This document shows positions 1-64,000 of a stretch of DNA of 64,000 bases, piece after piece. Position numbers and translations under genes: made by a program. How positions within the stretch are numbered: the stretch's first letter is position 1; each line of letters begins with the position of its first letter. The notes beneath the pieces are model-generated. The model was not told where the DNA came from and did no database searches. It was given only the letters and a program-made list of their open reading frames with translations. Source of the DNA: Argopecten irradians (taxonomy: Eukaryota; Mollusca; Bivalvia; Pectinida; Pectinidae). The DNA lies in NCBI RefSeq assembly GCF_041381155.1, contig NC_091142.1:32911528-32975527 (forward strand), read 5' to 3'.

Positions 1-955
1 AAACAACATGCAAACATGGGGATGGAACCGCTGGGGTCCCAAAATGGGAGCTTTGGCTGAACTTAGGCTTTAAAATCTTACTCCTCCTTAATCCTGGAAT
101 GGATTACAAACTATATAGGGATGAAGGGCTACCAAGTTTGTTCAACAAATGACCCTTTACCTATTTCAGAAACTTACATATTCAACAAAGGAGGTTCCTT
201 GTATTGCTTATATTAATTATTAACCATACTTTATACTCTGACTTTTGTTGTTTTGTTCCATGAGTCAGATGGCCGTTAAGGCCCATGGGCCTCTTTTTTA
301 TCAAAGAATGAATTTATCTAGGTATCTTATGATTGTTCCAAAATTTGATGTTGTGAATAAGCTATAACCTGAATTTATTTTACTGAATTTTAACTAGTTA
401 CTGAGATATCGATGCTATCGGAAGCGTTTATGTATTAAAGGCACCTAAACTATAATTGAAATTATAATTTAAGATTTCATTCGTAATCAAAAGAAGAGAC
501 GTTAGCTCAAAAACACACATGAACAACTACAGTCATAAGGGGACACAAATCTCTCTGATATTTCTTATGTGCCAAGCATAAATAGTTAGACTTTTACATG
601 CTAGGATTGGGGAAAGTGTTTGTCCAGTTTACCTGAAAATAACAAACATCTAATTTCATTCCGTCATTCAATAATTTAGGCCAATTTAGGTCATGGTAAA
701 ATGGATGAATTGTGTAATGAAAAGAAAGGGTACAATTTTAGATATTAAGATAAGACTAAAATTATAGTTATAATTTATTTTGTGAACGATTTTAACAAAC
801 AAAAAACAACAAACAAACAAACAAAATGGGATATAGGTACGAAATATATTAAGAGAAAAAACAACAAAATAAACATTTCACGTCTAAGCAGGCATCATCT
901 CTTCTGTTGATTATGAATGAAACCCGGAAGTGCATTATAACATCAAATGCAAATT

Positions 956-990
<35 letters not shown>

Positions 991-1971
991 CACTTTGTGG
1001 GGTTATGAATTTAATTTATCTTTGACAGTATTTTCAATCTATTGTATAATTAGAAAAGAAGCTGTCATTGATTTACTAAGCAAACTTTTTGTTTAGGTTG
1101 TTCTTCTATCGACCAATGCAATTGGGAGATGTGAAGATAAATTTATTTACATGTAACCTCTGACATCGACAGTGATTGGCTGAGGAGTGTGTTAGTATGG
1201 GGGAGGGGGGTGATGAGGGACACTTGTCATCAATTGATATCACTGGGGAGGTAATTCAGGCTGTTTGGCCGGAGAAAATATATCTAAAAATGGGAAAAAA
1301 TATTATCTACCAAGGTATTTTAATTATTGGTACAGTGGCAAGATTGATAAATACAATGATTGGATCTTCTCCTACGAAACTTGGTATCAAAACCTTCAAA
1401 ATTGTAAATGTGCACTACATATTTCCATAAAGTGTTTTATTAAATATGACAGTTATATCCCTTTATACTAGTTTAGACGATATGTCTATTACCTAATATC
1501 ACTATACCAAGTTAAAAGCTTCTGCTAAAGTTGTAAAAACATTTGTTTATGTTATGCCCAAGAAAAAATACTCCGAATCATGATGAATTTTTAAGCATGG
1601 ACTTTTTTTCTAAACTCTACAGAAGATAAATGTACACTATACAATGTGCTTAGAATGTGGAATTCGAGCAATATTGCTTTTGGTCAAGTTGATCTCATTG
1701 AACCTTTGGAGTTTCTATTTTCCTTTTAGTAATGATAAAGATGTAAGGGAATATTACATTCATTAGTATTCTGTAAGACAATGGTTTGACCACCCTTCCT
1801 CTCACATTCTGTAGCCAGATATCACAGTCGAGAGTCATGTTACATACATTTGTATGTACCTATGTATAGCACAAGCTGGTTACATCAACACTTACTGGAA
1901 CAGTGTACTCGTCCATATACATCACATGTATAGTTATTGTGTGCTTTATTATAGTGTTAGTTCATGTCACA
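1..1971. other. Intergenic stretch, no gene recognised
   Basis: AT-rich sequence with short open frames only and no recognisable domain. It contains a pure poly-A run at about 960-986 and purine-rich low-complexity DNA near 1198-1212. I see no exon with convincing splice sites. The 84-codon frame beginning at 1176 has no recognisable similarity and is treated as chance. Confidence 0.5.
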
Positions 1972-2155
1972 TTAAAGACCCTACACCGCTGACAAATGGT
2001 ATTTTTCTCTATTAAAAACAGGAGAAAACGAATCAGTATTTTTCTTCTGTTGCAAAATGTTACCTTACTTTACAACATTACCGCCTTGGAGTCATCAATT
2101 ATTGTCTAAAATGTATAAGTATTATTTATGCTGTGTGGCGGTGGTGCATCTTTAA
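1972..2155. mobile_element. Small TTAA-ended MITE, short copy
   Basis: The left end reads TTAAAGACCCTACACCGCTG and the right end reads GGCGGTGGTGCATCTTTAA, an imperfect terminal inverted repeat bounded by TTAA. A second, longer and better preserved copy lies at 42289-42651 and shares the internal stretch beginning CTGACAAATGGTATTTT. This copy is about half that length, so it is probably internally deleted. TTAA ends suggest piggyBac-type mobilisation, which is inference. It carries no coding capacity. Confidence 0.6.
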
Positions 2156-2204
2156 TGTATACTCTTATGTTCAGGGTCATTAATGTATTAGGACGGTCAT
2201 TTGT

Positions 2205-5200
2205 ATTCTTTGTTTTATGTGTGTGTGTGTGATATTGTCCCCTTGTAGATTAATATCCCTTTAGGGGTCATTTATAGGACGGTCTCTCCCGTGTATGTGG
2301 TGTGTGTGTGATGTGTGTAGATTAACTTTCCAGGGCCATTTGTAGGACGGTCTCCCGTGTATGTGTGTGTGTGTGTGAATGTGTGTAGATTAACTTCCCA
2401 AGGCCATTTTAGGACGGTCTCCCGTGTATGTGGTGTGTGTGTGATGTGTGTAGATTAACTTCCCAAGGCCATTTTAGGACGGTCTCCCGTGTATGTGGTG
2501 TGTGTGTGATGTGTGTAGATTAACTTCCCAGGGCCATTTTAGGACGGTCTCCCGTGTATGTGGTGTGTGTAGATTAACTTCCAGGGCCATTTTAGGGACG
2601 GTCTCCGTGTATGTGGTGTGTGTTGTGTGTAGATTAACTTCCCAGGGTCATTTTAGGACGGTCTCCCGTGTATGTGGTGTGTGTGTGAATGTGTGTAGAT
2701 TAACTTTCCAGGGCCATTGTAGGACGGACATCCCGTGTATGTGGTGTGTGTGAAGTGTGTAGATTAACTTTCCTTGGGGCCATTTGTAGGACGGTCTCCC
2801 GTGTATGTGTGGTGTGTGTGATGTGTGTAGATTAACTTCCCAGGGCCATTTTAGGACGGTCTCCCGTGTAATGTGGTGTGTGTGTGAATGTGTGTAGATT
2901 AACTTCCAAGGGCCATTTTAGGGACGGTCTCCCGTGTATGTGGTGTGTGTGATGTGTGTAGATTAACTTTCCAGGGCCATTTTAGGACGGTCTCCCGTGT
3001 GTGTGTGTGAAGTGTGGTTGATTAACTTCACTGTGTAGGACTGTCTCCCTGTATGGGTGTGTGAAGTGTGTAGATTAACTTCCCAGGGCCATTTAGGACG
3101 GTCTCCCGTGTATGTGGTGTGTGTGTGATGTGTGTAGATTAACTTCCCAGGGCCATTTTAGGACGGTCTCCCGTGTATGTGGTGTGTGTGTGTGATGTGT
3201 GTAGATTAACTTCCCAGGGCCATTTTAGGACGGTCTCCCGTGTATGTGGTGTGTGTGTGTGATGTGTGTAGATTAACTTCCCAGGGTCATTTTAGGACGG
3301 TCTCCCGTGTATGTGGTGTGTGTGTGATGTGTGTAGATTAACTTCCCAAGGCCATTTTAGGACGGTCTCCCGTGTATGTGGTGTGTGTGTGATGTGTGTA
3401 GATTAACTTCCCAGGGTCATTGTAGGACGGTCTCCCGTGTATGTGGTGTATGTGGTGTATGTGGTGTGTGTAGATTAACTTCCTAGGGCCATTTTAGGAC
3501 GGTCTCCCGTGTATGTGGTGTGTGTGAAGTGTGTAGATTAACTTCCCAGGGCCATTTTAGGACGGTCTCCCGTGTATGTGTGTGTGTGTGAAGTGTGTAG
3601 ATTAACTTCCCAGGGCCATTTTAGGACGGTCTCCCGTGTATGTGGTGTGTGTGTGATGTGTGTAGATTAACTTTCCAGGGCCATTTTAGGACGGTCTCCC
3701 GTGTATGTGTGTGTGTGAAGTGTGTAGATTAACTTCCCAAGGCCATTGTAGGACGGTCTCCCGTGTATGTGGTGTGTGTGTGAAGTGTGTAGATTAACTT
3801 CCCAGGGCCATTTTAGGACGGTCTCCCGTGTATGTGGTGTGTGTGTGATGTGTGTAGATTAACTTCCCAGGGCCATTTTAGGACGGTCTCCCGTGTATGT
3901 GGTGTGTGTGTGATGTGTGTAGATTAACTTCCAGGGCCATTTTAGGACGGTCTCCCGTGTATGTGGTGTGTGTGTGAAGTGTGTAGATTAACTTCCCAGG
4001 GCCATTTTAGGACGGTCTCCCGTGTATGTGTGTGTGTGTGAAGTGTGTAGATTAACTTCCCAGGGCCATTGTAGGACGGTCTCCCGTGTATGTGGTGTGT
4101 GTGTGAAGTGTGTAGATTAACTTCCCAAGGCCATTTTAGGACTGACTCCTTGTATGTGGTGTGTGTGTGATGTGTGTAGATTAACTTCCCAGGGCCATTT
4201 TAGGACGGTCTCCCGTGTATGTGGTGTGTGTGTGAAGTGTGTAGATTAACTTCCCAGGGCCATTTTAGGACGGTCTCCCGTGTATGTGGTGTGTGTGTGA
4301 ATGTGTGTAGATTAACTTTCCAGGGCCATTTTAGGACGGTCTCCCGTGTATGTGTGTGTGTGTGAAGTGTGTAGATTAACTTCCCAGGGCCATTGTAGGA
4401 CGGTCTCCCGTGTATGTGGTGTGTGTGTGAAGTGTGTAGATTAACTTTCCAGGGCCATTGTAGGACGGTCTCCCGTGTATGTGTGTGTGTGTGAAGTGTG
4501 TAGATTAACTTTCCAGGGCCATTTTAGGGCCATGTGTATAACTTCCAGGCATTTCTCTCCGTGTATGTGGTGTGTGTGAAGTGTGTAGATTAACTTCCCA
4601 GGGCCATTTAGGACGGTCTCCCGTGTATGTGGTGTGTGTGTGAAGTGTGTAGATTAACTTCCCAGGGCCATTTTAGGACGGTCTCCCGTGTATGTGTGGT
4701 GTGTGTGTGAATGTGTGTAGATTAACTTCCCAGGGCCATTTTAGGACGGTCTCCCGTGTATGTGGTGTGTGTGTGTGATGTGTGTAGATTAACTTCCCAG
4801 GGCCATTTTAGGACGGTCTCCCGTGTATGTGGTGTGTGTGAAGTGTGTGTAGATTAACTTCCCAGGGCCATTTTAGGACGGTCTCCCGTGTATGTGGTGT
4901 GTGTGTGAATGTGTGTAGATTAACTTCCAGGGCCATTTTAGGACGGTCTCCCGTGTATGTGGTGTGTGTGATGTGTGTAGATTAACTTCCAGGGCCATTT
5001 TAGGACGGTCTCCCGTGTATGTGGTGTGTGTGTGAAGTGTGTAGATTAACTTCCCAGGGCCATTTTAGGACGGTCTCCCGTGTATGTGGTGTGTGTGAAG
5101 TGTGTAGATTAACTTCCAGGGCCATTTTAGGACGGTCTCCCGTGTATGTGGTGTGTGTGTGAAGTGTGTAGATTAACTTCCAGGGCCATTTTAGGACGGT

Positions 5201-8200
5201 CTCCCGTGTATGTGGTGTGTGTGTGTGTGAAGTGTGTGTAGATTAACTTCCCAGGGCCATTTTAGGACTGACTCCTTGTATGTGGTGTGTGTGTGATGTG
5301 TGTAGATTAACTTCCCAGGGCCATTTTAGGACGGTCTCCCGTGTATGTGGTGTGTGTGTGTGATGTGTGTAGATTAACTTCCCAAGGGCCATTTTAGGAC
5401 GGTCTCCGTGTATGTGGTGTGTGTGTGATGTGTGTAGATTAACTTCCCAAGGGCCATTTTAGGACGGTCTCCCGTGTATGTGGTGTGTGTGTGAAGTGTG
5501 TGTAGGATTAACTTCCCAAGTGTAGATTAACTGGTCATTTTAGGACGGTCTCCCGTGTATGTGGTGTGTGTGTGAAGTGTGTAGATTAACTTCCCAGGGC
5601 CATTTTAGGACGGTCTCCCGTGTATGTGGTGTGTGTGTGAAGTGTGTAGATTAACTTCCCAGGGCCATTTTAGGACGGTCTCCCGTGTATGTGGTGTGTG
5701 TGTGAAGTGTGTAGATTAACTTCCCAGGGCCATTTTAGGACGGTCTCCCGTGTATGTGGTGTGTGTGTGATGTGTGTAGATTAACTTCCCAGGGTCATTT
5801 TAGGACGGTCTCCCGTGTATGTGGGTGTGTGTGAAGTGTGTAGATTAAAGGCCATTGTAGGACGGTCTCCCGTGTATGTGGTGTGTGTGTGAATGTGTGT
5901 AGATTAACTTCCCAGGCCATTTTAGGACGGTCTCCCGTGTATGTGGTGTGTGTGTGATGTGTGTAGATTAACTTCCTAGGGCCATTTTAGGACGGTCTCC
6001 CGTGTATGTGGTGTGTGTGTGATGTGTGTAGATTAACTTCCCAGGGCCATTTTAGGACGGTCTCCCGTGTATGTGGTGTGTGTGTGATGTGTGTAGATTA
6101 ACTTCCTAGGGCCATTTTAGGACGGTCTCCCGTGTATGTGTGTGTGTGATGTGTGTAGATTAACTTCACAGGGTCATTTTAGGACGGTCTCCCGTGTATG
6201 TGGTGTGTGTGTATGTGAAGTGTGTAGATTAACTTCCTAGGGCCATTTTAGGACGGTCTCCCGTGTATGTGGTGTGTGTGTGATGTGTGTAGATTAACTT
6301 CCCAGGGCCATTTTAGGACGGTCTCCCGTGTATGTGGTGTGTGTGTGATGTGTGTAGATTAACTTCCCAGGGTCATTTTAGGACGGTCTCCCGTGTATGT
6401 GGTGTGTGTGAAGTGTGTAGATTAACTTCCCAGGGCCATTTTAGGACGGTCTCCCGTGTATGTGGTGTGTGTGTGAAGTGTGTAGATTAACTTCCCAAGG
6501 TCATTTTAGGACTGTCTCCCTGTATATGGTGTGTGAAGTGTGTAGATTAACTTCCCAGGGCCATTTTAGGACGGTCTCCCGTGTATGTGGTGTGTGTGTG
6601 AAGTGTGTAGATTAACTTCCTAGGGCCATTTTAGGACGGTCTCCCGTGTATGTGGTGTGTGTGAAGTGTGTAGATTAACTTCCCAGGGTCATTTTAGGAC
6701 GGTCTCCCGTGTATGTGGTGTGTGTGAAGTGTGTAGATTAACTTCCCAGGGCCATTTTAGGACGGTCTCCCGTGTATGTGGTGTGTGTGTGAAGTGTGTA
6801 GATTAACTTCCCAGGGCCATTTTAGGACGGTCTCCCGTGTATGTGGTGTGTGTGTGAAGTGTGTAGATTAACTTCCCAGGGCCATTTTAGGACGGTCTCC
6901 CGTGTATGTGGTGTGTGTGTGAAGTGTGTAGATTAACTTCCCAGGGTCATTTTAGGACTGTCTCCCGTGTATGTGGTGTGTGTGTGAAGTGTGTAGATTA
7001 ACTTTCCAGGGCCATTGTAGGACGGTCTCCCGTGTATGTGGTGTGTGTGAAGTGTGTAGATTAACTTTCCAGGGCCATTGTAGGACGGTCTCCCGTGTAT
7101 GTGGTGTGTGTGAAGTGTGTAGATTAACTTTCCAGGGCCATTGTAGGACGGTCTCCCGTGTATGTGGTGTGTGTGAAGTGTGTAGATTAACTTTCCAGGG
7201 CCATTGTAGGACGGTCTCCCGTGTATGTGTGGTGTGTGTGAAGTGTGTAGATTAACTTCCCAGGGCCATTTTAGGACGGTCTCCCGTGTATGTGGTGTGT
7301 GTGTGAAGTGTGTAGATTAACTTCCTAGGGCCATTTTAGGACGGTCTCCCGTGTATGTGTGTGTGTGTGATGTGTGTAGATTAACTTCACAGGGTCATTT
7401 TAGGACGGTCTCTCCGTGTGTGTATGTGGTGTGTGTGAAGTGTGTAGATTAACTTCCCAGGGCCATTTTAGGACGGTCTCCCGTGTATGTGGTGTGTGTG
7501 TGATGTGTGTAGATTAACTTCCCAGGGCCATTTTAGGACGGTCTCCCGTGTATGTGGTGTGTGTGATGTGTGTAGATTAACTTCACAGGGTCATTTTAGG
7601 ACGGTCTCCCGTGTATGTGGTGTGTGTGTGAAGTGTGTAGATTAACTTCCTAGGGCCATTTTAGGACGGTCTCCCGTGTATGTGGTGTGTGATGTGTGTA
7701 GATTAACTTCACAGGGTCATTTTAGGACGGTCTCCCGTGTATGTGGTGTGTGTGAAGTGTGTAGATTAACTTTCCAGGGCCATTGTAGGACGGTCTCCCG
7801 TGTATGTGGTGTGTGTGAAGTGTGTAGATTAACTTTCCAGGGCCATTGTAGGACGGTCTCCCGTGTATGTGGTGTGTGTGTGAAGTGTGTAGATTAACTT
7901 CCCAGGGCCATTTTAGGACGGTCTCCCGTGTATGTGGTGTGTGTGTGAAGTGTGTAGATTAACTTCCCAGGGCCATTTTAGGACGGTCTCCCGTGTATGT
8001 GGTGTGTGTGTGTGTGTGGTGTCATTTTAGTGACTGGTGTGTGTGTGTGTGTGTGTGTAGATTAACTTTCCAGGGCCATTGTAGGACGGGTCTCCCGTGT
8101 ATGTGGTGTGTGTGTGAAGTGTGTAGATTAACTTCCCAGGGCCATTTTAGGACGGTCTCCCGTGTATGTGGTGTGTGTGTGAAGTGTGTAGATTAACTTC

Positions 8201-11200
8201 CCAGGGCCATTTTAGGACGGTCTCCCGTGTATGTGGTGTGTGAAGTGTGTAGATTAACTTCCCAAGGCCATTTGTAGGACGGTCTCCCGTGTATGTGGTG
8301 TGTGTGTGAAGTGTGTAGATTAACTTCCTAGGGCCATTTTAGGACGGTCTCCCGTGTATGTGGTGTGTGTGTGTGATGTGTGTAGATTAACTTCCCAGGG
8401 TCATTTTAGGACGGTCTCCCGTGTATGTGGTGTGTGTGTGATGTGTGTAGATTAACTTCCCAGGGCCATTTTAGGACGGTCTCCCGTGTATGTGGTGTGT
8501 GTGAAGTGTGTAGATTAACTTCCCCAGGGCCATTATAGGACGGTCTCCCGTGTATGTGGGTGTGTGTGAAGTGTGTGTAGATTAACTTTCCAGGGCCATT
8601 GTAGGACGGTCTCCCGTGTATGTGGTGTGTGTGAAGTGTGTAGATTAACTTTCCAGGGCCATTGTAGGACGGTCTCCCGTGTATGTGGTGTGTGTGTGAA
8701 GTGTGTAGATTAACTTTCCAGGGCCATTGTAGGACGGTCTCCCGTGTATGTGGTGTGTGTGAAGTGTGTAGATTAACTTTCCAGGGCCATTGTAGGACGG
8801 TCTCCCGTGTATGTGGTGTGTGTGAAGTGTGTAGATTAACTTCCCAGGGCCATTGTAGGACGGTCTCCCGTGTATGTGGTGTGTGTGAAGTGTGTAGATT
8901 AACTTCCCAGGGTCATTTTAGGACGGTCTCCCGTGTATGTGGTGTGTGATGTGTGTAGATTAACTTCACAGGGTCATTTTCCGTGTATGTGGTGTGTGTG
9001 TGATGTGTGTAGATTAACTTCCCAGGGTCATTTTAGGACGGTCTCCCGTGTATGTGGTGTGTGTGAAGTGTGTAGATTAACTTCCCAGGGCCATTTTAGG
9101 ACGGTCTCCCGTGTATGTGGTGTGTGTGTGATGTGTGTAGATTAACTTCCCAGGGCCATTTTAGGACGGTCTCCCGTGTATGTGGTGTGTGTGTGTGTGT
9201 GTAGATTAACTTCCCAGGGCCATTTTAGGACGGTCTCCCGTGTATGTGGTGTGTGTGAAGTGTGTAGATTAACTTCCCAGGGCCATTTTAGGACTGTCTC
9301 CCTTGTATGTGGTGTGTGTGTGAAGTGTGTAGATTAACTTCCCAAGGTCATTTTAGGACTGTCTCCCTGTATATGTGTGTGTGAAGTGTGTAGATTAACT
9401 TCCCAGGGCCATGTTAGGACGGTCTCCCGTGTATGTGGTGGTGTGTGTGAAGTGTGTAGATTAACTTCCCCAGGCCATTGTAGGACGGTCTCCCGTGTAT
9501 GTGGTGTATGTGTGTGTGTGTAGATTAACTTTCCAGGGCCATTATAGGACGGTCTCCCGTGTATGTGGTGTGTGTGAAGTGTGTAGATTAACTTTCCAGG
9601 GCCATTGTAGGACGGTCTCCCGTGTATGTGGTGTGTGTGTGAAGTGTGTAGATTAACTTCCCAGGGCCATTTTAGGACGGTCTCCCGTGTATGTGGTGTG
9701 TGTGTGAAGTGTGTAGATTAACTTTCCAGGGCCATTATAGGACGGTCTCCCGTGTATGTGGTGTGTGTGAAGTGTGTAGATTAACTTTCCAGGGCCATTG
9801 TAGGACGGTCTCCCGTGTATGTGGTGTGTGTGAAGTGTGTAGATTAACTTTCCAGGGCCATTGTAGGACGGTCTCCCGTGTATGTGGTGTGTGTGTGATG
9901 TGTGTAGATTAACTTTCCAGGGCCATTGTAGGACGGTCTCCCGTGTATGTGGTGTGTGTGTGATGTGTGTAGATTAACTTCCCAAGGCCATTTTAGGACG
10001 GTCTCCCGTGTATGTGGTGTGTGTGTGATGTGTGTAGATTAACTTCCTAGGGCCATTTTAGGACGGTCTCCCGTGTATGTGGTGTGTGTGTGATGTGTGT
10101 AGATTAACTTCCTTGCTTGGCATTTTAGGACGGTCTCCCGTGTATGTGGTGTGTGTGTGATGTGTGTAGATTAACTTCCCAAGGCCATTTTAGGACTGAC
10201 TCCTTGTATGTGGTGTGTGTGTGATGTGTGTAGATTAACTTCCTAGGGCCATTTTAGGACGGTCTCCCGTGTATGTGGTGTGTGTGTGATGTGTGTAGAT
10301 TAACTTCCCAAGGCCATTTTAGGACGGTCTCCCGTGTATGTGGTGTGTGTGTGAAGTGTGTAGATTAACTTCCCAGGGCCATTTTAGGACGGTCTCCCGT
10401 GTATGTGGTGTGTGTGTGAAGTGTGTAGATTAACTTCCCAAGGCCATTTTAGGACTGTCTCCCGTGTATATGGTGTGTGAAGTGTGTAGATTAACTTCCC
10501 AGGGCCATTTTAGGACGGTCTCCCGTGTATGTGGTGTGTGTGTGAAGTGTGTAGATTAACTTCCCAAGGCCATTTTAGGACGGTCTCCCGTGTATGTGCA
10601 CGTGGTGTGTGTGAAGTGTGTAGATTAACTTCCCAGGGCCATTTTAGGACGGTCTCCCGTGTATGTGGTGTGTGTGTGAAGTGTGTAGATTAACTTCCCA
10701 GGGCCATTGTAGGACGGTCTCCCGTGTATGTGGTGTGTGTGAAGTGTGTAGATTAACTTCCCAGGGCCATTGTAGGACGGTCTCCCGTGTATGTGTGTGT
10801 GTGAAGTGTGTAGATTAACTTCCCAGGGCCATTTTAGGACGGTCTCCCGTGTATGTGTGGTGTGTGTGAAGTGTGTAGATTAACTTCCCAGGGCCATTGT
10901 AGGACGGTCTCCCTTGTATGTGGTGTGTGTGTGAAGTGTGTAGATTAACTTCCCAAGGCCATTTTAGGACTGACTCCTTGTATGTGGTGTGTGTGTGATG
11001 TGTGTAGATTAACTTCCCAGGGCCATGTTAGGACGGTCCCCCGTGTATGTGGTGTGTGTGAAGTGTGTAGATTAACTTCCCAAGGCCATTGTAGGACGGT
11101 CTCCCGTGTATGTGGTGTGTGTGTGAAGTGTGTAGATTAACTTCCCAGGGCCATTTTAGGACTGTCTCCCTTGTATGTGGTGTGTGTGTGAAGTGTGTAG

Positions 11201-11910
11201 ATTAACTTCCCAAGGTCATTTTAGGACTGTCTCCCGTGTATGGTGGTGTGTGAAGTGTGTAGATTAACTTCCCAAGGTCATTTTAGGACGGTCCCCCGTG
11301 TATGTGGTGTGTGTGAAGTGTGTAGATTAACTTCCCAAGGCCATTGTAGGACGGTCTCCCGTGTATGTGGTGTGTGTGTGAAGTGTGTAGATTAACTTCC
11401 CAGGGTCATTTTAGGACGGTCTCCCGTGTATGTGGTGTGTGTGTGATGTGTGTAGATTAACTTCCCAGGGTCATTTTAGGACGGTCTCCCGTGTATGTGG
11501 TGTGTGTGTGATGTGTGTAGATTAACTTCCCAGGGTCATTTTAGGACGGTCTCCCGTGTATGTGGTGTGTGTGTGAAGTGTGTAGATTAACTTCCCAGGG
11601 CCATTTTAGGACGGTCTCCCGTGTATGTGTGTGTGTGATGTGTGTAGATTAACTTCACAGGGTCATTTTAGGACGGTCTCCCGTGTATGTGGTGTGTGTG
11701 TGATGTGTGTAGATTAACTTCACAGGGTCATTTTAGGACGGTCTCCCGTGTATGTGGTGTGTGTGTGATGTGTGTAGATTAACTTCACAGGGTCATTTTA
11801 GGACGGTCTCCCGTGTATGTGGTGTGTGTGTGATGTGTGTAGATTAACTTCACAGGGTCATTTTAGGACGGTCTCCCGTGTATGTGGTGTGTGTGAAGTG
11901 TGTGGGTGTT
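2205..11910. repeat. Minisatellite array, about 65 bp unit, roughly 150 copies
   Basis: Head-to-tail units run GTGTAGATTAACTTCCCAGG, then GCCATTTTAGGACGGTCTCC, then CGTGTATGTGG and a (GT)n stretch ending GATGT or GAAGT. Unit length varies by a few bases, mostly in the (GT)n part. Recurrent variants are TTTCCAGG...CATTGTAGG, CCTAGGG, CACAGGGTC, and GGACTGACTCCTTG. Identical variants cluster (for example about 6990-7230, 8590-8820 and 9700-9930), which indicates local homogenisation. Short frames inside it simply translate the repeat (VCRLTFQGHCRTVSRVCG type) and are not genes. No adjacent exon was recognised, so unlike the other arrays no parent junction can be named. Confidence 0.95.
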
Positions 11911-13615
11911 TTGGGAGACTACAGTATGTTCTTATTGTGACTCTTTGTAATCGTGGACTTTATGTCCTTTTAAAAGTGCTTTCTCACTGAAGCCTGTTTC
12001 CACACACAAAACATCCTGTCACATATATATGTTTACAAGGGTTAAACCAGTCATCCCACTCCCTTTATGGAAAATGGTATAGTCTAAATTAGAAATGAAA
12101 AAAAAAGATAGTCGTCAAAGTCTTACGTATCAGGAGACTACTGAGAGAATTCTAGGGGCACATAAAGTGTTCTAGTGAAGAAAAAACAAAACATAATTTG
12201 CTTTATCACAATTACATTTTTAAGTTGAATATGGGCCGAGTCATAATGTCAATATTTCATTTTTAAATGGGAATAAGGTCACAAAAAGAAAGATATACAT
12301 GTGGAAAAGCAATTTGTTTCACCTGTGAAGAATGCGACCGTGTGCGAAGTATTTAGAACACGAGAGACTATGGCTATACGCTCGCTTGTAAATAATTATA
12401 CCATATATATATAATGAGTGTGCTTCTCTTTACTATCATATGAACATTATCTTAAAATGTGAAGTTAACATCAGATGTGGTTCAGCGTAGAAACAAATGA
12501 GGAGATATGAAAATTCTGACAACAAACGTTCTGGTCTTCAAAAATGATAATAGACAGTCTTAGTTTAATTACTATGAACTGAAATAAGCATTAGACACAT
12601 AAAAAAACCCTTTATAAAGCCATAAGGGTTATTCAATGGACGCTTACTTTATCTGAATGTTTTTTCCACATTCCTCTTGAGTCACACCTACGTAGCTTTT
12701 CTACACGATTGCCATTCTCTGTACTCTGTATTGTTCCTGTTAATTTATATGTTTTCTTGACCCACTCACCTGTCACTGATATAAAGCCGTTCTCTTTGTT
12801 GAATATCCGTACGAATGTGTCCTATCTGGACAGAAAAAGCTGTATATTTTCATACTCCATTCCCGAAAGTTTACAAGATCTCTCTAAAAGAACTTCGTTA
12901 TGCTTCTGCTCGACCACAATATAAATCTTCTGTAGACGTTTATGCGTCTTTTTCATCAACCCGCTCTATACATTCGTGGTCGCAACGAAAGTTCTAAATG
13001 CACTAAAATACTGCGTCGTGTCTGTTTTTTCCTAAATCGGTACGGAGAAGGTACTTACCATATAGGTTTTCTTTGAGTTTTTACAGTATGTCTGGATTAG
13101 TCCGCTTAACTTGTCAACAGTTTGATATCCACTTCTTTCTCTGCACAGACTATTGACATGGACATCCAGTAACGATGTTCTATCTGTCTTTGGTGGTTAC
13201 ACTTACTCGCCTTTATTAACAAGCATGAAATATAACGAACCATGTCTTTAAACAATAACACTGATCCAGATTCTTTTGGAAGGACATCCTTGTTGACTAG
13301 TATCATACATTAACTGAAACGAAGCGTCACGCTTGAGGGAAAGATTTTGGTTTATCCATATGTATATTCGCTACCTGCAAGAACGGACATTGAAGGCTTG
13401 ACATTAGTTAGAAATATGGAATTTTTTCTCTTTAGGTAAAACACATATGGCAAAACGAATGATCTTACTCAATACAGGGATATCCACTACCGGTGTGAGA
13501 TTTTTCTATTTCACCCTAGGGTAAAGACAAGTTTACACGAAATCGCAAAGCCTCGTTTTTGACAACTTAAGAGTCTTTCCCCTCGGATCGAGAGTATTTT
13601 GTCTCACCCTTAAAG
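11911..13615. other. Intergenic stretch, no gene recognised
   Basis: Unique AT-rich sequence directly right of the large minisatellite. Two overlapping frames of 60-70 codons occur at 12709-12997, with no recognisable domain and no convincing splice signals. Nothing else is supported here. Confidence 0.4.
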
Positions 13616-13712
13616 TAGTAGTTTCTGCTCCTGCTTAGCGCTCAGAACAACGGGAGTGGGACGACTGGTTCGCCCGTTGTCAGTATAATGTGACCTAATG
13701 GGATGTCTTCCA
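13616..13712. repeat. Possible fragment of a common mollusc interspersed repeat
   Basis: The segment reading CTGCTTAGCGCTCAG, then GGGAGTGGGACGACTGGTTC, then GCCCGTTGTCAGTATAATGT is GC-richer than its surroundings. From memory it resembles a repeat often seen in bivalve genomic and transcript sequence. The family name is not known to me and the boundaries are approximate. A repeat-library search would confirm or refute this. Confidence 0.3.
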
Positions 13713-14075
13713 TACCTCCATTATTGTATTTATTGTATTTACGTTTTTGTTGTTCCGTGATACCAAAATATCTACAAAATTAACGCTGAATTTCTATATG
13801 AAGTGAAAGTATAGAACCGAGACTGTATTGTAGGCATATTTTTCAGCATCAATTATTCGACAAACTGTGCATGAAAATCATCTGACAAGCATGTGGAGGT
13901 CTAATTACCTCATCAGCGGCACACCATGACACGTTAGGTGAAAGAAACAAGCTACAACATAGCGATGCCAATCCTTCGTCAGAATTTTTTACACCGTAGG
14001 ACTTGATTCGGAGGCTATATTGTGATGACGTCGGGTGGTGCAAAAGTGTAAATGATAAAATATGTAACCTATAAA

Positions 14076-14175
14076 TGATCGTATCTCAGTCGAGGGCTAA
14101 GATTTTGTAACATAATCCCAACCGAGGTGTTAGCCAAGGTTGGGATGTTACAAAATCTTAGTCCGAGACTGCGAT
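14076..14175. repeat. Fold-back hairpin of about 100 bp
   Basis: CTAAGATTTTGTAACATAATCCCAACC on the left pairs with GGTTGGGATGTTACAAAATCTTAG on the right, separated by about 15 bases. The flanking TCTCAGTCGAGGG and GTCCGAGACTGCG also pair partly. It is probably the body of a small non-autonomous DNA element; no target-site duplication was resolved. Confidence 0.6.
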
Positions 14176-14179
14176 AACC

Positions 14180-16970
14180 CGATGTCGATCTATTACAGGT
14201 AATAGAATTTTTTTCTCGCGCCTCTAAGATACATTTGTATAATTAAACCATCTATAAACGCGTTCAGTGTAAAATTATGCCGTCTTGGGCCTCCTGGTTC
14301 AAAGCCGATTGGCCATTTCATCCGCGCTTCGAATTTAGTCATTCCACGTAAAACTTATATATATATCGGTATATGTTGTTTTAATAATAAAAAAACATCA
14401 ACCAAACAATGCATGATAAATGACTAAATGTACATATTTCCAATAACATTTATTGTCTAAAGCGTGTGACGTCACCGATTCGAGAGTATGACGTCACATG
14501 CGCGGACTGTAATTACAAGAATGTCGTTAAATTCCGCCAAAAATCGCGTAAAGGTACCAGACAGATGTGGCCAAGTGAACTATTCCACTATTAATTAGTT
14601 AATTTGTATTTTATTAATTTGATTGTATTATATATTGATACATGGGTTGTATATTGTTTTAATTTCATTTGTTTTAAAGTAATTTCTTTCAGGTCAATGT
14701 AATGATGATGTCTCATTGAATTATGTATCACAGAGTGTGGTAAGTGCTCTGTGATATACAAGTAATATATATATGTAGAGTGAGCTCACTCACTCTGCCT
14801 GGTGAGCTGTAAACAGATTTTACCCGTGTATGTATGAAGTATGTATGGTCATGTGACTTGTCTTTGTGAATGTCCACTATTAAATGTACTGTCCATGTCC
14901 TGGGTGCATGTAGAGTAAAGTCCAGTGTTTGACCTTGACCTGACCTATCTGACCTGTTGTCTTATTGTTTAATATATTTTTGGAGGGAAAGTCTTTGTCC
15001 AAAAATTAGACAGTAGCTTGAGATCTGGGAAAGGAGCAACATCTCCCTTTTTGGAGATCTGTATCATGATACGCGCCAATAAGCTACAAACCCAAATGTA
15101 AGTCTAATACTTTTTATATTATCTTTTTACATATTATTTTGGTATCTAAAGTATGGTAATTAAGAAATGTAGATTTATTCAATTAATTATTGAGAAAGTG
15201 TATACATTTTGTATAGAGTGCAATTCGAAATAGATTGTAACTTACATTTGGCATATCTCTAACTGTGTAATTTGTGTATGTGTTTTAAAAGTAATTGTGT
15301 ATGGTTTTATACTTGTTACTGATTGATTTATTCATAAATCTTTCAGTGGAATCATGTAGATGTCTGCTATTGTGCTGTATACATTATAGTCATAAGCGAC
15401 CCTTTACCCATAGTTGAGGTAAGCTACATACACATTATAGTTAGAAATGCTTTGTATACTTATCTGATTAAGTAAGATATTATTGAATTTGCTATAATAT
15501 GTAACCCACTGTAATATTTATGTGTATATCGGAATAATATCTATTTTCCATATTGTACTAGTTTAAATGGTGTTAAGTGTGCAAGTGGATTATTTCCCCT
15601 TGTTCGTAACAAGTGGGTTACTTCCCCATGTTACCTGACAAGCGGATTACCTCCCCTTGTGTATATTGTACTCTTTATGTATATTTATAGAGTATAGAGT
15701 AAATATTTCTCTTTATCTATCATGCTAATGCATGGTTGTAAGGTAATGGTTACTACCTTTACTGATAGGAAATTATAAAGTTTTACTTATGTATTTGTAT
15801 CTATATAACTGTGATATTTCGATAGGGATAACTTGTCTAGTGTACACGTTGAGTATTGTATGTTAGTTATGGTAGCAATCCTAATGTACTTTTATTTATA
15901 TGTTTCAGGGTTCTATCTACATGTCTATCTATCTATATCTATATCAATAAGCAGATACATGTACGTACATCCATTGTTGTATATGGACCAACTGAACCCA
16001 CATGCAGGCAGTACAACATTTATGGTGAATAAATACCAGTGAACCCGACCCGGTTGTCCCTGAGTTTTAATTGCTAAGATCCAGTTTGCAACCCGGTTAC
16101 ACAGATAGGACGAGATAGAAAAATCTAGCACTGGGTATCACGTGACATTTCCTTGTTCGAGGTGCGAGAATGTAATCTCTCCAACTCAACAATGAGGGAA
16201 ATTGATAGGTTCAGTCCGCTTATCAGAGAAACTTGGTTAGATAACAATTTTGACGACAAAATCATTAAAGCCGCATAATCCGTATCTTTCAGGTTCCGTA
16301 AATCAACAAAAGAAAATAAGGGTGCATATATTATAAAAAGTGATTAACTTTCCCCTAATTACACACCAAAAAAAGTCCCGAGTTCAAAAGAAATTAATGA
16401 TTAAAAGTTCGATATCCAGAATGTTTGAATATACATACCGCGCCATTTTCAATGCTTAGACGATCACGTGACTTTCCAGACCAAACGAAATGGCGTGCCC
16501 AGTCAAAAGTATGTCGTTCATGTTAGCAGGGACTTCTACGGAAGAATTTGTTACTTATTATGAACATGTGAATGTTTTGTTATGTGATGAAGTTAAAGAG
16601 TCCTCCAGAACAATATATATACATTTTCGTTGTACACAATACTTCCATTCGGTCATTTTGAGTGTTTACAATACTGCGATCGGTTGACTATGCTTTGCCT
16701 AATTTCGAGGGGCCACCGGAGGGATTTTTGTGGGAACGGTATTCAAACTTAAAATACGTGTTGCGATACCATGCATCGTACTAGACGAGATATTAAATTG
16801 AACAAAAGTAAACCAGATATATAGATATTGGTATTAATAAATAATGAAATAGACAAGATACATGTATATCGTACTAGATAGAGACAAAAATGGTTATCTA
16901 CATGTAAATCTCTGGTGATACTATTTTTTTTAAATAAATATCTCAAACGATAATTGACTTGCCTAGGATA
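14180..16970. other. Intergenic stretch, no gene recognised
   Basis: AT-rich sequence with scattered TATATA tracts and short frames of 65-78 codons on both strands (for example 15833-16131 and 16490-16687). None shows a recognisable motif or paired splice sites. Nothing further can be supported. Confidence 0.35.
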
Positions 16971-16971
16971 A

Positions 16972-17144
16972 CTTAGACTGGCCACCAGACCCTAAGTTGC
17001 TGATAAGACTTTCTCAGTAGAGTTCTTTAATAGATCATCTCCCCTTAGTTTAAAACTTAGAATCAGGCACTTAGTAGAGACAAATATAATCAAGCCAATT
17101 TTTAGTGATTTTTTTAATATTTTAGAGACTGGTGGCCAGCCTAA
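16972..17144. mobile_element. 173 bp MITE with terminal inverted repeats and GGATAA duplication
   Basis: The left terminus CTTAGACTGGCCACCAG is mirrored by CTGGTGGCCAGCCTAA at the right. The element is flanked on both sides by GGATAA (16966-16971 and 17145-17150), a plausible target-site duplication. The interior is AT-rich and non-coding. This is a classic miniature inverted-repeat element; the superfamily is not assigned. Confidence 0.7.
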
Positions 17145-18650
17145 GGATAACTATTTGTTTTTTATATGTCCAAATGAAATGTAATTATAAATCAAGTAAA
17201 ATAAGCACGGAGAGCAAACTTGACACAATGTTCATTTCTGTTCAATGTCATACATGTATGTGTATACATTAATGATTTTGTATACATATCTATTAGTGAT
17301 AAAAAAACCCATCATGTACCGCCATAAACGAGTATTAAACTTTATACATGTATGAATAATTCTGAGATTTATGTTGTAAAAGCTCCATGTTTGTTAAAAA
17401 AAACATGATGATAAATTTCTGGTGAAACTATAAACATTTGGTTGTATGATTTCAAATATTACAAAAAAAAAAAAAAAAAAAAAGAAAGAAAGGTTGAGGT
17501 TGATATAAGGCGGTTTAATGTGTGTTAAAAGTTCTCAATGTCTAACATGCAATTACGTACATTTTTTCTGTGTAGATAATGAAGACAGCTCTCTTGGTTA
17601 AATTTGTGATGTACATATACATAAAGCTAGCCAATGAACCATATACAATGTAGCTACCATATTATATTATATTATGTCCAGAGTTTGCCTCTGAAACAAG
17701 TGAATCAGAAGTATGTATATAATGAAAGACCTAGGTGTCTCTTACAGTCATATTCATACACAAATAGCACATTCATGTACATTGTCTAGTGTACATGTAC
17801 ACATATTATGCATTGAATTTCAAGTCAAAGAAAAAATTGACTGGATTTCAAAATAGCATCCAGTAGTAAATAAGCTGACCATGGCATGTGATTCTCATGT
17901 CATCAGAGTAATTGCAGTAAAAAATTTTTTAGTATATATAGTCCAACCTGTTGGAAAATATAACTTTATTAGAAGTATTTTGTTAGTTTATTTTAATACA
18001 TATATTCAAGCAATCCGAATTCCTTTTGTGTAATCTTGCTCCAAACACTAGTGGAATTGCTAAGAGCTTGTACATGTAGACCTTGATTGACTTGGACTAA
18101 TTAGAAGTTATTGTCAGTCTATTCCTTTCTAATTCAACAAAGCTTTAAAGATAGTTAATGATGACTAATGTAAGTTAACCACAGGCTTTTGTCTCTATAG
18201 ATATACGGATATTCTTATATACATTTTTGTATGTGCATATGTGTATTACACAACAACAAGATTTTTTTTATTACACATAGGGATATCTGTATATCTATAG
18301 AGCCAAAATCTTGAGATTTTTGACACTGACTTTTGACCCAAATGACCTTTGATCTAGCCGGGGTCTTGTTTGCTATTTATTTTCTGTATTTGAATATTTC
18401 TAAATTTCTAAAATGAACACTACACTACATAATTAAACAACTCAGATAAATGACATTATTTTAATGATTTATTGTTCATAAATTATTAAAAAGATATACA
18501 TTTATAATCATTGTTTATAAACACGCAGTAATCAATATTATACCGTTTTTTCATTTGTGTGAAGAAGAAATAAATTATCTATTAAAAAAAATCCTGGTGA
18601 TTATAGTAATTAATTATAATATGATTGTACTACAAGTCTGAATCTGTCCT
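17145..18650. other. Intergenic stretch with a poly-A run and a fold-back
   Basis: It contains a poly-A tract at about 17462-17482. An inverted repeat at about 18195-18305 pairs TCTCTATAGATATACGGATAT with ATATCTGTATATCTATAGAG. No coding sequence was recognised. Confidence 0.4.
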
Positions 18651-18695
18651 TCCTTCTTTTCTTTCTGGTTCATAATGTGTACATAACAAAAAGAC

Positions 18696-18811
18696 TTTAT
18701 TTTTTTACTGTCAGTATTGATCTCAGAGACACATGTAGTTGTTTTCCCTCTTATTTTTTGGCAAGCTGCCATCTTGCACTTCTGTCATCTGGTTGAAGGT
18801 CCCATACATTC
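18696..18811 (-). other. Possible 3' terminal exon of a minus-strand gene
   Basis: On the minus strand an acceptor-like TTCTTTATAG ends at 18812. A short open frame follows, reading NVWDLQPDDRSARWQLAKK then TAA. An AATAAA lies about 60 bases further on (reverse complement at 18696-18701). The peptide is charged and looks more protein-like than its surroundings, but I do not recognise it. Only a 19-codon frame is available, and no upstream coding exon could be joined with confidence. It may equally be chance; RNA-seq would decide. Confidence 0.2.
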
Positions 18812-19499
18812 TATAAAGAAATTATGGACTAAATGTCAGTTAATGTACAGAGATAAATACTGTATAGGCCTACATGTATGTACATAATCTTCCAGTTTAA
18901 GCCTACATGTATGTTGTCAGACACAAATTTATAACAATTACACATCTTTTGAATACTGTAAAGTTCATCAAATTCAAACCTCACTAGATACTACCGAGTC
19001 ATTTCTTGAAGTGGCTTCTTTAATACAGTAATATCCATAGCAAACAGCACAGTAAAATGATGTAGGCCTATATATATACTCCTGACGCTATAACATTAGC
19101 TACAATAGTGTACATATCGTACATAACACTGAAAAATGCGATCATCCTTTACTAGCTAATAAGGGAAACACGTATGTAATCCAAGATTAAATCTGTTATC
19201 GTCCCCCAATTTATCAACACTTTTCCTGGTTTCTATTTTACTATGGTACCAGCTCAGAAAAGCGACCAAAACACTTTTATAGAATATAACTGTCACAGTA
19301 CCCCTTCGGGGCCCCACTCACCTTTTAGAGAAGAAGAGAAGTCAGTTTATGTGGTTTTAGTAGATCATTCACAAGTCATAGTTGTTGTCATAGCTCTAAT
19401 TCGTCTCCATACATTATTCTCAGCAAATCACTACATGTCTAGTTTAATTTCAATGTTCTCCTTATTCACGTCGAATCAGCAGTTATTCTAAGCCGGTGA

Positions 19500-19530
19500 G
19501 CTTTATTTCCGGACATGCGCAAAGTAGCAT
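19500..19530. promoter_or_regulatory. Possible promoter elements (ETS- and NRF1-like) 5' of SLC22 gene A
   Basis: TTTCCGG followed directly by ACATGCGCAAAG resembles an ETS site next to an NRF1 half-site, a combination found in TATA-less, often bidirectional promoters. The region to about 19760 is locally richer in CpG than its surroundings. On the minus side, a strong donor-like AAAAG|GTGAGTG lies at 19322/19321 (reverse complement). On the plus side, a donor-like AAAGAG|GTAAGA lies at 19896/19897. Motif matching by eye only. Confidence 0.2.
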
Positions 19531-19849
19531 TTCTAAGCTTTGAAGGCGGTAACTTTTGATTTTCTGTCGGACCGCGCATTTAATATACGGATTATGAGGC
19601 TTTAATCTCAGGTATAACACCGAAACTATGTGCATAATCTACGATATAGCAGATAAGAAAAATAAAGTTACGTGACATTACGGGTGGGGCTATCCTCAAA
19701 CAAATCGATCTCAAACTATGGTGCAGAAAGCTTTGCGCGTTATCGCTAACAACAAACAATTAATATGCAGACACTTGTTGATATCATAGCAACCAAGAAA
19801 TGTTACGAGCTGCTACATCTTAATCTCGCATACACTTTGGTCAAAGTTT

Positions 19850-19896
19850 TTCTGCCATTTGACTACTTCTCAACTTAAGATTGACTGGTAAAAGAG
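19850..19896 (+). other. Candidate 5' non-coding exon of SLC22 gene A
   Basis: A good donor, AAAGAG|GTAAGA, lies at 19896/19897, about 210 bp before the acceptor TTTACAG at 20108 that opens the first coding exon. Because that acceptor sits immediately before the start codon, an upstream untranslated exon is required, and this is the best local candidate. The 5' boundary is unknown. Confidence 0.35.
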
Positions 19897-20108
19897 GTAA
19901 GATCGATTTTAGTCTTGTTGCTTTTATTAAATTAATGTACCTTATGTTGACAGTGTTTTAAAGTATTCGAAACTACGATTTAGAAAATTTAAACGTATTC
20001 CGTGCTTGAAATCGAATGAAAATGAACATTTGTGATTGGTATATTTGCTATTACAGGCTGTTGTAGCATACGATATTTCATAATAGTCTCATTCTTGCCC
20101 GTTTACAG

Positions 20109-20492
20109 ATTATGAACGTAAACATGTTGGAGAACGGAACTCAGCTAGGTGGGCTGAAAACGAAGACGGTTGCCCTTGATGAGCTTCTCCCTAGACTGGG
20201 TCATCCCGGGAAGTTCCAAGTCATCACATTCCTACTTCTTGCATTAAACTATTTCTTTGTTTGTTTCAACCACGTTTGTATGGCATTTTACGGCTCCACG
20301 CCAAAACACCAATGTGAAGACAGTGCCATTGTGAATGGAAATACCACTGTACTTGGTGTAACTCACGGGAAATGTACAACATCTTACATCCTGGGGAATG
20401 GTCAGAACACAACTATCACGTGTAAGGCTGATCCTAAGGGGATGTGGAGCTATACTCCGTACTCAGACAGGGAAACTACCATCATCATGGAG
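20109..20492 (+). CDS. Gene A coding exon 1: N-terminus, TM1, extracellular loop
   Basis: It opens after the acceptor TTTACAG (AG at 20107-20108) and is followed by the donor GAG|GTATGG; the exon ends in phase 0 after ATCATGGAG. It encodes the cytosolic LLPRLGHPGKFQ segment, TM1 (VITFLLLALNYFFVC) and most of the large loop, with NGNTT and QNTT sequons. ATGs at 20112 and 20124 are both in frame. The last 22 nt of this exon plus the donor seed the intron 1 minisatellite. Confidence 0.93.
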
Positions 20493-23400
20493 GTATGGAA
20501 CAACTATACCGCAGTCACGAGGGGTGGGGAGGGGGAAAATACCATCAAAATTGAGGTATCGAAATAATATGAACCAGTCACGAGGGATGAGGGAGGGGGA
20601 AGCTACCATCATCATGGAGGTATCGAACTACTATTCCGCAGTCACTAGGGTAGGGAGGTGGGAGGGGGAAGCTAACATCATAATGGAGGTATCAAACTAC
20701 TATGTCGCTGTCACGAGGGTAGGGGAGGTAGGGAGGAACTAACATCGTAATGATGGTATCGAACTACTATGTCGCTGTCACAAGGATATGAGAGGTGGGA
20801 TGGGAAGCTAATATCATAATCGTGGTAATAAACTACTATATCGTTGTCACGAGGGAAGTGGAGGTGGGAGGGGAAGCTAACATCATAATGAGTGTATCGA
20901 ACTACTATGTCGCTGTCACGAGGGTAGGGGAGGTGGGAGGGGAAGCTAACATAATAATGAGGGTATCGAACTACTATGTCGCTGTCACTAGGGTAGGGAG
21001 GTGGGAGAGGGAATCTAACATCATAATGGAGGTATCAAACTACTATGTCGATGTCACGAGGGTAGGGGAGGTGGGGAGGAACTAACATCGTAATGATGGT
21101 ATCGAACTACTATGTCGCTGTCACAAGGGTATGAGAGGTGGGAGGGGAAGCTAACATCATAATCGTGGTAATAAACTACTATATCGTTGTCACGAGGGTA
21201 GGGGAGGTGGGAGGGGAAGCTAACATCATAATGATGGTATCGAACTACTATGTCGCTGTCACAAGGGTATGAGAGGTGGGAGGGGAAGCTAACATCATAA
21301 TCGTGGTAATAAACTACTATATCGTTGTCACGAGGGAAGTGGAGGTGGGAGGGGAAGCTAACATCATAATGAGTGTATCGAACTACTATGTCGCTGTCAC
21401 GAGGGTAGGGGAGGTGGGAGGGGAAGCTAACATCATAGTAAGGGTATCGAACTGCTATGTCTCTGTCACGAGGGTAGGGGAGGTGGGAGGGGAAGCTAAC
21501 ATCATAATGAGGGTATCGAACTACTATGTCGCTGTCACGAGGGTAGGGGAGGTGGGAGGGGAAGCTAACATCATAATGAGGGTATCGAACTACTATGTCG
21601 CTGTCACGAGGGTAGGGGAGGTGGGAGGGGAAGCTAACATCATAATCGTGGTATTAAACTACTATATCGTTGTCACAAGGGTAGGAGAGGTGGGAGGGGA
21701 AGCTAACATCATAATGAGTGTATCGAAATGCTATGTCTCTGTCACGAGGGTAGGGGAGGTGGGAGGGGAAGCTAACATCATAATGAGGGTATCGAACTAC
21801 TATGTCGCTGTCACGAGGGTAGGGGAGGTGGGAGGGGAAGCTAACATCATAATGGGGGTATCGAACTACTATGTCGCTGTCACGAGGGTAGGGGAGGTGG
21901 GAGGGGAAGCTAACATCATAATGAGGGTATCGAACTACTATGTCGCTGTCACGAGGTAGGGGTAGGGTAGGAGGTGGGAGGGGAAGCTAACATCATAATC
22001 GTGGTAATAAACTACTATGTCGCTGTCACGAGGGTAGGGGAGGTGGGAGGGGAAGCTAACATCATAATGAGGGTATGACGAACTACTATGTCGCTGTCAC
22101 GAGGGTAGGGGAGGTGGGAGGGGAAGCTAACATCATAATGAGGGTATAAACTACTATGTCGCTGTCACGAGGGTAGGGGAGGTGGGAGGGGAAGCTAACA
22201 TCATAATGATGGTATCGAACTACTATATGTCGCTGTCACGAGGGTAGGGGAGGTGGGAGGGGAAGCTAACATCATAATGATGGTATAAAAGCTAACTATA
22301 TCGCTGTCACGAGGGTAGGAGGAGGTGGGAGGGGAAGCTAACATCGTAATGATGGTATCGAACTACTATGCCGCAGTCACGAGGGTAGGGGAGGTGGGAG
22401 GGATCTAGAGTATAACATCCAGTAATGATGGAACTAACATCTAAGATGGTATCGAACTACTATGCCGCAGTCACGAGGGTAGGGAGGTGGGAGGGGGAAG
22501 CTAACATCATAATGATGGTATCGAACTACTATGCCGCAGTCACAAGGGTAGGGGAGGTGGGAGGGGAAGCTAACATCATAATATGGTATCGAACTACTTT
22601 CCGCAGTCACGAGGGTAGGGGAGGTGGGGGAGGAACTAACATCGTAATCATGGTATCGAACTACTTTGCCGCGCAGTCACGAAGGGTATGTGCTGAGTGG
22701 AGGTGGGAGGGGGACTAAACATCATATAAATAGATGGTAATCGAACTACTATGTCGCTGTCACGAGGGTAGGGGAGGTGGGGAGGGAAGCTAACATCATA
22801 ATGGATGGTATCGAACTACTATGCCGCAGTCACGAGGGTAGGGGAGGTGGGGAGGAACTAACATCATAATGATCTGTATGGTATCGAACTACTATGTCGC
22901 TGTCACGAGGGTAGGGAGGTGGGAGGGGAAGCTAACATCATAATGGGGTATCGAACTACTATGTCGCTGTCACGAGGGTAGGGGAGTGGGAGGGGCTAAC
23001 ATCTAAATCACTAATAGAGGATGAAGCTACATTATAATCGTGGAACTATATCGTTGTCACGAGGTAGGGGAGGGGAGGGAAGCTAACGCATAATCGTGTA
23101 ACACGTTGTCACGAGGGAAGTGGAGGTGGGAGGGAAGCTAACATCATAATAGTGTATCGAAATGCTATTCTCTGTCCAGGGTAGGGGAGGTGGGGAGGAA
23201 TTAACATCGTAATGATGTCCGATACTATGTCGCTGTCACGAGGGTAGGGGAGGGTGGGAGGGAAGCTAACATCATAATGATGGTATCGAAGTACTATGCC
23301 GCAGTCACGAGGGTAGGAGAGGTGGGAGGGGAAGCTAACATCGTAAAGACGGTATTAAACTACTATGCCGCAGTCACAAGGGTAGGGAGGTGGGAGGGGA

Positions 23401-26400
23401 AGCTAACATCATAATGATGGTATCGAACTACAATGTCGCTGTCACGAGGGTAGGGGAGGTGGGGGGAAGCTAACATCGTAATGATGGTATCGAACTACTA
23501 TGCCGCAGTCACGAGGGTAGGGGAGGTGGGGAGGAACTAACATCGTAATCATGGTATCGAACTACTTTGCCGCAGTCACAAGGGTAGGGGAGGTGGGGAG
23601 GAACTAACATCGTAATCATGGTATCGAACTACTATGCCGCAGTCACGAGGGTATTGGAGGTGGGGAGGAACTAACATCATAATGATGGTATGGAACTACT
23701 TTGCCGCAGTCACGAGGTAGGGGTAACATCGGTATCGAACTATCAGGAGTCGTAATCATGGATCGAACTACTATGCCGCAGTCACGAGGGTAGGGGAGGT
23801 GGGGAGGAACTAACATCATAATGATGGTATCGAACTACTATGTCGCAGTCACAAGGGTAGGGGAGGTGGGAGGGGGAAGCTAACATCATAATGATGGTAT
23901 CGAACTACTTTGCCGCAGTCACGAGGGTAGAGGGAGGTGGGAGGAACTAACATCGTAATCATGGTATCGAAACTACTTTGCCGCAGTCACGAGGGTAGGG
24001 GAGGTGGGGAGGAACTAACATCTCGTAATCATGGTATCGAACTACTAATTGCCGCAGTCACAAGTAGGTAGTGGGAGGGGGGGAGGAACTAACATCGTAA
24101 TGATGGTATCGAACTACTAACACGAGGGTATTTAACATCATAATGTGTGTATCGAATACTATGCCGCAGTCACAAGGGAAGGGGAGGTGGGGGGGACTAA
24201 CATCGTAACGATGGTATGAACTACTATCCACAGTCACGAGGGAAGGGGAGATGGGAGAACTAAGATCGTAATGATGGTATTAGAAACTATGTCCATGTCG
24301 ATGTCACGAGGGTAGGGAGGTGGGATGGGGAAGCTACATCATAATTGTGGGTATCGCTAACTACAGTACGCTGTCACGAGGGTAGGTGGAGGTGGGAGGT
24401 GGAAGCTAAACATCAATAATGAATGTATCGAACTACTAATACCGCTGTCACGAGGGTGTGGTGAGGAGTGTAAGCTCGCATTATAATCGTGGGTATTAAA
24501 ACTACTATATCATTTGTCACGAGGTAAGGGAGGTGGGAGGGAGCTAACATCATAATCGATTGATAAACTCGAGAACTATGCCGTTATTGTCACGAGGGAA
24601 TTGAGAGGTGGGAGGGTAAGCTAACATCATAATGATGGTATCGAATGCTAATGTCTCCTGTCACGAAGGTGGTAGGGGAGGTTGGGAGAGAATTAAACAT
24701 CGTAAAGATGGTTCTCGAACTACTATGTCCGCTTGTCACGAGGGTAGGTGAAGGTTGGAGGAAGCTAACATCATAATGATGGTATCTATAGACGGTAATA
24801 CTACTTTGCCGCAGTCACGAGGGTAGGGGAGGTGGGGAGGAACTAACATCGTAATGATGGTATCGAACTACTATGCCGCAGTCACGAGGGTAGGGAGGTG
24901 GGAGGGGGGGGAACTAACATCGTAATGATGGTATCGAACTACTATGCCGCAGTCACAAGGGTAGGGAGGTGGGGAGGGGAAGCTAACATCATAATGATGG
25001 TATCGAACTACTTTGCCGCAGTCACAAGGGTAGGGGAGGTGGGGAGGAACTAACATCGTAATCATGGTATCGAACTACTATGCCGCAGTCACAAGGGTAG
25101 GGGAGGTGGGGAGGAACTAACATCATAATGATGGTATTAACTACTATGCCGCAGTCACGAGGGTAGGGGAGGTGGGGAGGAACTAACATCGTAATGAAAC
25201 TACATGCGCAGTCACGAGGTAGGGTGGAGGACTAACATCATAATGATGTATCGAACTACTATGTCGCTGTCACAAGGGTAGGGGAGGTGGGAGGGGGAAG
25301 CTAACATCATAATGATGGTATCGAACTACTATGCCGCAGTCACGAGGGTAGGGGAGGTGGGAGGAACTAACATCGTAATGATGGTATCGAACTACTATCC
25401 GCAGTCACGAGGGTAGGGGAGGTGGGGAGGAACTAACATCGTAAGATGGTATCGAACTACTTTGCCGCAGTCACGAGGGTAGGGGAGGTGGGAGGAACTA
25501 ACATCGTAATGATGGTATAAACTACTATGTCGCTGTCACAGGGTAGGAGGGGAGGGGAGCTAATCTATGGTATTACATTGTGCTGGAACTAACATAGTAA
25601 TCGAGGTATGAAGTACGACTAAGACTACTATGTCGCTGTCACGAGGGTAGGGGAGGTGGGAGGGGAAGAACTAACATCGTAATGATGGTATCGAACTACT
25701 ATGCCGCAGTCACAAGGGTAGGTGGGGAGGGGTGGGAGGAAGCTAACATCGTAATGATGGTATCGAACTACTATATGCCGCAGTCACGGAGGGTAGGGGA
25801 GGTGGGAGGGAAAGCTAACATCGTAATGATGGTATCGAACTACTATGCCGCAGTCACGAGGGTAGGGGAGGTGGGGAGGAACTAACATCGTAATGATGGT
25901 ATCGAACTAATGCCGCAGTCACAGGGTAGGGGTGGGGAGGGATGATGGTATCGAACTACTGCCGCATCAGGAGGAAGTGAGGAATGATGGTATCGAACTA
26001 CTATGCCGCAGTCACAAGGGTAGGGGAGGTGGGGAGGAACTAACATCGTAATGACGGTATCGAACTACTATGTCGCTGTCACGAGGGTAGGGGAGGTGGG
26101 AGGGAGAAGCTTACATCATAATGATGGTATTGTACTACTATGCCGCAGTCACAAGGCTAGGGGAGGTGGGGAGGAACTAACATCGTAATGACGGTATCGA
26201 ACTACTATGTCGCTGTCACGAGGGTAGGGGAGGTGGGAGGGAGAAGCTTACATCATAATGATGGTATTGTACTACTATGCCGCAGTCACAAGGCTAGGGG
26301 AGGTGGGGAGGAACTAACATCGTAACGATGGTATTGTACTACTATCCCACAGTCACGAGGGTAGGGGAGGTGGGAGGGAAAGCTAACATCATAATGATGG

Positions 26401-29400
26401 TATCGAACTACTATGTCGCTGTCACGAGGGTAGGGGAGGTGGGGAGGAACTAACATCGTAATGATGGTATCGAACTACTTTGCTGCATGTCAGATATTCA
26501 TCGTAGTAAACATGGTAATAGTCATTCCCCACATTGTGTTGACAGGAATTTATTTATACATATAGTATCATAGTTATGTATCCATTTTTTTGGCCCAGAA
26601 TGGCTTTGTGAATAAGCAAATATAATTGTGCAGTAGTAGTACAATAGTATTTAGAAGAAAATACACCATTTCATGTAATGGGCATGTTAACAGTGGGACC
26701 TGGTCTGTGACGATGTCTACATGGGGAAGCTGGCCACCACCATCTACTTCTTGGGAGTGATGACAGGTGGTCTAGTGTTCGGACACATCGCCGACATCTT
26801 CGGACGGAAATGGACTATGCTAGTATGCCTGTACGCTCCGGTTGCCATAGGAATAGGGATATACTTTGTCACAACATTTGCTGGCTTTGCTGCTTTGAGG
26901 TTTTTCCAAGGAGTATTCATTCAGGTAATGTTAAAACTAAGAAAAGTAAATAAAATATTATTGTTTTTCTGAATGATGTAGAGTTGGTTTCGCTACACGT
27001 ATCATGATTATGATAACTACTTTCCTATAGGTGAGTGGTGGGTAATTTTATAATTAATTGTTTAATATTTTATTTTTATTATTATTAGCATGGATATCTT
27101 TTACACTTCCAGTACGCATAATAGTCCAGTAAAAATACGAAAAATAGAGGCCTAATCTCCAAATAATTGCAACAGAATTTGTTTTCTGCTTTTTGAGTTG
27201 GAGGATCTTATTATTTTACCATGAAAAAAGTCGCCAAAATAATATGTTCGGAAAGACGTTTTTTCAACATCCGAAAAATAAGAAAATAAAAAGAAATCAC
27301 ACTTTTGACAACTTTTAAAGTATAATATCTGCTATTTTTGCAAGACTTGAAATATGAAATCGGGTATATCTTAAGACAAACTTTAGGTAAGTACAAATAA
27401 GTTGAAATGATACAATAATTTCAGTCAATCCAAGAAATAAAGAAGGATGAAAACGGTTCAAAAGCTTTGAATTTAGCTTAGCAATACCGGTTTTGTTCTT
27501 TTTAGATGCAAACATTTATAAAATCTTACCATGAACAATATAAGTTAATGTGTTATGTCTTAAAGGAATACTTTTTCTTTGATATTAAAGCATGATCGAT
27601 AATACATTAGCTAGAAAAAAACTAAATATTAACCCGTCAAGTTGACCGATCGTGCCATTTTGTAGTGTTTTTATACTTAGATTTTTGGCAAAACTCCCAT
27701 TTTGGTAGTTAATATTTCGAAAAATAAAAAAGCAAATGCTTCCAAATATGTGATATCCTTTTCTGTATATTTTGTACTTGTTATTTTGATCATTTATTGT
27801 AAAAACGGTATAAATATGCACATCTTATTTAGTAGTAAAAACTTCCTATCACGTTAATTTGGCTGAATATCAAAATACATGTATGTCTAAGTCCATAAAT
27901 TTGCAATGCAAATATCTTAATTTTTCGAATATGCTTTATTCGTTTGTCATATAGTTTTGCCAGTAAATAAATCAGAACTGTGATGATTTTCAGCTATAAA
28001 ATTGAAATTGAACTTTTAATTTATTCCTTTATCTCATTGAAAATTATGTAACCTCCATCCGGTTCCATTATAGAAAAAATTAAAAACTGACCTATTCAAA
28101 TATTTGATCAAAAAGAAACTTCAATTTCACTTTATAAAGAACATTCCATTATGGTGGTAATATCTGCCAAAGGATTTTGCAATCTGATTAGTCACAAAAT
28201 AGATATTCATATTTTTTACATTTAAACTTAAGTACTTAGCCAATTAGAGAAGTTTAGTCGAATTGGAACTAAATGAGGATTTGATCGACCTCACGTCTTT
28301 TATTTTTGTTGATATCTTGATATAGTTGTCCCTTTTAGGTGAGTTTAGACTACATAGAATCTGAATTAATAACTATCTAAACACTTGAGACGGTACTTAC
28401 TGAATAATTCTTGAATAAAAATTACATATTATTCAATTTGGACTTCAAAATATCCTTGGAAAAGGTCAAAAGACCAACTTTGAGCAACCATGTTATCTCA
28501 GCCTTTAATCAACAAGTTTTATCTAAAAAGATTCCACCAAAATGAGAATCAGTGGTATTGTTGATAATAACAATTTTTTACCTTAGCAATCCAACAAAAG
28601 CATATTTGGCTGTTACAAGGACATAATTATGCAATTTTCATGCTGTCATACTTTTTCCCTGTGTTGATTTCAACTTAGATTTTTGGCAATCTGTGCTGTC
28701 CTTATAACGTTCTTATCATACAGTAATTTTTTAGTATCTCATGATAACCATGTAAGTTTATATTTGGCAAATATCCCTATTTTTCTGATTTTTTGGGGGT
28801 CAAGAAAAACACTTTCCCAAATTTTTATTTGTGGCGACTTTTTTTTCTTGTATAAAACAAAGTCAGATCTGCATAAAAAACAAAGAAAACATTCTGTTGC
28901 AATTATTTTGGGGTAGCACCCTATCTTTACTTGACTATAATAAAGCGAAGATGGAATGAACATTTCAAACAAATGTATACAGCTTGGTGCTTACTTTTGA
29001 TTGTAATCGAAATATTCTTTGAGTATACATTGATCATACTATATAGTTAGATTTTTTACGACTAGCACGACTACAAAGTATTTTTTCGATATATTATGAA
29101 GCATAAGGCATTTTACATTTTTAGGTAAAGTCAAAACATTGTGTAACATCTCCTTTACCAGGGTCTGCAGACATCTACGGTTGCCTTGGTGATGGAGATA
29201 GCAGTCCGGGAGTACCGTGGCCTGGCCATAGCAGTGTTTGAGTGTTACTGGGGCGCTGGGGTATTGATCCTGGGCGGATTGGCTTACTTCATTCAAACCT
29301 GGCGATACATTCAACTGGCAATAACACTCCCTCCCATCCTACTGGTGTTCTATATATGGTAAACTTAACGTAAACAGAAATATATAACAAACAACAAACA

Positions 29401-32400
29401 CAAAATGAGAAGAAACTTTTTTTGGCACATTGGTTTTGTTATGTTCATTCTATTATTATATGGTATTGAACAGTATCCTTAATTCATAATTAAATCTTCA
29501 TGTATAAAATCTAACAAGGGTACAACACCAATGAAACATACTGTCTTAACTGGTGATATGTAGTATCACTCTGAAAAAATGACCCATATGACATGTTGTA
29601 AATGAATAGTGCTTTACTGCACTTTATATGTATATATATTAGTTCCCTAAGGATTTCGAATACATTGGTTTGGGTGGAATTACATGAATCAGGACTCTCA
29701 CGAAATATGTAACAAACGCTAATATTCACATTTACCAGCTGGGTCCCAGAATCACTTAGATGGCTGGTGATGAAAGGACGATTCGACGAGGCTGAACATG
29801 TGGTGAAGAGAATCGCAAAGTTCAACAAATTACCTTACCCGGCAGATATAATGGCTGCTATCAGGAAGGAAGGAGTACCTTTCCAGGATAAGACAAGAAA
29901 ACAGTACACCGCCCTGGACCTGATGAAGACCTCGGTCACCAGAAATAGGACATTCCTGCTGCTGTTCCTTTGGTAAGAACCTCAGTGGTTCTGACTGATG
30001 TCAAATTAACAGCAATTTGAGACAATGTTGTCGTTATTATGAAATTAAAAAAATAGTGAAAAAAGTGTATTAATATTGGCGTACCAGAAATTCGGTTATT
30101 TGTTCATTCCATTGGATCGATATTACAATGGAGTTGTATATATAGATCTAAACTATGAACACAATACAGTACGCTGTCATAACTGGCATTATTCTACATT
30201 ATATTTAGGCTGATGAAATAATTCCTGTCTTATACTCCTTCATGTTCTCAATGGTGTATGTATGGAGTGATTTGTTTATTTATATGTTTAAGAATCTCAT
30301 GAAAGTCATCTTTTCGCTTCCCTTTCATCGTCATCATGCTCTTGACTGAAATTAAGGCATCGTATAGACTATGATTAAAATTGTTTCCAGTCTTGCATGA
30401 ATAACTTAGGTAATAGGTATTAGCTGATAATTATAATCTTTAGATGACAAATGTGTATCTCTCATACTATATAATTTAGTATTTTTTTAAAATTTACTTG
30501 GGTTTTGATTATTTCCTTACTTACTTTAAATGTAGGTTTACCACGTCTATCGGGTACTACGGCCTCACATTACAGATAACAAGTTTGGCCGGCGATAAAT
30601 ATCTCAACTTCTTCATTGGTTCCATGGTAGAGATGGTCAGTTACATCTGTGTTATTTACATCATCAAACCGTAAGTGAACCCATTTACTAATGCCGACGA
30701 TGCAAGTTAATAGTTATATAGTCATACAGTTACTTATTCCCATATAAAGCAATGGACGGTACGATTTATAGGGGTTAGTAACTGAATTTTCAATGACTTC
30801 CTTGTTTTTCCATTCAATAAAGGCATTTTATAAATATTTATTTATTATACACGTGTAATATAACATATCTGCATTTCGATTGGTTGATTCCGATGAATAG
30901 TACATATTTCTACGCATGGGAAACGACTCTTTGTTTTACTACGAAAATCTGGCGCATTTGTACTTGACGTACTTGACCGAATTATGTTTTTGGAACGGTC
31001 AAAATCTCAACTGATCGATTGATTGATCATTTGGCAGAAAGCTCCAAACAGGCAGAAACAAAGGCAAATAGAATCTGTCATTCGTTCCCCTTCACATTAG
31101 ATTTATGATTCTCGTTTCGGATGTCTCATTTTGTGCTCACCAAAGGCTCGCAAGAAATGAAAAATTCTAAACTCATTCTATAGTTCTCTATAGCGCATAG
31201 TTCCTTGATTCGTATGTAGCGCAATTCCTCAACCTTGTGGGTTCTCGCGCGACCAGATGACACAGGTCAACGTTAATGAGATCCACTCTTCCCTGGAAAG
31301 CACTGCAGCGAACTTCGAAGTTTTACGGAGAGCTTTCAATATTCTGACCTTTTCCACTCCCTTGAAGGCGCTAGTTGTCGAATTTTTGCTGAATTCTTCA
31401 TTTACAAATCTACATATATTGAATTATTTGGCCCTACTATTTATGTGTTGGCGTTCAGCGATCATTTTGATACCTCATTTGTTCCATTCGGTTGATAAAT
31501 GTCAATGTTATATCTAATGAAATTCGAGATGGCGGACAACTTCATGTTCATGACCAGAAGTTCATCCCAATTTCTGCAATGTTCACATTTAATTTGTGAT
31601 CATGGTGTCATAAGGGTTCAGAAAAATAATGGTTTGGGTTTGTTTGTTTGTTTTTTGGGGTTTTTTGGGGTTTTTTTTTTGGGGGGGAGGGGGGAAGATG
31701 TTTGGTGGGGAGTGGCATGTACATAAACATAATTTCGAATATTTCTCATCACATTTGCTATATTATTAAGAGCTGCTGATTACGTTTAGATTTGGGCGAC
31801 GGAAGCCATTAGCCTTCTACTTCCTATTAGGCGGATGTTGCTGTATTCTAGCTGGCATCATACCATTCTTTGGATCAGGTACGTTTCTTTCTGTCCATCT
31901 TTCTTGCTATCTATTACTTATTGAGTCATTTAGATTCATCCAATAATCCTTATAACTCAATTTACTACAAATGTCTTTTCAAAATTACAAAGTAAATGCG
32001 GGACTCTCTTTTTTCTTTGAAGTCACTACGTCGTTGTATTATTAGTCAATCAGAATGGACGTGATATGTTTCCTGTAAGAGCCGATAAAGTTTTTTGAAG
32101 TCCATGAAATACTCGATAAAAGGAAGATTAAATTATATGTTTATTAATAAAACATTCAAAATTCATCATTTTGTAAAAAGTAGATTTTACTGAAAGGTTA
32201 GCAGTTTCCCAAGTATTTGTCTAAATATGTTTAAATTACTTTTAAAGGCCAACTTTACTCTGTTTTTGTTGTAATCCAGGTGATGATATTGCCAAAGCCT
32301 CCACCAGTTTTGCCATTATTGGTCGGTTCGGTATGGCCGGAGTGTTCAGTGTTATATTATTGTACACCTCAGAGCTTTACCCGACAGTCATTAGGTAAGC

Positions 32401-33594
32401 TCATGGACCAGGTTAATCTCAACTCGTGACGCTGTTCATGTGGTCCATTTGTGATAAGCTCTTACTAGTAACTTATGTCATGAAGGATTTTATTTTGCTA
32501 TCAAACGTATTTAGGATTCTATCAGGCGGGGTAATATCAGTGTCCCTGAATGCTCTAGTATAATATATCACTGTCATTGAAGAATTAGGTTGCAGTATGT
32601 TACACCTTCAACCATACTCCCACCTGGTCATGTTCCTCTAGACACTCAAGATATCATATAATCTAGAAATATGACGCATTATTTGATCTTTATTGCTATT
32701 TAAGTTTTGTCTCGCATATCACATACATGTACTTATGACACTGCCAGCTGTTATTAATTAATCGAGATCCCGAGTATTTATCCTGCTGAAGATAGCTATT
32801 ACAGCAATTGTTCGGTACATGGATTATATTTATTTCGTCATACCGAACGGCCTATTATTGCTTATTTGACATATCCATGAGAATAATTTGATCATTTTCA
32901 GGAGTATCGGAATGGGTTGCTGTTTTTTCCTGACCAGGGTAGGAGGCTTACTTGCCCCTCAGATCTTACTCCTGGTAAGTGTACCTTATTTACTATTGTA
33001 GAATATATTCGTGAACAAATCAGACCACAAATGATGTATTTTTTGTGTCTTAAAAGTATTTTCTTGTTGTTTTCTCCCAGATATATACATTTACGACTAC
33101 CAGTACGTAAAGTTTGCTCACTACATTATACTGAGAGAGAACTAAATCTTGAGGAAATGATTAAAGGAGGATCCTCAGATTATTACATTTCTTACATTTT
33201 TCTAAATACCAGTCATATTAGAGTACATAATTGTAAATATATATGTTATAGTCGTATGCTGCACATAGATTATAATTAAAATCCGAATTTTGTTTCTTTA
33301 TTTATTACATAATACGTAACACACTATTCTATATGAATAAAGGGAGACTATACACATTCGTCAGTTCCGGTGATAGCGTTCGGTGTGTTGGCTGTGATTG
33401 GTGGATTCTGTACACTGATACTTCCGGAAACGCTCGGACGTAAACTTCCGGATACCATCGAGGAAGCGGTGAATATTCGAGGTAAAAAGATATTGACTAA
33501 CCCTGACAATACTGACAATATACATGGTGACAAAGACCCCAAGGGAAAGAATCAAGCTGTTAACCAAGGCTTTAGTGAAGATACCCATATGTAA
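20124..33594 (+). CDS. SLC22-family organic cation/anion transporter, gene A (9 coding exons)
   Basis: Predicted 12-TM major-facilitator transporter moving organic ions across the plasma membrane; the substrate cannot be told from sequence. Exons: 20124-20492, 26694-26924, 29162-29358, 29739-29972, 30536-30670, 31790-31878, 32280-32394, 32902-32974, 33343-33594. All introns are GT-AG and the joined frame is open (564 aa, or 568 aa from the ATG at 20112). Family marks: TM1 then a large extracellular loop with N-x-T sites and cysteines; EWDLVC before TM2; GHIADIFGRK after TM2; PESLRW after TM6; FGRRKP before TM9; SELYPTVIRS after TM10; LPETLGRKLPDTIEEA after TM12. The start at 20124 is preferred because ACGTAAACATG aligns with the start of gene B. 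PESLRW departs from the usual PESPRW. A probable poly-A signal AATAAA is at 33797-33802. Intron 1 contains a 6 kb minisatellite. Confidence 0.93.
20493..26500 (+). repeat. Minisatellite in gene A intron 1, about 69 bp unit, copies the exon 1/donor junction
   Basis: The unit reads GGTATCGAACTACTATGTCG, CTGTCACGAGGGTAGGGGAG, GTGGGAGGGGAAGCTAACAT, CATAATGAT. The array begins exactly at the true donor. A unit at about 20600-20620 still contains CTACCATCATCATGGAG|GT, identical to the exon 1 end. Roughly 85 copies. Two subtypes, GTCGCTG and GCCGCAG, are zoned: the first dominates to about 22300, then both mix. The 69 bp period is a multiple of three, which is why a 227-codon frame exists at 21276-21959. 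The G-rich part contains four G-runs in each intact unit. Units between about 22400 and 25700 are more degenerate. Confidence 0.95.
26694..26924 (+). CDS. Gene A coding exon 2: TM2-TM4 start
   Basis: Acceptor TTAACAG, donor TTCAG|GTAATG, 231 nt, phase 0 at both ends. It begins WDLVCDD, the hallmark after the SLC22 extracellular loop, completing EWDLVC with the Glu from exon 1. It encodes TM2, the MFS loop GHIADIFGRK, TM3 and the start of TM4 (ALRFFQG). Confidence 0.93.
29162..29358 (+). CDS. Gene A coding exon 3: TM4-TM6
   Basis: Acceptor TTTACCAG, donor ATATG|GTAAAC, 197 nt, starting in phase 0 and leaving two bases. It encodes the end of TM4 (TSTVALVMEIAVREYRG), TM5 with CYWGAG, and TM6 (IQLAITLPPILLVFYI). 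It differs from gene B exon 3 at only a handful of bases. Confidence 0.93.
29739..29972 (+). CDS. Gene A coding exon 4: PESLRW motif and large cytosolic loop
   Basis: Acceptor TTTACCAG, donor CTTTG|GTAAGA, 234 nt. It encodes WVPESLRWLVMKGRFDEAE, the cytosolic loop between TM6 and TM7, and the first part of TM7 (RTFLLLFL). The consensus Pro in PESPRW is Leu here, whereas gene B keeps Pro. Confidence 0.92.
30536..30670 (+). CDS. Gene A coding exon 5: TM7-TM8
   Basis: Acceptor TTAAATGTAG, donor AAACC|GTAAGT, 135 nt. It encodes FTTSIGYYGLTLQITSLAGD and TM8 (NFFIGSMVEMVSYICVIYII). This is the single-copy counterpart of the exon whose 5' end was amplified in gene B. Confidence 0.92.
31790..31878 (+). 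CDS. Gene A coding exon 6: FGRRKP and TM9
   Basis: Acceptor ACGTTTAG, donor GATCAG|GTACG, 89 nt. It encodes FGRRKPLAFYFLLGG and the cysteine-rich TM9 (CCCILAGIIPFFGS), the second-half equivalent of the MFS GxxxDxxGRR loop. Confidence 0.92.
32280..32394 (+). CDS. Gene A coding exon 7: TM10 and SELYPT motif
   Basis: Acceptor TAATCCAG, donor CATTAG|GTAAGC, 115 nt. It encodes the short loop DDIAKAST, TM10 (FGMAGVFSVILLYTS) and ELYPTVI, a highly conserved SLC22 segment. Confidence 0.92.
32902..32974 (+). CDS. Gene A coding exon 8: TM11
   Basis: Acceptor TTTTCAG, donor CTCCTG|GTAAGT, 73 nt, ending in phase 0. It encodes SIGMGCCFFLTRVGGLLAPQ then ILLL. It is nearly identical in nucleotide sequence to gene B exon 8. 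Confidence 0.92.
33343..33594 (+). CDS. Gene A coding exon 9: TM12 and cytosolic tail, stop
   Basis: Acceptor AATAAAG, 252 nt to TAA. It encodes GDYTHSSVPVIAFGVL, TM12, LPETLGRKLPDTIEEA and a charged tail ending GFSEDTHM. The acceptor has a poor pyrimidine tract, but the same boundary is used in gene B. Several antisense frames here are shadows. Confidence 0.92.
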   Translation, partial: GDYTHSSVPVIAFGVLAVIGGFCTLILPETLGRKLPDTIEEAVNIRGKKILTNPDNTDNIHGDKDPKGKNQAVNQGFSEDTHM

Positions 33595-33796
33595 CCACGA
33601 GCAGATAGACTGTGTGATGTAAGATAAGTGCGCCAAAAATTAAATTCTTGAAGAATAATGTACATTCTTCGATTCAAATTTACTGTGAAAGTTTTCGGTA
33701 AAACAATATTTCCTAAAATGACGAAACGGCTTGGTTTGTTATTAGAGAATTCATTCGTTACCTGGATGTATAATATACAAAGTAAAAATGTTCAAT

Positions 33797-33802
33797 AATA
33801 AA
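33797..33802 (+). terminator. Candidate poly-A signal of gene A
   Basis: AATAAA about 200 bases after the stop codon of gene A, followed by AT-rich sequence. A second A-rich cluster with AATAAAAT-type hexamers lies about 90 bases further on. Confidence 0.5.
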
Positions 33803-34830
33803 ACATGTATACCCCTTAACACAAAATAACAACAGCAAGCTTTTTGTGTGGATATTTATCTGTTATCTCTAAATTGCGCTAAAATCCTCACAAAAATAAA
33901 ATAAAATTGTGTCCCAATGTTACAAATAGGATAGTTTTATTCAGTCAATTTTCTAGAAAATTGAACTTAGATTTATCAAGCAATATTTTTAGCACCACAA
34001 AACGCAGTATTTGTATAAGTTATATTGCATGGTAATTTCATTGTAACGATGTGTCACTTAAACATTTGATATTTGAACATTGACACATGACTTGATGCTT
34101 TAGCTCCCCAAAAGCATATGTCGGCCTATAAGTGTTATTTTGGACTGAAGAGGTGTACACGTTAAAAAGATTTTCTACTTTTATTATTAAAACACTTTCA
34201 TCGCTGCAACTTTGAAAAAGGGGTAAAATTAGAAAGTTTAAACCTCGGACAGACGGAGAAAAATATGTATAAAGCTTTAACAGTTTTCACTGTGACAAAA
34301 AGAGCGAAAGTTATAGACCATACAACTTTAAGCTGATGAGATTGCTATTTTTCAAATACAGTAACAGTAATATGAAAAGAGACACCTTGTTCAGCATAGT
34401 GTATTAATACTTAAATATTTAGAGACATTTGTATTTATTTAAAGGTCCACTACTTTTCCGAAACAAAAAAATAAAGGTTTCTTAAAAACAAAAATATCAA
34501 AAGAATTGTATATCGATGGCCTAAGATAAGATAACAACACCAAACAAATGCAGTTTTCCTGTGTAATCTATGTTTACAGTAAAAAATCATTTCGCTGTTT
34601 TACCGTCTGGCGCAGTGATAGACAACTATCTTGACACTGAACTTGCCCTACCCAACACTGGCAACAATAAACCCTCCAAATTGACCTACATGTTTTATTG
34701 TAAATTAATTCGGGCATCAAATGTGTAAAAGGATACGCCTCCAGAAGCCATTAGAGCTTATGACGGTGTCATACAAATGTAATTACAACTGACACATTCT
34801 GCCACCTGATAACCCGACTCTAACTTTGCA
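33803..34830. other. Intergenic stretch, nothing recognised
   Basis: AT-rich unique sequence after the 3' end of gene A, without an open frame of note or an obvious repeat. The first part may be alternative 3' untranslated sequence. Confidence 0.35.
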
Positions 34831-35286
34831 TTTGGAATGTATAAATAACGTGCATAGACAGAGCCTGACAAAAGATGCAGAAATCATTCCATTCTCTTCG
34901 TGATGTGGGTCTTCGATTTTGAGATATTACGGCGATCGAGTCCTCCGTCATATGGAAACGCGTGATATTACCAACCAGAATGTACGCTTGTGAGACGAGG
35001 GGAGAAGTGCGGGAAAGAAGCTTAGACAAACTTGAAGTAATCCAGCAGAAGTGTTGTCGAATCATCCAAGGATTTGACAGGAATTGAAACCCTTGGAATC
35101 TGTAGACTATCACATTATATGGATAAATTCATTTTGCTCTTCTTTGGAAGGCTGTGTTTAACTGATGTGTAAGGACAATTCACAAACGGTTATTCAATTT
35201 TAATATTAGTATATTTCTCAAATTTGGATTGGCAGAATGAACTGAAATATTCCGGACATTGGTTACAACAATATAATTAATTTTTA

Positions 35287-35664
35287 TTTGTTTTCATACC
35301 AAATCTGGCTTTCTGATTGGCCAATATTTTTTTATGCATACCACTATAAAAAAATCCGAGAATGGCGCGAAACCCAGACGTTATCGTGACGTCACTATAG
35401 AGACATTGACGTTACGTATTGATTCGGAAAAAAGGATCCCTTGAAAAACCACTATAATGTTACATTTGCACATACTTCATTTCTTCAAATGGAGTATAAA
35501 AATAATTATAAGTAATGATGTCACTATTTTTTAATTTTATCGGGTTATGAAAAAAAATGTTTGCAAACTTTTGTGAGAATCCGCTACGCGGATTCACACA
35601 GTTTGCAAACATTTTTTTTATACCCAGATACAATTAAAAAAAAGTGACATCAATGCTTAAATAT
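35287..35664. mobile_element. Palindromic repeat family, copy 1
   Basis: The copy contains GAGAATGGCGCGAAAC, a CRE-like TGACGTCA, GACATTGACGTTACGTATTG and a long hairpin at 35551-35618. In the hairpin AAAATGTTTGCAAACTTTTG and GAGAATCCGC are mirrored by GCGGATTC and GTTTGCAAACATTTT. It ends AGTGACATCAATGCTTAAAT. It is directly followed by copy 2, and both sit inside the LINE remnant. Non-coding. Confidence 0.7.
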
Positions 35665-35666
35665 TT

Positions 35667-36027
35667 TTTTTTCATACTTAATCCACCTCTCTGATTGGCA
35701 ACTTCTTTTTCTTCATATACATGTACTATGAAGAAAAAGTCCGAGAATGGCGCGAAATTCCGACATAATCATGACGTCACAGTAGAGACGTCGACGTTGC
35801 GTATTGATTTAGAAAAAAATATTCCATTGGAAAATCAAAAGAATCGTACGTTTAAAAGTAATTAATTATAAGCATTGATGTAACTATGTTTTGACTTCAT
35901 AGGGTTATGAAATAAATTTTGTTTGCAAACTTTAGTGAGAATCCGCTGTGCAGATTCACACATTTTGCAAACAAAATTTCTTTCATACTCCTATGAAGTT
36001 AAAAAATAGTAACATCAATGCTTAGAT
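35667..36027. mobile_element. Palindromic repeat family, copy 2
   Basis: Same order of blocks as the neighbouring copy: CTCTGATTGGC, GAGAATGGCGCGAAA, TGACGTCA, ACGTTGCGTATTGATT, then the hairpin GTTTGCAAACTTTAGTGAGA with its partner TTTTGCAAACAAAA, ending AACATCAATGCTTAGAT. The two tandem copies differ at many positions, so the duplication is not recent. Confidence 0.7.
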
Positions 36028-36558
36028 AAATACGGCATTGAAGGATTTCTCATCAGTTTCATTAAATTTCGACAGTTTCCCACTAAAGCTGCCTGGAAAT
36101 ATTTAGTGAAAAAAGCAATATGTGAAACTTCAGAAATCAAATGCAGAGAACAGTAATCTAAAAGGACAGATCTATAACGGTTTCGAGAACTTCATCCAAA
36201 AATAACTCCACATAAGTTATGGCTGTTGTATCAAGAAATGCAAAATATGTGTAGAGAATTTGCATTTCAGGTTAAGCTAGGAACCCTTCCTATTACCAGC
36301 TGTATTTGTGACTCTTGTAAAAGAAACGTGGATGACATCGTAAAACATCTATTAATTGATTGTCGTGTTTATTTTAATGAAAGAGACGAATTACAAACAG
36401 CTTTAGTAAATCTACTTTCGGTCATACAAAGTGTGAGAATTCTTAATGACGATGATGATCTAGTTAAATTTCTAATTGGAGGAGACATTAATTCAATAGA
36501 AACAGTCTGGATCATTGAAAATACATTATGGTGGAATCAGCAAAGAAAATATATGTAA

Positions 36559-39500
36559 TGAAGCAAGCCCTCGTGCATTGGTAAATTATGAAATACATGT
36601 AGCAGTAGTGACAATTGGTTAACTTACATCATTGACAGCTAATAATTGCAGTTCCTTACTCACTGTACATATATTTTTTCTGTCTTATTTTTTTTCTGTT
36701 TTGAGTTGTACTAATCATCAATCTTCACATGTTGGAGGAAATAAAGATATTCATTATACAAATAAGGTGTAGTGATATCATTATAAGCAAATAGGCACTC
36801 ATTGATATTCGAAATTTTTGATTGCATTTGGAATATATAAATAACAAATCAATCAATCATAAATTTCTATTTCATGCATGAACGCCTTTTTGAATAATCA
36901 TCAGCAATCGGAGTACAGAAACATGACGTCATTCGATATTGATAACGTTAACAATTTGTGACGTGACAATGAGAAAAATAGAACAACTGGTACGAATCCG
37001 CAAATGGAAGCACGGAATATTCCTTTCCAAACTTCATTTCCGAAACGCTGCATTCTTTAGGGTGGCGTTCTTTGACCAGTGCTTTTCTTGTAATTAATAT
37101 ACATATTAGAGACTGTTTTTGACATTTGTAAAAGAAACGATATGTTTAATATAAAAAATCGGATCTTTGTTTCGGTCCATGTGGTGTTATATCACCCTTG
37201 TAGAATTTATTCAGTCATTATTTATTCTACGCGGGGGACATGATACCATATGGACCTAAACAAAGGTCCATAATTGATAGATATGGGTATTTCACATATG
37301 GATAGCATGTGATCTATGTAAGATATTTAAACGATCGTTGTACTGAGGATACTCACTCATCAGTCTATATTTAGTAATTATGTTAGTCAAAGTTCATCCG
37401 CGATATTGATCGAATACATTAATAGAGTTGTAATCTTGTCAGGTGGCGCCTACATTGTATGCCTGCATAACCAGGTATTGAAGTAAATAAGTGGTACACA
37501 TATAGATGCTAAGTTATTTTGATCTATAATTTGTAAGCTATACGATAGAGTCTACTGGGTAAATGGAATGTGGATAGACGATATCCGACCAACAGAAATG
37601 TATGTAAATAAATGGTGTTGTGTAATATACAGTATTTAGCTAAAACTGGTGTCATGTTTCGATTTACTTCTGAACTTATTGCACTGACGTTAGTTCAGTT
37701 CGTTGACTGAATGATATATTAGACATCTCGTTATTGCTAAAGTTTTAACGACATGCGTAATCTCCTCAAGGGGGTATAAGACTCACTAACTAAAAATAGA
37801 ATTTGTTAGCCGCCAAAAGCTAGGTCGGTAGCATTTTCGTAGCATCGAGTTTTCCCATTTTCCCCTCATTATACCGCATGGGGATATGGTTTTTATACAG
37901 ACATATTATGGATAAGTTGATTAGATTTACATAGATTAGTAACGTTGAGCCTAACAATATACTATCATTATGGTTTAAGGAACATCACGTGCTCAATCAA
38001 ATAAGTCTAGATCTATATGTTTGTATTGATTTTAAATGCTTAGGATGTAAAGGAGTATATATGATTGTACCAGTATTTGGCCTTACTTTTTCAGGCCGAA
38101 AAAAATTAACTCTGATCCCCATCAATTTCATATCAATAAATACTCTCATTCTTGCAATTCATCAAAACATATTTTTTATAACCATGTACACGATGTGTCC
38201 CACCTATGACGTCATCAAATTGATGATTTTCCTCTTCTCGCCAAATTTTGCTAGAAATTCATCATCTTTAGGTTAGAAAAGGCTTGAAATTGATTTGGCC
38301 TCCACCTTGGAGCAACTTTACATTTTGCATGGTACACGATACACAACATGTGAAAATCTCTTTCTGCTCCACGAAGGCGGCCACATTCATGTTTAGAGAA
38401 AACCACTCAAAAAGTATGATTTTTCAAGGATTTTTGTGAAAAATGGCGGGAAACTGCATGTTGATGACGTCATAGTGAACATAATTGGCACATGATGGAT
38501 ATTTTCGAGATGTAATGTGTTAGCAAATGTATTCAGCTGTTATATGGCAAAATACGTTGTTCTTTACTGGAGAATTAATTTTGAGGCCATATTCGAGTCT
38601 TAACGTACCTTCTCCTTTGTTTTTATGTTGATTGTCGCTATAGTGTTACGAGAACCCTACCTTTCCGAGTCAGGACTTTGGAGAATGGATGTTTCTTGAG
38701 TTCTTGAACAGATTGATCACGGCGACATCAGATTCGTTATAGCAAAGGGTAATCAGTACATACTATCTCTCTTTGAAATTGATATCAACATTTTTCGGTA
38801 CGAGTGCATCGGAGAACGATTTTCTGCGAAGAGGATTGAAGCTGTATTGGATTGTACTGAATAAAACGAGCTATACTATAAGTTGGTCCGCTCTACGAAC
38901 AAAATTGATGATATACGGGAAACCCCTACAAAAGTCGTAAATCGCATGATAATGCAACTTTGTGCTCATTTGATGAATTACCTATTACAATTAACAAACT
39001 ACTTTTCCCAAATGAGATAAGTTATATCTTGGATTTGAAGCATATATATGTATTCAGAAACTTCATATTTTGATATTGAGGTTTGTTTCTGTTCACATTA
39101 AGGTCGAGACAGGTTGACACATGTATGAGCCATATATCTTTGTTTTGTTATGAAATATATTTCTCTTAAAAATAACCTTGGAATCATTAGGTCGGCAAAT
39201 ATTCGCCTATTTGAGTAACACCTAGGGTAGGTTATCATAATCCTTCATATCCTCATATAAAAAGTCTTCACTTTGTTTTCAAAACCTATGATGGTGTATT
39301 CCGCCCGCCATATCGGAATAAACTGTTAACCAAGTGTTACACTAGGACATTTTTACCTTACACAATATTCAAGTCATACAATACCTCCCTGTTCTAAATA
39401 TAAATTAACCTGAATGTGGAATATCGCATGAATAGGATTTGCTGGTGCCTAGCTCTTCAATTTAGGAATCAAATGACGTTGATGACGTACATTTTCCTTA

Positions 39501-42288
39501 CGACATTCATTGGGCAACGCAAATGTTGACACTGTACCTATTTGAATGTTTTCTCAAAGGTAAGTTCTGCAGAGTAAGATTCAGTCGGTGTCTTATTTCA
39601 GACAAATAATGACAAATGAGAATTGTGTCATTACGTGCACACCAGAGCAATTTGAATCCTTTTTTCCATTATCGTCCTAGACACCGTTTGTGTTTAGTAA
39701 TGGTACCAGTAGATGATTGTGACCAAATACAAGTACACGTCTACACGTCCTCTTTAACCGTAACTAGGACAGAGGACAGTATCAGACACAAGAGCTTATC
39801 CCAAAAGTCACATCATTAGTACGTGGTATCCCGGATAACGAGAAGAAGTGTTAGATATAGCTCGTTTGTGAATATATTAGTAGCACATAGACAATGTTGT
39901 ATTTACATTGTGATTAAGAAAGGCAAACATTTAATGTCCTGACTCCGATTTCGTGAAACCAAAGTGCAGACTTAGGTCGAAATCTTTTGCTTATGTAACT
40001 GAAGTGAACAAATTGACTTAAGTAATATTTCGACTCAAGTCTGTTTGAGAAATCGGGGTTTGATGGTCTTGAGCATTATAGCATTAGTAGTATGGCCAAC
40101 GCGCTTAATTATACTGCACATCACCCTTAATTGAAACGCATTCAAGCGTCCGGATTAGACTCCTCCCTCAAATGTTGTATCATTCTGTTACGACAGCCCG
40201 TGAAATCTCTGGGAAGTTGCCGCGATTGGCTGTACTGCATGTGGTGTAGTGCAAAGAATATTGACTTCAAAGGGATCTACTGATTTGACTTGGTCACACG
40301 TTTGTATCAAAGACTTCTTAGCATACACTAAGATATAAACAGGTTTCAAACATGTTTCTTTATTCAATCTACCATATATATAACCATCGAAAGACAACAA
40401 CATTATATCTTGATAGCTTCGTAAAACGTTGCCTGGAACATACACGGTTGTAGCTGTATATATGAGGCCATAAATATGTCTGTTTAGGGTTACATTGGCG
40501 AAAAATAGGGTCGGTAGGTAGGGATTTTTTTTCAAGTTCAGATGCAATAGCGAGCTGTTTACTAAACAGATATATGGCTCCTATTTATCAATAAAATGAT
40601 TTCACACATGTATCTTTCTCTCTTGACTCTTTATTTAACAATTAATAATTGGAGATTTTGATTAAGAAAGAAGGCCTAAACAAATTAGATTGGCCTAGAG
40701 TAAAACTATTAATAGAATCCTGTCAGGTGCAGAAAAAATTAGGGTCATCCGGAAGCAGACATCCCACCTCTTATTGTTAGTTGTATGAATTGTAATAGTA
40801 ATAATTAAAAGTATGTTTGTAAATATGTAGATTTCTATTCAAACCTGGATAAGTTGTACTTAAAGCACTCTATTGTAGTTCAAGGAGGCATAATTTGACG
40901 TTTGGAATATAGATGTATAAAGTAACGACTCTCTATTTCATGTGATTTCAAATAAAATAGTATTGTAAAGTTAAGATACCAAATACATAATTTCCACTTA
41001 CTTTAACCTTTGACTATAACTACATGCATATTTATGTACATGTAGGTCATGACAATATATATGCATGTAATTTTGTTTTTATTAAACGATTTTGTATGCC
41101 AAATTGTTGCGGTATTAATGATTGAAATAGCGTACGTTTTTGAATGTGTAACAGCTATAACAGGTAAACTCCGCCCTCAGTTAGATTATCCCTGTTACTA
41201 AACTCCGCCCACAGTTTGACTGACGGTATTCCCGAGCCGATAAACGCGCATACGACTGGTTGAAACTATTCACGTGATTTGTGGTTTGAACTATCCGAAA
41301 GGCAATTCCGGACGATTTCAAGAACGCATTTCACTGTACAAACTACGCAAAGTGAATCAAGATCGTAATTGAAAATAAACAACCATCCTTTTTCCATGCT
41401 AAATATACCACGAATACCTGCCATGTCCTTCTATATTATATGTTATTATTTACATATTAGGATCAGCTCTGGTGAGGTTTCAATCTTGTTGAAGTCTCGT
41501 TTCAACATTAATCAAAGAGTTTTTGTGATTTTTTTAAAAACGTATTGTCTCAATATATAGGAAGTTGCCATTTAGAGAATATGTCAAAAAATAGACGTCT
41601 ATTGCTGGTAGAAGTTTTTGTACACAAATTTAAAGAAATGACCAATATGGTGGCCATTTTGGAAAGGTGTATTTTTACACTTTGTAAAGAGGTGCAATTT
41701 TACCTTGTTTTAATTCCATATCTCTACTTAACTCACCGATACGACACCAGTTTTAGCTATATCAAGTTAAGTTTCGTTGTAAATCTTTCTTAGGTTCATA
41801 GAGATGAAAATGATAAACATTTAATGTGGAATTATACCATATTGAATTTTAATTTTTTACACTGAAGATAAAATGATTAAAAGTTTTAGCAAGAAATACA
41901 GAAAAATAATAGATGTTGTAACATGAAAAAAGATCAAGCACACTGACCCCCTATTTTTATGATGGTTTTATAAACAACATCTGTATTTCTTTTAAACTGC
42001 ACAACTTAGAAAAAGTTAATCATTAGACCTTATGCTGTGATGCGTTGAATCGGTCAAAATCGTAAAAGGCGATGCATTTTCATCTTCAAATTTTAGGGGT
42101 AACATATACATCTGTTCTGAGCTTAAATCACTGGTTGACTGTGTGATGTTGTTATTTTTAAAAGAAAACATTGGTTTTGTCAATTTTGTGAATATTCATA
42201 CTGATAAGACAATTAAATTGGAAATTATTGCTAAGTGTTTTATGTGTATGCCCAAAACAGTGAATTTCCGCTAAAATTACAATTTTCG
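36559..42288. other. Intergenic stretch, no gene recognised
   Basis: About 5.7 kb of AT-rich sequence. Frames of 60-120 codons occur on both strands (for example 37989-38276 and the complement of 40188-40547), but none has a recognisable domain, and no chain of splice sites could be assembled. Short TGACGTCA motifs occur near 38206 and 38464. Confidence 0.4.
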
Positions 42289-42651
42289 TTAAAGATGCTC
42301 CACCGCTGACAAATGGTATTTTCTCACTATAAAAAACAGGAGCAGACGATTTAGTATTTTTCTTCAGTTACAAAAGTTACTTTTTTACACCATTACCATC
42401 ATTGAAAAGTTTGAGCTTCTAATTCTACTTCAAGTTAAAAATATGAAAAATAATTAATTGCATCCCGAAAAAATTCCGTGACACTATATCCTATATGGAA
42501 TGAAGTACTGATTGCGCATGCACCAAAGGCGAAATAAATTATTTTATAGTATTTTTTGTGTTAATTAGGCATATATATACACGATTAAACACCAATTATT
42601 GTTCAAATGATTAATATCATTTATGCTCTGTCGACGGTGGAGCATCTTTAA
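42289..42651. mobile_element. 363 bp TTAA-ended MITE
   Basis: Perfect 17 bp terminal inverted repeats: TTAAAGATGCTCCACCG at the left and CGGTGGAGCATCTTTAA at the right. The interior shares sequence with the shorter copy at 1972-2155. There is no coding capacity. TTAA termini are compatible with piggyBac-type transposition, by analogy only. Confidence 0.8.
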
Positions 42652-43145
42652 ATAGCTATCATTGATTCATAATTGCTCAAAATCAAACACACCAGCATAT
42701 TATTTTTATTCCATTTTTAACTTTGGTATGAATTCCTTTTTCCAAAAATCTATATTAAAAAAAATAGTCATCAGAAAAAACGACTTTTCACCAGAGCAGA
42801 TCCTTAAGTGAAAAATACAAATATTATATCAACGTCATGAAAATATATCTTTATACATATGAAACGGGTACACATTACATTTACAGCTTTAAAAGTATAT
42901 TTCGACAATAAAGCATTAGAGTCAAAGAACAGATAAATGCATAAAACTGTAGTTTACGCAGCTTCACATCTCTGTTCACACAACACCCTTGTGAGAGCTC
43001 CCCCTTGTCATATATCGCTAGATGGATGTCTGACTTACTGACTATGTGTGACGCCGGTAACAATATTCCCAACAATAATGTGCAATCTATTTCTACGATT
43101 AGGCAAAGTTTATCTTCGCAAATGTTTACATGAACATCTGTATAT
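42652..43145. other. Intergenic stretch, nothing recognised
   Basis: AT-rich spacer between two MITE-type elements, with no open frame of interest. Confidence 0.3.
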
Positions 43146-43573
43146 TATGGTTGCATATTTCTGCCATCAAGTTAGTTTAGGTCGACTTATGGTAACTCAA
43201 CTTTGACTAGATAGTTATGTCGGCAAGTCGAGTTATAACATGACTTGTTGTGATAGTTATGTCGACCAGTCGAGATATAACATGACCTGTTGAGATATTT
43301 ATGCCGGTAAGATGAGTTTTAACACGACAAATCCACATATTCACATTGGAAAGTCGAGTTACACTATCGCGACTGATTCTCGTGGATCTCGTCGTAATAA
43401 GGTAAGTCAATTTTCCAGGATGTAAGTCGACTTTCCGTGATGTAAGTCGACTTGCCGATATAAATATCTCAACAAGTTATGATATAACTCGACAGGACGA
43501 CATAATTATCTCGGCAAAGTTACGTTACATAACTCGACCTAAAATAACGCGATGGCAGAAATATGCCACCATA
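43146..43573. mobile_element. 428 bp long-inverted-repeat MITE
   Basis: The left end TATGGTTGCATATTTCTGCC and the right end GGCAGAAATATGCCACCATA are near-perfect inverted repeats. The arms continue inward with TTTAGGTCGA against TCGACCTAAA and many GTCGAGTTATAACATGAC-type subrepeats, so most of the element can fold back on itself. The flanks are AT-rich and a TA duplication is possible. Non-coding; the 67-codon antisense frame is a by-product of the subrepeats. Confidence 0.75.
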
Positions 43574-45600
43574 GTAAATATCTGACTTATAAATAGTGAT
43601 AACATTTTTAAATCCGCATAAAAATAATCTTAAAATTATAGATGTGAACTGAATAAAAGTTATCTTTATTAACAGAACACAATATTTTTTTTTAGATTAT
43701 TTAGTATTTATTTCTTTTGTTCACCAGATTTGTAATAGAAGCAAAAAACGCAAAAATTGGGTTTGTCAAATCTTATTTACTGTAAAATGTCTGGAGCGAA
43801 AACCACAAGATTAACATCAGCGCTGAGATATACGCGTACGTTTGACGTGCAATTTGATAGGTGTACTCAATTGAAAATGTGTTACTCTGTAAAAGTACAG
43901 CTTCATTTAAAGGAAAACTGGTTTCTTTAAAGGTATGAATAAGATCTAATGAAGCTGTTTCAAGAGAGGTTCATGACATAATTCCTCCCCTGGTGCATTA
44001 AGGCCGTCCATTGCCGTACCTGTCTCAGTACAATACACAGAGAGACTGTCGTGGTGTGGTGACGGTGGTGGGAACTGAACCAGAACACCGGTGACCTTCT
44101 AGGTAGGCTCTTCACTGCATTCTATCATAATACTGCATGTAAACAAGCTATCAATAAACCTATTCAACTGCACCGCATTCAGGATTGTTTGAAAACAATC
44201 ATAGAATTTCTTTTTGCATTCGATTTGAACGTGAACCTCAGGACTGGAGGATAAGTCAATAGTCAATTCCAATGCATTAACCGAGGACGATCGCAAGTTC
44301 TCTCTCTATATATATACATTTAAATCAGGGAAACTATTTGGTCTTCTCCACTACCTGGTCACGACTGCATGGCCTAAGACAGGTGAGACAGGTAAGGGGG
44401 CATATTATTGATATACCTGTTGTCGCTTCTTATCGTGTATGTTTATAATGACAGTATGGCAATTACCTTGATACGTTGTCTTTAGCCTATAGTGAGAGTG
44501 GCTTTCTCTAGTGATATAAAAGTAAGTTTTTGTCACTTATATTGTACACCTCTGTAAACAAGGACTTCATTTTATCATTTTAATGTTGCTGCTGTTGACT
44601 GAAATTTCCAATTATTGCACTTTCTTAATTCTATTGCTGAACACGGAAATTTGCAAAGACAAGAAATTTTACATTTTATTAGTGATATGGCTGCTTACGA
44701 TAATCTGGCGATACTTTATCGCTTTTTACCACGGTTTTGACTGAGAGTATTTACTCTGTAAGACACGGGTCTCATGTATTGTAAGACAGTGTTTGTACAG
44801 TGAGCTATGTGTAAATACAGTAATGAGGTTTAGAGTGAAGTACAAGATGTCAGAATCAACAGTAGACAGTTTAGGGAGTACACCAAGTGTGTATTATCAT
44901 ACGACTAATTGTGCCTTAGTGAATATTGGTACATCTTGATGACTCATTACAAAGGAAAGAAACTCACTATCCCAGATTTTCTATCTGATAACTAAAGCTA
45001 TGTACCCTAAAAAACATAGCATCATCGGTATTTCTTAAATATAAGATATTTGTTTTTATAATTATAAATGTGCTTAGCCTGAAGTTTTTCTAATTTCAGT
45101 ATAATGTCTTGCAGATAATGACATGACATTTTTTGTATATTGGACAGTCTTCGGATTATGGTCTTGAAATGATTAATTTCACCAAGTTATGCAGTTTTGT
45201 AAACGAAATGAACAACCAAACATTTTAAGTTGACTATTCTGAACCAGGGCATGTAAACAGGTCCTGTCAACAGGCGTATTTATAAGATTGCTATCTTTTG
45301 TACTATTCTAAAAATGAACTTTAGTTTACCTTCACACCTCTAGATCTGCTCTCTCGATATTAGCGGTGATAGGCTGTATCACTGTTTCTGTATGAGCCTG
45401 AAAATGTATGTTGTGTAGATTTCAAAACAAGTTGGCGTCGGAGCAGAACGACTTTTATTCAACTGCATCTTAAAGAAAGAGCTTGATATAGTCTATGTAT
45501 TATATCGTATTTAGATTTCATGAGAGCAGTCTTGATCTAAGCCATTAAGGGTTGTTTATAGTGTATTAGGCTATTACAGACTCGCAACTTTAGAAGATAG
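43574..45600. other. Upstream region of gene B, no coding sequence recognised
   Basis: AT-rich sequence 5' of gene B. A donor-like ACAG|GTAAGG occurs near 44392 and could belong to a further upstream untranslated exon. I see no homology to the upstream region of gene A, so the two paralogues probably have different promoters. Confidence 0.3.
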
Positions 45601-45602
45601 AT

Positions 45603-45632
45603 GGATATTCAAAGGCAGCGAGGTCGATAACG
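45603..45632 (+). other. Candidate 5' non-coding exon end of gene B
   Basis: The donor-like AACG|GTGAGG at 45632/45633 would give an 83 bp intron to the acceptor ATTCGCAG at 45715 that opens the first coding exon. The exon's 5' boundary is not determined. The call is inferred from the need for an untranslated exon upstream of that acceptor. Confidence 0.25.
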
Positions 45633-45715
45633 GTGAGGATTTCTTTCTTGGTGCATGTTATTTTTTATTTTTGCGTTTCAATCACTTGTGCAATCATATT
45701 TTTAACAATTCGCAG

Positions 45716-46099
45716 ATTCCAAGCGTAAACATGGCGGATACGAAAACTGAATTAGGTGAAATAAAAACGAAGACGGTCGCCCTTGACAAGCTTTTGCCTA
45801 GACTGGGTCATCCAGGGAAGTTCCAAGTCATCACATTCCTACTTCTTGCATTTAACTATTTCTCTGTTTGTTTCAATCATTTGTGTATGGCCTTTTATGG
45901 TTCCACGCCCAAACACCAATGTGAAGACATCGCCATTGTAAATGGAAATACCACTGTCCTTGGAGTAACGCATGGGAAATGTACGACATCTTACATCCTG
46001 GCGGATGGTCAAAACACAACCATCACCTGTAAGGCTGATCCTAACGGGATGTGGAGCTATACTCCGTACTCAGACCGGGAAACTACCATCATCATGGAG
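45716..46099 (+). CDS. Gene B coding exon 1: N-terminus, TM1, extracellular loop
   Basis: Acceptor ATTCGCAG (AG at 45714-45715), start ATG at 45731, donor GAG|GTATGA, phase 0. It encodes MADTKTELGEIKTKTVALDK, TM1 and the loop with NGNTT and QNTT sequons. The exon 1 end TACCATCATCATGGAG is identical to that of gene A, but no repeat follows it here. Confidence 0.93.
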
Positions 46100-49000
46100 G
46101 TATGACACAAATATTTCACCTTTGTATGACAGATGAAGCATAAAGAGTTTGTGTGGTGTGTTAGGTAGTAAATGAGATACGTTAGAGTGCAGGCATTGGT
46201 TCTCGAAGTGATTAAGCCGGATTCATTTTCATGATAGTGATTCTTTTTACTATAACTCTAATGTAAATTAAGCGATAAGCATTCCACTTCCATATTAGAA
46301 AAGGTAAATGTTACATAATTGTCCATATGCTTCAAGTTTGCTTTCCAAACATGCTTTTTTCCTTCTCCATATCTTTTGCGCCAGGACTTTGATGCAACTT
46401 TACTATGTATTGTTGACCATGGGTGATTTAATTGTGTTTGAAATGACACCACATAATTTTACTATCCTCTGATATATAGAGGTCTACAAACAATGAACAA
46501 CACACGAACCCGTTTAACCTTTGTTAACAGTGGGACCTGGTCTGTGACGATGTCTACCTGGGGAAGCTGGCCACCACCATCTACTTCTTGGGAGTGATGA
46601 CAGGTGGTCTAGTGTTCGGACACATCGCCGACTTCTTCGGACGGAAGTGGACTATGCTGGTATGCCTGTACGCTCCGGTTGCCATAGGAATAGGAATATA
46701 CTTTGTCACATCATTCGCTGGCTTTGCTGCTTTGAGGTTTTTCCAGGGGATGTTCATTCAGGTAAGTAGTTTTTGTTTTTCCTAACTTACATTAAGCTTG
46801 CAAGCAAAAGACATCCCTTTTATGTATTTAAGGAGATTCATTAGTAGATTTATATATCGTCTACTCAATTTTACGCATATCAATAATCGCGCTTTGGTTT
46901 CTGAATGACGTAATATGCACAGACAGCGATGACACACCTATCCGGCTATGTTTGGATTGTGTGGTTGCGGTTTATTCCTTCTGATATAAAAATGCTGATG
47001 ATAAACGATCTACTAACCAGTATTTACCCCACAAATACAGTGGTTATGTTTGGAGATCTATTTTGTGATACCATTTTAGTGGGGTGATTTTCATTCCTAA
47101 ACTATATACAAGACGTTATCAGCAACTTTATCATTTGCAGAAATATTATCGTCAGGCACGATTTGGGTCACTTAACTGTTAAGTGGACGATTAGATCGAT
47201 CATAACAATTTTATGGAAACTACAATTTACAGTGTTTCTTATATTTAATTATATAGTTTTGTTATATGTAAAATTCATTAAACTGATTCAAAATTCATAT
47301 TATTTGATATCACATTATACCGACAGAATAAAGAAATGCGGACTTCTTAGAGTATATCACCTACCTAACTGTCTTTACTCGTAGTCTTCATTTGGATATT
47401 ACAGAATTATCTACATGTGCGGGTAGGTATTGATTATGACGTCATGCGAGCGTAACAAAATAATGACGTCACAATCACAATGGATACCTACCCGCAAGGG
47501 CGCTAAATCTATAATATGCAAGGACGAAATAAATGTACCTAAAGAAAATGATACTTGTTTAGCCGAAACACTATTCTCGCAGTCCCCAGACTCTCGCCGC
47601 TGAACGAGAGTCTGGTCCAGTTCGTTTGAATTGAAACGGTAAACAAACATGGATGGCAGACGGAAATTACAATACATGTACATCTTATTTGTGCATAACG
47701 GTATCTTGAAGAAAGCTGATTTGTAATGTTTTTAACTGAAAATCTATTTTTCGTTATGTAAGTGTGGCTAACGACGTTTTTTTCAAATTTTGTATCCGTC
47801 ATGTTTGTAGTGGATCTATCAACCAAAACTTCATCGATTTTTCGGTTAGCCTCAATTTGAAATAACAAAACGGAAATACGAACCACACCAGACTCTCGTT
47901 CAGGGCGGCGAGAGTCTGGGGGAATACGAGGTTACGGAAACATCTGATTAAAACCTTTCGGTATTCAATACTATATCTTCATTCGATTTAATGGATATTA
48001 CATGTTACAAACACCTTTGTGAAAATATCAGGTATATACTACACTAGGTCAGACAATAAACTTTTAATCACACTCATCTGTTAATTCCTCTAACACATAA
48101 TGGTTTACATAGTCGAGACGATTGTATATTTCTGAGGACATGACCTCGTTTGTGTATTTTAAGAAATGCGTTTATGTGAATATCGTGTTAAACTATGTCA
48201 GGTTTTTTTCTATGACGTCAGGGCTTTACCTTGATATGCATTCACTGAAAACAGATTTCTGCACATTATTCATTCTTTCCATTCTGTTTATATGATACTT
48301 TACGTAAGTCGTTTCATGGCTTTAGACATTTAAATTCTCTTTCACACTGGTCTTTGTAAGGCTGGAAATACAAGGAAGACGGTCACACTGATCTCCAAAG
48401 TTTGACAATAAAACATCCACCATCGAGAGTTTGTGTTTGTACACCAATGCCGGAACTACTCTATTTTTTATATGGAGTTGGTGATTCAGACATGCATGTT
48501 TTAGAGATAGATTGCACTCATTCATAAAGGAGTTTATATAAACCGTTTTCAAGATATACGATGATAACGAAACTGCATGTGAAAATTATAAAAAGTGATA
48601 TTTAACATGCCAATTACTCACTTATTTAAGTTAATTGAACATAACGAAATGGATAAAAAGTGTGAATGCATCAGACCTAAAATTAGTCCACGGAGTTCGT
48701 AACATATTTTATCACCATATAGCCATGTATTATCAGTGTCTATAGCAGGTACAAGGATCGCTTGTTTGCCCGGATTCGACTTTGTAAATACCTATACATC
48801 GAGTCCTTTGTAGCATTGTCATGCAAATGGTAGTTGTAAAGTATACACAAATTATCACTAGATTACACTGGGGATTATACCTTTAAGTTTCCCTTGACTT
48901 CATCATTATACGTTATTAGTTCACTTCATCATTTGTTCCCTCAGGGTCTGCAGACATCTACGGTTGCCTTGGTGATGGAGATATCAGTCCGGGAGTACCG

Positions 49001-52000
49001 TGGCCTGGCCATAGCAGTGTTTGAGTGTTACTGGGGCGCTGGGGTATTGACCATGGGCGGATTGGCTTACTTCATCCAAACATGGCGATACATTCAACTG
49101 GCCATCACACTCCCTCCCATCCTACTGGTGTTCTATATATGGTAAACTCAACGTAAATAGAAATAATTCAATTTTACTTCTAACGACTATGTAACGTCGC
49201 CTTCCATTTTGAATTACAACCATCTGCTCAACACTCAACACTCTATTGCCCATATTTTATGTATGGTAAACTCAACGTGAACACAGAAAAAACCGAACTC
49301 GCCATCACAATCCCTCTCACCCTACTGGTGATCTATTTCGTATTTGCATATCACAGATTTATCTGCCTTTGCGGTAGGTATTAATTGTGACGTCATGTGT
49401 GTGCGAGCGCAACCTCATACTTTTCTCATAAAACAATGACGTTACAATGGTAACCTACCCGTAAGAGAGACAACTCTATGTATATGTGAGCGTAACTTTT
49501 TGTTTTTCAGAGCTAATAAAGGTGGTTTTGCTCACAAAATAATGACATAGAATTGGGTACCTAACCGCAAGAGAGATAACTTTGTGTATAAGACGGAATA
49601 AATAGTAAACTCAACATAAATACAAATAAATACCCAACTGGCACGTTTTATTATTTGCTTATTAAAGAGTTATCTGCCCTTGTTGTTCGGTATTAATTGT
49701 GTCGTCATGTATTTGCGTATTAATGTTCTAAGTGTAAATGTATATCCAACATCCAGTACACATCTTAAAGAGTTTTCTGCCCTTGTTGTTAGGTATTAAT
49801 TGTGACGTCATGTATTTGCGTATTAATGTTGTAAGTGTAAATGTATATCCAACATCCAGTACACATCTTAAAGAGTTATCTGCCCTTGTTGGTAGGTATT
49901 AATTGTGCCGTCATATATTTGCGTATTAATGTTGTAAGTGTAAATGTATATCAAACATCCAATACACATCTTAAAGAAACCGAAGCATGTAGTCGTTCTA
50001 AGATACGTAGTCGATGAATAGTACATATTTATGAACATGTTTAAAATTGAGATAAATACTGATCAGAAATGCTTATTCATTTAATTATTTCCTCCTAGTT
50101 TTAATTAAATTGATTTAAAATAGTGACGAAATTGTATTTAAACTTGCATCAAAATCCTACAAAGCTACTTTTCATATCACAAGCTTGGTGCCAGAGTCCC
50201 CTAGATGGCTTGTGATGAAAGGACGATTCGACGAGGCTGAACATGTAGTGAAGAGAATTGCAAAGTTCAACAAATTACCTTACCCGGCAGATATAATGGC
50301 TGCCATCAGGAAGGAAGGAGTACCTTTCCAGGATAAGACAAGAAAACAGTACACCGCCCTGGACCTCATGAAGACTTCAGTTACCAGAAATAGGACATTC
50401 CTGTTTTTCTTTCTTTGGTAAGGCGGGTTTCCCCCTTTAAATATACAGTATGTAATGTATCTCATTTCACGAAACAGTCATATAAAGGAATTGGCGGTTC
50501 TCACTGTGCCTCATTTTTATTGGGATCAGAACTTCAAGCCAAACTTGACCTCAATTCGTATGTCGTCGTAAAGTAGTTCATATTATATCCCAGTCGAAAC
50601 GTCTTTGATAATCAGGTAATGGCTAAGTATCAATGATGGAATATGCTATCGAGAAGTTATTATAAATGTGTCTTTATTTTGTATCACAGGTTTACCACGT
50701 CTATCGGGAAGTCATTATAAATGTGTCTTTATTTTGAACCACAGGTTTAACACGTCAATCGAGAAGTTATTATGAATGTGTCTTTATTTAGTATCACAGG
50801 TTTACCACGTCTATCGGGAAGTAATTATAAATGTGTCTTTATTTTTTACCACAGGTTTACCATGTCTATCGGGAAGTTAATATGAATTTGTCTTTATTTT
50901 GTACCACAGGTTTTCCACGTCTATCGGGTAGTAATTATAAATGTGTCTTTATTTTGTACCACAGGTTTACCACGACTATCGGGTAGTTATTATAAATGTG
51001 TCTTTATTTTGTAACACATGTTTGCCACGTCTATCTGGAAGTTAATATTGAATTTGTCTTTATTTTGTACCACAGGTTTACCACGTCTATCGAGAAGTTA
51101 TTATGAATGTGTCTTTATTTTGTACCACAGGTTTAACTTATCGGGAAGTCATTATGAATGTGTCTTTATTTTGTACCACAGGTTTACCACGTCTATCGGG
51201 AAGTTATTATGAATGTGTCTTTATTTTGTACCACAGGTTTACCACGTCTATCGAGAAGTTATTATGAATGTGTCTTTATTTTGTACCACAGGTTTACCAC
51301 GTCAATCGAGAAGTTATTATGAATGTGTCTTTATTTTGTACCACAGGTTTACCACGTCAATCGAGAAGTTATTATGAATGTGTCTTTATTTTGCAGGTTT
51401 ACCACGTCTATCGGGAAGTTATTATGAATGTGTCTTTATTTTGTACCACAGGTTTACCACGTCTATCGAGAAGTTATTATGAATGTGTCTTTATTTTGTA
51501 CCACAGGTTTACCACGTCTATCGGGTAGTTATTATGAATGTGTCTTTATTTAGTATCACAGGTTTAACACAGGTTTACCACGTCAATCGAGAAGTTATTA
51601 TGAATGTGTCTTTATTTAGTATCACAGGTTTACCACGTCAATCGAGAAGTTATTATGAATGTGTCTTTATTTTGTACCACAGGTTTACCACGTCAATCGA
51701 GAAGTTATTATGAATGTGTCTTTATTTTGTACCACAGGTTTACCACGTCAATCGAGAAGTTATTATGAATGTGTCTTTATTTTGTACCACAGGTTTACCA
51801 CGTCTATCGAGAAGTTATTATGAATGTGTCTTTATTTTGTACCACAGGTTTACCACGTCTATCGGGTAGTTATTATGAATGTGTCTTTATTTTGTACCAC
51901 AGGTTTACCACGACTATCGGGAAGTTATTATGAATGTGTCTTTATTTTGTACCACAGGTTTACCACGTCTATCGGGTAGTTATTATAAATGTGTCTTTAT

Positions 52001-54913
52001 TTTGTACCACAGGTTTACCACGACTATCGGGAAGTTATTATGAATGTGTCTTTATTTTGTACCACAGGTTTACCACGACTATCGGGTAGTGATTATGAAT
52101 GTGTCTTTATTTTGTACCACAGGTTTACCACGTCTATCGGATAGTAATTATGAATGTGTCTTTATTTTGTACCACAGGTTTACCACGACTATCGGGTAGT
52201 GATTATGAATGTGTCTTTATTTTGTACCACAGGTTTACCACGTCTATCGGGTAGTAATTATGAATGTGTCTTTATTTTGTACCCAAGGTTTACCACGTCA
52301 ATTGGGTACTACGGCCTCACATTCCAAATAACAAGTTTGGCCGGCGATAAATACCTCAATTTCTTCATAGGTGCCATGGTGGAGATGGTCGCCTATATAG
52401 GCGTTATATACATCATCAAAAAGTAAGTAGACCTGCTCGTAAAAGCTGACACTGGGGGCTTAAATTTCCATGTTTCTAATGTAAAAAAAAAGGTTTTTGT
52501 GGTTAATAGAGTTGACTGTGTACACCTTACCAGTGACATATGTATCCTAATGGTATAGCGAACGCCTCGGATGCATTTCAAGAATTGTAAATCCATGTAT
52601 GTTTTCAATACAATGACAATTCTTAATTATAATATTATCTTATTAATTTAAATGAAAGTAGGAGAACAAATGCTTTGCCATATTTTGAGAATGAATTGTT
52701 ATATAATCGTATACATTCACATTGTTTTCGTATGTAATTGATATTATTTATATGGGGGCAAATTCAAACAATTTGGACAAAATTTCGTCGAATTTCCGAG
52801 ACAGATTGGCAAAGAAGTAATTCCAACATTGTGGACAAAATATTGTTTTGAATGTTTGAGACAGATGGGCAAAGACGTTATTTCAACATTGTGGACAAAA
52901 TTATATCGAATTCTCGATGCATTTGGACAAAGAAGTAATTGCAACATTGTGGACAAAATGATGTCGAATTTTCAAAGCAGATTGGCAAAGAAATAGTGAA
53001 GCAGCTTATTTTCAGCTCGACCACTACATAAACTACATGATTATTAAGTGCTTTTTACGTTTAGATTCGGACGACGGAAGCCGTTAGCCTTCTATTTCCT
53101 ACTTGGTGGGAGCTGCTGTATTCTGGCTGGCATCATCCCGTTATTTGGATCAGGTACGCTACAACTATAACATATCAGAGTTAGGATATCAACTAACGGA
53201 TTCTTTGCTACATATTATCATTCCATCTCTATATATTACACGGTTGCTTTCCGGACGGGTAAGTATCAACTCTGACATTATTATTTTTTGAGGCTACCCA
53301 CAAGAGTAGATAACTGTTATGTCTAAATACGGAATATACTGAGAACGATTTCCGTAAAAAATGACCATTTTTACATTTATAAGCTAATTAATTACTATAA
53401 CATATTTTTTGTTGTTTTCACCATGGTTACGTTTATGAATTCAGGTGGTGATATTGCCAAAGTGTCCACCAGTTTCGCCACCATTGGTCGGTTTGGTATG
53501 GGCGGGGTCTTCAGTGTTATTGTACTTTACACGTCTGAGCTTTACCCGACTGTCATTAGGTAAGCATTGCATAGATAACGTTGTAAGGATTTCATTGAGT
53601 TCCAAAATGAATTTTAAATTTTAAAGAGTTTATCGTTTGTAAATTTCCCTATTTATTTAGAGTTCACACACTCCATCACATAAAAATATATTCAAACGAA
53701 TTCTTATAATTAAGTTTACTAGTATTTTTTCACCAATTTTTACTATCTGTTACATATTTCAATAAATGTTATTGAATGTTTGCAGGAGTATTGGAATGGG
53801 TTGCTGTTTTTTCCTGACCAGGGTAGGAGGCTTACTTGCCCCACAGATCTTACTCCTGGTAAGCGTACCTTACTGGTTGATATAGACTAAATATTAAACC
53901 TAAAGTAATTAGTATTACAGCCTTAATTTATTTAAAAATCAAATGTAATTCTGATTTGCTCTTTAATCTTTATAAATTCAATTTCAAATAGTTTTAGCTA
54001 CATAAGAGATAACCGTATCTTTTGAGATCGCGTTATTAATAAAAAATACATTTCTTTTCATTTAAAATATTATTTGATTTCTGATATTTAAAAAAAGAAA
54101 CTATTTGTTTCATGATGGAACATATCTTGTTATAACGCTTTTGTACTGTAAGTGAAACAGAAAGAACAAAAAATCAATAATTCTATAGAATATGTTAGTT
54201 TACACAATTTCACCCCTAATTGGTGTTCTATTAAGGTATCTATGGTAAAAAGACAAAATAGATACAAAGCAGGAATAAAGTCGTAATTAATATTTAACAC
54301 TCCAACTTGTAAAACATCGGAGTGTGGCCAGATTTTGAAACCTCACCTTTTGCTTATTAGATTAGATTGTGACCGGATATAAGAACTAAACCTAGAAGAA
54401 ATGATAATAGATGACTCTAAGATTCTTGTATTCCTTATCACTTTTCTAAATATCACAGTTACTTTAAGTGTTGTAAACTAATACTTGATGTACACATACG
54501 GCTCTTGGATTCGTATGAACCCCGAAATTTACATTTTGTTTTTTGTAGTGGTAATGTCTTGTATATTTTGTGGTCACGTTTTTATACGCTATGGTTGAAT
54601 TGAGGTAGTGAAATACATATCTATTACACAATGCATAACACACTATTCTCTATGAATGAAGGGAGACTACACACATTCGTCAGTTCCGGTGATAGCGTTC
54701 GGTGTGTTGGCTATGATTGGTGGATTCTGTACACTGATACTTCCGGAAACGCTCGGACGCAAACTTCCGGATACCATCGAAGAAGCAGAGAATATGCGTG
54801 GCAAAAAGTTATTGCCTGACCCCGACGATGCAGAAAATATCAAACATGAAAAAGAACCCAAGGAAAAGTACAAAGCTGTTAATGAAGGCTTTAGCGAGGA
54901 TACACATATGTAA
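45731..54913 (+). CDS. SLC22-family organic cation/anion transporter, gene B (9 coding exons)
   Basis: Tandem paralogue of the upstream SLC22 gene and likewise a predicted 12-TM plasma-membrane organic-ion carrier; substrate unknown. Exons: 45731-46099, 46531-46761, 48945-49141, 50184-50417, 52288-52422, 53065-53153, 53445-53559, 53786-53858, 54662-54913. The joined frame is open: 1695 nt, 564 aa. All introns are GT-AG, and exons 2-9 have lengths identical to those of gene A (231, 197, 234, 135, 89, 115, 73, 252). It has EWDLVC, GHIADFFGRK, PESPRW, FGRRKP, SELYPTVIRS and LPETLGRKLPDTIEEAE. Most differences from gene A lie in the first 15 residues and the C-terminal tail. The start ATG is in AAACATGG. 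Introns 3, 4 and 5 each contain local tandem repeats, and intron 2 contains inverted-repeat elements. It may be read as SLC22 organic cation transporter-like. Confidence 0.93.
46531..46761 (+). CDS. Gene B coding exon 2: TM2-TM4 start
   Basis: Acceptor TTAACAG, donor TTCAG|GTAAGT, 231 nt. It encodes WDLVCDDVYLGKL, GHIADFFGRK and TM3. Only a few residues differ from gene A. Confidence 0.93.
47405..47510. repeat. Inverted-repeat element in gene B intron 2
   Basis: GTGCGGGTAGGTATTGATTA at the left is mirrored by GGATACCTACCCGC at the right, with a TGACGTCA inside each arm. Related, less regular copies occur in intron 3 (near 49365-49475 and 49500-49575), so it is a repeat family within this gene. 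Probably a small non-autonomous DNA element. Confidence 0.55.
47576..47930. mobile_element. 355 bp MITE with palindromic termini, gene B intron 2
   Basis: The left terminus holds CCCCAGACTCTCGCCG and GAACGAGAGTCTGG, the right terminus CCAGACTCTCGTTC and CGGCGAGAGTCTGGGG. The ends are inverted repeats of each other, and each end is itself a small hairpin (GACTCTCG with CGAGAGTC). The interior is AT-rich, and the overlapping antisense frames are not genes. Confidence 0.7.
48945..49141 (+). CDS. Gene B coding exon 3: TM4-TM6
   Basis: Acceptor TTCCCTCAG, donor ATATG|GTAAAC, 197 nt. It encodes TSTVALVMEISVREYRG, TM5 and TM6. Degenerate copies of its 3' end and donor lie downstream in intron 3. 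Confidence 0.93.
49255..49655 (+). repeat. Degenerate duplicates of the exon 3/donor region inside intron 3
   Basis: ATGTATGGTAAACTCAACGT at about 49259 repeats the true donor region ATATATGGTAAACTCAACGT. At about 49294-49336, CGCCATCACAATCCCTCTCA followed by CCCTACTGGTGATCTAT repeats the exon 3 end that encodes ITLPPILLVFY. A further AGTAAACTCAACATAAATAC followed by CCAACTGGCACG occurs near 49610-49650. These are pieces of exon plus donor copied downstream, now decayed, and are not predicted to be spliced as coding exons. Confidence 0.65.
49660..49980 (+). repeat. Three tandem units of about 110-120 bp in gene B intron 3
   Basis: Units share AAAGAGTTATCTGCCCTTGT, GGTATTAATTGTGACGTCAT, GTATTTGCGTATTAATGTTG and AACATCCAGTACACATCTTA. 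Three consecutive copies differ at a few bases each. The AGGTATTAATTGTGACGTCA part matches the inverted-repeat element in intron 2, so the tandem probably grew from an inserted element. Confidence 0.75.
50184..50417 (+). CDS. Gene B coding exon 4: PESPRW motif and large cytosolic loop
   Basis: Acceptor ATCACAAG, donor CTTTG|GTAAGG, 234 nt. It encodes LVPESPRWLVMKGRFDEAE and the TM6-TM7 loop, ending RTFLFFFL. The Trp found just before VPES in gene A is Leu here, while the canonical PESPRW is kept. The acceptor AAG is weaker than that of gene A. Confidence 0.9.
50647..52287 (+). repeat. Minisatellite in gene B intron 4, 55 bp unit, about 30 copies of the intron 4/exon 5 acceptor junction
   Basis: The unit reads GTTTACCACGTCTATCGGGA, AGTTATTATGAATGTGTCTT, TATTTTGTACCACAG. 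The last part (TCTTTATTTTGTACCACAG) is a good pyrimidine tract plus AG acceptor. The first part, GTTTACCACGTCTATCGGGTA, equals the first 21 nt of exon 5 as found in gene A. The array runs directly into the real exon 5 at 52288. Variants include TCAATCGAGAAG and CGACTATCGGGTAG. Frames starting MCLYFVPQVYH inside the array are translations of the repeat. The corresponding gene A intron has a single copy. Confidence 0.95.
52288..52422 (+). CDS. Gene B coding exon 5: TM7-TM8
   Basis: Acceptor ACCCAAG at the end of the 55 bp array, donor AAAAA|GTAAGT, 135 nt. It encodes FTTSIGYYGLTFQITSLAGD and TM8 (FFIGAMVEMVAYIGVIYII). Its own acceptor (TACCCAAG) is weaker than the TACCACAG in most upstream repeat units. 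Confidence 0.92.
52765..52992. repeat. Short tandem repeat of about 60 bp, almost four copies, gene B intron 5
   Basis: Units share ATTGGCAAAGAAGTAATTCC, AACATTGTGGACAAAAT and a variable GTCGAATTTTCGAGACAG part. The copies are moderately diverged. The 70-codon antisense frame over it is a repeat artefact. Confidence 0.75.
53065..53153 (+). CDS. Gene B coding exon 6: FGRRKP and TM9
   Basis: Acceptor ACGTTTAG, donor GATCAG|GTACG, 89 nt. It encodes FGRRKPLAFYFLLGGSCCIL and AGIIPLFGS. Confidence 0.92.
53445..53559 (+). CDS. Gene B coding exon 7: TM10 and SELYPT motif
   Basis: Acceptor GAATTCAG, donor CATTAG|GTAAGC, 115 nt. It encodes GDIAKVSTSFATIGRFG, TM10 and SELYPTVI. Confidence 0.92.
53786..53858 (+). 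CDS. Gene B coding exon 8: TM11
   Basis: Acceptor TTTGCAG, donor CTCCTG|GTAAGC, 73 nt, phase 0 end. It encodes the same peptide as gene A exon 8, SIGMGCCFFLTRVGGLLAPQ then ILLL. Confidence 0.92.
54662..54913 (+). CDS. Gene B coding exon 9: TM12 and cytosolic tail, stop
   Basis: Acceptor ATGAAG, 252 nt to TAA. It encodes GDYTHSSVPVIAFGVLAMIG, LPETLGRKLPDTIEEAE and a tail ending GFSEDTHM. The middle of the tail is clearly more diverged from gene A than the rest of the protein. Confidence 0.92.
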   Translation, partial: GDYTHSSVPVIAFGVLAMIGGFCTLILPETLGRKLPDTIEEAENMRGKKLLPDPDDAENIKHEKEPKEKYKAVNEGFSEDTHM

Positions 54914-54980
54914 TCACTTGACAAAACATGGATATACCGTAAACGGCCTTAGAACAAAGACACGTGTGCTGAAGACAACT

Positions 54981-55256
54981 AATCCCGACGTTATTGTGAC
55001 GTCACAATAGGAACATTGACGTTGCGTATTGGTTTTGGAAAAATTATCCTTTGGAAAATCATTGTAATCGTACGTGTTTACGTATTTCATTTTATCAAGT
55101 AGTCTACAAGCATAAATGTTACTAATTTTTAATTTCATCGGATTATAAAATACATTTTGTTGGCAAACTTTTGTGAGAATCTGCTACGCACAAAGTTTGC
55201 AAACATAATTTCTTTCATACCCCGATAAAAAAAATAGTGACATCAATGCTTAAATA
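54981..55256. mobile_element. Palindromic repeat family, copy 3, 3' of gene B
   Basis: It starts within the family consensus at CCCGACGTTATTGTGACGTC and continues CATTGACGTTGCGTATTGG. The hairpin is partly decayed (GGCAAACTTTTGTGAGAATC with partner AAAGTTTGCAAAC), and the copy ends AGTGACATCAATGCTTAAAT. It is truncated at the left and begins about 70 bases after the gene B stop codon, so it probably forms part of the 3' untranslated region. Confidence 0.65.
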
Positions 55257-56683
55257 CTTTTATCTGTTAATTTAGTCACCTTAATTCCATAGACATAGAC
55301 AGGTATTATGCTGTTTTCATTTATTATCATATATATATATACTTTTAAATGTATAATGAATGTGTCTATTTCCCCCTACAAATTCCCTAGAGCATGTTTT
55401 GTACCTTGGTAGTATATAACCGTTTAAAATAACAATCTAATCATTTTAAGATATATTTTGGATCCCATATATGTAATATTTTCCTCTAAAATACTCTTGA
55501 TCACTGTATTAAAGGAATACTCACTTAAACATGCGTTTATTTTTCATTTCGGCGCCAATTTTATTATAACTTCCCGACGAAGTTAGGGGAGTACTAGATT
55601 TAGGTTATCCGTGTCTATCGTCCGTCCGTCCGTGTCTGTCCATATATATCTTTAAAGACAACGATTGACCGACTATTAATAAACTACCGGAGAGAATTTT
55701 AGTGAAACTTGATGTCTATAATCTTTACATGGTCGCTGTGCGTAATCCATGTCGGAACAACATATGTACACACTTTTCCAGCTTTATGCCCATTTGTAAT
55801 CATTATATAATGTTAATGAGTGTAACGTTATTTTGAATTAGTTACCTCTCATATGCAGAGTTTTGCCACTTATCTATATAATGATCGACATACTACTGTA
55901 CAAGTTGGCTTCCTGGACGACAATTCTATTATAATTAAGGAATTATATCTAAACATTTCACAGACGTTTACCCGCTGATACAAAAAATAAATGCACCATG
56001 CACCGCTCAGTTAATTCTAAATAGCTAAGCCCGTAAATGTTCAAATTTCTAGAGGTGTCATTACGCGGTTATGCAAGCCAATTAGAGGAGACGTTATTTT
56101 TAAACGGTATGAGATTATGACATTCTGAAGCCAATGTAAATGTTTGTTACAAGCAAAATTGAAGCAATAATTGAATCGGATAAAATATTTCCCGGAGTAA
56201 AGGTAATCCACTTCATTCAGTCTGTTTTATCGATTAGTTTGTTCTAGATTTACCATTTCTGCAGATACCAAGATGTCAGTGAATACTGTCTTTTTTCTTA
56301 TATTCAAACCTTTATCAATAACTTTGTTCAATAATCGAAAATGCAGTTTTTAGGACTAAATGTTTTAAATGAGAATATCCACATCTCGTATATAGCAAAC
56401 TTTAATGTACAATAGTAAGATTAGGATATTTGCGTAAGACAGGTCCATTGGGAAAAAATCTATGAAAAATATAATCAAGAATTCTACGAAATGATTTATA
56501 GATTCCTGAAAAGTAATGGCAGACTTATACCAATGTAAGTAAAAGTCAGGTCTGCTCCAGTTTAAAAAAAGATCTCCTCAGCCTTTTCAGAAACACAACC
56601 TGAGTAGTACATGAGTGAAACCTCGTGTTTTATCATGACATTTTGGCTAAGAAGTTCACACTACTTCTGGTGTAATTGTGTCA
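55257..56683. other. Intergenic stretch between convergent genes
   Basis: AT-rich sequence between gene B (+) and the lectin exon (-). A (TA)n run occurs near 55331-55341. CGTCCGTCCGTCCGTGTC, a short tetranucleotide tract, lies near 55619. No exon recognised. The left part may contain the 3' end of gene B and the right part that of the lectin. Confidence 0.35.
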
Positions 56684-56916
56684 TCAGCCTTCCTCCGGGG
56701 TACATATGAACCAGCCCTGCTTTGAGCAGTCGGCCGCTATCCACCCAGACATCGTCGACGGCGGGGTAAACTTCATACTTAAACAATATCCATCGACATT
56801 GTGAGCCTCTTCCCAGTTTGAGCGTAGAAAGTCAGGATAATTGAAAGGTGAGTCATCACTCGTTTTCCAGGATCCCTGCTGATACGAGGCATCCAGCCAG
56901 ATTAGTTCAGGTTTAG
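56684..56916 (-). CDS. C-type lectin-like domain, last coding exon (partial gene)
   Basis: Minus-strand exon opening after the acceptor ATTGTATTTTATAG (AG at 56918-56917) and ending at TGA (56686-56684). It encodes about 76 residues: AKPELIWLDASYQQGSWKTS, a stretch with SPFNYPDF and SNW, DGYCLSM, then WIAADCSKQGWFICTPEEG. The order W-L-D, G-x-W, S-P-x-x-Y, C, W-x-x-x-x-C, F-I-C fits the C-terminal half of a C-type lectin-like fold. The EPN/QPD sugar-binding motif is not visible and WND is replaced by WIA, so calcium-dependent sugar binding may be lost. Upstream exons and any signal peptide must lie beyond the 6 kb minisatellite, outside the window. The complete protein is unknown. Confidence 0.75.
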
Positions 56917-57464
56917 CTATAAAATACAATGATGTGTAACTATTAAATACAATGAATGTAACTATTAAATACAATGAGATGTAACTATTAAATACAATGA
57001 ATGTAACTATTAAATACAATGAGATGTAGCTATATAATACAATCAGGTGTAATTATTAAATACAATGAGTGTAACTATTAAATACAATGAGGAGTAGATA
57101 TTATATACAATGAGGTGTAACTATTAAATACAATAACTGTAACTATTAAATACAATGAGTGTAGTTATTAAATACAATGAATGTAACTATTAAATACAAT
57201 GAGGTGTAACTAATAAATACAATGAGGTGTAGCTATTAAATACAATGAGTTGTAACTATTAAATACAATGAGGTGTAGCTACTAAATACAATGAGTGTAA
57301 CTATTAAATACAATGAGGTGTAACTATTAAATACAATGAAGTGTAGCTATATAAAACAATTAGGTGTAACTATTAAATACAATGAGGTGAAACGATTAAA
57401 ACAATGAGGATTAAATACAATGAGGTGTAGCAATATAAAACAATGAGGTGTAAGTTTTAAATAA

Positions 57465-57949
57465 AACAAGAGCTGTTGGAAAACAGCAAAGCTCGCCTAT
57501 TCAGAAGAAGTTGATGTTCAAGTATTTACTATTTAAACATGGAAATATGACAAATTAACAGACTCAAAAAACCCCTAAAGGGCCCAAAATTGGTTGTATT
57601 ATCACGTCCAGCATCCATACACATTAGGAAAATAAAATCAAAAACATTTATGATGACTTAAGCTTAAACAAAAGACAAATTAGAAACTTGCTCAAAAACT
57701 TTAGCATGGAAATATGACAAATTAACAGACTCAAAAAAACCTAAAGGGCCCAAAATTGGTTGTATTGTCACGTTCAGCATCCATACACATTAAGAAAATA
57801 AAATCATAAACATTTATGATGACTTAATTGTTTAAATTGACGAAACAGAAACTTGCTCAAAAACTTTAACGTGAAATGAAACGCCAACGCTGACGCCGAC
57901 GCCGGGGTGACAACATTAGCTCCCCCTATTCTTCGAATAGGCGAGCTAA
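57465..57949. mobile_element. Non-autonomous DNA element with subterminal inverted repeats, copy A
   Basis: It begins near CAAGAGCTGTTGGAAAACAG (itself a small hairpin AGCTGTT/AACAGC) and has GCTCGCCTATTC near the left end, mirrored by GAATAGGCGAGC at the right. The right end has the hairpin CCTATTCTTCGAATAGG followed by CGAGCTAA, then host TGAG. The 3' hairpin plus CTAA before T recalls a Helitron end, but a 5' TC is not evident, so the class is open. The interior has a 167 bp tandem duplication starting at CATGGAAATATGACAAATTA. No coding capacity. Confidence 0.65.
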
Positions 57950-58107
57950 TGAGTTGTAACTATCAAATACAATGAGGTGAAGCTATTAAATACATTGCAG
58001 TGTAACTATTAAATACAATGAGTTGTAGCTATATAATACAATGAGTGTAACTATTAAATACAATGAGGTGTAACTATCAAATACAATGAGATATAACTAT
58101 ATAATAC

Positions 58108-58319
58108 TTTATTTATTTTTACGTCCTATTAACAGCCAGGGTCATATAAGGACGTGCCAGGTTTGTTGGTGGGGGAAAGCCGGAGTACCCGGAGAAAAAC
58201 CACCGACCAGCGGTCAGTACCTGGCAACTGCCCCACATGGGATTCGAACCCGCATCCCAGAGGTGGAGGGCTTGTGGTAATATGTCGGGACATCTTAACC
58301 ACTCGGCCACCGCGGCCCC
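58108..58319 (-). mobile_element. tRNA-derived SINE, copy A
   Basis: Read on the minus strand it begins GGGGCCGCGGTGGCCGAGTG, with a box A-like TGGCCGAGTGG and box B GGTTCGAATCC, recalling a Leu/Ser-type tRNA head. A central part follows with TTTCTCCGGGTACTCCGGC, then CACGTCCTTATATGACCCTG, and the tail is TAAAAATAAATAAA. A perfect 10 bp target-site duplication, TATATAATAC, flanks it at 58098-58107 and 58320-58329. It was inserted into a 23 bp repeat unit. The central domain resembles the MetaSINE type from memory; this is unverified. Confidence 0.8.
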
Positions 58320-58734
58320 TATATAATACAATGAGATGAAACTATTAAATACAATGAGAAGTAACTATTAAATACAATGAGGCGTCGCTATTAAATACAA
58401 TGAGGTGTAGCTATTAAATACAATGAGACGTAGCAATTAAATACAATGAGGTGAAACTATTAAATACAATGAGTTGTAACTATTAAATACAATGAGGTGT
58501 AGCTACTAAATACAATGAGTTGTAACTATTAAATACAATGAGGTGTAGCTACTAAATACAATGAGTGTAACTATTAAATACAATGAGGTGTAACTATTAA
58601 ATACAATGAAGTGTAGCTATATAAAACAATTAGGTGTAACTATTAAATACAATGAGGTGAAACGATTAAAACAATGAGGATTAAATACAATGAGGTGTAG
58701 CAATATAAAACAATGAGGTGTAAGTTTTAAATAA

Positions 58735-59218
58735 AACAAGAGCTGTTGGAAAACAGCAAAGCTCGCCTATTCAGAAGAAGTTGATGTTCAAGTATTTACT
58801 ATTTAAACATGGAAATATGACAAATTAACAGACTCAAAAAACCCCTAAAGGGCCCAAAATTGGTTGTATTATCACGTCCAGCATCCATACACATTAGGAA
58901 AATAAAATCAAAAACATTTATGATGACTTAAGCTTAAACAAAAGACAAATTAGAAACTTGCTCAAAAACTTTAGCATGGAAATATGACAAATTAACAGAC
59001 TCAAAAAAACCTAAAGGGCCCAAAATTGGTTGTATTGTCACGTTCAGCATCCATACACATTAAGAAAATAAAATCATAAACATTTATGATGACTTAATTG
59101 TTTAAATTGACGAAACAGAAACTTGCTCAAAAACTTTAACGGAAATGAAACGCCAACGCTGACGCCGACGCCGGGGTGACAACATTAGCTCCCCCTATTC
59201 TTCGAATAGGCTAGCTAA
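58735..59218. mobile_element. Non-autonomous DNA element, copy B
   Basis: Near-identical to the element 1270 bp upstream, including the internal 167 bp tandem and the right-end hairpin. It differs by a one-base deletion and by GGCTAGC in place of GGCGAGC next to the terminal CTAA. Created by the segmental duplication of the surrounding block. Confidence 0.65.
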
Positions 59219-59376
59219 TGAGTTGTAACTATCAAATACAATGAGGTGAAGCTATTAAATACATTGCAGTGTAACTATTAAATACAATGAGTTGTAGCTA
59301 TATAATACAATGAGTGTAACTATTAAATACAATGAGGTGTAACTATCAAATACAATGAGATATAACTATATAATAC

Positions 59377-59587
59377 TTTATTTATTTTTACGTCCTATTA
59401 ACAGCCAGGGTCATATAAGGACGTGCCAGGTTTGTTGGTGGGGGAAAGCCGGAGTACCCGGAAAAAACCACCGACCAGCGGTCAGTACCTGGCAACTGCC
59501 CCACATGGGATTCGAACCCGCATCCCAGAGGTGGAGGGCTTGTGGTAATATGTCGGGACATCTTAACCACTCGGCCACCGCGGCCCC
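59377..59587 (-). mobile_element. tRNA-derived SINE, copy B
   Basis: Same element, orientation and TATATAATAC flanks (59367-59376 and 59588-59597) as the copy 1268 bp upstream, with one base fewer in the A-run. The identical insertion site shows that it was copied along with the block. Confidence 0.8.
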
Positions 59588-62500
59588 TATATAATACAAT
59601 GAGATGAAACTATTAAATACAATGAGAAGTAACTATTAAATACAATGAGGCGTCGCTATTAAATACAATGAGGTGTAGCTATTAAATACAATGAGACGTA
59701 GCAATTAAATACAATGAGGTGAAACTATTAAATACAATGAGGATTCAATACAATGAGGTGTAGCTATATGAAACAATGAGGTGTAACTATTAAATACAAT
59801 GAGTTGTAACTATTAAATACAATGAGATGTAACTATTAAATACAATGAGTTGTAGCTATTAAATACAATGAGGTGAAACTATTAAATACAATGAGGATTA
59901 AATACAATGAGGTGTAGCTATATGAAACAATGAGGTGTAACTATTAAATACAATGAGTTGTAACTATTAAATACAATGAGATGTAACTATTAAATACAAT
60001 GAGTTGTAGCTATATAATACAATGAGTGTAACTATTAAATAAAATGAGGTGCAACTACTAAATACAATGAGAAGTAACTATTAAATACAATGAAGTGTAG
60101 CTATCAAATACAATGAGGTATAGCTATTAAATACAATGAGATATATTTATATAATACAATGAGGTGTAACTATTAAATACAATCATGTGTAAGTATTAAA
60201 TACAATGATATGTAGCTATTTTATACAATGGGGTTTAGCTATTAAATACAATGATGTGTAGCTATTAAATACAATGAGGTGTAGCTTTATATACAATAAG
60301 ATGTAGCTATATAATACAATGAGTTGTACATTTTAAATACAATGAATTGTAACTATGAAATACAATGAGTTTTAACTATTAAACACAATAAGATGTAGCT
60401 ATAAAATACAATGGTGAACTAATAAATACAATGATGTGTAACTATTAAACAGAATGAGATGTAGCCATTAAATACAATGATGTGTAAGCATTAAATACAA
60501 TGATATGTAGCTATTTTATACAATGGGGTTTAGCTATTAAATACAATGATGTGTAACTATTTAATACAATGAGGTGTAGCTGTTAAATACAATGATGTGT
60601 AAATATTAAATAGAATAATATGTAACTATTTAATACAATGATGTGTAACTATTAAATACTATGAGAATTAAATACAATGAGTTGTAGCTATATGAAACAA
60701 TGAGGTGTAACTATTAAATACAATGAGTTGTAACTATGAAATACAATGAGGTGAAACTATTAAATACAATGAGGTGTAGCTATTAAATACAATGAGGCGT
60801 AACTATTAAATACAATGAGTTGTAGCTATTTAATACAATGAGTGTAACTATTAAATACAATGAGGTGTAGCTATTAAATACAATGAGGTGTAACTACTAA
60901 ATACAATGAAAAGTAACTATTAAATACAATAAGGTGTATCTATTAAATACAAGACGTAACTTTTAAATACAATGGTATGTAGCTAAATAATACAATGAGG
61001 TGTAGCTGTTAAATACAATAAAGGGTAACTATTAAATACAATGATATGTAGCTATACAATACAATGACGTAACTATTAAATACAATGAGTGTAACTATTA
61101 AATACAACGATGTGTAACTATTAAATACAATGAGGTATAACCATTAAATACAATGACATGTAACTATTAAATACAATGAGGTGTAACTATTAAATACAAT
61201 GAGGTGTAGCTATAAAATACAATGAAGTGTAACTATTAAACACAATGAGGTGTAGCCATTAAATACAATGAGGTGTAACTATCAAATACAATGAAGTGTA
61301 ACTATTAAATACAATGATGTGTAACTATTAAATACAATGAGGTGTAACTATTAAATACAATGAGGTGTAACTATTAAATACAATGAGGTGTAACTATTAA
61401 ATACAATGAGGTGTAGCCATTAAATACAATGAGGTGTAGTTATATAATACAATGATATGTAACTATTAAATATAATAAGGTGTAGCTATAAAATACAATG
61501 TGTACCTATTAAATACAATGAGTTGTAGCTATTAAATACAATGAGGTGTAGCCATTAAATACAATGAGATGTAGCTATAAAATACAATGAGGTGTAGTTA
61601 TATAATACAATGATATGTAACTATTAAATATAATAAGGTGTAGCTATAAAATACAATGTGTACCTATTAAATACAATGAGTTGTAGCTATTAAATACAAT
61701 GAGGTGTAGCCATTAAATACAATGAGATGTAGCTATAAAATACAATGAGGTGTCGTTATATAATACAATGATATGTAACTATTAAATACAATGAGTTGTA
61801 ACTATTAAATACAATGAGTTGTAACTATTAAATACAATGATATGTAACTATTAAATACAATAAGTTGTAACTATTAAATACAATGAGTTGTAACTATTAA
61901 ATACAATGATATGTAACTATTAAATGCAATGAGTTGTAACTATTAAATACAATGAATGTAACTATTAAATACAACGAGATGTAGTTATATAATACAATGA
62001 TATGTAACTATTAAATACAATGAGTTGTAACTATTAAATACAATGAGTTGTAACTATTAAATACAATGAGGTGTAACAATTAAATACAATGAGGTGTAGC
62101 TATAATATACAATGAGGTGTAGCTATTAAATACAATGAGGCTTAGCTATATAATACAATGAGGTGAAGCTATTAAATACAATGATGTGTAACTATTGAAT
62201 ACATCTAGTTGTAACTATTAAAAACAATGTGGTTGTAGCTATAAAATACAATGAGGTGAAGTTATATGATACAATGATATGTTACTATTAAATACAATGA
62301 TGTGTAGCTGTAAAATACAATGGTGTGTAACTATTAAATACAATGATGTGTAACTATTGAATACAATAATATGTAAGTATTAAATACAATGATTTGTAAC
62401 TATTAAATACAATCATGTGTAACTGTTAGATACAATGATGTGTAACTATTGAATACAATGATGTGTAGCTATTAAATACAATGATATGTAACTATTAAAT

Positions 62501-63108
62501 ACAATGAGGTGTAGCTATAAAATACAGTGATGTGTAACTTTTGAATACAATGAGGTGTAACTATTAAATACAATGAGGTGTAACTATTCAATACAATGAG
62601 TTGTAGTTATATAATACAAGGAATGTAACTATTAAATACAATGAGGTGTAGCCATTAAATGCAATGAGGTGTTACTATTCAATACAATGAGTTGTAACTA
62701 TTAGAGACAATGAGGTGTAACTATTCAATACAATGAGTTGTAACTATTAGAGACAATGAGGTGTAACTATTCAATACAATGAGTTGTAACTATTAGAGAC
62801 AATGAGGTGTAACTATTCAATACAATGAGTTGTAACTATTAGAGACAATGAGGTGTAACTATTCAATACAATGAGTTGTAACTATTAGAGACAATGAGGT
62901 GTAACTATTGAATACAATGAGTTGTAACTATTAGAGACAATGAGGTGTAACTATTGAATACAATGAGTTGTAATTATTAAATACAATGATATGTAACTAT
63001 TGAATACAATGAGGTGTAGCTGTTAAATACAATGAGGCGTAGCTTTATTACACATTGAGGCGTAGCTGTAAAATAGAATGAGGTGTAGCTTTATGATACA
63101 ATGAGGCG

Positions 63109-63146
63109 GCACCACCACCACCACCACCACCACCACCACCACCACT
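63109..63146. repeat. (CAC)n microsatellite
   Basis: About twelve CAC/ACC triplets at the end of the 23 bp array, directly before a SINE. More CAC-type triplets follow the SINE at about 63391-63412, suggesting that the SINE split or duplicated a triplet tract. Confidence 0.85.
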
Positions 63147-63393
63147 ACTAGGTAATCGGTTGGTGTAGTGGTTACGGCGCTCGCCTTTCACCTAGCCGGC
63201 CGGGGTTCAATCCCCGGCACGGACGTAAAAAGGTTAGGGGTCACCTGCCCGATCACGTGGTTTTTCTCCGGGTACTCTGGTTTCCTCCCACACTAAGACC
63301 CCTCGCTTGCGTCCGGGCTATCGAGAGTGATTTACATAAGTTGTATAACTTGATTCTCAATCGATGTAAAATAAATAAAGTTTATATCATTAC
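63147..63393 (+). mobile_element. tRNA-derived SINE of a second type
   Basis: The head GGTTGGTGTAGTGGTTACGG has a box A-like TGGTGTAGTGG, followed by box B GGGTTCAATCCCC. The acceptor-stem halves do not pair, so it is not an intact tRNA gene. The central part, GGTTTTTCTCCGGGTACTCT and GGTTTCCTCCCAC, is shared with the SINE at 58108-58319, while the head and the 3' part (GATTCTCAATCGATGTAAAA, then TAAATAAAG) differ. It is probably a member of the same superfamily with a different tRNA head. Confidence 0.75.
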
Positions 63394-63720
63394 CACCATC
63401 ACCACCACCGCCACTACCATCATTATAATCATCATCTTAATATTCAGAAAATGACATGACTAGAATCTTTATAACTAGGTACCAAATTCAACTTTACACA
63501 CATGGTACTCTTACGTAAAGAATTAATTGCTGTGTTTCACTATGTTTTTAGAAATAATATGGCACCAGATACGACTTGCATTTTATATAGAGTTCATTCG
63601 AATGGGGGCGATAAAATTGTAATTTGATGTTTCGAGCCAGAAAAACAGCTTGTGCGAATAAATGGTTTTATGAATATTTACGTATGTAAACTGAGAAGAG
63701 TCATCCATGTGTTTATCAGT
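63394..63720. other. Spacer with triplet-rich and AT-rich sequence
   Basis: Begins with ACCACC/ATCATC-type triplets to about 63440, then AT-rich unique sequence. No gene recognised. Confidence 0.3.
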
Positions 63721-64000
63721 ATTTTTTCTTTGTTTTTATACTAAATCTGTTTTTTTTTTACACCATTTTGAAAAATAGAAAAAGTTTGAAAATGGTGCGA
63801 AACCCCGACGTAATCGTGACGTTACTATAGAGACATTGACGTCGCGAATTTTTGTGGTGTGTTTATGTATGGATGTAGATGAAAAGTCAATAGAAATAAT
63901 TTTGTTGCAATTACTTTGAGGACAAAATGTACACTGACTATACTAAAATTGAATCGGAAAGGGAATACCTTGAAAAGATCACTAGAATAGTACATTCGCA
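63721..64000. mobile_element. Palindromic repeat family, copy 4, cut by window end
   Basis: Contains the family blocks GAAAATGGTGCGAAACCCCG, ACGTAATCGTGACGTTACTA and GAGACATTGACGTCGCGAAT, then about 70 unrelated bases, then AATCGGAAAGGGAATACCTT, which matches the continuation seen in copy 1. The hairpin part would lie beyond position 64000. Confidence 0.55.

Follow-up and report, generated by a model that had tools for sequence, protein, structure and literature searches.

Tandem SLC22-like genes and a lectin exon

The window, i.e., the whole stretch of 64,000 nucleotides of Argopecten irradians DNA analyzed here, contains two SLC22-like genes on the forward strand, gene A upstream of gene B, and the last coding exon of a C-type lectin on the reverse strand. 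The coding features are as follows (in the scallop splice-site motifs, here and below, a slash marks the splice junction).

20124..20492, + strand: gene A (SLC22-like) exon 1, coding part, ending in the donor GAG/GTATGG
26694-26924, 29162-29358, 29739-29972, 30536-30670, 31790-31878, 32280-32394, 32902-32974, 33343-33594, + strand: gene A exons 2-9
45731-46099, 46531-46761, 48945-49141, 50184-50417, 52288-52422, + strand: gene B (SLC22-like) exons 1-5
53065-53153, 53445-53559, 53786-53858, 54662-54913, + strand: gene B exons 6-9, the whole gene being 45731..54913
56684..56916, - strand: last coding exon of the C-type lectin, with its stop codon at 56684-56686

Spliced gene A encodes 564 aa free of stops. 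Spliced gene B is identical at 564/564 residues to the NCBI A. irradians protein P0001, "solute carrier family 22 member 13-like," and solved SLC22 transporters match its protein. No separate NCBI protein for gene A was present among the best 120 of 647 matches. The two proteins are identical at 509 of 564 residues, with 87.8% identity between the exon 1 translations, and the nine exon lengths and the intron phases are common to both genes; no new intron position was found between these paralogs, the only two compared. Genes A and B have diverged under constraint (NG86 dN 0.053 and dS 0.31; YN00 dS 0.26; dN/dS ~0.17), and the residues at the two junctions that carry arrays fall in a gapless alignment across nine molluscan proteins.

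The introns of gene A (20493-33342) and gene B (46100-54661) were almost unalignable despite a coding dS of ~0.3. With array DNA left out of the comparison, three of the eight A-B intron pairs (introns 3, 5, and 8) scored above 20 shuffles, intron 5 only barely. A similar contrast between introns and coding sequence is described for tandem amylase genes (PMC3096672).

The lectin exon corresponds to the end of the NCBI A. irradians protein P0121 (367 aa; Lectin_C E 3.3e-11), which holds the entire 76-aa exon peptide preceded by ...GAT. At this point, P0121 reads GAT-KPELIW versus FIA-KPELIW in the in-frame upstream genome. This fits a splice at AG/CT with the Thr codon presumably split as A plus CT between this exon and an upstream exon outside the window. 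No solved structure matched the lectin exon.

Arrays across the exon-intron junctions

Tandem arrays were found at three junctions of these genes, and a decayed duplication was found at a fourth.

20470..~26492, + strand: array A, 88 units of ~69 bp, the last truncated
20470..20536, + strand: authentic junction unit of array A, at its exon-side edge
20537..20596, + strand: second unit of array A, with a donor whose use would lengthen the coding sequence in frame by 63 nt (21 aa)
49096..49336, + strand: decayed duplication of the gene B exon 3 end and donor, in intron 3 (exon end 49141)
50646..52309, + strand: array B, 30 units of 55 bp
50756, 51303, 51358, 51584, 51639, 51694, 51749, + strand: array B units with a CAATC start
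52288-52422, + strand: gene B exon 5, with its first ~20 nt forming the array edge on the exon side
56909..63106, - strand: lectin array, 23-bp units broken up by other repeated blocks

An earlier note on this DNA had placed three unrelated units (69, 55, and 23 bp) at real splice sites, and this was borne out, the gene B and lectin junctions being fixed by NCBI proteins. The same note had each array start exactly at a splice site; instead, the arrays straddle the junctions, reaching from 8 to ~23 nt into the exon.

Each unit of array A comprises 23 nt of the end of exon 1, the donor, and the start of the intron. The array thus begins 23 nt inside exon 1, which ends at 20492 (GAG/GTATGG); TRF alone gave a start at 20584, and wraparound alignment extended it to 20470. 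The GT at the donor position was kept in 84 of the 88 units. The G at position +5 was kept in only two, the authentic unit and one other, and its loss in the other 86 could reflect either selection against decoys or a founder change. Out of 23 exon-tail columns, 14 were matched in the second unit and 22 in the third, with a mean of 16.2 after the twelfth. GTAT or GTAA sites examined in gene A numbered 130, including the authentic one. A readable frame followed at two only, the authentic donor and the second copy, and 128 of the 129 decoys downstream of the authentic donor broke the frame or gave a stop. Column conservation was 0.88 for exon-derived and 0.90 for intron-derived positions. At the edges, the values were 0.80, 0.70, and 0.87 for the first three units and 0.86, 0.97, and 0.67 (truncated) for the last three, compared with 0.898 in the interior. 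Since the far edge of the array is a truncated unit, it is uninformative on microhomology at the breakpoint. By TRF, no array was found in intron 1 of gene B.

The unit of array B consists of ~34 nt of the intron end with the acceptor and ~21 nt of the exon 5 start. The authentic acceptor, AAG/GTTTACC (exon start 52288), sits in the last unit, and the similarity continues ~20 nt into exon 5, this exonic stretch lying past the 30 units counted. The acceptors read CAG/G in 28 of the 30 units, CAT/G in one, and AAG/G in the authentic one. All 29 decoy AG/GTTT acceptors led to a stop after 7 to 27 codons. Exon-derived columns were conserved at 0.93 and intron-derived columns at 0.97; edge units scored 0.93-0.96 versus 0.957 for the interior. 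No array was detected by TRF in intron 4 of gene A, where exon 5 starts as in gene B. Because arrays are lacking from gene B intron 1 and gene A intron 4, arrays A and B each occur in one paralog only.

The heptamer TATCGGG, as in exon 5 of gene A, was found in 16 of the 30 array B units, and the exon of gene B itself reads CAATTGGG. A CAATC start was present in seven of the 30 units, resembling exon 5 of gene B (CAATT, 52299), and paralog A has CTATC. Judged from these variants, exchange between array B and exon 5 is possible. The hexamer CTATCG is also found at the upstream boundary of array B, and the corresponding exon 5 start is CAATTG in gene B or CTATCG in gene A. This pattern is no more than suggestive of microhomology at the founding breakpoint.

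The terminal unit of the lectin array is CATTGTATTTTATAG/CTAAACCT, and the authentic acceptor is ATAG/CTAAACC. The array reaches 8 nt into the exon, which starts at 56916, and the 23-bp unit contains TAG. The overlap of this array with the lectin acceptor was as the earlier note had it, and the junction position moves by one nucleotide from the 56917 given there. Within the array, a block of ~925 bp occurs twice (57182-58107 and 58452-59376; spacing ~1270 bp), with 920 of 926 aligned columns identical. A stretch near 58108-58320, after the ~925 bp block, looked by eye like a tRNA-derived SINE; a tRNA scan found no tRNA.

A fourth, decayed case at the gene B exon 3 donor had also been proposed, and it stood up to shuffling. 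The tail of exon 3 recurs at 49296-49336 with a local score of 57, compared with a maximum of 27 in 300 shuffles. String matches, which were not scored, placed a copy of the exon 3 donor at 49266 and another fragment at 49604. When the 32 coding junctions of genes A and B were scanned against their own introns, five exceeded the maximum of 60 shuffles, and three of these five were the copies in array A, array B, and the decayed case. The donor and acceptor of gene A intron 3 (score 27 versus 24 and 26) were rejected as a junction copy, the signal being one 16-nt match between the ends of the intron.

Motifs and folding were compared among the units. Array A contained 36 G-quadruplex motifs (+ strand), arrays B and lectin contained none, and such motifs were absent from three other stretches counted. 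Folding of one A unit, one B unit, and a dimer of the lectin unit was not significantly better than that of shuffles (z of -0.8, +1.5, and +1.5, respectively). Given the unrelated units and the restriction of G-quadruplex motifs to array A, no shared sequence cause is seen.

Other repeats were observed in the window. A very large 65-bp array, rich in G and T on the + strand, occupies 2265-11903 with ~150 copies at 90% matches. TRF also reported a 103-bp triplicate in intron 3 of gene B (49662-49977). The stretch around TAGGTATTAATTGTGACGTCATG in the triplicate was seen by eye at ~47415-47500 and 49345-49420 as well, in introns 2 and 3, and the stretches containing it look like pieces of a dispersed repeat.

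Chance of junction overlap

The frequency of junction overlap was evaluated for 11 events, comprising 10 arrays obtained by manual merging of 52 TRF rows and the decayed case, which has no TRF row. Left aside were the TRF rows of mono-, tri-, and tetranucleotide repeats, those lying within larger arrays, and a 166-bp double copy in the lectin array. The period of the decayed case was set at 103 bp in the main run and at 73 bp in a variant, its founding length being assumed. When units were placed anywhere in the window with 32 coding junctions, 0.28 overlaps were expected, and the probability of three or more was 0.002. Inclusion of the lectin and a supposed UTR intron gave a probability of 0.00014 for four or more. 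These window-wide values count against an origin by chance alone.

When units were instead placed in the pre-expansion introns of genes A and B, 1.0 overlap was expected and P(3 or more) was 0.057; conditioning on each host intron gave an expectation of 1.44 and P(3 or more) of 0.144. When the decayed case was omitted, P(2 or more) in the intron null was 0.159, and it was 0.149 for the four strict TRF arrays; setting the period of the decayed case to 73 bp gave P(3 or more) of 0.048. Since the exon upstream of the lectin array is not within the window, that array did not enter these intron-conditional nulls. The two host introns had estimated pre-expansion lengths of 249 and 261 bp, and in introns this short, a unit of 55 to 69 bp would touch a junction 14 to 18% of the time. 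The argument that random placement would rarely hit junctions so often thus hinges on the choice of null (P 0.002 window-wide, P 0.05 to 0.16 within introns). Since P shifts from 0.002 to 0.16 with the choice of null, enrichment as proof of a special process is unproven, and since every P was calculated after the fact on a locus picked as striking, it is suggestive at most.

Origin of the arrays and known counterparts

The earlier note knew of no named process for such arrays. In amphioxus, however, tandem repeats spanning exon-intron boundaries have been named "mirages" (PMC3087553; PMC3902484). They are described there in Adh3, the globin genes BflGb6 and BflGb9, TnC, and PGBD5 (PMC3087553, PMC3902484). 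They occur at donors and acceptors and carry AG/GT signals in many copies, and splicing is reportedly normal (PMC3087553, PMC3902484). Mirages are reportedly also marked by edge repeats that escape homogenization and by lengths that are unstable between alleles or in soma. The scallop arrays resemble mirages in that the unit spans an exon-intron boundary in arrays A, B, and lectin, in that both boundary types are represented (donors in array A and the decayed gene B exon 3 case, acceptors in array B and lectin), and in that most, though not all, copies keep the signals (GT in 84/88 units of A, CAG/G or AAG/G in 29/30 units of B). They differ in that the host is a bivalve, not a cephalochordate, and in that they are known here from one genomic sequence alone. 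Unit numbers also differ: 88 and 30 in the scallop, compared with the 6 and 3 given for two BflGb6 haplotypes.

Human IFI6 is similar, containing a minisatellite of splice donors in which two downstream units reportedly serve as donors (PMC4526556). The repeat units carry a splice donor in both IFI6, as described, and scallop array A, whereas use of the copies is not indicated by the scallop sequence. A 2009 survey of human segmental duplications described minisatellites at exon-intron boundaries, with 27 intron modifications in recent paralogs (PMC2812944); the boundary repeats are reported there to form novel introns, whereas in the scallop existing introns have been lengthened. Intron gain by tandem genomic duplication, as described (PMC4974935), likewise involves duplication within a gene, but in scallop genes A and B no new intron position is seen. 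Among other invertebrates, a 27-bp intronic minisatellite of abalone TSSK1-like is not described as lying at a junction (PMC6905558), clam hemoglobin genes are reported to contain MITE-like intron repeats (PMC4732748), and the intron 1 minisatellites of earthworm metallothionein are described with no mention of a junction in the portions consulted (PMC12783039). No molluscan junction-spanning minisatellite was found in the literature searched, of which the coverage was partial. The set of junction-spanning minisatellites is thus confirmed and belongs to a known, named kind that is, as far as our searches go, new for a mollusc.

We consider that the arrays are probably scallop mirages, i.e., junction-spanning minisatellites born by ordinary duplication, with no targeting of splice junctions needed. 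A short tandem duplication would by chance have straddled the border between an exon and the adjacent intron, and the doubled segment would then have been amplified through slippage or unequal exchange. Duplication over a junction would keep a single intact junction next to the exon and send the extra copies into the intron. The protein would be unchanged provided that splicing takes the exon-edge copy; this layout is seen in the sequence, and the splicing is inferred. The extra DNA would be tolerated since splicing would keep the outermost copy.

The authentic junction was the outermost, exon-side unit in all three arrays, so that the other copies fall within the intron, as must follow when a junction is duplicated in tandem in a gene that remains functional. 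Also in favor of this origin are the intact 564-aa frames of both genes with their low dN, the exon 5 sequence predating array B, the close match of the third array A unit to the exon tail, and the intron-conditional P of 0.05 to 0.16. The NCBI protein models of gene B and the lectin use exactly these exon-edge junctions. With exon- and intron-derived columns about equally conserved, the copies show no coding constraint. One feature of array B is less easily accommodated: as the CAG form is present in 28 of 30 acceptors and the authentic one is AAG, exclusive use of the last acceptor is less obvious. The weaker-looking authentic acceptor among CAG decoys is, on its motif, a point against simple tolerance.

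Birth by ordinary duplication has to be weighed against a process in which tandem duplication begins preferentially at exon-intron junctions, for example through transcription-linked structures or repeats inside the splice-site sequence. Such a bias would account for four junction overlaps among 11 events (window-wide P[4 or more] 0.00014) and for the like arrays described in several amphioxus genes (PMC3087553, PMC3902484). We nevertheless regard it as unlikely, because the intron-conditional P was 0.05 to 0.16 given the short pre-expansion introns and because no common motif or structure was found among the three units, the G-quadruplex motifs being confined to A. The broader proposition that scallop genomes have a mutational bias seeding tandem duplications at junctions, such that introns lengthen outward from the splice sites that bound them, appears slightly more doubtful still.

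It has also been suggested that the copies are used as extra splice sites, giving alternative isoforms or regulating output, as is reported for human IFI6. Retention of GT in 84 of 88 A units and of CAG/G in 28 of 30 B units would agree with such a role, as would the second A donor with its in-frame addition of 21 aa. Use is not indicated by the sequence, however: all 29 B decoys run into stops, 128 of the 129 A decoys break the frame or give a stop, the +5 G remains in just two of 88 A donors, and the NCBI model of gene B takes the authentic site. Use of the copies would therefore mostly destroy the product, and we judge this explanation to be quite improbable. The reverse order of events, in which an intronic minisatellite expanded up to the edge of the exon and gave rise to the splice site now in place, seems the most improbable. 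The lectin exon leaves room for it, sharing only 8 nt with an array whose 23-bp unit has TAG, so that direction is unreadable there. In gene B, the exon-derived portion of the unit is found in the paralog that lacks the array as well; as gene A starts exon 5 in the same way and is array-free in intron 4, the exon sequence of B is older than the array. The gapless protein alignment of the A/B junction residues among nine molluscan proteins may likewise count against this order.

With the scallop arrays read as mirages, a little-known repeat class, described from amphioxus in the literature consulted, now includes a mollusc; arrays A and B comprise 88 and 30 units, and the tandem paralogs A and B serve as mutual controls. 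Should junction bias be real after all, several unrelated cases within ~40 kb would give an early glimpse of it beyond the chordates. Were such arrays to prove common in bivalves, they would provide a test of how introns lengthen and of how the true splice site is chosen when dozens of nearly identical decoys are present.
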